A program made the translations under genes and the position numbers. The notes under the pieces were generated by a model that saw nothing but the letters and a program-made list of their open reading frames with translations, searched no databases and was not told the origin of the DNA. From Megalonaias nervosa (Eukaryota; Mollusca; Bivalvia; Unionida; Unionidae): a stretch of 64,000 nucleotides of DNA. The DNA lies in NCBI GenBank assembly GCA_016617855.1, contig JAECUM010001865.1:57593-121592 (forward strand), given 5' to 3'. Shown here piece by piece: positions 1 to 64,000 of this stretch (position 1 is its first letter; the number at the start of each line of letters is the position of its first letter).

Positions 1-1769
1 GACTACCTTGTCTTCGCTGCTGCACGATATAACATGCTGAATTTTAATCTCAGGCATCGTTTTCTCTCGATTCAGACGTAATATAAAACTCTGTAAACTC
101 AGAAATTACATTTGTTTGCATAACCATTGGTTAACAGGTACAGGACGGAAGTGCATATGATTTTCGCGGACCTGCCGTAACGAATGTACGATCAAACATT
201 GATTGGCCAATAAACCAAGAATATTATATCTGTCATATTCCTTGATTCCTTGATTCTGTATTTGTCTGTTTATGAACGTTACATATAAAGTGATGGTTAT
301 ATGTTTATACAGGTGTGCCGGTTTACCGCGGTATTTTTTTTCTCTTGTCTTAGGTACCACACTACTCTTTCACTAAAGCTGTATTTCGGTAGTTTCCGTC
401 AGTAATGAATGTACGGAAATTCCCGAGTAATCTTGTTGCAAATTATTTGATATTAACTGCGTTTTCATTTATCATCACAAAATAATATAAATTCAAAAAA
501 ATTATTGTCTTTTTTACAAAACAGTTGTACTTGTGGCAAATTATTTTTGAATATTACAATCATAACTATAATTATATTTATGGTTCCTTATTCACGTTTT
601 TCACACCTGACAGCCAAATGCGATGTAAACGATTTTGGAAACTATCGGATTAAAAAAAAACAAACAAACTATGTATTTTTTTTTAGTTATTTACTAGCGT
701 ATGTTAATGTGTAAAGCATGTGTATTTCTTTACACGACTGCGACTCATCCTTAGATTTGCAGCAGTTTCTTTTCCTGTTTGAATTTTATCGTTTGTTGAG
801 TGTTTTATGATTAATGACCCTCTGTGCTAAATATCTTGTCCGGGTATTGGTATCCCACTCAAAGTTTCCTTGTCTATTATAATTTGTGCAACAATTAACA
901 TAAACATACCAAATTCATCAGCTATAAGCTACTGACAATTTAATTTTCCAAGAGGGTGGGGAGGGATCTGCTATTTTCTGTTGAGCTGAAACACTTTGTT
1001 TTCTTTAAATCTCAAATTAATTAAATCTTTTGCAAATAATATAATAAATATAATATGGTGAAATTTTGCTATAAATCAGAGCATGCTTTTTTTCACCTAT
1101 TGACAGACGAAAATTTAACAAAAAGTGTCAGACCCCGGTCCAAGAGCATTGAATTTATGATGAATAATATAATTGTGGTATACCGAGGTACGCATCGCGG
1201 TATATTCAGAAATACCGCGGTAAAATTTGTTAGTGGAACCCAGTTCAATAGTAATATGCGTTAGACTGAAACATGAGCCATAGGCTGGCATTAAGCGTCA
1301 ATATGGCCCCATATGGGAAATGTAACGTTAAAAATATCTAAAGGTTCAGCATCACTCTGGCCGATATAGGAAATGTAATGTTAACTTTTGAAGAGCTATA
1401 GCCTATTTTTATGCTAAAAAAAATGTGTGGCCCCTTATGGGAAATAAAATATTACATGTTTCTGATTACTATGCAGCACACTTTTTTGAATAATGTCCAA
1501 CACACCATTTTTTTTGATATTCTTTCCAGCACCTACTTTTTGATTCCTATCTAACAAAAACGGTAGGAGTACTTATACACACGCTATGCTTACACTTGGA
1601 AACATACTGTGACACAAGAGTAAGTAGTATTTATAACACACTATACCCACTCCACACACATGCGATCATAAACAAGGAAAGGTAAGGGGTACTAAGTTTT
1701 AGTTGTAGACAAACACATATAAATCGACAATGATTTTATGCAGTATCTCTCTTTTCTAGAGACCTTGGT
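1..1769. other. Left flank, no gene seen
   Basis: AT-rich DNA with only short chance reading frames. It holds one copy of a dispersed repeat (about 320-1246, listed separately). No exon, RNA gene or recognisable protein fragment was found on either strand. Confidence 0.6.
320..1246. repeat. Dispersed repeat copy 1 (TACCGCGGTA-bounded type)
   Basis: This stretch is similar to 52430-52856. The clearest shared part is 891-1246 against 52506-52856: both contain GAGCTGAAA, TATTGACAGACRAAAATT, a GTGTCAG...CC block and a closing AGAAATACCGC...ACCCAGTTC. Copies of TACCGCGGTA-like sequence sit near both ends. Copy 2 is shorter in the first third. No coding capacity is seen, so a non-autonomous DNA element is the simplest reading; the family is not identified. 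Confidence 0.6.
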
Positions 1770-1785
1770 GGCCCTGAAAAGTACC
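1746..1785 (-). terminator. Histone-type 3' stem-loop plus purine box, in the left flank
   Basis: Read on the minus strand, 1785-1770 is a 16-base hairpin (GGTACT, loop TTTC, AGGGCC) with imperfect pairing. It is followed by CACCA and, at 1764-1746, CTCTAGAAAAGAGAGA, almost the same box as at 23706-23721 inside the Polinton. The layout is that of metazoan histone 3' processing signals. It lies downstream of the minus-strand gene remnant at 2128-2836 but outside the Polinton TIR. Confidence 0.6.
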
Positions 1786-2127
1786 GTTAGGTTTGTCCTG
1801 GATTACTGATGCTTATCGATATCCAGGACAACTCCACATTTCGGGGAGGGCTCGGTATCAAGGATATATATGTATCTAATTACCGCCGCAGGTGCTCCAC
1901 GTGACCTTAATTTTTAAAAAAAGCAATAATCTGAAGGGAAAAAAAATCATATCTCATTATAGTATGACAAACACAATCCTGTGTCAGAACGGATCATGAG
2001 AGTAATCTGAAAAGTAATTGTGTCACTCGCTTTTTCCTTTATGTTATTGCTTTCTTTTTTTCAACATCAAACTCGCGTCGAACACCTGTGAACCGTCTTA
2101 CGGAGACAGTTAGCCTAAAATCCCTCT

Positions 2128-2361
2128 TTAGGTGCTCCTTTTCTTCTCCTCCACCCACGCTACCTTTATCTTCGCCACTTCATCGGCTATCACTTCTTTG
2201 ATGAGCCCTTTAGGTGAATTTAAGGAACTCATCTCCATCTTTAAGTGTATGAGGTATGGTTCAATCTTTAATTCTTCATCTTCATCCAAGAGGTGTTGTA
2301 CTCTGTCCAAGAGACTTATAACTTTGGTAAGGTTGCCGACTTTGCGGTGCTGGCTAGCCAT
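2128..2361 (-). CDS. Small coiled-coil protein, arm-gene type, outside the TIR
   Basis: A 77-codon frame with an ATG start (MASQHRKV...) and stop at 2128. It is rich in charged and leucine residues and looks helical: a LLDRVQHLLDEDEE stretch, then LIKEVIADEVAKIKVAWVEEKK. The opening MAS, a central DRV and an IKE-I/V block recall the right-arm gene at 24265-24665 (MASNMEKM..., AVDRV, ...LKELIKQEKEEKK). A histone-type 3' signal follows at 1785-1746 on the same strand, though 340 bases downstream, farther than for the arm genes inside the element. It may be a leftover end of another Polinton. Function unknown. Confidence 0.45.
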   Translation of the reverse strand: MASQHRKVGNLTKVISLLDRVQHLLDEDEELKIEPYLIHLKMEMSSLNSPKGLIKEVIADEVAKIKVAWVEEKKRST

Positions 2362-2496
2362 TCTTCTTTTACACAGGATCGACGATGAATGACGAAACTA
2401 ACTGACTGATATCTTGAATTATGGACGTATATCGACCATTCAGCCATGAACGTCCGTACCCCGAATGCGTGCATAGCACGATATTCGGGGATTAAA

Positions 2497-2836
2497 TTAT
2501 TGTAAGCAAGGCTCACTACTTAACTTCCCGTCGACTTGCCTAGACCCCTGATGAGCTGAACTCATAGCTGGTGGCACTAGAGGTTGTGTCATAGCTTTCG
2601 GATTTGAAGCTGGAGGTAGTGTTGTTGCTTTTGGAGGTGCAGGTATTGTTGCCAGGTGTTCCTCAGAAGGGGTGCTTGGCAAAGGTTGAGTCTGTATAGT
2701 GTTCTCCTGCTATTGTGCCGGCGGTCTTCCTCCCTGGCCCGGTCTTCTTAGGGGCCTGCTTCTCTTTTTGTTCGAATCCTCCTCCAAAATCAGTAGGAGC
2801 GTAGTTCTTCTAGCTTGAGCCCTTAGACTCCACCAT
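2497..2836 (-). pseudogene. Broken basic/proline-rich ORF upstream of 2128-2361
   Basis: On the minus strand an ATG at 2836-2834 opens MVESKGSS and meets a stop at 2812-2810. The same frame then continues with a basic stretch (EKQAPKKTGPGRKTAG). A frameshift near 2670 passes into a Pro/Ala/Thr-rich stretch (61 codons, 2682-2497). Low-complexity basic and proline-rich composition resembles the arm genes of the element, but no domain is recognised. It could be the 5' part of the same damaged locus as 2128-2361 or chance. Confidence 0.3.
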
Positions 2837-3060
2837 AATGTGACACTAAGGTCAACGCAAGGCTTCAATCAATAATGAGTTGAAAACTTTTGATATTTTC
2901 CCAGTTGTTGAAAGGTGTCGTCTTGCACTGAATTTAGTAAAAAGGTCTCTGAACTTGTGGCTAGAGGTTAGTGGAATGTAGAGCTGAGAGTTGTTTTTTG
3001 TTTTTATTTAGTATCGGTTTCTCTCTTAGTTTGCATTTTTCGGGACGGTTCCTAATTAGT

Positions 3061-3068
3061 AAGCGCTT
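3061..3068. repeat. Terminal octamer AAGCGCTT, left
   Basis: A palindromic octamer followed by AGTAGAGAAAG. The same octamer closes the right end (25235-25242), preceded by CTACT. Because it is its own reverse complement it reads equally as TIR tip or as a direct flanking repeat. Outside it the flanks (ATTAGT / CCCATG) do not match. Confidence 0.6.
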
Positions 3069-3531
3069 AGTAGAGAAAGGGGATACTTTAGCCTCAATGA
3101 GACTTCTGTGTTAAATTTGGGGGGTTGTACTATAGATTCAAAATTTATAGCCTCACTTAGACTTCTGTGTTAAATTTAGGAGATTGTACTATAGCCTCAA
3201 AACAGAAAATGAACAGGGTGGGACTGTTTAGCATCAAGGGAAATTGAACAGGGGTGACGTCAGGGTACTGGACACTGGCAACAATGTTGCAAGTGGCTGA
3301 CTTTAATCGGGGTGAAACACAGGCAACACTGTGGCAAGGGCTGACCTGAATACGCGTTACTCTAGGGACAATAGAGACATAGAGACATAGACATAGGACA
3401 CAAACATAGATTGATGAATATAAATTTATCACACAAAAAAACACAAACATTGATTGATAAATATCAATCTATCACACAAAAAACACAAGCATAGAATCTA
3501 TCACACGAAAAAATCAACTAAAAATTTTTTT

Positions 3532-3581
3532 GGCAAGAGAATAAAACTTTTCGAGGCAATGGATTGGCCCCAAAAAGGGCC
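3532..3581 (-). terminator. Histone-type 3' hairpin, purine box and TTGCC (left TIR)
   Basis: On the minus strand 3581-3566 folds as GGCCCT, loop TTTT, GGGGCC (6-base stem, one G-T pair). CCTCGAAAAG follows (3556-3547), then TTGCC at 3536-3532. The minus-strand gene above it stops 17 or 25 bases before the hairpin depending on frame. Spacing and parts match metazoan replication-dependent histone 3' ends. Confidence 0.8.
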
Positions 3582-3598
3582 TTTTTTTTTGGTTAACA

Positions 3599-3939
3599 CT
3601 ATTCAGTTAACATAGAGGACATTGCACGGATCTTCTTCTCTTCCTCAAACTTCGTCTGACCTCTGGGCCGTAGATTAAGACTCTTTTCATACAGCCTTGC
3701 CTCTCCACATAGATTAATCGTTTCCAGTGGGCTGTATCAGTCATCTGGGTAATTGCCCATGATGATCTGACATACATGGGATAGTCCGGGTTGAACAGCA
3801 TCGATGATAGGAGGGTAGACAATTCTACGTTAGTCCACATCTTCTGACGAGAACAGGTAAATGAAATGAAGTGAACTGCGGCTGTTAACAGTGGAAGAGT
3901 GGATCGAAACGGATTGAGTTCTTTCACCAATCCTAACAC
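3599..3939 (-). pseudogene. Left-most arm gene, minus strand, frame uncertain
   Basis: Two frames compete. One runs 3939-3607 (110 codons, non-ATG GTG start, stop just upstream), ending in a basic tail RRSLRKRRRSVQCPLC. The other ends at a TAG at 3601-3599 and reads ...GEARLYEKSLNLRPRGQTK, then FEEEKKIRAMSSMLTE, more like the charged helical tails of the other arm genes, but it has stops upstream. No domain is recognised in either. It is transcribed outward from the divergent promoter at 3999-4020 and ends at the histone-type hairpin in the TIR. Probably a damaged small coiled-coil gene; not identified. Confidence 0.45.
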
Positions 3940-3998
3940 GCGTTACAAAATTCAGTCACAGTGCGGAGCCTGTCTTCCAATCCGAAGAGAGTTGCCTG

Positions 3999-4020
3999 TG
4001 ACGTCACATTCCCTATATAG
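3999..4020. promoter_or_regulatory. Divergent promoter: CRE palindrome plus TATATA box
   Basis: TGACGTCA (3999-4006), a perfect CREB/ATF site, lies 8 bases from CCTATATAG (4012-4020). Both are (near-)palindromic and lie between the minus gene ending at 3599 and the plus gene starting at 4068, so they could drive both directions. The plus-strand ATG is 48 bases after the TATA. The same CRE octamer occurs in each TIR. Confidence 0.65.
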
Positions 4021-4067
4021 GTGCGCTAGCAACTGTGCGCAGTGAATCAATGCGACAGAGGTAGAAC

Positions 4068-4700
4068 ATGACGGAAACTACGAACACGATGAATTGGGGT
4101 GCACCGGCCGTGGAGACGAGAAGCGATGGCATAGCAGCGGACACCAAAGCAAACACAATCCTACTTCCAGAAGAGACCAATTTTAATTGGGATCTAGCGG
4201 ATTTTCTCTCTTCTTCACAAGAATTTGTTCCGGTATCAGTACCTTCGCCGCTTTCTCCTTCCCTACCGTACGTCGAGGATATTAAACAGAGGCAGAAAGA
4301 AGAACTGGAGAAATTTTTACAACAGCAGCAAGAAGCAGAACAAGCCTGTCTAATTCGACAGCAACTGCGAAAAGAAGAGGCAAGAAGAAAACGACAGGAA
4401 GAAGAAGAAACAGAGAAAAAACAAGGTTTAGGAGAGAAGGAAGACAGTGAAAGTCAAACGGTGACGGTACTCTTAGACATTTTGGCAGAGTTAAGGAGTC
4501 TGAAACAAATGTATCCGACTTTTTTAATACGACCCAAGAGAAAAAGATCATCCCGAGCCAAACAGTCCAACCTTGTCCACACACCTACTACGCCTGAGAT
4601 ACCAACCCTAGTGATTTCTTCCAAATTACAAGATCCAGAAGAAGACCTTGGCCGTGGCAAAGGGATAAGGCAGTTAAAGCTCATTACTTCCCGTTCCTGA
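4068..4700 (+). CDS. Intact 210-aa coiled-coil protein with basic cluster (left arm)
   Basis: An unbroken frame with an ATG 48 bases after a TATATAG box. The N-terminal ~75 residues are acidic and Ser/Pro rich (TNFNWDLADFLSSSQEF, then PSPLSPSLP). Residues ~75-125 form a strongly charged Q/E/K/R coiled coil (EELEKFLQQQQEAEQ, RKEEARRKRQEEEETEKK). A leucine-rich helix (VTVLLDILAELRSLKQM) follows, then a likely nuclear localisation cluster RPKRKRSSRAK at about residue 155. The tail is Pro/Thr rich. A histone-type 3' signal starts 31 bases after the stop. No family is recognised; intactness in an otherwise broken element is notable. Role unknown, nuclear location inferred. Confidence 0.75.
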   Translation: MTETTNTMNWGAPAVETRSDGIAADTKANTILLPEETNFNWDLADFLSSSQEFVPVSVPSPLSPSLPYVEDIKQRQKEELEKFLQQQQEAEQACLIRQQLRKEEARRKRQEEEETEKKQGLGEKEDSESQTVTVLLDILAELRSLKQMYPTFLIRPKRKRSSRAKQSNLVHTPTTPEIPTLVISSKLQDPEEDLGRGKGIRQLKLITSRS

Positions 4701-4731
4701 GTTTCTTTTTTAAACACAAAAAACACCCAAC

Positions 4732-4785
4732 GGTCTTTTTGAGGGGGACCCATCTTTCTCGAAAAGAGACTACTCAGTGTTTGCC
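4732..4785 (+). terminator. Histone-type 3' end, degenerate hairpin
   Basis: GGTCTTTTTGAGGGGGACC (4732-4750) keeps GGTC/GACC pairing but has about three extra bases in the 3' arm. It is preceded by CCAAC and followed by CCA, as in histone mRNAs. TCTCGAAAAGAGA (4757-4769) is the purine box and TTGCC follows at 4781-4785. Confidence 0.65.
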
Positions 4786-4918
4786 AGAATCAATTAAAAC
4801 TCAAATCCCTTTTTTCCCAATGATGGACGTGTATGAGTGCGTGAGTGTAGGTCCTTATTATAAAAATCAAAACCAAGACACATTTACATTTTTCCTTCAG
4901 GTATATTCTCTGTAAATT

Positions 4919-5404
4919 TTACAATCTAATGTCAAAACACAACACTATAAAAAGTTCATTTACCATCTTCTTTCTCTTTTCACTCTCTCCTTTTCTGAAT
5001 TTCTTCACTTTCACAGGTTTTTCCTCTTCTTCCTCATTTTCTTCTCGTCTTCTTTTCTTCTCTTTCTGAACGTGTCTGGGTTCTTCCTTTTCGGAGGGTA
5101 CCTCTTCTTCCTCTTCTGAACCCCTCTATTCCTCCTGCTCCTATTGTTTCTTAGGGCAGTCTGAAGACCAATGTCCTTTCTCTTGACAATGATAACAGGT
5201 ATCTTGACTTTTTTCTCGTTTGAGGTTTGTCTTGCTTTGACGTTGTGGACATTCTGAAGACCAATGCCCTTTCTTCTGACAGATATAGCAAGTATCTTGA
5301 CTTTTATCTCGAAAGGAGCGGGATTAGTCCGTCGGCATCTCTGAAGAAAACCTTCGAATGACACCTCGCAAAGCTCTGATCAGAAGTTTGATCTGTGTTG
5401 GCTC
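4919..5404 (-). pseudogene. Protein with two CCHC zinc knuckles, broken
   Basis: On the minus strand one frame encodes two near-identical retroviral-type zinc knuckles: CYICQKKGHWSSEC (5290-5249) and CYHCQEKGHWSSDC (5197-5156), each C-x2-C-x4-H-x4-C and each preceded by KSQDT. Such knuckles bind single-stranded nucleic acid. Upstream in frame an ATG (5338-5336) is followed four codons later by a stop. Stops also follow the second knuckle, after which an acidic/basic tail (EEEEEVPSEKEEPRH, EKKRRREENEEEEEK) runs to a TAA at 4921-4919. A TATA box for this strand lies at 5472-5462. CCHC knuckles are not part of the standard Polinton set. The two knuckles look duplicated from one another. Confidence 0.75.
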
Positions 5405-5461
5405 CTCAATCTTTCTGGTCGGATTGAGAGTGAAATGAATACTTTGAGGGAAGACACTGAT

Positions 5462-5472
5462 CCTTTATATAG
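5462..5472 (-). promoter_or_regulatory. TATA box for the zinc-knuckle gene
   Basis: Minus strand reads CCCTATATAAAGG across this site, upstream of the CCHC gene; the CCCTATATA core is the same as in the 3999-4020 promoter. Confidence 0.5.
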
Positions 5473-5496
5473 GGAACACACTGGCCTTACATTGAT

Positions 5497-5503
5497 ATAA
5501 AGA
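5497..5503 (+). promoter_or_regulatory. TATA box upstream of polymerase gene
   Basis: TATAAAG on the plus strand, about 50 bases before the short ORF at 5549 and 170 before the polymerase ATG. It is back to back with the minus-strand TATA at 5462-5472, giving a second divergent promoter. Confidence 0.45.
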
Positions 5504-5548
5504 GGACCATGACGTTTAAAATTTAGTCAATTTTGCAATCAAGATGAA

Positions 5549-5671
5549 ATGATTGCACATTTCGTGGACAAAGAAGAAGAATGTAAGAGGCAGAAAGGTG
5601 ACCTATCGTTTCGCACAGTAGCTGAAGTCTTGGCTCAATTTCATGCTAGCGATCTCTCAAAGGTGAGATGA
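5549..5671 (+). CDS. Short ORF overlapping the polymerase start by ATGA
   Basis: Forty codons (MIAHFVDKEEECKRQKG...) ending in a TGA that overlaps the polymerase ATG as ATGA (5668-5671). It is charged and could form one helix. It follows the TATA at 5497. It may be a small real protein, an upstream regulatory ORF, or chance; the same ATGA junction occurs at 16510-16513. Confidence 0.35.
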   Translation: MIAHFVDKEEECKRQKGDLSFRTVAEVLAQFHASDLSKVR

Positions 5672-8600
5672 GTGAACCAGAATCCAGACCTAGACAGCCT
5701 ACGTTAAACAAAAATCCACCACCAGTAACCCCTGAAAAGTACTACCACATTCGAGAGACCGATAAACACTCCTCTAGAAAATTTAGAACCACAGCCTACA
5801 CGTACACGGTGACGTTTAAAGATTTCAAGTCTGACGTACATCTGGAGAAAGCAGAAGGGTTCATCACCGATTTGTGGGATACTTTGTTAACTACACTGAA
5901 ACGGCAATGTGAAGCCAAAGAAGACGATCGCTTAACACTTTCTGTTGATCACGACAGCCTGAAGACTCCCGTTTGGGTCGAGTTTCGGAGGCCATCAGAA
6001 TTGACACCTTCCAAAGTCATCGACAAGATTCAACACGTGCAGCAGTCCAACGACAAGTTTCACATCACGGATGGAAAAGCGACACTGTACATGACTCACG
6101 TTTCTCTTCCCCAAAGGACCAGACGCAAAAAGGTGTTATTGGTGGATGACCTTCGTAGGACCAAAAAGAGTCTCGTTCGAATTAACAACCCTCAAGACCA
6201 GATGTGTTTAGCCCGTGCCATCATGGTGGGACGAACATATGCCGACAAGAACGACACGGCAGAATGGAAAAGAGCCTGGAAAACTATTCGATAATCGGAC
6301 TGAGAAAAACAACGAAGAGAACCAGAATTCCTGTTAGAGCAGGCTGGGATATAAAAGGACACACCCTGTGGCATTCCTGAAATGCAAACATTGCAAGACG
6401 TCTTGGCCCCACGCTACACCTTGAAAGTACACCCTCTGTTGTTTCGAGGCAAAAATTTCAAAGATGGAAAATACATTCACGTCTCTCATCACCATCAACA
6501 TTTTGATGCCATTACCAGTATCATCGGATTCCTGGGATGCGGTTATTATTGTGAGAAATGTGACTATGGCTATAACAATCGAGAGCAACTAAAGCGTTGT
6601 GGATCGAAATGTGAGGGATGTTTGGCCTCTAAACCCTGCCTTGACGAAGGGCACCAACGAGTGCATTGTCCAACTTGTCAGCGCATTTTTGTCAGTCCTA
6701 CCTGTTACCAACAACATCTTAAGACGCAAGGTTCACAACAGAAAAGTGCTTGTCAACTCCTGAGATTGTGGACAAGTGATACGTAGCAATAATTCCAAGG
6801 CACACCTATGTCCAGGAAAGAAGCCATGTCAAATTTGTTACCAAATCGTGGACTTGGAACACGAATGCTACATTCAAAAATGCCAGCCCCAAAAGGAGGA
6901 GGAAGAAGATGGCCAGAAGAAGAAAGGGAATTTCATCTTTTTCGATTTCGAATGCATGCAAGAGACCGGCATTCACATTCCTAATTTTTGCGTAGCTCAC
7001 CGAGCGTGCGAGAAGTGCATCCAAGAACCTATCTTTTGCCATTGCCCGCACTGCAGCAAGATTCCCGGAGGACGTGAAAAAAATCTATCGACGACCGAAC
7101 ACACTGGCTGATTTTGCCAAATAGATCTTAAACCCTATCGACGAAACGCGGAGTCAAGAGACATCGAACGTTACAGAGATTGCCATCGCTCTGCCACGGT
7201 GATGGCTCACAATTTCTTGGGGTACGATGGACAATTTCCTCTGAAATACTATACGGAACAAAGCACCGAACGTCCTTAACTCACTTTTAACGCAGCCAAA
7301 ATCATTTTCATGCAAGTAGGACAAGTCCAGTTTAAAGATTCGATGAGTTACTTGGCCATGCCATTGAGCCGAATGCCTAAAACGTTTGGAAAGACAGAAA
7401 TGGCCAAAGGCATTTATCCGACCTATTTCAGTGCCGAAGCCAATCAACACGCCGATCTACCCCTTTTGCCTGATGATCACTACAACGACCCGACAACACG
7501 CGCACCGAACAACGAGAAGCTTTCTACGATTGGTACCACTCTCACGCCTCGGACCCCGTCGACTTCAGGAAGAAATGTTAAAGTATTGTCGATCCGACGT
7601 AGACATTTTACGGCGTTGATGTGGAAAATTTCGAGAATTTCAAAGTAGCCAGCACCATTGCCAAAGCGTGTTCCTTAGTGTACTGCAAAAGACTCATGCC
7701 CCAAAACACCCTGGCTCTCATTCGCCCTCAAACGACCAATTTTGTCAAGCGCCAGTACTCGGTCAAAGCCCATCGCTGGCTACATTACTTGTGCGATAAG
7801 TAAGACAAATGGATCCAACACGCCCGAAATGGAGGAGGCGAAAAGACCATCGGAACGCATTCAGTGGATGGCTGGGACTTAGAAAACCCCAAGAGTGTGT
7901 ACGAGTTTAACGGTCGCTAATATCACCGATATCCCATCTGCTACCCTCAACAGTACACTAAAAATCAGTTCTTACAACAGACCATGGAAGACTTCTACGA
8001 GGCCACTTGTCAGCGTCGCTTAAAGTCAGAACAGCAAAGATACCAATTGGTGGATATGTGGGAACACGAGAACGATCTCCGTTTGAAAACCGATCCCGAG
8101 TTTAAACGCGTCGTGGAAAGTTACAAGCTGGTGGATCCTCTAAATCCGCGGGACAGTTTGTACGGAGGACGGACGAATGCCACCTGTTTGCTGTACCACG
8201 CCGACGAGGAGAAAGGAGAAGAAATCAAATACTTCGACTTGTGTTCGCTGTATCCTTACGTGTGCAAATAGTGTCACTTTCCCGCAGGGCACCCGCAATT
8301 ACTGACGGAACACATCGACCTGGACAACATTCGAGAATACGAAGGATTGATTAAATGTAACGACTTGCCTCCCAATGACTTGTACCATCCCGTTTTACCT
8401 CACCATTGCCAAGGAAAACTGATGTTTCCCTTGTGACGTACTTGTGCCGAAACGTGCAACCAAGACCAACCTTGTCAACACACCTTGGAAGAATGCACCT
8501 TGACGGGAACGTGGGTCAGCGTGGAATTGTTTAAAGCTCTGGACCTGGGATACCAATTGTTAGAAGAGTACGATTTACCACGTTCCCAAGACAGAACAGT

Positions 8601-9543
8601 ACCACAAGGGTGACGAGACTCAAAAAGGCATTTTCGCAGACTACGTGGATGCCTTTTTAAAACTGAAACAAGAAGCCAGCGGCTATCCTTCCTGGTGCTA
8701 CACTCCCGAAGACCAAAACAATTCAAAGAGAAATACTTGGAGCAGGAAGGCATCACTTTAGACCACATCGAGAAAAACGAACGAAGGCAATCGTTTGCGT
8801 AAGTAATGTAAAATTGTTTGTGGGGCAAAATGGCACAACGACCGTGTTTGCCCAAGATGGAGTATTTGTCAGATCCTTCCCGCTACTTCCAGATGATTCA
8901 CGACAAAACCAAACACATGAAACACGTGGAAGTCCTTCGTAAACACTTGATTCTAGTCAATTACGAACATCAACTGGACTTTGCAGAAGCCGACGAATTT
9001 GGAAATGTCATCATTGCGGCCTACGTAACAGCCCATGCTCGCTTAAAATTCTACGAAGCTTTAGAGCTGTTAGGAGATCATGTGCTGTATTTTGACACGG
9101 ACAGTGGCATCTACATCGATCGCCTGGATCACCGGCACCCTGACATCGAAGGAGACCGTTTAGGAGCCTGGACGGACGTGCACTCCGACGACAAGATTCT
9201 AAGTTTTGCTGGTGGCGGTCCCAAAAATTACTGCTACGAATACCGGGACAAACAAGGAGATGTACACACGCAGTGTAAAGTGAAAGGATTGACTCTAAAC
9301 CATCACACAAGTCATGTGGTGAACTTTGGGATATTGAAAGAAGCCTTGCAGTTTGCAGAGGATCGAGATTTTAAAGTGACCACCTACCAACCTCACAAGA
9401 TTGTACGTTTACCCACACACCAAATTGTCAGTCGACCTTTGGAAAAAGTGTCTCAAATCGTGTTCCAGGAGCGAGTGCGACTTCCCAACCACTTCACTTT
9501 GCCGTACGGACATACTAGTATAAAAATGGTTCCAAAACGATAG
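5668..9543 (+). pseudogene. polB: Protein-primed DNA polymerase B, broken
   Basis: About 1,290 codons, full Polinton pPolB length, with frame changes near 6780 and 7440-7570 and around 8600-8760, and many in-frame stops (6292, 6301, 6352, 7801, 8269, 8800 and others). In order: the N-terminal region with DQMCLARAIMVG (about 6199), then a Cys-rich zinc-ribbon stretch (CEKC, CEGC, HCPTC), Exo I FDFE (6941-6952), Exo motif AHNFLGYD (~7205), PLSRMPKTFG (~7354), CRSDVDILRR, pol motif A DLCSLYP (8236-8256), motif B reduced to NCLWGK (8812-8829) with two stops just before it, and motif C FDTDS (9091-9105). In related proteins motif B carries NS; here it is NC. The enzyme would replicate element DNA from a protein primer. 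This copy is dead. Confidence 0.95.
9519..9526 (+). promoter_or_regulatory. TATA box inside the polymerase 3' end
   Basis: TATAAAAA lies in the last eight codons of the polymerase frame, 33 bases before the first ATG of the BIR gene (9559). Confidence 0.5.
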
Positions 9544-9558
9544 CCACCAACAAGAAGG

Positions 9559-10031
9559 ATGACTTCGAAACAGCAAGAATAGATCGAGGGACCAACGGTG
9601 AACTCCAAGGTCAAACAATACAATTTTCCTGTCTTCTTGCCTGACTATTGTGATTGTGCCAGTCGAATGGAAACGTCTAAAAAAAATGGCCTATGGATAA
9701 GGAAGGAATACCTACTTCGAATGTTTTAGCTAGAACAGGATTTGTCTTGGGGCCTGAGACTGGATTGGGATACGAAGTACAGTCTTTCAGTTGTGGTCTG
9801 AGGTTGCATATGGATCGATGTATCTATAAAGATTCAGCTATTCTGGGACATACTCGATGGTCTCCGCACTGTTGTTATCTTTCTATGGCCTTTCCACCCT
9901 TCACACTACGCTACATGTATGATGGTACCTTAGAGAAGGTAGTACCGTTGTCCAGGATGAAAATAGGAAGACATACAAAACTAAGTAGAAAAAAGGAAAG
10001 ATGTACAAGGTTGAGACTTCATTACCAATAG
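9559..10031 (+). pseudogene. BIR-domain (IAP-like) gene 1, broken
   Basis: The ATG at 9559 meets a stop after seven codons. Around 9640-9700 another frame has DYCDCASRMET, the expected start of a BIR. The longest open piece (9693-10031) carries the BIR core: ARTGFVLGP, SFSCGLRLHMD, then HTRWSPHCCYL, i.e. the C-x2-C...H...C zinc pattern in which the second cysteine of the first pair is changed (SCGL rather than CxxC). A short basic tail (MKIGRHTKLSRKKER) follows with no RING. BIR proteins inhibit caspases or signalling; in a virus-like element the likely role is delaying host cell death. A TATA at 10032 follows at once, suggesting a separate next gene. Confidence 0.75.
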
Positions 10032-10039
10032 TATAAAAA
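10032..10039 (+). promoter_or_regulatory. TATA box before second BIR gene
   Basis: TATAAAAA directly after the stop of the first BIR frame and about 55 bases before an ATG at 10095. Confidence 0.45.
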
Positions 10040-10094
10040 AGGAAAACGTCCAAGACAGATAGTTCATTGTAACTACAAACACCAAGCGAGAAAG

Positions 10095-11500
10095 ATGAAT
10101 CCTCATAACAAACACACCATTCAAGTTCAGTGATTCCCAAGTGGAGTGCGATGCTGTGCCTTGCGATGTCAGCGATGCCGTACGCTGTGACCTCAGTGAT
10201 TCAGTGCCACATAATGGGAATTTTGCTATGACTACTACTACTACAATACCTGCCACTGAAAGTAAAGCTGTGCGTGTCAAACCTGACGGATGCGAAAGCG
10301 ATGCCACTCGTTATCGTACACTTATCAGTTTCCTGGTTTTCATTGTCTATTTCATCCTCCACGTGAAACCACGCGACTACCACCCTACGGATGTCATCTA
10401 TGCCTGAGTAAACTACTGCGGATTTCACCGTACCCTCATCGAAATCAACCTGTGAAGGAAGAATATTCGTCCCCTGTGCGTTTGCCTGAATACTGCAACT
10501 TTGAAAGTCGTTTCCAAACTTTCCAAGGAAAATGCCCTAATATCTGGGACGACCTACCCCCGAAGAATTAGCCAGAGCCGGATTTATCTACTTGGGCGAA
10601 GGTGATCAAGTCAAGTGCTTCAGCTGCGGTGTGTCACTTCACCAGTGGGAACAGAAAGATTCCGCCTACCTAGAACATGCTCGATGGTCTCCGCACTGTC
10701 ACTACCTACCATTAGTGGAACCCTAGTAATCTCTTTACAAGAGAACATTTGTGGTTCGCCTGTGGAATTGAGAGAACGCATTTACCAAGAGTTTGTCAAA
10801 ATGCAAGTACAACGCAAAGAACAATTACGTCATTACGTCACCGATGTTGGAACCAGTGGTACCTGAATGGTATAAGAGAACTGATTAATTTCAAAGTGTT
10901 CCAATGGTCAGATATTGATGAATCACACGAGATTCATAAAGCTTTGGATGCTACTCATTCTACTTACAAGGTGACTTTAGTACACCGAATTCCAGAGGAA
11001 GAGTTACAGGGTTACCAAAATCTTTTACATGAACAAATCTTGGTTCAAGAGGAAACATCTGTGCGACGTGTGGTGTGTGAGTTAATGACTAAACAATTTT
11101 AGTACGATGCTTAAATGAAGCCGCTTCTGTTCAAAAATTACATTTATTACCTCCGACAAAAAAAAATGTATAAAAACTTTGTTACCATGCCACGGCAGTT
11201 AACATTAGTGATGAAACAATTGCCGTGGAAGTAAATCAATGACAGTATTCAGACTGTGGTGGATTACCAACTCTTTTCACGAGAATGGTATTCAATGAAT
11301 TTGGGCCGTCGTGTGGTGTGTGTCTTAGTGACTTGATTTCTGGGATTTCGTTTACCAGCCGATTCCTTGTGCGCTCGGTACGATCTGTACTGTCAGGTAC
11401 CATCCCCGAAAGACCATTCCGGGAGGACATTGTGTGACTGTGTCAAGTGTAGAGCCTCTAAGAGCATTACAAACTGTCCCTAGGACACCAAAAATATTGT
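10095..11500 (+). pseudogene. BIR plus RING (IAP-like) gene 2, broken
   Basis: Several frames share this gene. An ATG at 10095 is followed by a stop after 12 codons. A BIR begins at about 10485 (LPEYCNFESRFQTF); a one-base change in a C run near 10558 shifts frame into LARAGFIYLGEGD, CFSCGVSLHQWEQKD, HARWSPHCHYL (10571-10720), which retains the BIR zinc ligands and the W/D signature. A charged stretch (VTLVHRIPEEELQGY...) fills 10970-11100. At 11300-11480, split over two frames, CGVCLSD and later CDCVKC and NCP suggest a RING finger. BIR-RING is the architecture of IAP E3 ligases. An AATAAA at 11618 would close it. Confidence 0.7.
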
Positions 11501-11617
11501 ACAGTGACTTGTTTATATTCCACTTTGATCGTTTTGATGTGTATTTTATCGATGTACTTAACCATTTGGCTATTATGCCTATTTGTCTTTCGTGTTGCAT
11601 TTTAAACTTTTTTTTAA

Positions 11618-11623
11618 AATAAA
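11618..11623 (+). terminator. AATAAA poly(A) signal
   Basis: AATAAA about 120 bases after the RING remnant and just before the TATA of the ATPase gene; no histone-type hairpin nearby. Confidence 0.5.
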
Positions 11624-11639
11624 CGTGTCCTGAAAAAAG

Positions 11640-11645
11640 TATAAG
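11640..11645 (+). promoter_or_regulatory. TATA box for the ATPase gene
   Basis: TATAAG 49 bases before the ATPase ATG at 11694. Confidence 0.4.
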
Positions 11646-11693
11646 AACTCTTGTCTTGTCTGTCTTCGTTTCAAAAGTGACATTCCCTACACT

Positions 11694-12434
11694 ATGGCTA
11701 CCTTTGCTGTCTGTGCTCCCTCTTCATCCACTTTCAAAGTCATCGACTAAAACGTAGATATTGCCAGTTGGGAGGCCTTGTATCTTCGCCATCCCTTTAA
11801 CATGCTAATTGCTGGACCCAGCGGTTCAGGCAAAACCGAATTTGTCCGACGTTTGATCGAACATTGACATCATTTGATCGATCGTCCACCTCACCGTATC
11901 GTGTGGTGTTACAAAGAGTGGCAATCGACGTACAGCTCCTGCGAGAAAGTCAAGGCGATTCCATCATGTTTGTGGAAGGCATTCCTGGCGAAGACGACGG
12001 GATCGTGTCTGACCCTAGTCAAACTCATCTGGTCATCTTCGACGACATTTTAGGAGAAGACGAAGAAAGAAGAAATTAAACTGTGGTTTACGCGCAAAGG
12101 GCATCATCGTAATGCCAGTGTCATTTACATCACCCAATATTTGTTTCAACAAAGTAAAGCCCATCGCACCATCAGTCTCAATGCTCATAACGTGGTCTTG
12201 TTTAAAAGCCCTAGAGAAAAATCGCAAGTGCAAGTGTTAGCCAAACAATTTGGAACTCCTTGGCTGACACATGCGTACGACGATGCCACTCAAATCACAC
12301 ACGCCTATTTACTCGTGGATTTAAAAGCCATCCCCACCCCCGATTATTTGCGATTTCGTTCCCATCTGTTTCACCACTGGTGCCAAGACGGAGGGCGTGT
12401 CGTGTACACGTCCCCGTCGACTAAACAAAAATAA
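11694..12434 (+). pseudogene. A32/FtsK-like DNA-packaging ATPase, broken
   Basis: About 246 codons, usual size for Polinton packaging ATPases. Walker A GPSGSGKT is at 11814-11837, Walker B HLVIFDDILGED near 12026-12061, and the family motif VIYITQYLFQQ near 12119-12151. The C-terminal part (HRTISLNAHNVVLFKSPR to the stop at 12434) is open. Breaks: TAA at 11748-11750, TGA at 11866-11868, a shift before the Walker B piece and another near 12070. The enzyme would pump element DNA into a capsid. AATAAA overlaps the stop codon (12430-12435). Confidence 0.92.
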
Positions 12435-12437
12435 ATC

Positions 12438-12445
12438 TATATAAA
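12438..12445 (+). promoter_or_regulatory. TATA box directly after the ATPase stop
   Basis: TATATAAA four bases after the ATPase stop, 38 bases before the ATG at 12483. Confidence 0.5.
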
Positions 12446-12482
12446 CCTAGGACACTTTTGGTCTGTCTCACACATCGTCAAC

Positions 12483-12885
12483 ATGACGTCCCTTCAGTCT
12501 GATCTTCCCGTCAAATTGATTCGTGCCTTGTACGGCATCAGCCGCGAATAAATCCACAAATACGTGCTAGTGTCTTAGAAGCCATTCTCAGAGAAGTCTT
12601 AAGATGGTTTACGGTGACAGCACGTCAATTACTGCAAGGCATCATTCACATTCCACATCAAACCAAACGCTTTTTTGACAGAAATTGTAGCCTTGATGCA
12701 GCTGGCAGGTCACCGCATCGACACTCAAACCAAAAAGCAAATCATTTTGAAACCTGCAGGTAGCGGTGCTCTAGGAGGTGTCATCATTCGCTCCCTCTTA
12801 AAATGGGATCCCAATGCCCCCAAAGTCCTCACCAAGAAAAAAGCCACTCCCCAACCCAAACGTACCCAGAAGAAAAAGAGCAGTG
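12483..12885 (+). pseudogene. Polinton helical protein with GSGALGG motif, broken
   Basis: ATG at 12483 (MTSLQSDLPVKLIRALYGIS). Stops and shifts follow; the frame passes through SVLEAILREVLRWFTVTARQLL and then, in the frame open from 12675, EIVALMQLAGHRIDTQTKKQ and AGSGALGGVIIRSLLKWDP. The layout (Leu-rich helices, a K-rich turn, then a Gly-rich hydrophobic end) resembles the protein at 13809-14223, with LLQG-I-H and GTIPLS at corresponding places, so the two may be paralogues. Likely a virion-associated small protein; exact role unknown. The downstream end against the basic gene at 12886 is uncertain. Confidence 0.6.
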
Positions 12886-13385
12886 ATGTCAAGACTAGGT
12901 CACAGCCTCAGAAAAAGAAAAGTCCCCAGAAAAAGAAAAGCCACCAAGAAAAGACCTCAGAAAACAGCTTCTACCCACAAGAGAGGCACTTCGTCCAGGG
13001 TGCAACTTTACATCCCCAAACCAAGACCTACAGCGACGGTGACCGCGTCTCCATTATCCTCAGGTTCTTCCGTTTTCCGTTGCTAGTGCCAAACCCAATT
13101 TGACGCCCGTTCTTCCCCCATTTGATGAAAACATGGAAACCCGTGTCTTCAAGAACATCTCCTCCAACGGTGATACCTTCCACATCTTTAGACGCTATGG
13201 CAGCAAAGCACCTGCCCCGAAAATCGAAGTCAAAAGACAGATCAAGCATGTTACAGAGTTTACTGGATTTATCCAAGCAAAGACTGTCCCGATTTAGTCC
13301 GTTGCGAACCCCTCCACGACGCGTGATGCCTGCCATCAAGTTGATACGACGAACCGACAATCAGTGGCTACGCATTCCACTATAA
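12886..13385 (+). pseudogene. Very basic, core-like protein, broken
   Basis: From an ATG at 12886, MSRLGHSLRKRKVPRKRKA and more Lys/Arg-rich sequence, then Pro/Thr-rich sequence to 13086. A shift then leads to LTPVLPPFDENMETRVFKN and SNGDTFHIFRRYGSKAP in the next frame, and a last frame ends RRVMPAIKLIRRTDNQWLRIPL at 13385. Highly basic proteins of this size in adenovirus-like genomes coat DNA in the virion, and that is the suggested role here; no specific homologue is recognised. Frames upstream of 12886 are also Lys-rich, so the true start is uncertain. Confidence 0.5.
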
Positions 13386-13389
13386 AAAA
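13381..13389 (+). promoter_or_regulatory. TATA-like TATAAAAAA at a gene junction
   Basis: It overlaps the stop of the upstream basic gene and immediately precedes an ATG at 13389. It is too close for that ATG if used as a classic TATA, so either the start is further down or the site is incidental. Confidence 0.3.
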
Positions 13390-13700
13390 TGACTTGGGCA
13401 AACGATGGGTATCGGTGTTTTTGTGCTCCTGAACGCCAAAAGATGTCCCCTAAAAGAATTGCACGCCACCACCACCACCATCGTCGTTCCCGTCTTCAAA
13501 TAGGAAAAGGAGAAAGAAAAGGACAGTCTCTTCGTTTCACCGGTCATCCGAAAAGAAACGCTTAGCCAAGCATCGATGTCTACCTCTGAAAAGACCCATC
13601 GTCCAGAAAAAGTGGAGCAACCATAGGGTAGGCTTGTTTGGCGATATAGGAAAGAAGTGGTCACATTTTTGACGATTCGATAGTCCAAGAGTTTGTCAAA
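13389..13700 (+). pseudogene. Small basic His-rich protein, broken
   Basis: MTWANDGYRCFCAPERQK opens 58 codons that include a HHHHHRRSR run and end at 13565. Another frame continues with KKRLAKHRCLPLKRP, then WSNHRVGLFGDIGKKWSHF, to about 13672. All of it is basic. It may be a small core or maturation peptide by analogy with adenovirus-like genomes, but nothing specific is recognised. Confidence 0.4.
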
Positions 13701-13808
13701 AAGACTGGTTACACACCCTTCGACCTACTCCAAAAATAAGATAAAAGGGTGTGTGACAAGTAATCGAAGTCATTGTATTTTTTGTGTGTCTCCCCGGAAC
13801 AAACAAAG

Positions 13809-14223
13809 ATGTCACCCACCAGAAGCCATCCCTCTTCTACCCCCAAAGGAAAGAAAAGGAAAGGACTGCCTCCTTGCTTAGTCAAACATTGGAACGTGTT
13901 GTCCGTCCTGTCCAACGCCCCTCCACCCATGCGAACATAACTCATTCAACCGCCTCCAAAGATGTCGTCGATACCGTGTAAGAATGTTGTCTGAATTTCT
14001 TGAAAGGAACAATACCTTTGTCTCAACATCAGAAAGAAAGCTGAGTAAAGCATCGACACCTTTTTCGCGAAATGGTCCAAAAGAAAATACTGATCCGTCA
14101 AAAGAAAAAGATGTTGGTACAACGCGGAGGATTTGTGAACCTGTTGTTAGTACCCATACTAAAAGCCACAATGGCACCGGTGATTACAGTACTCATCACG
14201 GGAGCTGCTTCGCAAATGGGTAA
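13809..14223 (+). pseudogene. Polinton-conserved small protein (QRGGF type), broken
   Basis: ATG at 13809 (MSPTRSHPSSTPKGKKRKG) then KHWNVLSVLSNAPP. Frame changes near 13930 and 13990-14060 lead through FLKGTIPLSQHQK-type sequence to MVQKKILIRQKKKMLVQRGG, then FVNLLLVPILKATMAPV, ending at 14223. The pattern 'ten or so Leu-rich residues, G-x-IPLS-x-x-Q-K, Lys-rich stretch, L-x-Q-x-GGF, hydrophobic end' is common beside ATPase and integrase genes in invertebrate Polintons as I recall them. The hydrophobic tail suggests membrane contact in the particle. A TATA-like GATAAAAG lies at 13740. Confidence 0.6.
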
Positions 14224-14276
14224 AAAAGGACCAAGAAGATAATAGGAACCTCTGCGGTCAAAAGATCTCAGACGTG

Positions 14277-14955
14277 ACCTTTCGAATCGGATAGAAGACG
14301 AAAACTGGCTTTAGTGCCTTACAAACGATGGATGGAATACCATCGTTGGCATGAACAACGGACCCCGCATTTACTTCCCAATCCTCATTTTTCCGAGTTG
14401 TTCGAAATACAACATGATTTCCAATCGTTGATGGATCTCAGCGATTTGTCAGAAACGGAAAAATCGCAACGGTACGGTCAAGTGTAGAATCGACTTCAAC
14501 TCTTTCACCAGAAAGCTTTAGAGCAAACAGCTCCACCGACTCTGAAAGATTTTAAGACCCTGATGAAAAATTCATCACCACCACCACCCCCAGTGACCAA
14601 GACGGACGCAGCCCCACGGATACCTGAGGAAGAAGAGGTAGGAGAAGTCTTTTAAACACCGTCAGCAGCTCCCATCTCCAGCAAGATTGCAGCGTTCTTG
14701 TTGACCTCTTCCCCCACACCCCAACGAGAAGAACTCAAAGCTTGGATTAAAAAGATGATGTCCACTTCTCCTTCGACAGAAGTCAAAAAGAAAGAAGGGA
14801 AAAAAGAAGTGAAAAAGGAAAGCGAGACAAAAGCCATCCCATTACCGCCACTACCACCACCACTACCCAAGACTTCTACTCCCGTGGCACGTCGGACACG
14901 TAAAGCCGTTTCCAAACCACCATGTCACCCCATCCAGAGTAGTGTCAGTGAATAG
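14277..14955 (+). pseudogene. Polinton-conserved protein (LVPYKRWMEY type), two in-frame stops
   Basis: A single frame of about 225 codons interrupted only by TAG (14485-14487) and TAA (14653-14655). It has RRKLALVPYKRWMEYHRW, a helical part DLSETEKSQRYGQV and NRLQLFHQKALEQ, a Pro-rich linker, a K/E-rich stretch, a second Pro run and a basic end (ARRTRKAVSKP). The N-terminal third has a clear counterpart in the second Polinton remnant at 28330-28610 on the minus strand (RRWMEL..., SLMDRTDLSETKKSQRCGQL), which supports it as a real conserved gene. Function unknown; its place next to integrase is conserved in both copies. Confidence 0.7.
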
Positions 14956-16130
14956 TGGGTGACATATTAAAAAAAGTCTTGATGGAGAATGTGTTAGCCA
15001 GCATTTACTACAATCCAGCTCATACTGCGGGTTACGGAGGAGTTCAGAATTTGTATCGTGCTGCCAAAACCCGACTGAAAAGGATCCGTTTACCTCAAGT
15101 GGAAAGATGGTTACAAGAACAAGCCACGTACACCTTACACAAACCCATTCGACGAAAATTTTCCAGAAATCTCACCCGAGTGGAGGGCATCGATCATCAA
15201 TGTCAAGCCGATTTAGCCGATGTCTCTCATTTGGCCACCTACAATCGTGGATACAAGTATTTGTTTTGTGTCATCGACGTCTTTTGCAAACTTGCCTGGG
15301 TCCTGCCATTGACTTCCAAATCGAGCAGTGAGTTAGTGCGAGCCCTAAAACTGGTGTGGAAACAAAGTGGCCGTCACCCTCTTCGATGGCAAACTGACAA
15401 AGGCACCGAATTTCTGAACCAAGCTATCCAAAAGAATTAAAGAAACGAGACATTAATTTTTTAACCACCGAGAATCCAGAAACCAAACCCAAACATCGTG
15501 GAATGTTTTCAAGGCACCTTGAAAGAACGCATGTAGAAATATTCTACGCATCAACACACTCTCAAGTACATCGACGTCTTACCGCACCTGGTCCAAGCAT
15601 ACAACCAATCTTACCATCGGATCATCGGATGTGCCCCGCAAAAAGTGACTCCCGACAACGAAGTAAGCGTCTTTGAGCGCCTGTTTGGTACGTCCCAGAC
15701 AGTGGCTGTCCCCAAGAAAGGTGAAGTGTTGACGACGGGAGAATGGGTGCGCATTGGCAAACCCAAACGCACTTTCGACAAAGGTTACTTACCCAATTGG
15801 ACCACCGAATTGTTTCGTGTCACTGGACGAGTGCGTGGCCGTCATCCTCCCGTCTATAAATTGGAAGACATGAACGGGAAGGTGTTAAAAGGGACATTCT
15901 ACTTGCCCGAGTTACAACGCGTGACCAAAAAGAGGGACGAAGTGTACGATATCGAAAGCATTCTCGATCGAGGAACCCGAAAAGTGGGAAAACGACGGGT
16001 CAAAGAAATCAAACTACGTTGGAAAGGATATCCTCCCAGTTTTGACTCTTGGATCGACACTTCGCAAGTCATCGACTATAAAAAGAAGCGACCATCATGC
16101 CCTTCAAAACAGCCTCAACCACAACAGTGA
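14955..16130 (+). pseudogene. int: Retroviral-type integrase with chromodomain, broken
   Basis: It opens at a GTG (14955; no ATG) overlapping the end of the upstream gene: DILKKVLMENVLASIYYNPAH. Catalytic residues are visible: D in CQADLADV (~15210), D in QTDKGTEF (15396-15398) and E in IVECFQGTLKERM (15501-15503). A frame change near 15440 and a TAG near 15535 break it. The C-terminal chromodomain (VYDIESILDRG, KLRWKGYPPSFDSWID, about 15944-16065) keeps its aromatic cage residues Y, W and W. It would insert the element into host DNA, perhaps at marked chromatin. A homologous tail is at 27614-28300 on the minus strand. Confidence 0.95.
16077..16085 (+). promoter_or_regulatory. TATA box inside the integrase 3' end
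   Basis: TATAAAAAG within the last codons of integrase, upstream of the penton-like gene. Confidence 0.45.
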
Positions 16131-16513
16131 CCTCTCCCTCACCGAGTTCTTCTGTGCAAGATCTGCAAAAGCAACCCTTGTGGGTGTGGTGTGGAGAACG
16201 TGTGCCTAAAACGGTAATCGTCTTTTTCTGTCAAATCTTTGTGGTGTATTGTGGTGTATTGTGTTATCGGTGCTGCCATTTCCAATATGAGTTTGTAACA
16301 AGGAGACAAATAATTGTGGACCAGTTTACTAAGCAGTTGCTTCGGTACCTTCTCCCCAATCCTTCCCTAAAATACTCTAACAGTAACAATGGGAGTCTTG
16401 CGCCTAACGTCATTCACCCAACCAACAGCCACCAACCAAACAACAACAATCCTCTTTTAGACACTCCTCTGACCTCCAGTGACCCCTCGGACAGCAGAAC
16501 TTTGGAATTATGA
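16097..16513 (+). CDS. Open frame with one membrane segment between integrase and penton
   Basis: An unbroken 138-codon ATG frame overlapping the integrase tail and ending ATGA over the penton-like start (16510-16513). Residues ~36-60 are hydrophobic and Cys-rich (TVIVFFCQIFVVYCGVLCY). The last third is Asn/Pro/Ser-rich. The ATG lies only 12 bases from the TATA at 16077, too near for that promoter, so the frame may be leader sequence that happens to be open. No homologue recognised. Confidence 0.35.
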   Translation: MPFKTASTTTVTSPSPSSSVQDLQKQPLWVWCGERVPKTVIVFFCQIFVVYCGVLCYRCCHFQYEFVTRRQIIVDQFTKQLLRYLLPNPSLKYSNSNNGSLAPNVIHPTNSHQPNNNNPLLDTPLTSSDPSDSRTLEL

Positions 16514-17344
16514 ATAACCAATTTTACTTAACGTTACCCGGTGACAGTTATATGGATGTGTTTCCCGACAATACTTTATGCTGTTTCACAGCCAGGTTAT
16601 CTCAGGCCATCCAACTGGATCACGAAGCCCATTGGGAAGTGGCTTTGATCGAAATGATTCACCCTACACAAATCAAAAACATCACTGAAAATCAAAACAC
16701 TTTTGAGGTCGAAGTTCTGGACGACCAAGTCTAACAATACTTGGATAAAAACGAAACTGTAGATGCCTCTAAGAAACAACAAGTGTCTCCCAATACTCCA
16801 CGGTACATCTTTCTGTTTAAAATTCCTGCAGGCTATTATCTTAGTGGTCAACATCTGGTGGAAACGATTACTGCCAGGTACTGATGAAATTTTCGGATCA
16901 GAAAATGTTGGCCATTACATAATGTCGAAAACTGATTTTGAGTTGGGACCTAAAGATGTTCAAGGGTAACAACGTACCAGCCATTGCCAACAACTTCAAT
17001 TTTGAGCAGTTTTTTCGATTCTATGTAGAACTGAACCAAGGACTAAATTTGATCTTTGTGTACTCTGATGTGGTGGAGTACAACGTGGTGGAACACACCT
17101 CCGTACCGTTACTGCGAGTCATTCCTTTCAAAGTGGATTCTGCCACGACCAATGACCAGGAAGGTGGAAACACCTATCACGTTCACCGTGAATTTGTACA
17201 TCTTCACTATTTCCCGTCAGTAAGTCGTATTTCGACGCTGTCAACTTTGCTATAAAAGGATATCTAGGACAAAATATTCCATTCTCCAAAGGGAAAGTTA
17301 CGGTGAAACTCCATTTTCGAAAACGATTCTCTAACGACTTGTAA
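16510..17344 (+). pseudogene. Penton-like minor capsid protein, broken
   Basis: ATG at 16510: MNNQFYLTLPGDSYMDVFPD, then WEVALIEMIHPTQ, the usual opening of Polinton minor capsid (penton-base-like, single jelly roll) proteins. A TAA (16732-16734) and a double stop near 16880 break the first frame. The next frame (from 16938) has FFRFYVELNQGLNLIFVYSDVV, then VVEHTSVPLLRVIPF. A last shift leads to the closing IPFSKGKVTVKLHFRKRF and TAA at 17342-17344. It would form the vertices of the capsid together with the major capsid protein at 17814-19097. Confidence 0.88.
17251..17258 (+). promoter_or_regulatory. TATA box inside the penton 3' end
   Basis: TATAAAAG in the coding end of the penton-like gene, 90 bases before the next ATG (17348). 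Confidence 0.4.
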
Positions 17345-17347
17345 GTC

Positions 17348-17797
17348 ATGTATCCTGTGTACCGATGAGAGGCTAGTCAGCGACGACATGGTGTAGGAGA
17401 TATGTTGAAATCGCCATTTCGTTCAGTGGTTCCCCTTTTGAAACCGATAGTGACACGAGGATTGCACGCCTTGAAAGATGCCGCTTGACGAAAGGCAAGG
17501 GATTTCTCCAAAATGTCATCATCGACAAACAAAACTTCAAAGAAGCTTTCTTGAGAGCAGGCAAAAATGTCTTGCTTCAAACTGGCAAAGATATTATGGG
17601 CCGACGAGAAACTCCTATAAATGCCCCGGACGCTGCCCAGTCAGGCATTCCTTCTTCCCTGACGCCACAGCAAGGACAAGGCAGAGAGAGAGAGAGAGAG
17701 ACGACGAAGACACCCCTTCAGAGGCCTTCCCACACCCAGAGCTAGAAAGACCAAGAAAAGAAGAACCGTCCGAGAATTGCACGTTTTTGATTATTAA
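17348..17797 (+). pseudogene. Polinton small virion-type protein (GDMLKSPFRSVVP), broken
   Basis: ATG at 17348, with TGA six codons later; the same frame goes on with GVGDMLKSPFRSVVPLLKPI and RGLHALKDAA to another stop. A shifted frame gives GKGFLQNVIIDKQNFKEAF and RAGKNVLLQTGKDIM, and a third gives KTKKRRTVRELHVFDY with a TAA at 17795. The order glycine-rich start, amphipathic hydrophobic stretch, K/R-rich end between penton and major capsid genes is the standard Polinton position. By analogy to adenovirus internal proteins it may act on membranes during entry or maturation; that is inference. A (GA)n run at 17686-17700 disturbs the middle. Confidence 0.6.
17616..17623 (+). promoter_or_regulatory. 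TATA-like site upstream of major capsid gene
   Basis: TATAAATG within the preceding gene, 190 bases before the capsid ATG at 17814. Confidence 0.3.
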
Positions 17798-17813
17798 ATC
17801 ACAGAAAGAAAAA

Positions 17814-19097
17814 ATGATGCACGAGAGTCTTGCGAATTTTCCAAGTCGGAACTGGATCTGTTTGCCATGCCACCCACCATGATTACGATGCAAGAATCCA
17901 AATGGGTAGAATTTCATCCCATCTCCTCAATGACAACCTCAGCTCCCATCGAATTTGAAATCAAAAGACAGCCCGAAGATTACATCGATCTGAATATCAG
18001 TTACTTGTATTTGAAAGTCAAAGTGATCAAAACGGACAACACCAATCCGGGAGCCGATACTAGAGTAGCTCCCGTCAACAATTTCAGCGAAGTGGATTTT
18101 TACTTAAGTAACAAACTGGTCAGCAGTAGCATGGATACTTACCCTTACCAAGCGTACCTGGAAAATCTCTTGACGTAACGAAAAGAGGCCAAGAACACTG
18201 ATCTGGATGCTTGCGTGGTTTGGAAACCTGACAAAGCGGGCGGGGTCAAGTTTAACGACACAACCCTGACAACAGATGACGATCCTCACAATGTAGGCTT
18301 TAACGACCGTCGAAAAACATCCTGCAAGGACGTAGTTTAGAACTGATGGATCGTTTGCATTTGGACATGTGGTTACAAGAGAAGTATTTGCTGAACGGAG
18401 TGGATATCCGCTTAATCTCAGCAGTACCGCTTTCCATTTGATGGCCCATGCCATCCAAGAAGCCAGTCTCTACGTGCGATGCGTGGAAGTGTTACCTAAA
18501 GTGGGAAACGACATCAGTCACACTTTGAGCAGAACGACCGCCAAGTATCCGATACCACGCGAGGAAGTTAAAACGTTCACCATTGCCGCTAGACTCCACT
18601 CCAAGATCGAAGATCATCTGTTCCAAGGACAGTTACCAAAACATTTAATCGTTGGTATCGTCAGCAATGCAGCCCTCAACGGAGCCGTCACTACCAATTC
18701 TTTCGAGTTTAAACACTACAGAGTGTCCAAGCTCGAAGTCAGTCGAGATGGCAAGACCTTGTGTACCAGTCCCTTTCAACCAAATTTTGAAGATGCCAAG
18801 AAGAATTACTTATGATCGTACTTGTCCCTGCACGATGCCACTGGACAGCTAGGGGCCATAACCAGCCACGGCATTTCGTATGACAATTATCCAGGAGGTT
18901 ACGCTTTGTGGGCTTTTGATTTCACTCCAGACCAAGGCAGCGACGAGGGACATTACCACCCTATAAAATGCGGTCAACTGCGTGTGGAACTTCAGTTTGC
19001 AGAAGTTCTAACTGAGACCGTGAAAGTCATCTTGTATGCCGAATTCGACAATACGATAGAAATCAACAGTTTGAGAGAAGTCATTTTAGACTCTTAG
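17814..19097 (+). pseudogene. Double-jelly-roll major capsid protein, broken
   Basis: About 428 codons. Motifs in order: KSELDLF then MPPTMITMQESKWVEFHPIS, PIEFEIKRQPEDYIDLNISY, VAPVNNFSEVDFYLSNKLVS, TYPYQAYLENLL, then (other frames) LELMDRLHLDMWLQEKYLLN, YPIPREEVKTFTIAARLHS, NSFEFKHYRVSKLEVSRDGK, and the C-terminal ALWAFDFTPDQ, LRVELQFAEVL, VKVILYAEFDNTIEI. Breaks: frameshift near 17825, TAA at 18176-18178, two shifts between 18290 and 18430, TGA at 18813-18815. This is the hexon-like capsid subunit of Polintons/adintoviruses and is the reason to see the element as virus-derived. Confidence 0.93.
18962..18969 (+). promoter_or_regulatory. TATA box inside the capsid 3' end
   Basis: TATAAAAT in the capsid coding end, 134 bases before the next ATG (19103). 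Confidence 0.35.
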
Positions 19098-19102
19098 AAA
19101 CT

Positions 19103-19588
19103 ATGGAAGACTCTTATCCCTCTTTGAATGGTAGAGAATCTTTGGAAATGCAATGGAAGGATATGGTGGAAGCAGAACCATCCACCAAAAAAGACAAAGA
19201 CGAAGAGGACATAGTCATGTCCAGGTGGCCAGAACAAGAACAATATTTAGTCTCCTGTTTTGCCAAACACCTGGCGGAAACTATTACAGGTTTGACTAAG
19301 AAACATTGCTATGGATGTCAAAAAGATCATCCCAGTAAAGCTCAACACGATCAATATCTGACGATGAGTCAAGAAAGAAAATTGGACGAGTATCTGGCGG
19401 ACGCTTGGGGTCTCATCTCGGAAGAAGCAGTGTTGCATCAGTGGTATAAAGACTTGCGTGATCAGTCTTTCCCTCCACTGCCTGCTCTAGAGATCCATCG
19501 CATCGAATCTCTCTTGGCCCAGAGTGCGGAGACGAAGCGAAAAGACAATTACTTGATAGTGATTTTCAAGCAAAAAGTCAGTATTTAA
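19103..19588 (+). CDS. Intact Polinton-conserved CYGCQKDHPS protein
   Basis: An unbroken 161-codon frame starting 6 bases after the capsid stop. The N-terminal third is acidic. The centre has FAKHLAETITGLTKKHCYGC and QKDHPSKAQHDQYL, a C-x2-C...H...H arrangement that could bind metal. The C-terminal half is helical (ERKLDEYLADAWGLI, LEIHRIESLLAQS). A protein with a C-GC-x-DHPSQ-x-H signature between capsid and protease genes is common in Polintons as I recall them; its function is not established. It is the only core-block gene with a full open frame here. Confidence 0.8.
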   Translation: MEDSYPSLNGRESLEMQWKDMVEAEPSTKKDKDEEDIVMSRWPEQEQYLVSCFAKHLAETITGLTKKHCYGCQKDHPSKAQHDQYLTMSQERKLDEYLADAWGLISEEAVLHQWYKDLRDQSFPPLPALEIHRIESLLAQSAETKRKDNYLIVIFKQKVSI

Positions 19589-19640
19589 TTGGTGACTTAT
19601 CATTATCTGTGAAAGAAGGAAAAAAAACAAACAAAACAAA

Positions 19641-20188
19641 ATGGATACCTGGAAACTTTATTACCTTTTGATAAACAGTTCGTACACCGCTTCTTGGAAT
19701 CCTGTCGTGTGCGCTAAAGATGAACTTCCTCATCGCAAACCTAAAGACCATCAAGCTTATGTCGTCAACACGGACGTCATCTCCCAGGAATCCACTGGGT
19801 ACCCTTCTACTTTCTCCACGATGCCTGTGTGGAATATTTTGATTCGTATGGATTACCGCCTTTAGAAGACGACAGCATCATGAGAAGAAATCCCCAGACG
19901 ACTCGCTTCAATAATGTGAAATTACAAGGCACAGATTCCATGGTGTGTGGACAATATTGTGTGTATTTTCTTCATCAACGCAGTCTTGGATATCCCTTAG
20001 AACATTTAGTGACTTATTTTGATCGTGACTGTTCTAGAAACGATGAAAAAGTAGATCGATGGTTTTGTGACCATTATGGATATCTCTTGTCTTTAGCTAG
20101 GAAACGTAGTGGACATCAATGGCCCAATGACTTCCTTCTGTGGAAGTCTAACTTGACTTCACAACGTAGTCAACCTTGTCCAAAATAG
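19641..20188 (+). pseudogene. Adenain-like cysteine protease, one frameshift
   Basis: About 183 codons from an ATG at 19641. The N-terminal part has VVCAKDELP and AYVVNTDVISQE. A frame change between about 19770 and 19793 separates it from the rest. Catalytic residues are present: H in IHW (19793-19795), D in EYFDSYG (19841-19843), Q in KLQGTDS and C in MVCGQYC (19946-19948). The C-terminal frame is open to the TAG at 20188. In adenovirus and Polintons this C5/ULP1-type enzyme matures capsid proteins. Only one lesion is seen, fewer than in neighbouring genes. Confidence 0.9.
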
Positions 20189-20238
20189 TTAGTTTGAAAA
20201 AAAAATTGTTATTTTATTGGTTGGTTAATTATTGGTTG

Positions 20239-20244
20239 AATAAA
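20239..20244 (+). terminator. AATAAA poly(A) signal after the core block
   Basis: AATAAA about 50 bases after the protease stop, in an A/T-rich tail; no hairpin. It marks the end of the core gene block. Confidence 0.6.
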
Positions 20245-20384
20245 AAAAATGTTATCTTTTGAAAAAGTGTTGGTGGGTTGTTTTGAAAAAAATATTTATC
20301 ACTATACAAGCTCTTTGTCTTCTCTCTATCCGTTACTATGAGATAAGCTATATAGCGTTCCGACCCGAAAATATCCTAGGGTTA

Positions 20385-20415
20385 TTTTCTATCGCGTCCG
20401 CGCTTGAGACATAAA
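20385..20415 (+). promoter_or_regulatory. Arm-gene promoter block, copy A
   Basis: TTTTCTATCGCGTCCGCG then CTTGAGACATAAA. The block CGTCSGYGCTTSAGAC recurs at 22789-22814 and 24190-24222, each time upstream of a small coiled-coil gene. Confidence 0.6.
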
Positions 20416-21927
20416 GCGCGGCGGTCTCCAGTCTGACCATCCCATTCACATTCATTCCATTTGATCCATTCATTCACGCAGTGGACGTCGAGGGAGCAAC
20501 ACTGGAGCGCCAAGCCTGCGTTATCGTATGGGGAATAGGAGGGGGCAGGGCTACAATCAGTGCTCCGATAAGGGTGGAGTGGAAAAAACGTGCTGCACAT
20601 GGGCCACGACTAGCTAACCAAATAGAAGAAAAAGATGCGTAGCCCTTGTATGTGTTAGCTGCCTGCGGAGACCTAACTACCAACCCATCGAGATGAGACT
20701 CACCTATCCACCCAACGATTAGTTACACCATAACTGCAACTGGCGTATCTTTAGTCCAGTATTAACGCTGTGACCGGAAAGATATCAAGACTGGAAAGGA
20801 AATGGTGGAATTTGTCTGGGGTTTTGTGCTGTTGTCCACAGATGAAGAACAAGCCAGCCTGAATACCAGTGCAGACCAAATCCGGAAAAGCCTAGACGTC
20901 CCTGGACTCGGCATGAAAAGACCAAGCAACCTATTAATCTTGCCTGGGTGACTGTATTTGGTTTTCATTTTGGCTCGAAAACCGTTTTTGATTATATCTT
21001 TATTCTGTAGCTCTAATTTGATCCTTTTGTTACCGCCATTAAAATTACTCTTAGTTGTTATGCGTGATACAAAACATGCATGAGTCATTTTGACTTAGCT
21101 GATTGGCACATTTTAGGAATATTTATGTACACTTTGTACACTAAATTCCAACTTTGAATGTAATTAATAATGAAAATTAGTAACTTGTTTGATTTGGTTA
21201 ATTGCACAGGTGGCTTACACGTTATTGGATTATTTATATGTCCATTATATAACTGGACTGAATTTGAAAAATTAAGTACGGACTGGCGTTTCGGGGCCCT
21301 GTCGCGTTCGCGCCAATTGCCGAGTCCCTTTCCTCCTTTTCCTCACTCGGACACCTGTACCACGACGGAGATGTGGAACAATTTCTACCCGTCCAGCACC
21401 AGGTGTCCCGATGTAACGTCATAGTCGCGACGAATCGTGACTGGCGTCTCATTCTGCTTTGGTTGACACCTGGTATCGCTGAAGATTGGACTCCCAATCC
21501 AGATTTAACTTGAGTGCGTGTTGGGTCTATTCCCACTCAAGTAAAGTCTCTGAGCGCTAGCTGGCGCTGTGGCGGAGTGGCATGTGGGTGCATGGCGAAA
21601 CATGCTGCATGTGTGGACTGGAGACCCATACGTGGATGAAGAAAGATAGTCCGGTAATACCTGCATGCCAACGAGTCTGCTCTTATAATGAGGAGTGTGC
21701 TGTTGTGGTTAAAAGTTAAGCACTTTACCCTTCAGTATTCAAGTCAATTCACCAGCTGCGTATTTAATCAGGTCGTTTAGGACTTAGTTGACCCACGACC
21801 TGATGGCACAATTATCAGCACTCTTTGACGTCTGGGGGATGAGGTTCTAATTCCTTCCCCTAGGAATAATTAACAGCCTGCGGTGCAGGCATAAACCAGT
21901 GGCACATGCACTAATGTGCGCTCGCCT

Positions 21928-22016
<89 letters not shown>
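20416..22016. other. Mostly non-coding stretch in right-arm cassette A
   Basis: A frame without ATG is open from about 20414 to 20640 (includes HAVDVEGATLERQAC and IRVEWKKRAAHGP) and may be a broken first part of the cassette gene. From 20700 to 21928 no gene is seen on either strand. A long (CT)n run ends the stretch at 22014. Sequence may have been inserted between promoter A and the gene at 22017-22394. Confidence 0.4.
21929..22014. repeat. (CT)n microsatellite
   Basis: About 43 uninterrupted CT units directly upstream of the reading frame at 22017. Confidence 0.95.
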
Positions 22017-22017
<1 letters not shown>

Positions 22018-22394
22018 CATCCATTGTTGACTCATCCACCTATGATATAGCTAAGCTGAACGCCGCCTACGTGAATTTACATCGCTTTAGGCAAAACCTG
22101 ATACCCAAGCCTGATGAAACTGAAAATGTCAGGATGTTAAGAATGGCCCAAGACCTGATAGAAGATGTGTTTAAAGACGAAATCAAGAAGGAGCAAGAAG
22201 AATGGACCGAGAAGTATACACTTCAGAAACAGCAGAGAGAACAGCAACATCAGCAGCAACAACAGCAGGAGCCAGACAGAGGTTTTGTGGACTGTCGTGT
22301 AGACACGAAAGAATTCTCCTTCTCCTTCCGCAGAAGCAGGCCCTATCCTGTGGAAAAGCCTGCAGCCAGACGGGGACGCAATCTTAGACGATAA
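22017..22394 (+). pseudogene. Arm gene A: coiled-coil protein with Gln run and basic tail
   Basis: Open from 22017 (no ATG; GTG at 22071). It reads DIAKLNAAYVNLHRFRQNL, then MLRMAQDLIEDVFKDEIKKE and a charged helix ending in a Gln-rich stretch (QQREQQHQQQQQQE), then Phe/Ser and a basic tail KPAARRGRNLRR. The start seems lost next to the (CT)n run. The stop is 28 bases before a histone-type hairpin. Composition parallels the genes at 4068-4700 and 23157-23649: helix, low-complexity linker, basic tail. Function unknown; nuclear or DNA-associated role is inference. Confidence 0.55.
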
Positions 22395-22422
22395 TAGATT
22401 GGTATACCCCCCTCAACAAAAC

Positions 22423-22478
22423 AATCCTTTTCAGGGCTACCCCCAACTATCTAGAAAAGGGATAGTAGTCAAATTGCC
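22423..22478 (+). terminator. Histone-type 3' hairpin, purine box, TTGCC (cassette A)
   Basis: AATCCT, loop TTTC, AGGGCT (22423-22438; one mismatch and a wobble), then ACCCCCA, CTAGAAAAGGGATAG (22451-22465) and TTGCC (22474-22478). Confidence 0.75.
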
Positions 22479-22514
22479 AAAATATTTGTCTGTCTTTTTG
22501 TGTGTTGGTTGTTT

Positions 22515-22690
22515 AAAAATAGAAATGTGCCTATAAACACTTCGTTTCTCTGACTTGTAAGATGGTGTGTGTATATGTTTGTTTGTAAGTAAAAAATAGA
22601 AGGGTGCCTATAAATACTTCGTTTCCCTGACTTAGTTTCCCTGACTTGTGAGATAGTGTGTTTTTTATATGTAGGAGTGATAATAAAGTG
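22515..22690. repeat. Two imperfect ~85-base tandem units between cassettes
   Basis: AAATAGAAATGTGCCTATAA (22517) recurs as AAATAGAAGGGTGCCTATAA (22594), each followed by ACACTTCGTTT/ATACTTCGTTT, CTGACTTG and AGATRGTGTG. A related GTGACTATAAACAC sits at 23987 after the next cassette, so the spacer may have been duplicated with the cassettes. Confidence 0.65.
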
Positions 22691-22788
22691 TGTTTGTGGG
22701 TGAAAGGTCAACGTGTTTCTTTTAGGTCCGACTGTTCCATTTTATGGATAGTGGAGTGGGTATTGTTAGTTGTTGTGTAAGGGGGATG

Positions 22789-22814
22789 ATTTCCTTCTCG
22801 TCCGCGCTTCAGAC
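22789..22814 (+). promoter_or_regulatory. Arm-gene promoter block, copy B
   Basis: ATTTCCTTCTCGTCCGCGC then TTCAGAC, preceded by TAAGGGGGATG. It is the same block as copies A and C; the TATA-like part is lost here. Confidence 0.55.
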
Positions 22815-23156
22815 TGACGCGTTCGTCAATCTGGCTTCCCAGGGAACGTCCACTAGCACAACTGGACAGAATTTGACATACAATCACGTCGGTCCGGGCC
22901 CTTTGGAGCGTACACGGCATCAGCAGTTGGCGTCCCCCGCCGGGTCCCCTTCCTCCGTTCCACCTCCTGACATACAATTAAAAAGTATGACTATCGTACA
23001 TAAAAGCGGTGTTTTTGCGGCATCATTCCTGAAACACCGACCAATTAAAAAGCTCAACAACTCAGCATTAACGAGTCGCAAAAGCTCTTAGTTAGCATAG
23101 GCGACTTTAATCCTTCTCAGTCAGTCAGTACCCATCGTTGATTCGTCAACTTCCAA

Positions 23157-23649
23157 ATGCATCGGGAGTATGCCAGACGCATCCTGGACGAGCTGGCAAT
23201 GGAGCCCATTGCAGAAAGTGCCAGGATAAAAAAGGAGGAAGAGGAAAATAAAAAGAAAGAAGAAGAGGAAAAGAAGAAAGAGATCCTGCCTCTCCTCATA
23301 CTTAGACCTGTGTGTGAGGTGAAACCTATGGCGAGGACACCTCCACAGCCACAACCAGCACCACAGCCACTACCACCGAGAGCCTCTGTCCCCCAGACAG
23401 AAAACTGGTATGAGGAGTTGGAGAGGCAGCACAGAGAATGGGAACCGCAGAGAGATCAACCACAACATCCACGGGTCAGGCATAGGAAAAGACAGATGGT
23501 AACAAGTCTTCAGAATTCCAGACACTGAAGATTGGGGTAATGAAGCCAATCAAGCTGCCTCTGCGCTCCAAACCACAACTGCGAATTGGGACAATGACTG
23601 GAGCAGGAGATGTGTCTGTCGTGCCCGGCCTGGAAGATGCCAACATTAA
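23157..23649 (+). pseudogene. Arm gene B: coiled-coil, Pro-rich protein with one frameshift
   Basis: ATG at 23157: MHREYARRILDELAMEPIAE, a K/E coiled coil (KKEEEENKKKEEEEKKKE), then Pro/Gln-rich sequence and a WYEELERQHREWEPQR helix. The frame stops at 23528 after a basic stretch. One base shift near 23505 leads into DTEDWGNEANQAASALQ and NWDNDW, ending at a TAA at 23647-23649, 32 bases before the hairpin, a spacing that favours this as the true end. No known family. Promoter block B lies 340 bases upstream; the interval may hold a lost 5' part. Confidence 0.55.
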
Positions 23650-23681
23650 TCAAATGTGCATTTATAGTTGGAAAAAAACCC

Positions 23682-23735
23682 AGCCCTTTTCAGGGCTAAC
23701 CAGATCTCTAGAAAAGAGAGACTGATCAAGTTGCC
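23682..23735 (+). terminator. Histone-type 3' hairpin, purine box, TTGCC (cassette B)
   Basis: The best copy: AGCCCT, loop TTTC, AGGGCT (23682-23697), a perfect 6-base stem and 4-base loop, followed by AACCA, CTCTAGAAAAGAGAGA (23706-23721) and TTGCC (23731-23735). Confidence 0.85.
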
Positions 23736-23745
23736 AATCATATAA

Positions 23746-23935
23746 TTGTGTATTTGTGTGTGTGTGTGTGTGTGTGTGTGTTTGTGTGCGCGCGTACGTT
23801 TGTGTGTCTGTTTGTGTGCGCGCGTACGTTTGTGTATGTGTGTTTGTATGCGTGCGCGTACGTTAGTGTTTGTATTTGTGTTTGTATGCGTGCGCGCGTA
23901 CGTTTGTGTGTATGTGTGTTTGTGTTTGTTTTTTT
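23746..23935. repeat. GT-rich microsatellite/minisatellite
   Basis: (GT)n followed by several units of GTGTGCGCGCGTACGTTTGT and variants. It is open in several frames only because of its composition. Confidence 0.9.
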
Positions 23936-24189
23936 CCCTTAACAAATCCTTGTCCCTAAACTAAGTATTTGTGAATGTGGAGTAGTGTGACTATAAACAC
24001 AAACTCATTTGCTGATGTAATTGTAGGTAATGGTATGTTTTGTAAATAACAAATTTCAATCTCCACTATGTATTGATAGTGGTTTTGTTAGTATTAGTGT
24101 GTTGTTTTGTATAAAAATTTATTTTAGGTTAGCACTCTCATCACTGTGGATTGTTTGGTAGGTGATATAGGTAATTGGTAAGAGGGATG

Positions 24190-24222
24190 TTTTCCTTCAC
24201 GTCGGTGCTTGAGACATATAAA
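24190..24222 (+). promoter_or_regulatory. Arm-gene promoter block, copy C
   Basis: TTTTCCTTCACGTCGGTG then CTTGAGACATATAAA; TATAAA (24217-24222) lies 42 bases before the ATG at 24265. Preceded by TAAGAGGGATG, as in copy B. GAGCATTCGTCATTT follows, similar to the CATTC cap-site type of histone genes. Confidence 0.65.
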
Positions 24223-24264
24223 ATGGAGCATTCGTCATTTGCGCCATTCAACACTGAATAAAAA

Positions 24265-24665
24265 ATGGCCAGCAACATGGAGAAGATGATAAAATTGCAA
24301 GAAGCAGTGGATAGAGTAGGCATGGTGGAGGAAATGTTGGTTAGGATATAGTATGGGGCTTATAGCCAAACAGATTGAGCGTGGAGATCAATAATTTGAA
24401 GAAAGGGAAAAAAAATATTAAAGGAACTAATCAAACAGGAAAAGGAGGAGAAGAAGGAGAATGAGAAAAAGAGCAAAAAGAAGAAATTAAAAGATGGAAC
24501 GAGAAGATGGAAAAAGAAGAGGAGAACGAGAAGAGGAAGAAATAGGAGGAGGACAAGGAGAAGGAGGAAGAGGAGGAGGAAAAAGATGAGAAGAAGAAGA
24601 CAAATGTAGCGAAGAAGATAAGGAACTGGTGGAAAAGAAGAAGAGAGGAGAGTCAGTAGAAGAAA
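24265..24665 (+). pseudogene. Arm gene C: K/E-rich coiled-coil gene, broken
   Basis: ATG at 24265 gives MASNMEKMIKLQEAVDRVG and stops at 24351 after 28 codons. Further stops and a frame change follow, then about 250 bases of almost pure purine encoding Lys/Glu in one frame and Arg/Lys in others (LKELIKQEKEEKKENEKKS). The histone-type hairpin of the right TIR begins at 24672. The opening resembles the flank gene at 2128-2361 (MASQHRK..., LDRV). Probably a coiled-coil protein like its neighbours; function unknown. Confidence 0.5.
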
Positions 24666-24671
24666 TCCAAA

Positions 24672-24721
24672 AGCCCTTTTCAGGGCCACTCCATTGCCTC
24701 GAAAAGATTTACTCTCTTGCC
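24672..24721 (+). terminator. Histone-type 3' hairpin, purine box, TTGCC (right TIR)
   Basis: AGCCCT, loop TTTC, AGGGCC (24672-24687), CACTCCA, CCTCGAAAAGATTT (24697-24710) and TTGCC (24717-24721). It is the mirror image of 3532-3581, so both TIRs end outermost genes with this signal. Confidence 0.8.
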
Positions 24722-25234
24722 AAAAAAATTTTTTGTTGATTTTTTGGTGTGATAGGTTGATATTCGTCAATCTATGTTTGTGTTTTTTGTGTGATAGGTT
24801 AATATTCATCAATTTATGTTTGTGTTTTCTGTGTGATAGAATGATGTTCATCAGTCTATGTTTGTGTCCTATGTCTATATCTCTGTCTATGTCTCTAACC
24901 CTGTCTCTAACGAAGTCTCTATGTCTATGTCTCTATTGTCCCTAGAGTAACGCGTATTCAGGTCAGCCCTTGCCACAGTGTTGCCAGTATTCCGCCCGAT
25001 TGAGGTCAGCCACTTGCAACATTGTTGTCAGTGTCCAGTACCCTGACGTCACCCCTGTTCAATTTCCCTTGAAGCTAACAGTCCACCCTGTTCATTATCT
25101 GTTTTGAGGCTATAGTACAATCCCCTAAATTTAACATAGAAGTCTACGTGAGGCTATAAATTTTGAGTCTATAGTACAACCCCCAAATTTAATGTAGAAG
25201 TCCCATTGAGGCTAAAGTATCCCACTTCACTACT

Positions 25235-25242
25235 AAGCGCTT
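25235..25242. repeat. Terminal octamer AAGCGCTT, right
   Basis: Right-hand partner of 3061-3068. If the octamer is host target sequence, the element proper runs AGTAG...CTACT (3069-25234), starting with AG and ending with CT. Confidence 0.6.
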
Positions 25243-25850
25243 CCCATGAAGACGAGTTTGTTTTGCGTTTTGTTTGTTTGGGTTATTAACCACCTTATAC
25301 CAAATAATTTATATGGGCCGAGATACGTCTTACAAATCAAGCGGTGCCAATGCTTACTTTGTGTGTGGGGGGGGGGGAATTGGGGTTGGGGTTGGGGGAA
25401 TATTTACCGCGTTGTGCGGCGGGCCCTTGTGTTCTCAGACTTTGTAGCACCTTATATCCCTTTATGCTTTGGGGTCGAATTAGTGGGTTCTGTGTTTAAG
25501 TTATGTGTAACTAACCGGTCTATGCCCCTTGTGCAGCGGGGCCTGATGGTCTGGGCTTTGGAACACCTTATATTCTTATATAATTTTGGGATCTGATTCT
25601 CGGGTCCTATGGCTAAGTTATTTATTGTGAACTAATCTTTGTCCCTCTGTGTGACGGAGTCTTCTGACGTGGGCTAAGGACCACCTGACATGTAGTCTTT
25701 ATTAGGGTCTGAGTTACTGTTTGAATTAATCCACGGTCTTTTGCCTATATCATTTTATTGTTGTTGTTTTGTATTTTTAACAGTAGAGAAGGAAGTGGAT
25801 TGCATATTTTGTAATTATAGATCAGAGTTATTTGGTTAGTGGAAGGTAAG
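25243..25850. other. Right flank, no gene
   Basis: G/T-rich sequence with a G run near 25367-25377. A 116-codon open frame at 25246-25596 has no recognisable features and begins at the element border. Confidence 0.5.
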
Positions 25851-26066
25851 TTGTTGTTGTTGTTGTGGGGTTTAACGCCATTTTTCAGCACACGATAGGC
25901 TATACATGGTGGCCAGTATTAATGGTGGAGGAAGAACCCGGGAAAACCCCGGAAAGAACCACCGACCCACGAGAAGCTACTGGCAAGCTTTCTCACAAAT
26001 CTACATCGGCCGAATCCGAGACTCGAACCCACGCAGACAGAGGTGAGATGGCAGTGAGCGTGGAAG
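25851..26066 (-). repeat. SINE-like repeat, copy 1
   Basis: Matches 62435-62640 over its length (GGTTTAACGCCATTTT, CAGCACA, GGAGGAAGAACCC, CGAGAAGCTACTGGCAAG, CACGCAGACAG). On the minus strand GTGGGTTCGAGTCTC is a good tRNA-type B box, which suggests a tRNA-derived SINE head. Confidence 0.65.
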
Positions 26067-26950
26067 GTAAGAATGGGTTCGATCGTGGATTAAAGACGCA
26101 CATCGACAGTTCGGCCATTCGCGTCTCTACCACTGCTGCATACCAAGCACGCACTTCTGGCGTTGACTTTGTTTGATCACAAGTCCAAAAGTAAAGTGTT
26201 CCGAATGAATTCCAGTGGTGTTCAGAATATATTCCAATCTTGAATGTGCTGGTGTGCCAATAGTCTTAAATGAGCTAATATGCGATCAGTCTTGATGTAT
26301 CATAATGATATGATCTAAAATGTCTACCAATGATTTCACAATAATTCTAAAATAGTGATTTAGTCCCAATGTTAATGAGGTCTTTGTAATTCCAATGAAT
26401 AATTTAAATAAATAAATCCTTTCAAATTATAACCGACCACAACTAAAAGACTGACTTTGCTACATGTGTTGAGATTGGAACGAGTACTTCTTATGTAAAC
26501 AACCTTAAAATAAAACCTAAGACACAGTAAGATGACCGAAATGAGGGTCAAAAGTTCATTTTTAGAATATTCTAAGTTGTAAGTAAAGTGAGGTCATTTA
26601 CTTAAATTTGAGTAAAGAACATGCCAAATATCAGGCAGACCAGGAATTTCGAAGGGAAACACAAATATCCTGAACTCAGATTCAAGTGAACATGTTTACA
26701 AAAATAATCTTAAGGCTTAGTCTGCGCTCATCGACAAAAAATAGCTATGTAATATGTTATTTACAGAATGACCTTTACAATCTACAATCATGAACAAAAG
26801 TTAAACACACTGTGTAGATATACCTAGCACCTCCCATCATAAAGAAACATAACGATTTATATAATAAAGCTTTATTTTACATGTTTATCAAGTATACATG
26901 TGATACTATAATAACTAAAATTACACAGCATGATGTCTTATGAATGTCAC
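26067..26950. other. AT-rich, no feature seen
   Basis: No open frame above background and no repeat recognised. Confidence 0.4.
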
Positions 26951-26954
26951 AAGA

Positions 26955-27240
26955 TATCCACACAAAAAGCAATATTGTAGTTCTGTACACGTGAAAATGC
27001 ATCTGCAGTCAGAACATCCTTTCCTTTGATGTGCCTAATGTCAATGTTGTATTCCTGCAACATCAAACTCCACCTAGACAATATATGGTTTTTGTTTGTC
27101 AATGAAAGTAAGGGGGTTATAATCAATGAATACAATAATCGGAGAAGGAGCTAAACCAATACACACTTCAAAGTGTTGCAAAGCCAATATCAAAACGAAC
27201 ATTCCTGCTCAATTCTGGAATAATTTCTATGTGTTTGTTT
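26955..27240 (-). pseudogene. Ty3/gypsy retrotransposon RNase H fragment
   Basis: On the minus strand two frames hold the end of a Ty3/gypsy RNase H: PSPIIVFIDYNPLTFI in one, then after a shift HILSRWSLMLQEYNIDIRHI and KGKDVLTADAFSRVQ in another. The family pattern is D-H-x-P-L...R-W-x-L-x-L-Q-x-Y...I-x-H-x-x-G-K...A-D-x-x-S-R. The H of DH is Y here. No other part of the retrotransposon is seen; it is a short dead scrap beside the Polinton remnant. Confidence 0.75.
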
Positions 27241-27613
27241 TATTTCGTTTTAGAAAAATAACACTCTGGGTATGTTTGCAATTATTTTAAAATAGGCCTG
27301 CTGTTGTTCCTGGAAAAATGATGACTGGCTTAGGCAGTAAAGATACCTTTGTTGTTGGTTTTTCCGTCGGTATATTTCAACAACGGATTGGGAAGAAGAT
27401 AACCAGTACGACTGCTGAGTAAAACGATCCACAGTTGTTTATCTATTTGTTGCAAACTCTAAACTGCAATGCTCAGATGACACAATATACCACAAAGATT
27501 TGGCAGAAAATTTGACTTTTAGGGACACGGTATAAACACCACATTCACAGGGATTGTTTGGGGGTTTTTTTCTTGAAGAGAGCAACTCAGAGAAGGAGAG
27601 GTAGCTGCTGTAT

Positions 27614-28300
27614 TCAACGGCATGGTGGTAACTTCTCCTTGATTTTAAGGTCTATGTGTTGTGAAGCTGCAATCCAAGAATAAAAATTATGTGTACACCC
27701 TTTCCAACAAACGTTGACTTCTAGGAGTCGACGTTTGCCCAAGTTACGTGTTCTTCGATCGAGAATGCTTTTGATATCGTAAAAGTCTTCTTTCTTGGTC
27801 ACTTGTTGTAACTGACGGAAGTAAATTATTCCTTTTAACACTTTTCTGTTCATATCTGCCAATTTATAGACAGGAGTATTACGTACACACTCTTGTCCAG
27901 TGACATGAAATAATACTGTCGTCTAGTTAGATAAGTAACCTTTGTCAAAGTGCATTTTGTTTTTCCAATGTGAACCTAATATTTGCTCTTTTATACTTAT
28001 TTTCTTTTTCTAGGTTGTGACGTTCTAAGCAATCGATCAAACGGCATCATTTCGTTCACAGATGTCACTTCTTCTGGTGCATATCCGATACGTTAATGTT
28101 ATGATTGATTGTAAGCTTTGACTAGACGTGGTGACATGTCAGTATATTTGAGGATGTGCTGATGAGTAAAATATTTTCACATACGTTGTTTCAAAGTTCT
28201 TTGAAAATGTTTCACGACACTAGCTTTCGTATCAGGAATTTGAGTAGTGACAGGAATTTGAGTAGTGAAAAAATTAAGCTATTTTTTGTTTTCGATTCTT
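27614..28300 (-). pseudogene. int: Second Polinton remnant: integrase C-terminal part
   Basis: On the minus strand, with stops and shifts: KYFTHQHILKYTDMSPRLVK, AYNQS, IGYAPEEVTSVNEM, then the chromodomain piece DVKSILDRRTRNLGKRR-like sequence at 27862-27614 (FYDIKSILDRRTRNLGKRR, CWKGC, FYSWIA). It aligns in order with 15440-16080 of the main element. The catalytic core upstream is gone. Differences are many, so it is an older or distinct copy and not a recent duplicate. Confidence 0.85.
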
Positions 28301-28329
28301 TTTGAAAGCTTTGCTAAGAAATTCGGTGC

Positions 28330-28610
28330 CTTTGCTTGACGTGTTTGATTAGCAACTCGTCCAATAAATTCTGGTGAAATAGTTTAAGACGTTGCAATAG
28401 TTGTCCGCACCGTTGCGATTTTTTTGTTTCTGACAAATCTGTTCGATCCATCAACGACTGCAATTCTTGTTGCAAGTTTGACATCTCGGTGAGATTTAAG
28501 ATTAGGAGATAAATGGGTATCCGTTGTTTGTATCAAGGATTGAGTTCCATCCATCGTCTGTATGAAACTAAAGTTAATTTTCGTCCTTCCGTAAGATCCA
28601 AAGGTACAAA
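28330..28610 (-). pseudogene. Second Polinton remnant: LVPYKRWMEY-type gene
   Basis: Minus strand: LVSYRRWMEL, then SLMDRTDLSETKKSQRCGQL and QRLKLFHQNLLDE, matching 14283-14540 of the main element. It joins directly to the integrase tail, so the DNA between (integrase catalytic core) is deleted. Confidence 0.75.
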
Positions 28611-28899
28611 TATAATGTTTTTCAAGAAAAGTGGGTCCTTTCTATCTTCTTCTTTATCATCATCTCATAACTCCTCCCAAACAAGGTCCAGCAATCGGTC
28701 GTAACCACGAAGCAGCCACTTATAACAATGGTTCAGTCGGCATGGATAGAAATCCACCTCGTTACTAGTATGTTTTATTTTGATTGATGAGCATTGTTTA
28801 CCATCTGGTGAAAAAGGTGACGATGTCGACCTAATCGTTTCTTCTGTATCTTGGTTAAAGTTATAGCTTCTTGGAAACATTCAAACAAGATTCACACAC

Positions 28900-29500
28900 G
28901 GTATCGATGATTTCTTTGAGTGCTTTAGAGTGGTTTGTTTTCGCATCGAAGTATTGGATTTGGTCTGTACTGAAACACTTCTATTGTTTCTTCTTCTTCC
29001 ATCTTTGTGGCTCCATTGATGGTCACTCCTAGATAATATTTCAAACGAAATTGCCCTCTCGTCCTAAGAAATTGGGAGCCATGACTGTAGCATATAGGTG
29101 ACATTTCCTGTAACGGTGTGACAACTCGTCGCTGAGTAGTAAAATCCATTCGGCAAAATCAGTACGAGTACGAGAACCCTAAAGATCGTTTCTAGTTCTC
29201 CTGGAATCTTATTACAGTTTGGACAGTAAAAATATATAGGTTCTTGTAAACATTTGTCACAAGCACGATCAACTACCCAAAAATTAGGTAATATAATGCC
29301 AGTCTCTTGTGAACATTCGAAGTCATAAAAGATAACGTCCACTTGTTCTTTTTATTTCTGTTATGATCGCCTTTAAATACGTCCTCGAGTTCATTATCAT
29401 ATTTGGAATGCAACACTGATAACCGTATCATTTCTTTCTTGGACAAACGTACGCCATCTGGTTTTTTGTTCGAACATGTCCACAGATGGTGCACAATATA
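28900..29500 (-). pseudogene. polB: Second Polinton remnant: polymerase exonuclease region
   Basis: Minus strand: HLWTCSNKKPDGVRLSKKE, then FYDFECSQETGIILPNF, RACDKCLQEPIYFYCPNC and NKIPGE, then TVMAPNFLGREGNF-type sequence. These correspond to 6750-7260 of the main polymerase (Exo I FDFE becomes YDFE). The polymerase domain itself is absent. The order polymerase, RWMEY gene, integrase on one strand shows an internally deleted Polinton. Confidence 0.85.
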
Positions 29501-29867
29501 TAATTCGCAAACAAATATAGTGCTGCATCGTTAACATAATGAAAGGACTGGATAAGATAGACATACAGAACTACAATGAACTCGTACATGTTTTACATGA
29601 CTGAATATGAAGAACAATCTTGGATACTGACAACAGATAAAACCGCATTTCATTAACGTCCACGTACCCTACCTTCTCCTCAGATAATAATTATGCTTAA
29701 TCGAGCTGTCCATTTTCTCTCACTTGGTCATCAATCTTCTGACAAAGTCAACTACGCCCTTACAGTGCTCAAGTGACCATGAATTAGTGCTTTTAAACGT
29801 CAATGTTGCCGGGAGAGCGCTTAGACATAGAACTTGTTTTTGACCTTTTAGTTCGGTCGTTTTATAC

Positions 29868-30174
29868 CGCTCCTATAACCTAAGTGGTAAGTGCGTCTGC
29901 CTCAGATGTGGGGGTTCGCGGGTTGTTCGAACCCCGACCGATTCATACCAAAGACTTATAAAAATGGTACTAGCTGCTGCCTCGCTTGGCGCTCAGCATT
30001 AAGAGGTTACTGTTAGGACTGATCGGCCTGGTGTCAGGATAATGTGACTGGGTGGGACATGTTGTTATATGTCTGTGGCATGATGACCCAGTGCTAGACA
30101 TCACTATAAACTGCCACACTGCAGACATCGTAGCAATATTACTCAAATTGTTACAGCTACATTACAAATCTAAA

Positions 30175-30206
<32 letters not shown>
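29868..30206 (+). repeat. tRNA-derived SINE, copy 1, with (CA)n tail
   Basis: The head has a tRNA-like A box (TAAGTGGTAAGTGCG) and B box (GGTTGTTCGAACCC type). The body contains TGGCGCTCAGCATTAAGAGG, GTCAGGATAATGTGACTGG and TGGCATGATGACCCAGTG, then (CA)n at 30176-30206. A second copy lies on the minus strand at 53711-54018 and a 3' fragment at 43869-43940. Confidence 0.8.
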
Positions 30207-30207
<1 letters not shown>

Positions 30208-31863
30208 GAGTTCGATCGTTTGGACGAAATTGTCGGCATGTGCCTTGATAAATTTTACTGGTCAGCTTTAGTTTTCTCTAGATATTCCGGTTTCTTCCTA
30301 GTCACTGACAACTCTGTGGTACCCCCTGTGCTGTCGAGGGTTCTAAAGTTGTGATAATTAAGGAAAATAAACAAAGTTTGAACGAGTGATTGTGATACAA
30401 TCTTGCACAATGAAACGCTTGCATTTTAAATAGTCACTTTCGAGTTTACCCAAATGAGATGTTGATCATAAATCGATTTGTTAAGCCGGGAAAGTCAGAT
30501 ATCCGTAAATACACAATTCCTAAACAGATTATCATAGGCAGTTTCAGAGGCATATCCCCGTATAATGTTAATTATTCCACTATATTTATATTTCTGTACT
30601 CAATAAAATTGGAATATAAGTCTGGCCATGAATATCGGCGAGTCAAAAGGTAGTCCTAATACAAGGACTTTAGAGCAAGAAGCTGAATTTCTAATTGAAG
30701 AGAAATATTATTACATTATTTTGGACCCTTTACAGCGAAAGGATTATCGAAATAGGAAGAGCGAAATCGTGGAATAAAAAGATACTGTTTGGAAAAAGAA
30801 CGAATCATATATTAGCGGTTTTAGGAAATAATATTGATGATCAGGTGCTAGACAGTTGATCCATTTTGTACATCATTTAAACTTTTTGAATGCAACACGT
30901 TCACAAAATGTCGACCAATTTTAAAATCGAAAACATTACAGACGATGATGTGAAAATGTCATTTTTTGGATTATTCGTTTAGCTCATTTTTTTCTTCCAA
31001 TTTAGTAATCTTATCAGTTTGAGCGGTAATGCAGTTGTACTAAATGGTGTACCGATAATCTAAGATTTGTAAAATATATCCATTGTAATGTATTGGATAT
31101 ATATTATGGAAGTTTAAGACTATCTTTAGAAACATAGTTTGAAGACATGTTCACAAGTGCAATCCGTTCACTCAGGAAAAGATGACTGTGAGTAACTTGG
31201 GTGTTATGATGATGGTTGTTATAAATGGCGATACCTGGCAACGTCTGAAATTATACAAAAGCTATTTCAAAGTCACTGAACATAAATTTGAGTGTGAGAA
31301 TTGTCAACATTTTCTGCGTGGAACCAATTAACATACAAATAGTTTTTGATATATGTGTATTTTATTTTGCTCATGCCATTTATTGAACATCGGTCTAAAG
31401 ATGATAATCGACAAAAGGATACAGGGCAGCCAAAATGGCGGAGAGCTGTGTCATCGTTAGCGAATATATCGGAATTAGAATATTTAAGACATGGAGTTGA
31501 TCATTTATCAAGATTTTAAAAAAAACCCCAGGTCTTAAAAGGTTTCAGTACACCACATTTTACTGTTTCTAATGCTGTTGCATGGTTTCCAGTGATGACA
31601 CCGTGTGTCCTTTTGTTAGTAAAGACATGAACAATGACTCTGCACTATAGTTTAAGTGTATCGAACGCTAATTCAAAAAATATCGTGATCAACAGTATCA
31701 AAGACTTGTTTGAAATCTTTTAAGACAATCCTAATATCAAAAGGTACTCGTGATGCTACAAAATCAGACAATGAGGAAAAGTCATGCGGAGTGGAATTAA
31801 CGCTTTCATTCAGCCGATTGCTAATAATTGTAGATACGAAGATTTCATTCATCCTCTTTGTAA
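30207..31863. other. No feature seen
   Basis: AT-rich; only short chance frames. Confidence 0.4.
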
Positions 31864-32233
31864 TTTCATATTCCTTATGTACTATTACATATTCATTATG
31901 TACAGTTTCGTATTAATTATGTACAGTCCACTATTCATTATGTACAGTTTCGTATTCATTATGCACAGTTTCGTATTCATTATGGACAGTTTCGTATTCA
32001 TTATGGACAGTTTCGTATTCATTATGGACAGTTTCGTATTCATTATGGACAGTTTCGTATTCATTATGTACAGTTCACTATTCATTATGTACAGTTTCAT
32101 ATTCATTATGGACAGTTTCGTATTCATTATGCACAGTTTCGTATTCATTATGTACAGTTCACTATTCATTATGTACAGTTTCGTATTTATTATGTAGTTT
32201 CCTATTTATTATGTGTAGTTGGTATTCATTATG
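31864..32233. repeat. 21-base minisatellite, about 17 units
   Basis: Unit ACAGTTTCGTATTCATTATG plus one variable base, with variants (TACAG/GACAG/CACAG; TTTCG/TTCAC). Period 21 keeps several frames open on both strands (VFIMDSF-type repeats), which explains the long reading frames here. Confidence 0.95.
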
Positions 32234-32482
32234 TTTCTTTATTTACAGTAATTTCATGCGTGATAAAAAGAAAAGAAATCGGTGGGTTTAATTTCTTTAA
32301 AATGCTTCCAGCTGAGTTTTATGACCATTATACCAGAAATTTAAACTAGAATGATATTTTCTCTTACATTACCTGACAGGAGACGTACTATTTTGCAATG
32401 TTTTAGAATTCTGCCAATCTTTGTTTTAGTGATTTAAGAAATATAATTTACTAGCTATTTCAATATTATCATGTACTATTCC

Positions 32483-32522
<40 letters not shown>

Positions 32523-34985
32523 TTAACTCATTTGGATTTTAACGACTGGTGTTTATTAAGCAAGGATAAGAACCTGTCGGACCAAATATTTAACTGATCG
32601 TCCTGATTCGAGTAATAAAAGTGGTGAGTTCTCGTACTGGTGATAGTAAATAAAGGAATAGATCGTTATCAGAATGACTGAATGATCTGTATATAATATA
32701 GGCAGGAGTAGTTTTGTATGGTTTAACTAAGCGATTTAGCGACACGCAGACTGAATAATGGTCTGGTAAAACTAAGCAGGGCACAGTCGTTTCGGATATG
32801 GACTGTAGATGAATAGCAGTGTAAATGTGATCAGTCAGAGTATATATTGAACCAGTTACCCTTGATGGTTTATTAGCACCTTCGGTAATATATAAGAGAA
32901 TGATGTCCTCCAATATTTTTGATTTTAAATTTAAAAAAAAAAAATATGTATGTTAAAATAGCTTATTATGATACATTCCATACTAGGCTAGGAGAAAGTG
33001 TCAGCATTTCGCACTGGTCATAAACGTTCCGACAACTTAACATCCCAATCTGCTACCTGATCGACTACGTCTACAACTACACATCCTGACCTCCTAGAGA
33101 TCAATGTACCATGTTTCTCCTTTAGTGATCGCTATCGATTTGTGTAACTCGTAAGCAAAAGAGCACACAGAAGGAGAGATGATTCCTTTCTAGGAACTTC
33201 CATCTTGGTATCCTCCCTCCCTCCCTCCTTCCCTCCCTGTCCCCGCTTAAATATATTGTATTTCAGGGGTGAACAATTTCTTATTTTCTTGTTATAGGGT
33301 TTCTAATGGTCTGGGTGACTTATATTGTTTTTGTTTGGAATTACTTGGTCGGCCGTTTTTAAATTACCCATCCCTTAGTGTTATGGGTATATCCTCCCTG
33401 TGGTGAAAGAAAGTAGTTTGGGGTTGGTGGCTTCTCTTAAAGGTACCCGTTTCTTTTGATTCAAATATGGTCTTCACATAATTGTGTGTTTCTTTTGTGA
33501 TCCGTATAGTTTGTCTTCTTTTATTCATGACATATTACATAAAGTCTATTAGGTTTTTTTTTTTATAAATCTGTGTATTTGCTATACCGTCTGTGTATAA
33601 TAGACTGTTGTCATTTACTGTTCCTAAGTAGGTTGATAACGATTGTTTAATTTGGTTTCTTTGTAGATAATAAAGATAACAAAGAAACTCAAGAAATTTG
33701 ACTTAGATAAGCCAGTCTCCAAACACAAACAAGGGAACAGCACAGACGACAAACATATAAGCACAATACAAGGAGACAAAATACTAGACCATGGCAAAAG
33801 GTCACATTCCAAGCAACTAAAATCACAATCAAGGGAAAAAAGGGCAAGGAAACCAACCCATCAGGATACAATGCCTGTGTCACGTTTGCTAAGCCTCAGC
33901 TAAAAAGTCATGTATAAGCAAGCTATAATTTTCCTGTCTTGAATAGTACCGCGGCGTTGTGTTTGATCTCAAACATTGCCACGGGGCGAGTGTTAAACTC
34001 TTACGCAAGGTTACCTGACACGCCGGAGACCTGAATCTTGAATCGACACAGGCGATAGATCTCCCCATCTAATCAAAGGCTTGTAGTTATCACACCTAGA
34101 TGTTAAAAATTAGTCCTAAGATCAGAGGGAAGCGCCGGGGTGAGCGGGGCGTTTTCTCATTCGTCCCCACGTTGACAGACAGCGAGAGGGACATTGTCCG
34201 CTAAGTTTGATTGGATCAGTCCACAGCGATGTCCAATAAAAAATTGAGATAGAGGGCGTGATTACAATTCGACGCGAATTATACCTTACAACTGAAAAGT
34301 TAGTTTCGCCTAGACAGATTGCTGAGCAATAGGGTTACTCCGAGAGAGCCACTTGTAATTTGGCGGTAAAACTTAGAGGTAGATTCTAAGGAAAGACAAA
34401 ACTTCGAAAAGGAAGCTTTTAAGGGGGCCGAGAACTTACGGTTCAATTGAGTCCCGAGTCTCCAAGAGGTGAAGACGGAATTGAGACTAGCCGAGTAGTC
34501 GAAATCGACAGAAGTCTAGTCGGTGGAGAGAAGGTGGAGGAGGAGGAAAAGGAGTCTGGAGGAGAAAATGGATGAGGAGGAGAGGAGTATAGAGAAGTCG
34601 AGGAGGAGAGAAGGAATCTGGAGAAAAGTCGAGGAGGGAGAGGAGAAGGAATTGGGAGAAATAGGAGAGAGAAGAATGTCACAGATAAGTAGAATACAAG
34701 GACAAGTGGAAATCGAGGCTATTAAAGGGTCGAGCGGAAGGGGCTCGGAGCTTTGCATCTATCTTTCATTAATGTAACTTCGAACCAGAATCGAGCCTGG
34801 GCGGGACTTCTCTAATGGTTTAACTAAAATATTGGGAGCACTCCACCCCAACCATAACAAACCCCCACAGCCTGTATGGCAGAGGAGTTCAAACAAAATT
34901 CATAAAGTAATAAGGGGTTATGAGAAAGCAACATCGTCCAAAGTTCTTTTCTAAGGCATCTAGTATTCCATTTATTTGTTTGTTT
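32234..34985. other. Non-coding stretch with simple sequence
   Basis: Contains (GT)n at 32486-32520, CCTCCCTCC runs near 33217-33237 and a purine-rich block at 34510-34680. The part 34130-34260 is more GC-rich and has CCAAT/ATTGG-type pentamers, but no linked gene is seen. Confidence 0.4.
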
Positions 34986-35565
34986 ATACAAAACACAAAT
35001 GAACGAGAACAGGGAAAGAAAAACAAAATAAAATCATGGAACTAAATTTTATCAGTCGGAAACACTAGGGAACATTTCCAAGTCCTAACCAGCAAAATAT
35101 GCTGGTACGGGACTAGGGAGTGCCTACATAAAGCAAAAGAGCGCAAAGATTAATAATTCATACTCATATGAACTACAGATGCTTAAAAAATGTAATGAAA
35201 GCGAATTTATATACTCTGTAACCTTTTCTTAAAGCAGACCCAAATTATGATTTGAAAATTTAGAACTGTTTACTAACCCTCCTAAATAAGCAAACTCTCA
35301 TAAAATTAAAGGAAACAAATGATAAAAACAACCAGAATGGCATACCAGTAAACTTGCTGAGGCTTCAGGTAAAGCAGCCCCAGTCATAATGTACAAAGTT
35401 TAAGATTAATATTTCGGAACAAAGCCAAATCCATAATTGTTAAAAAAAATAAAACAAGCAATTTGTTCAAAGAAGTTAGTGCTACTAACTCGGCTAACAC
35501 ATTCATGTGAAATCACCAAAGAGAATTAACTTTTTCAATACTAGTACTTCAATGTTAAATTGTAG

Positions 35566-36171
35566 TTAATAGCACTAGATATACAAATTACCACGATACA
35601 GCAGAACTGTCTTTAATGTAGCTAGTTACGCCGACAACCACGATGCAGCAAACTTGTAGTTAATTGCACTAGATACACCGGCTACCACGATACAGCAAAA
35701 CTGTCTTTAATGTAGCTAGATACACCGACTACCAAGATACAGCAAAATTGTAGTTGATGGCACTAGACACACTGATTACCACGATATAGCAAAACTGTCT
35801 TTAATGTAGCTAGATACACCGACTACCAAGATACAGCAAAATTGTAATTGATGGCACCAGACACACCGACTACCACGATGCAGCAAAACTGTAGTTACTG
35901 TAGCTAGATACACCGACTACCACGATACAGAAAAATTGTAGTTAATGGCACTAGATACACCGACTACCATGATACAACAGAACTGTAGTTAATGGCACTA
36001 GATACACCGACTACCACGATACAGTAAAACTGTAGGTAATGGCACTAGACACACTGACAACCACGATACAGCAAAACTACTTCTGTAGCTAGATACACCG
36101 ACTACCACGATACAGCAAAATTGTAGTTTAATGGCACTAGATACACCGACTACCACGATACAGCAAACCAA
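35566..36171. repeat. ~47-base tandem repeat with alternating unit types
   Basis: About 13 units built on GATACACCGACTACCACGAT and ACAGCAAAACTGTAG, followed by either TTAATGGCACTA or TCTTTAATGTAGCTA. The two unit types partly alternate, giving a ~94-base higher-order period. Confidence 0.9.
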
Positions 36172-39100
36172 CTGAACCGGCCCCTTATATTTATACATAA
36201 TATTTCACCAGAAACCCTGATCAGTCTAATTTTACAAAAATAAATAAATATATTGATGAATAAAAGGGTACCTTATAGTGTTATATTTAATATCCACCTA
36301 ACTGCATTAGCTGATTCGATTGATATTATGATAAAAATACGCTGATAAATAGATGAATCTAGATGTAATTCATCAAAACATTTCTCAAAATAGGCTTTGC
36401 CAACCCGTATATCTAATTTAAAATGGCTCGTACTTTTCTTAAAACATACACTTTGCAATATCTACATTGATTAACAGGTAGTTCGAATACACATATCGAT
36501 CACCTACGTACAAAGGTAGTTAAAATAATTGGTCCCTTAAAATAGCTTCATATTGTTTACCTGTAAAATTACTTCATTCACTTGAACTTTTATTTGTCTG
36601 GATATATCTTAACACATATAGACTGCGCTTGTACCCTATGAGGAGAACATATCAAATTACAATCTGTCCAAACTCTAGAAAAAGGCAGCGAGAATAAATT
36701 CGAATCTTCGTCATTTGACTCTTCCAATGTTTGATTGTCATGTCCTTAATGGTTACCAGTATAAAAGGTATAGTTTATTTGAAAAAAAAATCATGACATG
36801 CAAGTTTATAAACAACCTTTCTCCAGACTATATCTCTGGAGTGACGAATTTTTATATCCGGTTACATAATTAATTTTGATACCGTGCGGGGTGACTGAAC
36901 ATTAACAACGAGCCTGCGCAGGTAAAGCATGCAAAGCTACCCACAAGTAGTGATTTGTAAACAACATTTTTAATTCCCTGGTTTTAACACATGAATAGAA
37001 AAGAAAAGTTTATACAAGAGCTGGCTAGGGATATTCAAAGAGTAGAAGATTATATAACTGCTATTTAAGTTAAGGTAGGCTGTTGAATACAAAAACAAAA
37101 TCTTACAATAAAATCAGTAAAATGGTTACATCCTTGTCAGGATACCGCGATGAAAATTATGATAATATTAATGGACAGGTTCATGACAACTTTTAGAGTA
37201 AAATCAATAAATTATTTATTATGTCACCATGCGCAACACCAGACTTGATAATTCTAAAATTTGTATTCGTATATTTATAATGGAAACAAAATTTCGAAGA
37301 AAATTTAATTCCATCAACATAAGAAGAACAACAAAAAAAAAAAAAAAATGCTTTGATTTTGTCCAAATATACAATTCAGGTAATTATTAGTAAATTAAAT
37401 GGAAAGTGTAAATTAAAAAATAAGAAGTTCCATTTATCATGTAAGTGAAAATGTCTAGGACATACCATCAATTTGTTTCTGTTACGTTTTGTGTTATCTT
37501 CAAAATGTTACCCCTTTACACGTGATTTCTTATTGCCATATCCATCGCTGTCGAATATATGAAAGTAAAATAAAATAAGTAACTTTCGAATAAACCAAGA
37601 AAAACTACAATAAAACAAACATGCTTGTAAAATAAAATAGTAAAGCTCAGATAATAAGACCAGTGCTCACATAACAAACTTCCAAATGAACTGTATTAAA
37701 AACACAATAACATCAATCCTAAAAAAATGAAAACAAAGAGGCACGAATGAAACAGACAAATATCAAAACAAACAAAGAAAATACGAATGAAACATTCATA
37801 GGCCAAATGAAATAACGTTATTTATAATAAGATCAATACTCAAAATAAATAAATAAATAAATAAAATCAAACCGACCGATTTCAAAACAAACAAACAAAA
37901 CAAAATTGAAACAAGCAAAAGCCAAACAAAATAAACAGTAATTACAAGAAACAAATAAAAATCAAGGGGTTATAATAACGTAAAAATGAAACAATGTAAC
38001 AAAAGCAAATGACAGAAACACGCTCATATAACACCCATTCGCAAACACCATTGACAAATGAACGAAACACGAGAGTCAAAGGACCAACTTTACAAACAAA
38101 AAACAAACGGCCCCTTGCATTGTAAGGGGAGATTATATTTATTAAGCCAAGAGCGTAAAACATTTGAACATGGAGCATCAGGTGATATAAAATGATTTAG
38201 GTGGCAGGGTCCAGTTTCGTAAATTGGCTCCTGGCAAATTTCTTAACTTAAGACTATGTTGTGACTTTTTCAGCTATTATTGTTTATGAATTAAAGATAT
38301 GGATATATTTGTGAACTGGTGTTTCGGGCTTGTGTTGTTATTGAAATTGATGTCAGCATGTACACTTTCCATAGTTACTCTGCAGTATGTTGATAGTGAA
38401 ATACCAATAGTCGGCTAGGAAGAAGAGCTAGCCTCCCATAACAGTAAACACATGGGTTTGGGGCAAGTAGAATATCTCAAAAACGGCTTGGATGACAACT
38501 GTTTTCACTTGCATCAGCCTGTTTAGTATACAATGTTTTGCAGAATTGTCATTTAGGTCAAGGACTTGTGTGTTTGCACTGTGAGCAACACATGGTGTCA
38601 AAAATGACCTTCGGACATGAAAATTGCAGGTATAAATTTGGGGTTGGGGTGCATACACTTCTTCTGTTATGAACTGCCATTGACTTCTCTGGTCAAGTGG
38701 ATAATATTCTTATGCTTTGTTTTAATATAGGTATCCAAAAATATGGACCTTTTTGACATCACTTGTGTATTTGATTTTTTATGATTTTTTTATACTAGGT
38801 CACTGATTGCGGCATTAAATTTGTACATAAAAACTGGCCCCTGCCCCCTTAACTAACCCTGTAAGGCTGTTAAATGAAGTAGCCGATTTATTTTCACGCG
38901 CCATAAACAGCAATACAGGCGCCCACTCAGACGACCCCAGTTCCATTGACAGTATCAAGATCCCCTCCTTCTTCGAACTGACTATGGCAACATCACCGAC
39001 ATTGGCTACCACAAACAGCATCATCAGCGAACATATACATTTATTTCGAAGTTCCCAATAGGCTTAATTGGTTGTGAAATGTTTATTTTTCATTTCTAAT

Positions 39101-39195
39101 CAATTCGCCTCAATTCATTATAATCTCATAACACAACTAATGGGTATGTAGAGGGATTTGAAAGTATTTTAGGTGTGGTTTCATTAAATCATGAA

Positions 39196-39198
<3 letters not shown>
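36172..39198. other. No gene seen
   Basis: AT-rich, with A runs near 37330-37350 and 37850-37940. Only chance frames. Confidence 0.4.

Positions 39199-39250
<52 letters not shown>
39199..39250. repeat. (GA)n microsatellite
   Basis: About 26 GA units. Confidence 0.95.
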
Positions 39251-39255
<5 letters not shown>

Positions 39256-40705
39256 TTTACAACAAATTAAAATCTCATTGTCATGATGAACATATAATCC
39301 TCTAAGTCGGTGAAAATTTACAGAAGTTGTTATATTTCGCTCTTTTCTGTTACTTAGTTTAAGACCATAGAGTCGTAACATTCGGCTTGAGTACATTCTT
39401 CCTTTTGTTCTCTGTGGCACAAAGAATGATAACTAGCATTACATCGTCAAACAGGATATACGGTTCTGCTAATCTAAACATTTGTCTTCATTGGGCATAA
39501 TTCACTTTACACGGTTTAAAATCCAGGTAGGACAAAAGTTGAATCACGTTTCCATCAAAAGTGTCTCATTCTCATAGTAGCCGTCGCTTAAAAAAAAAAA
39601 AACCCTCTAACATTGCTTTCTGGATTTAGGTGCGATATCAGTACCTTTCAAGCAATTTTCTGACACATTAGGAGGCAAATCCTGTAGTGTCCGTTCAATC
39701 GGTTGCCATCTTTGGAGTAAGCGTGCCTGGCGTAGTGAAATTGCTCGGCTTTCGACGTAGACGTAGCTACACTTCCGTTGGCGATTCATTAGTTGCACTA
39801 AAATCACCCAAAACTGAGCCTAATCTTAGATCTAACAATGATAAATAAGACAGCAAGGTCGACTAACCTTTTTCAAAACTTTTGCTGTATCAGCACCTAT
39901 GTTTGTGAAATTCCTTAATTCCCTACCGCGGGAAATAAGTAATTTAAATTTCCTTATTTCGTTTAAAACTTCATGTAAGAAATTCTTTCTTTACCAGCTG
40001 GACCGATATATTAAAGTCTGCAGGTAAAAAAAAATTAACATTGTATCCAGATATAATGGGAGAGTGTATAAGTGTGCAGGTGATCCGAATGCGTGAGTGC
40101 TCCTTCACATTATCTGCCTGTCCATTTCAAAGCAAATATCAATATTTTCGATAGCAGAAACCTTAAAAAGAGGCAGTAGTTATGTCTGCAAAGCATTATA
40201 AAATATAATTAATATTGCATTTCAACAAAGATAATCTTTCTATCTTTTATGAATATCTATTTTCTCTCTTATTCTACCCCGTATGCAAGTGAGTACTTTT
40301 AGTTCTGACATATTTCATTTATGGTCAAAGTGTATATTGTAGCCAATATTAATACTTGTAAGATAATATTTGTTTATATTCCATATATCATCATCATCCT
40401 TTTTATTTCTTTAATGTGTATTACATGTAAATATTATCTATACCACCATGGAATTTATAATTGTTTTTATACATGCATGCTCAAGGGCTAGCGACCCTCA
40501 ATTCTTCTTCTGTATATATGTGTATCGCATATGATTAGTTGTGTACCTGTTGGCCACTATTGTTGTATTCATTAAGAGGTCTATTTAAACTTAATGTATG
40601 CATGTGTATGAGTGATTGTATTATAATATAACCTGTCGATATATTGAAGACCATCTGGCAGGTGGATCTCGAATAAACTAAATATGCTCTCCCATTTAAA
40701 TAAAG

Positions 40706-40750
<45 letters not shown>

Positions 40751-41716
40751 GTTGCAGTTTCAGGAACGTCTTTCCAGGAAGGGCGTTGTTTGCTGTTGCT
40801 TCTATTTATGCTTTATGCACATGACTTGAGCTTTTTTGAAAAGGAATATGTATAACTTGATCATGTAGAATACACTAAATTGCGCAGAGTTCAGAGGACG
40901 CACCTAGAAATTTATCTTACAGGTATCACAATCAATCACCTGATATCTTTTCTCAGACCCGGGCATTGCAATTAATGAGCTTATATTAAAATTCACGATG
41001 AAATCCTTGACAAATCAGTTTTTGTAATTATTTGTTTATTTTGAAAAGTCTGCAAGGTTGAATAAGTATATAATATTCCATGAAAAAGATTAGAAAAACC
41101 AGACAAATGCTTGATTATCTTTCTGGTGCAGGCGACATACTAATATCACCGTCATCATACGTTATCGTGCATATTCATCGTCGCAGTCCTCGAGTGATGA
41201 ATCGCTACGTTCCTTTTTCACCTAAGGCCACCATCAATATGCATAAACCTGCATAACCAATCGCTGCGGGCGCGAGTAAAATTTTCTCGCCGTTGTGACC
41301 CAGCATGACCTTTCACGCTGTTTGAATGAGCCAATCAAAGTTTCAGTGCAAACAAAGTCACTTATCTAGCGATATTACGGGTACTTTCATTAATGTGTAG
41401 GAGATTGTCACGCTGTTTGTTTATGCGTACTCGTGAGCACAGCACATGTAACATAGGTGACCAAGGAACATCTTCGAGAAAAACAAAAATTTGAAGATTT
41501 GTCTGATTTTACTCCATGAGAAATAGCAACTTCAAATCTTCACATTTAGATTGAGTTTTTTATTGATGACAAAAGAAAAAAGTACTTAATGAATCGAATT
41601 ACATTCTACCTGAATAGACATGTGGCCTATATCTTTTAACACAGCACTGCAGGAAAATTGTGGGCGAAGGGACACGCTAGAACTGAACATTTAAATTTAT
41701 AACTTCATCATTGTGT
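39251..41716. other. Non-coding stretch with (ATT)n and a shared motif
   Basis: CTTAGTTTAAGACCATAGAG followed by TCGTAACA at 39353-39380 is shared with 62992-63020. (ATT)n at 40705-40750 directly follows ...CGAATAAACTAAA and AATAAAG, which could be the 3' tail of an old retroelement (low confidence). No protein remnant seen. Confidence 0.4.
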
Positions 41717-42608
41717 TACGTGTAGGCTCGTACAATAATAAGAAGAGAAAAGAGTGAAGTCAACAAGCTTTGTATATTTTAACAAAATAATTTATTTCCC
41801 TAGAAAACAATGCAAAAATTGGAAATAGGACTTAGGTTTGTGATTATAATCCAAAATTTAATCCTAAGAATGAAAAATACAAAGTCCTATCACTAAATAG
41901 TTCTAATATAATCCAGGTTCGAATCTCGACGACGTTCCAATATGGAAGACAATGACGTCAGATGTGGTCGTTGTACAAATGGCAACAGTTCCTCAATTGA
42001 ATCACAGTTTATGTTTCCGTATAACTCCAGAATAAATTTCCACTGAATTTCTTTCTCCCAGAATTTTTATAAAAAGTTACACTCGTTTGGTTTTCTAGAG
42101 AATAAATTATTAAATTCCAAAATCAAATGAACTTCAAAAACAATCTGGCTCGAGCCCTCAAGGTTTCAAAATACAACTGACTGAAAAGCTCTCAGAAAGG
42201 GTATTAAATCCAACTAAAATATCATGCCGTTCTCGCGCGATACGTCACTTGAACAACGCAATAGGAAAAATGAAATTTGTCACGTAGCAGAACATCCCTA
42301 TCTAAGATTCTCACTCTGAAATAAATTTAAAAATAAAACATTGTTTATTCAGACTACACGTAGACCAAATTGATCTTGGCAATAGCCAATCGTTTTCGCA
42401 CAGTGTTTATACTACCGCCCACTAGAGCGAACTAAAAATAATGCTAATGTAACGTCTTTTACGTTTTAGATAAACAGAATTTTACTGAAAGAGAATATCG
42501 AATCCCGTGAAAATAATCATTACAATAAAATGTAATGAAACAAAAATAAAATAAAAAAGAATTTTAAAACTAACACACAAGCAATTTAATTACATATACG
42601 TAACAATT
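41717..42608. mobile_element. Non-autonomous DNA element, copy 1 (~890 bases)
   Basis: Homologous to 51547-52425. It starts GTTACGTGTAGGCTCGTAC and ends TATACGTAAC, giving a short inverted repeat GTTACGTRTA/TATACGTAAC. The flanks read CATTGT and AATTGT, a possible imperfect 6-base target duplication. Shared internal blocks: GTGAAGWCAACAAGCTTTGT, TTATTTCCCTAGAA, ATTACAATAAMATGTAATG. No coding sequence. Confidence 0.65.
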
Positions 42609-45600
42609 GTTAGACAACAATAACAGTTTCCAATGAACGTTTATATTCGATGTTCCCTTTTCTGTCTTTCAGATTCTGTTCATTTTTTTTTTTTTTTTTT
42701 TTTTCTATTTTAGTGAAACAATCTGTATGCTTTGCCCCCCAGGACGGTTTCCTCGATGTGCTAGCAAGAAAACGCCATGCATTTGCCAATTAATATACAA
42801 AAAGACAATTTGAGATTGCAATAGTTTGTATGTAGTTCGCATTTTTCACGTTAACCGAAAGGTCACTAAAAATGTACAAAAATAATGATAAGAAAGTTAA
42901 TAGGATTTATTGTTCAAAAAGATATCAGAAAAAATTTTTAAAAAATAAAGTTAAAAAATATACGGGCGTACTCTGATATGATAGTAACTAGTTAATCATG
43001 TTAAGCTGTAAGTTGTAATGATGATGATGATCATCATCATCATTATCGTCGTCGTCGGAGTCTGTAGAATAAAGAAGAGCGATATGAAGAAAACAAACGT
43101 GGTAATAATGATATGTTCGAAATACGAATAAAATATTAATAACAGTAACACAAATTTGTACAAAGAAAATTAACCCTTATCAGAATTAAATATGAACCTT
43201 TATTGATTAAATACAACGGCAAAATATCCGCCATATTATAGGACCAATGGGAATAGGCTTGACTGACTCACATATCTTTTGAATTTCGATTGATTTGAAT
43301 TTTACGGCACAACAACATCTTGACTGATGCACGTTTTTTTTGGGGGGGGGGGGATTTGGATTGATTTGGTGTTTAACGGCACAAACGCACAAATATCCTG
43401 GATTTGGATTGATGATTTTACATCTATTCACGATGCCTTGAAGGAATACTTGATTGAATGAGCTCATTTAAATTAGAGTGGAGGTTCAGATTTAATAGAT
43501 CTAAAAGTAGTGTTATTATTTCTAACGAGAAAAATGATATGCTTACATACGCACTATGTGACAGAGCATGGTTACTGACCTGAAATTCGTAAGAATACTT
43601 GTAACAACATCTATGAACTGGTTTGCTACGATTACAAAAGCGTTATCAAATAAATACTAGCAATAGCTTTGGTGTCGCTTGTGGCAAATCCAGTCTACAA
43701 ACTAAAACTGGCCGATAGAGACAGGAATTCTTGTCGACCTTAGCTCATTAGAGTTATCTAAATGAGGTCCATATCGAAGATATAGATGTTAGCCATCCAT
43801 TCAGCAGGATTATGCAAAAGCTCTCACTTCAAACACGATCCACAATATCAAAAAGTTGCTCCGATTAATGTGTGTGTTGGCATGTGTGTTGGATTTTTAA
43901 CGTAACTTTAAAAAATTTTCAGTCATATCGCTAAGATTAATAAAAGGAAATTATGTTTTTAATTTTGTCATTTCCCAAAAACCACAAGGCAAATAAAAAA
44001 TTTTCTCCACAAATATGAATAATTCAGAGACGTATCAAAAACTAGAGCTTTCATTGTATACCATACTGCTGGCAGCGGAGGCATTACAATTTAGTCCTGT
44101 CGGTCCTTTCATACGCACATCCGTCAGGTTGAATTCGCAAAAATGTCAGGAAAAGTCGTAATATCAAAGCCCCCCAAAAAAGCCCACAAAAGTGCTCAAT
44201 CTAAGATTTCTAGAAGAGCTCGAGACAGTTTCATCTTATCCCAAAAACGTATTATTTTACAATCAACCTATCATATCATGCTAACTGTATATGTATTTTA
44301 AATACAACCAAGAGATTACATTTTCGTATTCATTGGCCAAAAGCACGTAGAAAATTCATTAAAATGTAATAAATTCCACGAGGTTGGAAATGACAAAATA
44401 AATCTGCAAAATGGCTAAATCCGCAAATTCCTTTCAAAGTCCCCAGGTGTGATAACCCTGCCATCAATTCGTCCGTCGGTCAGTCTGTCCGTAAAAGCTC
44501 GTTATCATGATTACTCAAAAACCGTATGAAGTAGACAAACGAAATTCAGTACGAATATATGTATGAACGTGTGGAAGATTAGACTGGATTTTCATGCAAA
44601 TGCAGCGGTATTTGTCGTTCTTGTTTTGTGTTTTTACACGCATTTGTTAAAACTTGTTGAGCTTAGACTTTTATAATGAATAACTTGTTATCATAATTGC
44701 GAGAAAAAAAATCCTTACATAAACTGATTAAATTTGATAGACATGTTTGTATATATTTATAGATAATCTGATAAAGTTTTTGTGGAATTACATCAATATT
44801 TACTTTCTCATAAGTTTCTGAACCTTTTGCACTAGTTTTCTCTACACTGGGGGCATACAAATTTAATGAATACAAATCTAACTGCATGATTATGTACACT
44901 TGCAGATAGTTCCATCCAAAAGGCAGAACATTAATTTTCTAATAATGTTTAGGCTGTGTTTAAACATTAAACAAGGACTTCCGGAGATTTAGGTGTGTCC
45001 ACTGCTAAATGAAACCACCAACAGCAGGGTTGATATCAGAGATCTGAGCCTGAGCATCAGTCTTAACAACACGTTCCAGAAAAGGCTCTTGAATATATGC
45101 CCACAGAGACGGAATGGATAAAAAAATCACCTGAAGGTATGTCCACGCTGATGGAAGAGGTACGAGTTGTAATAATGTATGGACTTCAATAATATTGACT
45201 ATTTTCTTCGATTCTTTCTCTTTGGTTATTACTGTTATCCCATGGTTCGACGCTTTATGTATGTTTCTGATATTTACAAGCAGAGATGAATTGCATCTTA
45301 CAGTTTCTCACACATTTCTTCTTTCTCATCTTCTGTTCGTAAATTTTACATGCAAATTAATTTTCTGAGCTCTTTGAACTTCTACAATTAATCTTTTTAT
45401 AAGGTATGTGTACTACGACATGGTAGGAAATGTGCAAAAGCTTCAGAATGATGAAGTTATTTGGTCTACCTGATATTTAGCAGGTTGTTTGCTAAAACTT
45501 AAGTAAACACACCTGACCTTGTTTACGAATTTTATGGAATTTCCATTGGAAATGACCTAGGTCATTTTGTTTTGCCATAAGTCAGATGACAATCTATATG

Positions 45601-45953
45601 TAGGGAAGACTAAGTAAACAATTATTCGTTCTAATTTTAATATCAGTCTTTGTGGAATCACTTTTAGTTGGATTCAGATATAATTTGAGAGAGAATTATT
45701 TATTTAAATTATTAATTGGAATTACAAAGTCCCCATTGACATTCTTGACTTAAACACTATTCTTGGGTTATTGGGAGTTAATTCCAAGACATTCTGGATT
45801 ATATAATTTGAATACATCAAGACAATTGGTTTATCGACATATTCGAGACCCGGAATTCATTCAGAAAACTCTATACTCTTGGACTTGTGATAGAACTTTT
45901 GTGATTATTTGGGATTTAATTCACAAAGGTCCGTGTGTGCGTGCGTGCACGTG

Positions 45954-45955
<2 letters not shown>
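42609..45955. other. No gene seen
   Basis: AT-rich. It includes the palindrome at 43017, a SINE 3' fragment at 43869-43940 (GGATTTTTAACGTAACTTTA, TTTTCAGTCATATCGCTAAG) and a G9 run near 43343. Confidence 0.4.
43017..43044. repeat. 28-base perfect palindrome of ATG/CAT units
   Basis: AATGATGATGATGA is followed at once by its exact reverse complement. Likely a by-product of two opposed trinucleotide runs. Confidence 0.85.
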
Positions 45956-45985
<30 letters not shown>

Positions 45986-46020
45986 TGTATGTATGTATGT
46001 ATGTATGCATGCATGTATGT
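45956..46020. repeat. (ATGT)n microsatellite
   Basis: About 15 tetranucleotide units, ending in GCATGCATGTATGT. Confidence 0.95.
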
Positions 46021-46275
46021 CATAAATCTCTTTATGGAGGATATAATTATATTGATAAACAGGAATTATGTATCTCATATACAGACCCTTTCCAGTAAGG
46101 GTCACTAGCAGACGATGTTAAGCCCTTCATGGTCATGAATTTAATGGTGTGCTGGACAATTTGCAGCTGTTTCTATACAAGTCAACCAACATTTGCCATT
46201 TTCGAAAATTCACACAGAGATAAAATCAGTGCAAGAACTACTAACATAGACACAAAATAATAAATCTTTGTGATC

Positions 46276-46510
46276 TTCTGTTGACAAATGTTTTGTCTTG
46301 CTTTTTTGAGATTTATAAAGTTTCTGTTGACAAATGTTTTGTGATGCTTTCTTGAGATTTATAAAGTTTCTGTTGACAAATGTTTTGTGATGCTTTCTTG
46401 AGATTTATAAAGTTTCTGTTGACAAATGTTTTGTGATGCTTTCTTGAGATTTATAAAGTTTCTGTTGACAAATGTTTTATGATGCTTTCTTGAGATTTAT
46501 AAAGTTTCTG
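46276..46510. repeat. 46-base tandem repeat, five copies
   Basis: Unit TTTCTGTTGACAAATG, TTTTGTGATGCTTTCTTGAG, ATTTATAAAG. The middle copies are almost identical (46321-46504); the first is diverged. Confidence 0.95.
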
Positions 46511-47032
46511 TTCGTTAAAAGCTCCATTATATGACTTGGCGTCTTCTTAATGTTTTTAACTCACATTTCCTCGGCATGCATAATTAACAGTGTGTTAAAA
46601 GTGACTTCAAAAGCAACCAAACAAAAAGAGACTACAATCTTCTCTAAACTACGCCCATCCTCATTTGCACAGAGACATCTATTTAAAAAATGTGCAAATG
46701 TTTCCTGTTGTATTCATTTAAGTATAAATAAGCAAAGTTTCATATTTAAGCTAAATCCAATAAATACTTTTGAGTATTTAAAGCTCATACAGTAATTACC
46801 CTATACTCTCTTCTGTTTCAGCCTATTATGTGAAATCATTTATGTTTCTATTCCCGGAAGGTAACATGTTAAGTAACACTCTACAATCAAATCAAACAAA
46901 ACAAAAGCTGGTAGCCATGCAATCGGTCAATGGGCAAAGATATCAGGAAGTCCTCAGTACGGTTAATAGACATAGTGGATATATTATTTGGCATACACCT
47001 ATACAACCAACAGCGGTACTGTCGAGATCGAT

Positions 47033-47034
<2 letters not shown>
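46511..47034. other. No gene seen
   Basis: Two open frames of 81 and 84 codons have no recognisable features; the second runs into the (GA)n that follows. Confidence 0.35.

Positions 47035-47076
<42 letters not shown>
47035..47076. repeat. (GA)n microsatellite
   Basis: About 20 GA units. Confidence 0.95.
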
Positions 47077-47077
<1 letters not shown>

Positions 47078-47171
47078 ATTTTAAAATGTTCGAATATTTT
47101 ACACTCAGACTCTCTGGAAAGTACCTATCATCTAGCAAAAATTGCCTCACAATAATGAAGTTAACTAAAGA

Positions 47172-47215
47172 TACCTACCTACCTACCTACCCACATACAT
47201 ACATACATACATACA

Positions 47216-47245
<30 letters not shown>
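47172..47245. repeat. (ACCT)n/(ACAT)n microsatellite
   Basis: Four or five ACCT units followed by about 13 ACAT units. Confidence 0.95.
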
Positions 47246-47246
<1 letters not shown>

Positions 47247-50055
47247 TATTATGCATTCAAGACACTACTGAATGTCAAGAACCGTTTATGACCCTGACGA
47301 CGGAAAAATTACTTTGTTAATGCTCACGTGGCCTTTTCTTCTTCGATCTGAGTCGTGATAAACCATACGTATTATAAACTGTCCACAATCCTTCTCTCGG
47401 CCATCCATTTCCTGTTGACATCAAAACCCTTTCTGTGCTGAATGACCTATTTTCAGTGCTTTTGGGAAGTCACTATGGCCTAAACAGTGCTGTAACTACG
47501 ATTTTACTTAACATCCCAACATTTCTTCCTCAGATTACATTATTATTTCCAACTGCTTGATTATCAGCAATTAATTTTGTTTACCGAATATTTAGTAATC
47601 ATCATGGATTAAAACAGTGTTATAACAAGCGCCATGGCACTAAATGACCTTCCGCTAGATAAGAAATCACTCAAACTACCGAATGTGTTAACCTCAAACA
47701 TTCAGTATCTGGCAAAGACACATGTTTAAATTTGAGTGATATGTTTATTAAAAATTAAAATTACCAAGTTTTATTAATTATTCTGCAGTATGTCATACTT
47801 TCACATGTATTTCAACCTACTAGCTTCATTTCAGTGAACCGTAAAAGTCAATATTAAAGCAGCTTGAGAATATACTCATGTAAAAGGAAATTCACTCGAG
47901 AAGATGTTAATGCATTTAGTATACAGTCATATCTTTATTATTTTAGCTGACTTTTGTTTATGCTGCCTTAGAGGTTTAATGAATTAAAATATATAACAAA
48001 AGCGTAAATAGGCATTGTTCAGAAGTATACTGTTGTACATAATAATTATAAAGTTCTACTCTGTTCGTGAGATGGAATTTTGATTTGTGATTATGTTGAT
48101 GTAAAAACGTAAATACATGCTTAGCACATAAAAAGATAAATATCTAAAACCATTGCTTTTCTATTTCTTTTGTTATTATTTACATTTCTATTTCTACTTC
48201 TTTTGTTATTAATTACATTTTTGTTCCACCACCTTCATTCTGCTCAATGACTGAAAGTAAAGAGTCATTCAAGTAGTCTGAAAGATCGTACGATGACGTA
48301 ATATTTTTGGGGCAAAACTAACCTAAAAGTGAAAACTTTCAAACTTTAAAATAATGCAGTCTGGGGTTTAGTGCTTTCTATAGAAAAAAAAAACGCACAC
48401 AAGATAGCCCGATTTCAGGTGGCTCCACCAATATCCTAGGCACATTCATTTTCATTGGGGTTTTTTTTGGGGGGGGGGTTTGCATTTTCTATTTTCGTTA
48501 TATTTTTCTTGAAATTTATCACGGAACATGCTTTTCTACATACGCTCGTGGAAATAAACATATGGTAATTGTCATCAATTGTGTCCCTGTTAGCTGATCG
48601 TGCTTGCGACCAAATGTTTTTACCCATCCAAGTTTCGTCTAGGTTTCGGGAAGAAATAACCTAACTCCACCATTTAGACGATCTAAGAACGATAAAGTCC
48701 CCATGGACTCCTTTTCACCATTATCGATAAAAAAAAAAATTAAAAAAAAATGGACGAACCATTGCAAAATTTGTAAATATTTACGATAACCAATTCATTA
48801 TCAGCTTGTCGGAGGAAAATGGCGGATGATGCCTGAAGGTGTATGTAATTTACGTTCACTGACAGGTTAATTGAACAGCGTGAATGACCAATCAAGATAT
48901 TTATTTATTCGTTCGTTTTTCCACATTTCCCTAGGTATAAGTGTACCAAGTCTATCTTTCTTATACTAGGCACTAACATGGATACAACATATGCAAATAA
49001 TCAGCAACGGTTATGCTACATTTTCTGGAAATAGTTGCATTTTAATGTGAAAAATGGAATTTTTAGTCCAAGTGGCCTTACACAAAATCCTAGAGAGTGA
49101 ACTGAATAAGCAGATGTTTATCTTCCTCTTTCAGCGATAATGACGCATTCTACTAAATGCAAATGACATGTTTCATTTCTTAATCTCCAAATATTATGTA
49201 AGAATTAATGACTTTCTTAGGGACTCAAACATGAATCAATAACACCTGAGTGGCTCAGTTAGTACAGTGATAGCTTTAATTACCTAATTAGTACAGTGAT
49301 ACGTAATAGGTTTAATAACCGACTTAATACAGTGACACCTAATAGCTTCAATTATCTAATTAGTACAGTGATACCCAATAGTTTTAATTACCTAATAACT
49401 TTAATTACCTAATTAGTACATTAATACCTAAAAGCTTTAATTCTTCAGAAGACAGCCTTTCATTTATTTCTAATGAAAAGCTTGACAATTTCTCCATCCT
49501 TTTATTTAAAGAATAAAATGAATTTAATATGCAATAATTTTAGAGATACTTGTATCTTATATATTATCAGTATGGCTAAGAAAATAGTCCTGCATTCACA
49601 GAAGTATCGCAAACAACATTCATTAGAAATTCAATCGATACTGGAGCCGTCAAAGAAATTGACTTAAACCTCAGATGTTCTCCATTGGAACCACCTTGAC
49701 GTCTTGTAATGATCATTACCATTACTTTCTTTTATTTTTTTCTTCTGATGTTTGAAACCCTCTCTACTTAGAATCAATGTCATCAAGACGTAAGCCTTTG
49801 TATTTACAAGATAATAAGTGTCCAGGTCTCTAAGATGCAGCTGTTGTATTTACAAGAGAGTAATTTGTTCGCAATGACGTATGGAATTTTCAGCCCCACT
49901 TAATGGACTCATTATCACATTTCTGCTCCTGTCAAGCGATGGTCATGGATGACATTTTGCTTTAAGATAAAAGTGTGAGAGTGATTTACTTTTTATTAAA
50001 CAAGTTTATGTGTAGTTGTCGTTGTTCATATGGCTTACACTTGTCTTATTTCAGA
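47246..50055. other. No gene seen
   Basis: AT-rich with a G9 run near 48469 and A runs near 48730-48750. A loose repeat of TTTAATTACCTAATTAGTAC occurs three or four times at 49273-49430. Confidence 0.4.
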
Positions 50056-50059
50056 GACT

Positions 50060-50200
50060 GCGAGCCAATGTTGTTCTGTGATTAGGGTGTTGGACTCGCA
50101 AGCCAAAACACGCAGGTTTAAATCTGGCTCAGATCAGCCAGGATCGACTGCTGTGATGTGTTTGAGGACAATAAACTTTATTCCTGTTGCCAATCTCGTG
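50060..50200 (+). repeat. tRNA-like SINE fragment
   Basis: GTGATTAGGGTGTTGGACTC then GCAAGCC and GCAGGTTTAAATCTGGCTC form an A-box/B-box pair of tRNA type. The sequence continues with GTGTTTGAGGACAATAAACT. It is different from the SINE at 29868. A tRNA gene is not proposed because the arms do not pair into a full cloverleaf. Confidence 0.5.
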
Positions 50201-51546
50201 TTGACGTGTCGTTAAATACTAAACTCCTAACAAACAGACAAATACGAGTCTCCATATTTTCCACTTTGCTCATGACGGAATCTAAACCAGGAAACATATA
50301 ACATTTGGTTGCATGATTAAAGGAGCCGTCCAGTGCATAAAAGTCACTTATTTTCGTGGTCTATCAATTTTCGCGGATATCACGGTTGCTCAAAACCACG
50401 AATTTAAAGACCATACGAAAAATTATCCATAATATGATGTCAAGTTTACGTCTTGATCGAGTTCATTATGTCAAAAGCTTTATCATTTGGAACATCCCTG
50501 TCTCTTTCCGATGAGAGTCGAATAACTTAACTGTCTGCAAGAAACTTAGAAGAAATCGCAATGATGGCTCCTACATTGGCAAGTCTTTAGCGGACGAATA
50601 TTAGGTTAGGTGTGCGAAGAACAGAGTCTTATGAAATGAAAGGTGTGGAAAATAGCACTGGACGACGTTTCAATAATCTATTAAATACATGCACTTTCAG
50701 TTAGTAATGTTATATCTCCAACTTCATAACGAAAATGAGTTTAAGAAATGATTTGGTTTCAATGCCTGAAACTATTTCTTATGTTGCAATTAGTAATTTT
50801 GTGACGTCAACGAATTTATTATGATGTAATAATAACAACGGTCTTGAGGGTATTTGAAATGGTCTTTATTTGCATCCTAGTGTTTTTTCTCTTGCATGCG
50901 ATGGAAAAGGAAGATTGTAAGCTTTTACAACCTTTATTCTTCAGACGATTCAAAGAATCTTTTTTCTGTCTTAGTGCGCTTTACGCAACAAACCAGTTGA
51001 GTAAGTGTTGCAAATCTTCTAGGTCTGTGAGCATGAAAAGAATGTCAAAGGGGTGAGCCAGCGCATTACAGAATGAACTCATTTCGCTCAGTAAAGAGAC
51101 ATTACACGTATCAACTATAAATATAAGCCAAGTAATAACTTTACTGAACCAACACCTTTATACACGTGCATTGAGTCTGGGACGTTTATCAAAAAGTTGC
51201 AAACTTGATCAGGTGTGTCGTTAAAAGAATTGTCATGCGCATTAATGTGACATCCTAGCCATGGGCAGAATCTATTGTGTGTTTAATCACATACAAGCGA
51301 ATAAAAATTTGTAATCAAAACCTCAATAAAACTGTTGATGATGTCTTCGGCGCATCTGCAGCAGAAGGATAAGTTACTGCCAGGTCTAGTATTTTCACTA
51401 CATGAGCTCAGCAAAAAGGATTTACTAGTCTGTGCCAGAAAGGAAATATTTCATTTCATTGTCTTCAACTAAGTAATCGACATGTAGATTAGTTATACTT
51501 TACATTAGAGCTGCGCGGTAGTTTTTTTTTTTTCCGTTGGTACGTG
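50201..51546. other. No gene seen
   Basis: Chance frames only; the 70-codon frame at 50844-51056 has no recognisable domain. Confidence 0.35.
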
Positions 51547-52425
51547 TTACGTGTCTACGCTCGTACAAAAGTAACAAGAAAAGAGTGAAGACAACAAGCT
51601 TTGTAAAATTTTAAAAAAATAGTTTATTTCCCTAGAATACCAAAGTAAAAATGAGAGAAAGGACTTACGGTTTACGAATCAAATCCAAAATTAATCCAAG
51701 AATTAAAAAATATAAGTTCTATCAATGAAAAGTCCTAAATGAATCTGTGTTCGAGTCCCGATGAAATCAAAATGGAGGGCGATGACGTATGTCGTGACCT
51801 TCAAAGTGTTGCCGTGTCAACAGTTTCTTGTTGAATCACAGAAAATAATATTCCAGTTTAGAATTTCTGAATAAATTTCGATAAATGTCTTTGTCCAAGA
51901 ATTCTGTATGGAGCACTTATATTTTCCAGGGAAAGAATCACTAATTCCATAAAATAAAAATTCAACTTAAACTGGTCACAACAAGACACTTTTAAGTGTC
52001 GGAGATTTAAAGCCCAACTGGCTAGTTCTTCTCAAGAAAACGACTATACAGTAAATTAAGATGCAAAACAGATTCCCGTATGAGGGTCACGTGATCACCT
52101 CTTAGAACGACGTAAAAACATTTACATGCCTAACAACACATACTCTAGTATGGCCTTAACTAAAATCAATGGTTCTTACTCTGGAAAAAAAAATTAAAAA
52201 ATAAAAAAAGTTGTTTACTCAAAACTGAATCAAGGTCAGAAAATAGATACAATGTTTCAACTACTGGTTGTTTATCAGGTCAAACAGAACTGAACTGAAT
52301 TTCTAAAAATAATATCAAATCCAGTAGACAAAGTTATCATTACAATAACATGTAATGGAATAAAATAAAATAAAAAAGTTTAATACTAACAAACAAATAA
52401 TTAAATTACGTATACATGACAGTAC
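51547..52425. mobile_element. Non-autonomous DNA element, copy 2
   Basis: Partner of 41717-42608 with the same start (GTTACGTGT) and end region (ATTACGTATACATGAC). It abuts the dispersed repeat at 52430-52856, so one may have inserted beside or into the other. Confidence 0.6.
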
Positions 52426-52429
52426 GTAC

Positions 52430-52856
52430 CGCGATACTTTTTCACTATACAGTACATTGGTAGTTTCCGTAAGTAAGGAATTTGTTACGATTTAAATGAT
52501 ATTAACAATTAACATACACATAGCAAATTCGTATACTATAAGGTACTTAATTTAATTTTATTGGGGGGGGGTAGGGGCTGCGATATCCTTTTGAGCTGAA
52601 ATATTTCTTTCTTGTATCTCAAGATAATTTTCCAAATAGTATCATGAATATAATATTTCTTTTCCTATACATCATAGCAAGATATTTTTTCCAAATATTG
52701 ACAGACAAAAATTAAACTAAAAGGTGTCAGGCCCCCGCCCCAGAGTATTGAATTGTTGGTCCCTATTATAATTGTGTTATACAGTGGTACGTATCGGGGT
52801 ACTTTCAGAAATACCGCAGTATACCACGGTACAAAAAGTGTCGTGGTACCCAGTTC
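52430..52856. repeat. Dispersed repeat copy 2 (TACCGCGGTA-bounded type)
   Basis: Matches 320-1246, with about 470 bases missing in its first part. It begins GTACCGCGATAC and ends with repeated ATACCGC, TACCACGGTAC and GTGGTACCCAG blocks. Confidence 0.6.
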
Positions 52857-53710
52857 TACTTTACATGATATTTGCTTTACATTGCAGATGCTGTTTACAA
52901 GGATACAAAATTATGCCAGTGTTTTTCTCATTCTTTACTTCGCTAACTTCAGCATGTATTCCACCCAACCTGATTGCTGTTCCAGGTAACAAAAGAGGAT
53001 AAGAAAATATAGATTTTACAACAACTGTGTGGAAGAAAAGAAGAATAGAATTTTAAAAAATAGTAACGACATTTTTAGGGTATTGTATTGCAGACTGGAG
53101 AACTTCCATTTTTTGGGAAGGTCGTTGTTGATATTCTATATGTCTGATGCGTTCACTTGCACTTTACAACAAAATATGTGCAGTTTGGGTACACACCGCA
53201 ACTGGATGTCGCATAAAGCTGCGTAGGGGCAAACATTTTTTCAAGTACTACAGTCACTGGAGCACTGGAGTTTCTGACCACTTATTAAAATTTATATTGA
53301 AATCCAAGAGGAGCCAGCTTTATATTTTGAAAAGTCTAAAACGTTGAAGAAGTATGAAAATATATCAGATCACACATCACAAAAGCACCACATATGCGAC
53401 AGTGTTTAAAATCTTGTCAGACCATATACCAACCATACGTCATCAATCTTTCGTGCACAGAGCGATGTTATGTTGATAAAACCGTGAGGTGAACAGTGCA
53501 GGGCTTCAGGCTATGCGTGAGCGGGATCAGGAATACAAACGATACAACGCACTGGTAAATTAAATGAGGACTTTCTCTTTTTAAGTATCAAGTTTACAAA
53601 TCCAAGAATGTTAATTCGACCCGTTCATCACATCTCTTTTGTAATATCTGACAAAAACAACTAAAGTTATAAAGCTATTAAGAATTGGCGTGCTATTTCT
53701 CACTTAGAAA

Positions 53711-54018
53711 TGTGTGTGTGTGATTTGGATTTTTAACGTAGCTTTACAATTTTTTTCAGTCATATCGCTACGATATCTGCAGTGTGGCAGTGTATAATGA
53801 TGTCTAGCACTGGGGTATCATGCCGCAGACGTATAGTATCATATCCCATCCAGTCACATTATTCTGACACCAGACCGACCTGTGCTAGCACTGACCTCTT
53901 AATGCTGAGCGCCAAGCAAGGCAGCTAATACCATTTTTTTTTTTCAAATAAGTCTTCGGTATGACTCGGCCGGGGTTCCAACCTGCGACCTCCCGCATCC
54001 GAGGCGGACGCTCGAAGA
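53711..54018 (-). repeat. tRNA-derived SINE, copy 2
   Basis: Minus-strand copy of 29868-30206: head GCGTCCGCCTCGGATGCGGG and B-box region TTGGAACCCCGGCC, body TGGCGCTCAGCATTAAGAGG, tail ending in a short (CA)n. Confidence 0.75.
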
Positions 54019-56261
54019 AAAGTTACATCTGATAGAATATGAATGAGAACTGTGTTATACATACAGGTCTATCACCTTCCATGCATATGCTATCAGGCAT
54101 GCCTATAGTCCATGAAAAATAGCAACGCCATATTACATTTAGGATATATTTTCAAGAGATGACAAAATAAAAGTAATTAATTAGTCGAGTCTTTGATTTT
54201 TTAAAACTTGATACTTAAAAAGAGAAATGTCCATCTTATTAGAACTATCTGCATCGTCTGCGTTTGAAATTCTCTCTTATGCAAAGGCTGAAAGGTCTCT
54301 GTTAAGGTTTTATCAACAAAACATCGCGCTATGCATGAGCCAGATTGGTGCTTGTGGCCGTATTATTATTATCTATCCTAACAGATGCATATAGGCTATA
54401 ACTTCCAAGTTGCCACGACATGAAACTGGAGGTCAAAGTACACTTTAGAACTATAAATCTAGATTTAAGTGTTCAAAATTGGTTTTAGTCAAAACAACCT
54501 TTGCTGATGAACATATTTTCATGCAGATCTTATTTTCCATGTTGGACAATACCATCTGGAAGTTTATTCCTATGCTGCTTTCTCCAAATAATGGTAGGAA
54601 AAAATTTTATGTAAATATTTGTCTTATTTCATATTAAAAGAAGACAAAAGTCAATCTGAGATTTCAAAGAAGAGACTTGATTTGCATGTATATTTGCACG
54701 CTAAAACACAAGCAATGAGACAAATGGTTGCTAAAAACGTAAACATTTGGTTAAGAACATTAATCGGACTTATTCAGAAAAAATATAAATACATTTTAAA
54801 AGAAGAAATTAAAGATCCTATATGTAAATAACTGCAACCGGGCATGCTCCATTATGTAGGTAGCCTAATGTAGTTAATCATGTTGAACTTTTCATCATCA
54901 TCAGTATAAAAAACGATGCAAATAACATGAAGTAATTATAGAAAATTAACGTTTATCAATAGCCCATAGGTGTACAAATCTCCTATAAATATTAAATAAT
55001 CGATGAAATATAACCTGTTTATCTTAATAATTTGATCGCATCAGCTATAAAAATATGACGCAAGTTCTTTGCTGTTGTGACTGGTGCGCATCTGTGATCA
55101 ACTGTATTTTATACATTAAAACCCACATTTGTCTTTGTGTGTCTTGGTAAATACTTTTTTGTATTTCGGTCATTTTAGCAGACGATTTTAAGCGTCAATG
55201 TCTGGAGTGCAATTAGCAGATGGTTCTATACAAGTAAACCAAACATTGTAATTTTTTAGATAAGTTATGAGGAGACAAATTCCCCAAAGAACCTAAATGA
55301 AAGTCCTGGTTGTATTTTATTTATTCCATGCAGTAGATAGGAAACATGTTGTATATTATCTCCACATTCCCACTAGCACGATTTAAAAAAAAAAAATATT
55401 TCTTAGAAATAAATTGCTTGCAAGTACAGTACAATTACTGTCACTGTCGGTCGACATTAGAGACCATGTGTGACATAATAAAGTCTGCTTGTTTACAGTG
55501 ACTAAACATCCTACGCTGTTGAATATTGTAATTACTGTATTTCCATGCAGAGAATGACAAACAATTTACTGTCTAGGTATCAAATGGACTATTAAATATG
55601 CATGCTTGCATGTATACAATATTTGTGTGTACAGGAAGTACATATTTAATTCTGCACCCGTCTGCCATATCTCTGGTATATTGGCTTCTCATGATGCTCC
55701 GCATACGAGGCCAGGCACGCCCAGTTTGAATGACAGATACCGGTGGAGAAATTCAAGATGGCGGGAAAATGGCAATAAAGAAATGGTATTAAAGCAGTTA
55801 TTTCCGTCTGTGTGTTCGCCGGCTTTTTCGTTGTATTAGTGACAAGTATGTTAATTAAAGAAGTAGTGAGTGTTTGTTTAAAGTGTTACTAAACAGTATT
55901 GTTATTTTCAGTCAATATGTACGGCTTGGAGGTGGGGTATGGTGAGAAATTGAGCATTCGTATCGGTGTGGTTTAATTTTCTCAAAGATGCTTTATTTGA
56001 ATGAAAGTTTGATAGCCTGTACTTAACTGTTATTTTACGTTATGTTTCAATATTTTGGAATATTCTAAATTTCCTATAATGCTGTATACTTGTGTTTTAA
56101 ATTGCATTAACAGATAATTGGGTCGGGATGGGTGGGTTGATACTGGTAATGCAATAGATACATATTTCTGCGATGCAGTTTTTGGAGCTTTACAATTAGG
56201 CCATTTCCATCTGTCTTGTTTAGAAATATACTATTTTGTTAGTTACAATATGATAGCATCT
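54019..56261. other. No gene seen
   Basis: AT-rich. The 70- and 77-codon frames at 54619 and 55606 show no recognisable domain. Confidence 0.35.
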
Positions 56262-56401
56262 GGTCCTCCAGGTTGGGGATAGGACGTGGTGCCCAACAGC
56301 TCCACCCCATAAAAACAAAACCGTTACAGAAACTGCAACAACGTCAGCTCCAACAATAACAAAGAGGTAAAATAAAGAACTCGAACAAACTATTACGTAT
56401 C

Positions 56402-57240
56402 ATGACAGCTTCTGATGAAAACCAATCCCAGAGAGTCAACTGGCTCGATCAGAAGTTTTTAGGATCCAAAACTACGGTTCGTCTTGGTGAATGGAATGTC
56501 CGCGCCCTGTTTGAAACATCAAAACTGGCACAAGTCATCAATGAGATAAACAGGTACAAATTGGATATTCTTGGTGTCGGAGAGACCAGATGGACAGGTT
56601 CAGGACGCAAGATGACAAGTGATGGCTCAACCGTTCTTTACTCGGGGAAGGATGATGTCTATTCCAGTGGTGTAGCCCTTATCGGTAGCAAAACTAGTAC
56701 AAAAACACTCCTGGAATGTGAACCAATCAGAGACAGACTTATCAGAGCAAGATTCAACTCCCAGTGCTGCAAACTCACCATCTTGCAGTGCTATACTCTG
56801 ACAAATGAGGCCGAGGAAGAAGATAAAGACTGATATGAACAGATACAACTAGCAGATTCCTAAGTCCCACAACATGACATGCTCTTGATAATGAGAGATA
56901 GGAATGCCAAGGTATGAAGAGACAATACAAACAATGAAGAGATGATGTGACAACATGGCTGTGGAGTCATCAACGAAAATGATGAAAGACTTGTGAATTT
57001 CTGCCTCGACAACAACTGCGTAATAGGCGGCACTGTCTTCCCGCACAAAGACACCCACAAATTAACTTGGAAATCCCACGATGGGCACACTGTCAACCAG
57101 ATTGACCATATTGTCATCAATAAAAAGTGGCGCAGATCTCTCGCAGGATGTCAACAGCGATCATTACCTTGTGATAACTAAGATAAAGCTGAAACTACGG
57201 GCAACACATACGACACAGCAACAACGAAAAGTGTTGACAT
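56402..57240 (+). pseudogene. LINE endonuclease domain
   Basis: The first 143 codons are open: LGEWNVRALFETSKLAQVIN and DILGVGETRWTGSGRK (E of the active site). After the stop at 56833 the frame passes through stops and shifts to NFCLDNNCVIGGTVFPHKDT and QIDHIVINKKWRRSL with SDHYLV in another frame, the C-terminal SDH signature of APE-like nucleases. It would nick target DNA to prime reverse transcription. Not functional here. Confidence 0.85.
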
Positions 57241-57279
57241 CAGCAAGCCTTGCCCACCAGGGATAAAGAGAGATTTTAC

Positions 57280-59200
57280 CATCGATCTTAGAAATCGTTT
57301 TAATGCATTAGCCAGTGAAAATGGGGAGGACCATAACACAGTTAAAAGTATATGGACTAAAATAAAAAGTACAGACTCTGAAGCAGCAAAGAAAGTCATT
57401 GGTTATCGAAAGAAAAGGGAAAGTAGATGGTTAATATCAGAGACTTGGAACAGAATAGATGAAAGGAGAAAGGCCAAAGACAAACTGTTGAGTGATAAAT
57501 CATCAAGGTTGATTGAAGAAGCAGAGAAATATTATAAGATGAAGGATAAAAATATGAAAAGGAAAGGATAAAATAACATTTGTTGAGAACTGGCAAATGA
57601 GGCAGAACAATCAGCAGCAAAGGGTGAAATGAACATGGTATAAAAGATTACAAAACAGCTCTGTGGACAAGGACCCAACCAGCCAATGCCAGTGAAAGAT
57701 AAACAGAGAAGAGTGATAACAACACTAACAGAGCAGGCTGCGAGATGGGTCCAGCACTTCCAAGAAGCACTAAACCAGCCAGAGCATGATGAGCCAGCAA
57801 ATCCGTCACCATCAGATGACATTAATGACATGGATATCAGCCCATCTACTCGAGCAGAGGTCAAAGCAGCCATCAAGGCCATGAAGAGCGGCAAGGCACA
57901 TGGGATTGATTCCCTGCCAGCTGAGGTGCTGATATAGCCACAGTTGCAGATGCCCTTATTACCTCTTTAGAAAGATACGGGAAAATGATGTCATTCCACA
58001 GGGCTGGTGTAAAGGCCTCATTGTTAAGCTACCAAAAGGTGACCTTAGCAACTGCGACAACTGGCGAGGGATAAAATTCATTTCCATCCATATCAAAGAC
58101 TTAAGCAAAATTCTTCTTCGAAGGATTGACACAGTCATAGCTGACAAGCTCAAACAAGAACAAGCAGTGTTCCGCAAAGGAAGAGGGTGCATATAGCAGA
58201 TATTTCCTCTACGCAATATCATTGAACAGTGTCTAGAATGAAATATCTCCCTTTACGACAACTTCATTGACTTCAAGAAGGCATTTGACATTGTTCACCG
58301 CGAGAGTCTATGGAAGATTCACAGAACCTATGGAATACCACTCAAGACAGTCAAACTCATTGGTAAGTTTGACGAGCATTTCGAATGCGGCGTTATCCTT
58401 AACAACACTTTTACCGAGTCATTAAAAGTGAAGTCTGGTGTTAGGCAAGGTTGCATCCTCTCTCCTGTTCTGTTTCTCATCGCCATCGACTGGATAAAAC
58501 GTCAAACAACATCTGACCATTTTAGATGGATTCAATGGACACTCTTCTCACACTTTGAAGATCTGGACTTTGTTGTCATTTCATCGAGGCACTCTTACCT
58601 TCAAGACAAATCTGACAGTTTCAGCAAGTACGCTAAAGAGACTGGCCTGCATGTCAATACAACGAAAACTCAAGTGAAAGTGCATAAATGCCACAGCTAC
58701 TCCTCCAATTACCATTGATGGAGAAGCGATGGGTTTGTAGAGGACTTCACCTACCTGGGTAGCCTAATTAGCAACGAAAAAGGTGCCAAATAAGACATCA
58801 AGGCCAGGTTAAATAAAGCCAGAGGTACTTTCAGCAGACTCCGCCCTATATGGAAATCAAAGCAATATAGCCTCAAGACAATGATCAGACTTTACAACAG
58901 CAACGTAAAGTCGGTACTGTTGTACGGCTCCGAGTGTTGGAGAGTAGCGAAGACAGATTAAATTCATTTCACAATAGCTGACTCTGTAAAATCTGCAACA
59001 TTTCCCTGGAGATCAAGATGCGCAGGATCAAATGGCTCGGGCACGTAATGAGGATATCCAAGGTAGCCGTCAGATGGACACCAGCTGGTAAGAGCAAATG
59101 CGGTCGGCCAAAGATAACATGGCGAAGGACAGTGATGTCTGAGCTAGAAGAGATGGGACTTCCTGGGCGAGGCACAAGCCATTGCTCAAGACTGTCTTAG
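57280..59200 (+). pseudogene. LINE reverse transcriptase domain, catalytic motif lost
   Basis: Fragments in order: ARWVQHFQEALNQPEHD, KAMKSGKAHGIDSLPAEVL, NWRGIKFISI-type sequence, FIDFKKAFDIVHRESLW, SGVRQGCILSPVLFLIAIDW (from 58434), then FEDLDFVVISS, where the catalytic FADD/YADD motif has been changed to FVVI, and finally IKWLGHVMRISK with GRPKITWRRTVMSELEEMG (about 59100-59160). Many in-frame stops. Related copies carry FADD at this point by family knowledge. Confidence 0.85.
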
Positions 59201-59259
59201 ATGGCGGAAGACAGTTGCAGCCTTATGTCCCAGACGGGATGCAGAGGACTAACTAACTA

Positions 59260-60160
59260 CAATGTGATAGCCACGACAGGAGATCCTGGTTAGGTCATTC
59301 AGGTATCCCTATTATAAGATATACATACATATTCAGAGAATAGATCTATATCTTAAATCACTGATTCGTTATGACGCATAAATTATTAGATCTGTCTAGC
59401 TATACCGAGCAATGGCAACATGAAAAAGTGCTATGTTGTAAGGCGGTTGCTAGGTTTACCTGGTCACTGTTAAACACTCACGATCTTAAGATCCTTTTGG
59501 TTTTGAACATAACTCATCTTGGGGCTTAATTATATATTTCTTCTTAATTTGATGATGGAAAATGTTGTATTTGCAAACAGACCACAAATGTGCAAAATGA
59601 ACCAATACATTCACAACATTCTGAAACATGAATGAATATATGCTTCTAATAGTGTAAATTTTTAAACTGCTACCAAATAAGTAACAACATAAATATATCA
59701 ACTGACTTAGCTCAGCATGCACAGACCTAAGGTGCAATTTATAATTGTCCAGGTGTTAACTTTCTATTTACTTACAACTTGAAATGTAAAACTGGCCTAT
59801 ATGTTGGAATCTTAGGGTTGTCTATGATCTATTAGAACTAGTGCTTCAAGTCTGACAATACAAGAGTATATGACAATACTACTCATGCAGCTCTGAGAAT
59901 TTTCAAACACGTGCAAACTAGTGTCTCGCACTTGTGTCACTCGTTTGAATATAACTTGTTGTTAAATTACGTAGCTTGTCTTTATGGACCTACTGCTAAA
60001 TATCTGCACACAAAAAGTCCAAACAGACAAACAAAAAAACTATAAAAAAAAGAAAACAAAATTATAAAAACAAAAACAAAGCTGATGGCCATTAATGTAT
60101 CACTCATACCAAATGGAATATTTTATCATCATAGTGATATTGAATTTTCTAATTCCAAAA
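59260..60160. other. No gene seen
   Basis: AT-rich downstream flank of the LINE. Confidence 0.4.
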
Positions 60161-60167
60161 TATAACA

Positions 60168-60198
60168 TATATATATACACATATATATATATATACTG

Positions 60199-60252
<54 letters not shown>

Positions 60253-60253
60253 G

Positions 60254-60288
<35 letters not shown>
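60168..60288. repeat. (AT)n and (ATAG)n microsatellite
   Basis: (TA)n interrupted near 60195, then about nine GATA/ATAG units. Confidence 0.95.
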
Positions 60289-60289
<1 letters not shown>

Positions 60290-62434
60290 TGTTTCCAACA
60301 TGGCAGCAGACATCATCATATGAAAGGAGGTAATTGTTCAACATATTTAAATTCATTGTGTTAAAATTTAATTATTCCATTGTGACCTTGAAGATTATTA
60401 CTGCCAAAGGTGTTACGGTGTTATGTATATTTATATTTTTCATAACTCTTGGTTCATGACTGTATCTATAACATATGTAGTTTTATTCATGACTATAAAT
60501 TGTAATGATCATCTGTAGTCAATATATTAGATACCTTTCTGTACTCGGTTCAAAATTCTATTTTAAAATATTACGAGTGTAGATTGCGTAGGATCTATAA
60601 ATAGATGTCATGTTTCTAATAATAAAACCTGTTGACAATTTTGGGGTAATTTCTCATTGGCTGGAGGGTTTAATTTATTTTCCACTGGATGAATAGATAT
60701 TTTGAAATATTAGATTGAATAGTAAGACCTGTCACGTGGGGTATATTGCGACATATAGTCGTAATAGACTCTTGAAAGTGTATATAAGGAGAGAACTGAG
60801 CAATCAGATTCATTCCTATTTTGGAGTCATTCTTATTTCAGGTTCTTATTCCATATGTTAAAACCAGTCTGCAGATGTGTTTGATGTTGTGTTTAGATAA
60901 TTTGAGAGGAAATATTTGTTAGGATTATTAAGTGGAAACAAAAGTACTCATTGGACTATATTATTATATAGTCTTTTTCTCCGTTAACTTTACATTGTCA
61001 GAATACGATACTGAAGACTTTGATATTGCACGCACGTGCACGACACGTGTGTATAAAATAGTTTAGTGCATTAGAAACCACTTTGTAAACAAATCATATA
61101 CACTCATGTAGTAGACTTTAGGTTTAAGTTTATCAGATTTGTTTGTGAATGAACTAAAAGAGCTGTTGCGTCTATTTGAAAGTAGAGATGACAAAGTGAA
61201 CAATGTCGACGAGATTATTGAGTCACAAATGAAACTTTCAGATAAACAAATGAATGAACGTGATATTCGCAATGTCCACAACAAACATGAGAGACGCAGA
61301 ATTGAAAATGCCATTCTGATCATTTAAATAGTTATTTAGGATAAATGTTCGTAACTTTTCGTTAATGGAATGGTTCAGGCTATGAGCAGTGCTCTTTGGG
61401 GTATGTAAAAATAGCAGAGAAAAGCATACTAAGGGCAATGGCTATCGCATATCTATCAGATACATACCATTTTATAAGTGAAAGTATTAAATTCGTTTGA
61501 AAGAAATGCAACTGAAGGTTGTGGTAGAAAAGTAAGGGTTTCAGAGCCAATAAGCCAAGACGACGAAGAATTCTTATTCCCGCTGGTTGAATGAATTGTG
61601 ACACCAGCTGCTTTGCAATTTTCAGCGTTAACTTATTGGATACAATGTTTCGGATTTAGGCTAGCGATAAATGCCATACAGGTCATAACATAGTTGGGGG
61701 AGCATGCAAATGGCCAGGCGTAAACTTGTCTACTTTAACTGGTAATAAAAATGGCCAAATATGTACTGAAATTTTTGCATCTTGAATTTCCTCATAATGT
61801 ACTTTCTTAGTTCTGCAAATCCGAATTGTATGAGCTATGTCATTTATTCTAAAAAAACTGTACTGTTATTTCGGCTACGTTCCAAGTGCAATAACATTCT
61901 TCTTACTGCAATCAAAATGAAATAAAGGCGATATTCCAAAGCGTCTTTTGATAGTTAGAATTGAAAGAGTTCATATAGTTCCCACAGTATGATTCCAAAC
62001 ATTCAATGACAGAACAGAAACACATATGCAGCCGAGTCAAGACACGTCCTTCCCTGCTCAAATCACAAACACATGTATTTTGTGTGGAATTGACACAGCT
62101 AATAAATCAAGGTCCAGCGGAATGGAGTAGAATAGACAAAAAAGAAGAAAAAAATATCCATTCATTCCACACCAAATGGAAAAGCTTTTGCAATGCGCAT
62201 TCATTCACAATATGACTATAAATTTAAATTTAAGTAGACCAAAAGAGACAATTATTTTTTTAAGTGATGCAGAGTGTGCGACTAAGTTCAAATTTCGCTG
62301 GGCGGAGTTATGTGCGCATTAATGTTGTTGTGTATTGATGAATCTGCGCTTGTGTGTTTAGTTTGGAATACTGCATAAATTCATTTACTTTGTTTCTTGT
62401 AGTGTATTTTTTTAAAATATAATTAAGCCTTAGG
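60289..62434. other. No gene seen
   Basis: A TATATAAGG at 60781 has no linked gene. Open frames of 60-86 codons near 61063-61604 lie on both strands and have no recognisable domain. Confidence 0.35.
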
Positions 62435-62640
62435 TTGTTGTTGTTGTAGGGTTTAACGCCATTTTCAGCACATGATAGGATATACATGGCTGCCAGTATA
62501 ACTGGTGGAGGAAGAACCCTGGAAAACCCCGGGAAAAACCACCGACACACGAGAAGCTACTGGCAAGCTTTCTCACGTACCCATGTTAGCCGAGCCTGAG
62601 ACTCGAATCCACGCAGACAGATGAGATGGCAGTGAACGGT
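62435..62640 (-). repeat. SINE-like repeat, copy 2
   Basis: Same repeat and orientation as 25851-26066, with the tRNA-type B box GTGGATTCGAGTCTC on the minus strand. Confidence 0.65.
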
Positions 62641-64000
62641 GAGCACTCCACAAAGTAGTGCTGTATCCATCCGAAAAAAACAAAACTGGTTCATATTTTC
62701 CCATACAAATGCAGTAACCTATAAATATTATTCTGGAACTATTGTTAATTATTCAAAGGAATTCTAAACAACGCTAGTTTGACACGTAAGGACCGTTTGC
62801 GGACCGGTATCTTCGTTGATCTGAAATTTATACGGAACTGTTCATTATTTTGGACTTTAATAAAACTTTTTCAGGATCATTATGGATTCAATTCATAATA
62901 CTGTAAATTCCTCTTATATTGTCATTCTATAACATTAATAATTTTATTGTTTTTAATGTTGTACAAAACTCTGGTTTTCCTTCTTTCTGTCACTTAGTTT
63001 ATAACCATAGAGTCGTAACAAATTAAACTGAAAACAAAGCTGTGATGGGTACTAAGCAGTTCATATATTGAGAGGTCATCTGATTTCTAGAAATGTTCTG
63101 TTTGTGAGGAGTTCAAACCCTGTGTGTTCACTTCCTCTCAAGCCTGATTCGCCCATATATACGATCCCGTGAAGGTAAATTGTACCATTGTAACACATAC
63201 AGATGGTAAAAAGCCGTCCTAAATTTGGGTCGCCCTAAATTAGGACTTTCAAAGACGATCCGGGTCAGAATCCTTTCACAGTGGTAGATATCAACATGTT
63301 GCTCCTGGGTTAACCCTGTGCCGCCTTAACAATTTAACGCTACATCAAATATACTTTTCGAATGGCGTGGTGTACCATAGCAGTTCTTCTAAACAAGTTT
63401 TAAACAGGATTTAGAAAAGGTGCTAAGTTATTTTACACTTCCCCAAACTGGCTGTCCTAGGCTCTTTACACTGGCAAGTTATGCCGACGATGAGGTGACC
63501 CTAGACAACTTTTAAATGGCACACGAAATTAGACCGACCATGGGCCGTAGAACAAAACGCATCGACGACCCTTGGAAAGCGAAACTCCCTAAAGGCCAGC
63601 CTCACTTGCAAGTGTAATAAGAAAACAGGTCTAAAGCCAGCCCGGGCCGACCCTGGGGTGACCTAAACTGTTTGTGTGAAAATGGGTATGAGAACGATGG
63701 GCCATTCGTCTTGCCCCATATTTAAGAAATCAGTTTTGGCTTTGGGATACTTAAATCCCTCAGTGCATATGATATTATGTCCATTCTATTTTTAACAAAT
63801 ATAGTTAGTATTACTACTAATAGTGACAGACCTGGAGGTCTTCTGAACTTTAGTTACACGTTATAGATCCATTAGTTTTTAGTAAATTGTTTTATGTATG
63901 TATGGCTAAAGAACATATTCACATCTTCGCCATTACGCAGTACCGGATTACCTATTAAGCACACCAAGTACATGCTTAGAGCACCAGCATAACAGGGGCA
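62641..64000. other. No gene seen
   Basis: Includes the motif shared with 39353-39380 at 62992-63020. The last kilobase is less AT-rich but shows no coding frame. Confidence 0.4.

Follow-up and report, generated by a model that had tools for sequence, protein, structure and literature searches.

Putative histone-type 3' end signals at the arm genes of a Polinton-type element in the bivalve Megalonaias nervosa

The window analysed here is a 64,000-nucleotide stretch of the Megalonaias nervosa genome (contig JAECUM010001865.1, positions 57,593 to 121,592), which carries a Polinton-type element near its left end (Table 1). Self-comparison of the window places the terminal inverted repeats of this element at 3061-3584 and 24669-25242, with 85-94% identity in long blocks. 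The target-site duplication is 8 bp as read and the same on both sides; that of Polintons/Mavericks is usually 6 bp. In the integrase, the rve core scored above the Pfam cut-off (PF00665, E 7.5e-9), and the chromodomain fell just under it (PF00385, E 3.5e-5, 24.1 bits against a cut-off of 25.1). The 12 homologues of the core protease carry neither an informative name nor a Pfam domain. Eight further regions were fetched at predicted core positions in the genome; protease homologues were found in other copies of the element (L091, L094, L095 and L097), and none of the pieces tried had a match in L092, L093 or L096.

A 243-aa piece at 8812-9543 matched no Pfam family at 0.01 and contains a YFDTDS motif, which we take to be polB-like. 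Searches for a packaging ATPase and a jelly-roll capsid protein returned broken pieces, none with a Pfam match above cut-off, and IMG/VR scans for relatives of the integrase, the polymerase-like piece and the protease gave no confirmed relative. The element shares with Polintons/Mavericks (adintovirus-like) its long terminal inverted repeats, a target duplication, an rve integrase with chromodomain, a protease-like gene and a multi-gene core. Many copies of the element are decayed, the window's among them.

Table 1. Features of the element and its left flank (positions within the window)
Feature	Position	Strand	Basis
Polinton-type element, ~22.2 kb, terminal inverted repeats	3069..25234		boundaries from sequence
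Target-site duplication AAGCGCTT, left copy	3061..3068		sequence
Target-site duplication AAGCGCTT, right copy	25235..25242		sequence
S6, sixth site, outside element in left flank	1745..1790	-	RF00032 17.1 bits
S1, histone-type hairpin, box GAAAAG at +13, TTGCC	3532..3587	-	RF00032 28.2 bits
Arm gene 1, 77 aa, with the S1 hairpin 25 nt past its stop	3607..3840	-	ORF
Arm gene 2, 210 aa, charged, divergent from arm gene 1, with the S2 hairpin 31 nt past its stop	4068..4700	+	ORF
S2, hairpin disrupted in window copy, box CGAAAAGAGA at +13, TTGCC	4726..4785	+	sequence
BIR (IAP) domain pieces, two	9681..10726	+	PF00653 E 1.1e-6 and 2e-20
Integrase split into two open pieces, rve core followed by chromodomain	14952..16130	+	Pfam
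Core protease piece with AATAAA signal (20239-20244)	19745..20244	+	12 homologous proteins
Relic of captured histone H4 gene, internally deleted	21085..21342	-	likeness to L078
Arm gene 3, of uncertain start, with the S3 hairpin 28 nt past its stop	22017..22394	+	ORF
S3, 3-mismatch hairpin, box TAGAAAAG at +15, TTGCC	22417..22479	+	sequence
Arm gene 4, with the S4 hairpin 153 nt past its stop	23157..23528	+	ORF
S4, hairpin AGCCCT-TTTC-AGGGCT, box CTAGAAAAGAGAG at +13, TTGCC	23677..23736	+	RF00032 19.6 bits
S5, S1 copy in right terminal repeat	24667..24722	+	RF00032 27.7 bits

A preliminary description of this DNA had reported five sites that share a hairpin, a purine box and a TTGCC block. All five stretches are present, and a sixth can be added. 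The purine box starts 13 nt past the 16-nt hairpin at five of the six window sites and 15 nt past it at the remaining one. Of six possible stem pairs, S1 and S4 form all six as standard pairs, the only sites in the window copy to do so; S3, S5 and S6 form five and S2 four. Because S1 and S5 both lie in the terminal inverted repeats, they represent one site in two versions. S6 resembles the S4 stretch over 36 nt (89% identity, E 1e-6) and S2 over 45 nt (76%), and probably derives from an older remnant of an element in the left flank.

The Rfam model of the histone 3' stem-loop, RF00032 (cut-off 34 bits), matched four of the six sites, all four below cut-off in this decayed copy. With E-values calculated for all 4227 families over 64 kb, these were S1 (3540-3586, minus strand, E 0.00069), S5 (24667-24713, plus, E 0.0011), S4 (23677-23721, plus, E 1.2) and S6 (1745-1790, minus, E 9.6), the last having the same layout as S1-S5. 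Neither the S2 hairpin (4732) nor that of S3 (22423) was reported by the model in the window. A scan of the window for the bare hairpin pattern is weak evidence: GCCCTTTTCAGGGC alone with up to 3 mismatches gave 8 matches against 2.7 ± 1.7 in shuffled sequence, and 1 of 100 shuffles reached 8.

Across the window's own genome (2.19 Gb), RF00032 returned 75 scored matches, 66 of them above cut-off and reaching 44 bits, and we fetched 70 of these loci (L003-L072, about 3 kb each). Element sites dominate, with homology to the arm genes or terminal repeats at 65 of the 70, and no core histone gene was found beside any of the 70 by tblastn at 1e-3 within the roughly 3 kb fetched. The covariance-model scan proposed with the preliminary description thus picks out the window sites and, among the scored genome matches, mostly sites of the element, which rejects the refuting condition that the model would do no better than on shuffled sequence. 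The same model applied to 14 control genomes gave one match, in Lactococcus, below cut-off. In IMG/VR the canonical hairpin pattern had no match, and the exact hairpin-plus-box pattern had one unique match, on two overlapping phage contigs; it sits inside a coding region, and we regard it as a chance match and keep it as background.

The sites follow the small genes of both arms. Hairpins had been described as lying 17-32 nt past the stop codons, and this placement holds for S1, S2 and S3, but not for S4, and no intact ORF precedes S5; the S6 hairpin is 342 nt past the nearest ORF stop. Homologues of arm gene 1 occur at 40 of the 70 fetched loci, and in P0013 and P0014, and the median distance from stop to hairpin is 27 nt (site present at 35 of 38 loci). 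Arm gene 2 likewise has homologues at 40 of the 70, with a median distance of 34.5 nt (site at 32 of 34 loci); its product appears coiled-coil-like by eye. Neither AATAAA nor ATTAAA stands ahead of the hairpin at 30/35 arm gene 1 and 30/32 arm gene 2 loci. One of the two motifs does occur within 250 nt past the arm gene 2 stop at 28 of 34 loci, in 2 of them before the hairpin.

Arm gene 3 has homologues in L018, L091, L095 and L098, the last region containing this arm gene only. An S3-equivalent site follows the gene in L018, L091 and L098, and the L095 sequence ends soon past the gene. Weak homologues of arm gene 4 were seen at 4 of the 70 loci. A 121-aa ORF at 22726-23091 is doubtful as an arm gene: its matches track promoter-like DNA, which in L080 lies between an H4 relic and an arm gene.

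The retention of these signals was assessed at 28 partner sites, which were not chosen by their own hairpin but lie within copies chosen for another good hairpin, a sample that under-represents decayed copies; the gene ends in L008, L052 and L068 were left out because no stop was found. A hairpin with at most 3 mismatches is present at 25 of the 28 and one with at most 1 mismatch at 22, and hairpin and purine box (13-15 nt) occur together at 23, leaving 5 at which one or the other is missing. Among 2000 shuffled 150-nt stretches, none reached 2 mismatches or fewer and 10 had 3. At S2-type sites not picked by their own hairpin, from 12 copies besides the window's, a hairpin (at most 3 mismatches) is present in 12/12 and the box as well in 11/12. 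The arm proteins of other copies are mostly 60-83% identical to those of the window.

A larger set of 96 distinct sites was tallied after filtering on hairpin and 10-17 nt spacing, a filter that favours paired stems. Here the box starts at 13 nt in 74 sites, 14 nt in 9 and 15 nt in 13, with a variable linker. The first stem pair has changed from G-C to A-U in 7/96 sites (the window's S3 and S4 included), and the third from C-G to U-A in one; the fourth is C-A in 5/96 despite the hairpin filter. CCAAA or CCAAC precedes the hairpin in 71 of the 96, this flank being outside the filter criteria, and TTGCC or TTGCT follows within 34 nt past the box in 69. We know of no histone counterpart of the TTGCC block.

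For the core genes, the preliminary description had claimed AATAAA ends without a hairpin. This stands for the protease, the core gene whose 3' end was examined: AATAAA lies 17-50 nt past the stop in 4/4 copies seen (50 nt in the window, at 20239), and the best hairpin match after the gene in the four copies has 4 mismatches. The L094 sequence ends before the protease 3' flank. Across the element AATAAA shows no enrichment, occurring 8 times on the plus strand against 14.4 expected from shuffles.

We also compared the element sites with the host's own histone genes. The host H2B gene L088 has a perfect hairpin and L089 a hairpin with 1 mismatch, each with a similar box at 13 nt. Past the hairpin, the best agreement of L089 with an element site (n=95) is 20 of 24 nt, and the maximum in 20,000 shuffles was 16. 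No hairpin was found in the third H2B stretch fetched (L090, truncated), nor at up to 4 mismatches in three host H3 pieces (L082-L084). Overall, the support that host histone genes lend to the element signals is thin. Three H3-tail matches (L085-L087) considered as genes of the element were rejected, as they resemble another repeat family.

The host has an SLBP gene (PF15247, E 1.9e-15), seen as two exon-like matches on C954, one of which contains a stop. A host U7 RNA was not found with RF00066 at E 1e-3, a model that was equally silent in all controls, which makes its negative result uninformative; searching with a U7-like pattern produced 1 match, and its reversed control 2. Mouse U7 pairs through CUCUUU with an AAAGAG core, according to PMC7026596, and the boxes of S2, S4 and S6 contain this same AAAGAG core. 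The candidate U7-pairing sequences of the element are CGAAAAGA and CTAGAAAAGAG.

The right arm also contains the relic of a captured histone H4 gene, a new observation. The motif GKGGKGLG (21342-21319, minus strand) is weak by itself (E 0.46). Over 203 nt, the window relic matches L078 at 70% identity (E 1e-28), and L078 in turn matches H4, with E 8e-15 under relaxed search settings and 3e-5 under stricter ones. This relic in the right arm shows that the element captured histone DNA. The 3' side of the H4 relic in L076, placed by eye, is no closer to the element sites than shuffled sequence is (6.8/24 against 7.0/24).

These results support the preliminary reading of the arm-gene ends as histone-type 3' processing signals. 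The element sites have in common with metazoan replication-dependent histone 3' ends the 16-nt hairpin GGYYCU-UUUC-ARRRCC, CCAAA/ACCCA-type flanks, a downstream purine box, a short 3' UTR and the spacing seen in two host H2B genes. Unlike in histone mRNAs, they end non-histone arm genes, carry the extra TTGCC block and, for arm gene 2, often lie near AATAAA or ATTAAA. On this sequence comparison, the arm genes very probably end in genuine signals of this class, which through host SLBP and U7 would yield replication-linked mRNA without poly(A). Host SLBP would bind the hairpin just past the arm-gene stop codon, and the U7 snRNP would pair with the purine box starting 13-15 nt past it. Cleavage of the pre-mRNA between the two would leave a capped transcript that lacks poly(A) and whose production and stability would be largely confined to S phase or to DNA-replicating cells. 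With ordinary AATAAA ends in the core block, as seen at the protease gene end, RNA 3' ends could set two programmes, one coupling the arm genes to DNA replication and the other polyadenylating core transcripts.

One variant would give the arm genes dual ends, with replicating cells using the histone-type site and a poly(A) signal farther downstream serving in all other cases. We consider this possible, though we lean against it. C. elegans histone genes combine a hairpin with a poly(A) signal, as described in PMC1924863, and the motifs past the arm gene 2 stop at 28 of 34 loci would fit, although such motifs are common in AT-rich DNA and that count has no matched control. Poly(A) motifs are, however, found at only 9 of 38 arm gene 1 loci, and none lies within 120 nt past the arm gene 3 stop in L091, L095 (a partial stretch) or L098.

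It is unlikely that the sites are passive relics, that is, histone 3' flanks captured once, spread by duplication or conversion and now functionless. The H4 relic does demonstrate capture, and decay has reached many copies, the window's included. Against this reading, the hairpin is kept at 25 of the 28 unselected sites, with arm proteins mostly at 60-83% identity to the window's, the stems show compensatory changes, and the 13-15 nt spacing is held over a varying linker, bearing in mind that hairpin and 10-17 nt spacing were part of the filter. Still less probable is a role of the hairpins at the DNA level, in a replication origin, recombination or packaging. Two of them do lie within the terminal repeats, and linear replicating elements use terminal structures; yet the hairpins are sense-oriented at gene ends in both arms, and their flanks, spacing and box resemble two host H2B genes. 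Chance, or a biased reading of an AT-rich repeat, has almost nothing left to recommend it, as window scores under the Rfam cut-off and a 3-mismatch bare pattern just modestly above shuffles are outweighed by genome scores of up to 44 bits, by the partner sites, and by an exact hairpin-plus-box pattern with one unique IMG/VR match, in a phage coding region.

Returning to the reading of the arm-gene ends as histone-type signals, we think it likely that a virus-like element family adopted the host histone 3' end system for non-histone arm genes, the signals themselves perhaps originating from host histone genes and histone promoter DNA perhaps captured alongside the H4 relic. If so, no earlier case is known of a selfish element that ties its non-histone mRNAs to S phase by way of SLBP and U7 and leaves its core genes on poly(A). 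Among the matches of a limited literature search, no paper described a relic of a histone gene, or 3' ends of histone type, in Polintons/Mavericks. If true, the histone 3' end pathway would have a non-histone user in a selfish DNA element, which would offer a natural assay for SLBP and U7 requirements and a concrete mechanism for a virus-like element to time its genes to host DNA replication. Temporal separation of two Polinton gene sets, on which we know of little work, would also become testable. Virus-carried histone genes exist, for example bracovirus H4, and the likeness is that of a mobile or viral genome with a histone gene copy; the element differs in that H4 is present as a relic and unrelated genes carry the 3' signal.

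The element occupies 3069-25234 (~22.2 kb), bounds that follow from inverted repeats at 3061-3584 and 24669-25242 and from the palindrome AAGCGCTT on either side. Its Pfam domains comprise an rve integrase, two BIR domains and a chromodomain, the last one bit below the Pfam cut-off, and its protease piece has 12 homologous proteins in a set of 5.8 billion. Several core genes are split into pieces; the polymerase-like piece at 8812-9543 matched no Pfam family, and no tool applied to the window copy recognized a Polinton polymerase or capsid.

The five histone-type hairpin sites named in the preliminary description (S1 to S5, of which S1 and S5 are one site carried by the two terminal-repeat copies) are all present in the window, and a sixth (S6) lies outside the element. 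As had been described, a GAAAAG box, a purine-rich stretch, stands 3' of the 16-nt hairpin; this holds at all six sites, at a spacing of 13 nt in five and 15 nt in one. Standard stem pairs number six of six in S1 and S4, five in S3, S5 and S6, and four in S2, with two mismatches to the textbook hairpin in S1 and four in S2. In the covariance-model scan that had been proposed, both strands of the window were compared with all 4227 Rfam families; the histone 3' stem-loop model RF00032 (Histone3) matched S1, S4, S5 and S6, all below its cut-off of 34 bits, and the sites at 4732 and 22423 (S2 and S3) went unreported.

Covariance-model matches and histone-derived DNA in the window
Feature	Position	Strand	Evidence
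RF00032 match (S1)	3540-3586	-	28.2 bits, E 0.00069 over all families
RF00032 match (S5)	24667-24713	+	27.7 bits, E 0.0011 over all families
RF00032 match (S4)	23677-23721	+	19.6 bits, E 1.2 over all families
RF00032 match, new sixth site (S6), left flank	1745-1790	-	17.1 bits, E 9.6 over all families
Putative relic of internally deleted histone H4 gene, right arm	21085-21342	-	Likeness to locus L078; also L080, L067

S6 sits 342 nt after a small ORF, 2128-2361(-), whose likeness to arm gene 3 is weak (tblastn E 0.19; arm genes 1 to 4 are the small genes of the element), and is probably a remnant of an older element into or beside which the present one inserted. Judged by eye only, the boxes of S2, S3, S4 and S6 are often looped out by another short hairpin (TCTCTAGAAAAGAGA; in S3 CTATCTAGAAAAGGGATAG). 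Also outside the element, sub-threshold Rfam matches to CRISPR-DR52 and microRNA families at 43916-43951 and 45933-46045, the microRNA ones in an apparent simple repeat, are likely due to chance.

A search of the genome with RF00032 (2.19 Gb, 54,709 contigs, E <= 0.001) scored at least 75 sites, 66 above the cut-off and the best at 44.1 bits, a lower bound as the 75 were scored out of 423,121 first-look candidates. Among 14 control genomes, one (Lactococcus) gave a match, below the cut-off. Seventy of the 75 sites were fetched (L003-L072, mostly ~3 kb apiece): 47 loci showed arm-gene homology, 61 terminal-repeat homology and 65 either, leaving L021, L023, L024, L040 and L071 with neither. Many loci carry two sites on opposite strands ~1.1-1.2 kb apart, the layout in which S1 and S2 flank arm genes 1 and 2, a divergent pair. 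Short stretches fetched for eight copies at the expected protease position, ~15 kb from S2, contained the protease in L091, L094, L095 and L097 and arm gene 3 in L098; L092, L093 and L096, at predicted core positions, gave no match. The protease matches fall near the predicted distance from S2, a further tie between the sites concerned and the element.

Since the loci themselves were picked by their hairpin, the second, unpicked site of a locus offers a fairer sample, even though such partner sites still come from copies chosen for another good hairpin. Leaving out the window and dropping three gene ends with no stop within 60 nt, we had 28 partner sites, of which 16 follow arm gene 1 and 12 follow arm gene 2. 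The textbook hairpin was matched with at most three mismatches in 25/28 and at most one in 22/28, and 23/28 had hairpin and box together; among 2000 shuffled stretches none had two mismatches or fewer and 10 had three. Over all loci with usable gene ends, hairpin-selected sites included, a site with at most four mismatches lay within 250 nt of the stop in 35/38 for arm gene 1 and 32/34 for arm gene 2 (median distances 27 and 34.5 nt).

The form of the sites was tallied over 96 distinct examples, filtered to a hairpin with no more than three mismatches followed by a box 10-17 nt away. Standard pairing at stem pairs 1-6 was found in 95, 94, 94, 90, 95 and 96 sites. Seven sites have A-U in place of G-C at pair 1, a compensatory change. 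At pair 3 one site has U-A and 19 have U-G, and C-A occurs at pair 4 in five. Loops read UUUC in 85 sites, and the box stands at 13 nt in 74, 14 in nine and 15 in 13. The flanks, which lie outside the filter, resemble those of histone genes: CCAAA (45/96) or CCAAC (26/96) on the 5' side and ACTCA (31/96) or ACCCA (25/96) on the 3' side. TTGCC follows the box in the window at 3532-3536, 4781-4785, 22474-22478, 23731-23735 and 24717-24721, and TTGC[CT] in 69/96 distinct sites, at a distance of 10-14 nt in 60 of these. Histone genes are not known to carry such a block, the complement of which is similar to an NFI half site.

The core genes had been described as lacking the hairpin and using AATAAA; this holds for the protease, the only core gene end compared across copies. 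In all four copies whose protease 3' flank was seen (L091, L095, L097 and the window), AATAAA follows the stop, at 17, 17, 45 or 50 nt, and no hairpin was found, the best match having four mismatches. Arm gene 3, by contrast, ends in L091 and L098 with a hairpin (three and one mismatches) and a box, and no AATAAA lies within 120 nt; in L095 its 3' flank is outside the fetched stretch. Across the element AATAAA is not enriched (eight on the plus strand, 14.4 expected).

On this sequence evidence, the economical reading is that host SLBP and U7 snRNP would process arm-gene transcripts in the manner of histone pre-mRNAs. The main alternative is a mixed mode, in which a poly(A) signal backs up the histone-type end: in 28/34 loci the 250 nt next to the arm gene 2 stop contain AATAAA or ATTAAA, and C. 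elegans histone genes have hairpin and poly(A) signal together, according to PMC1924863. That the sites are passive relics, or act at the DNA level, fits less well with their retention, spacing and placement at gene ends.

For SLBP/U7 processing, SLBP is encoded by the host. An RF00066 search for U7 gave no match anywhere and its controls were likewise silent, and a U7-like pattern gave one match against two in the reversed control. In the S2, S4 and S6 boxes the core is AAAGAG, the one that CUCUUU of mouse U7 pairs with according to PMC7026596. Intact histone clusters seem scarce in the assembly, since most host histone matches (H4 7, H3 27, H2B 6) are fragmentary. Of the six H2B matches, three were fetched: L088, which has an open frame, ends in GGCCCTTTTCAGGGCC followed at 13 nt by TAAAAG; L089, interrupted by one stop, ends in GGCCCTTTTCAGGGCG followed at 13 nt by GATAAG; and L090, a truncated gene, has no hairpin. 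Over the 24 nt past the hairpin, L089 agreed with 95 element sites at a mean of 13.9 and at best 20 positions, against a mean of 7.2 and a maximum of 16 in 20,000 shuffles; L088 gave a mean of 13.1 and a best of 17. In the H1/H4 relic L077 the hairpins are decayed, and the boxes read GAAAAG, at 14 nt, and GAAAAA, at 11 nt (means 9.5 and 11.5; shuffles 7.1 and 8.0). In L076, whose H3 and H4 ends were positioned by eye, the H4 end was no more like the element sites than shuffles, and no hairpin was found in the H3 pieces L082-L084.

In a search of 5.39 million open papers, nothing among the matches listed joined Polinton, Maverick or adintovirus to the histone stem-loop or related terms, which falls short of proof that no description exists. 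IMG/VR (2.9 million contigs) held zero exact matches to the canonical hairpin pattern. PMC5011920 and PMC6210712 describe the stem-loop as marking replication-dependent histones in Hydractinia and in the bivalve Lucina, the purine element less regularly so in the latter.

The element likely captured a histone gene, judging from H4-like pieces in the window, L078, L080 and L067. Although window 21342-21319(-) encodes GKGGKGLG with an E of only 0.46 on its own, the 203 nt around it match L078 at 70% identity (E 1e-28), and L078 encodes an H4 N-terminus interrupted by one stop (E 8e-15 under relaxed search settings, 3e-5 under stricter ones). Similar pieces occur in L080 (6e-11) and L067 (0.02), the latter the element's own relic seen in a relaxed search of the 70 loci that also gave MSGRGKGG in L041 (E 0.6); tblastn at 1e-3 found no core histone in these loci, mostly ~3 kb each. 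Many of the changes in the L078 and L080 pieces, which are better preserved, seem to be L-to-P or I-to-T replacements. The L080 relic is directed away from an arm gene ~0.2 kb off (gene start placed by eye), and the DNA filling that gap lies in the window 1.6 kb off, at 22942-23115, before arm gene 4. It is speculation that a captured H4 promoter drives an arm gene. A 36-nt repeat (72-81%) upstream of right-arm genes, at 20378, 22782 and 24183 and once immediately before TATAAAA, is a possible shared promoter element. L085, L086, L087 and 13 other places from the H3 search belong to a different repeat family, in which DNA like the host H3 promoter and ~30 codons for the N-terminal tail of H3 lie beside an ORF starting MSKRK (by eye); histone regulatory DNA was thus apparently acquired by a second mobile element.
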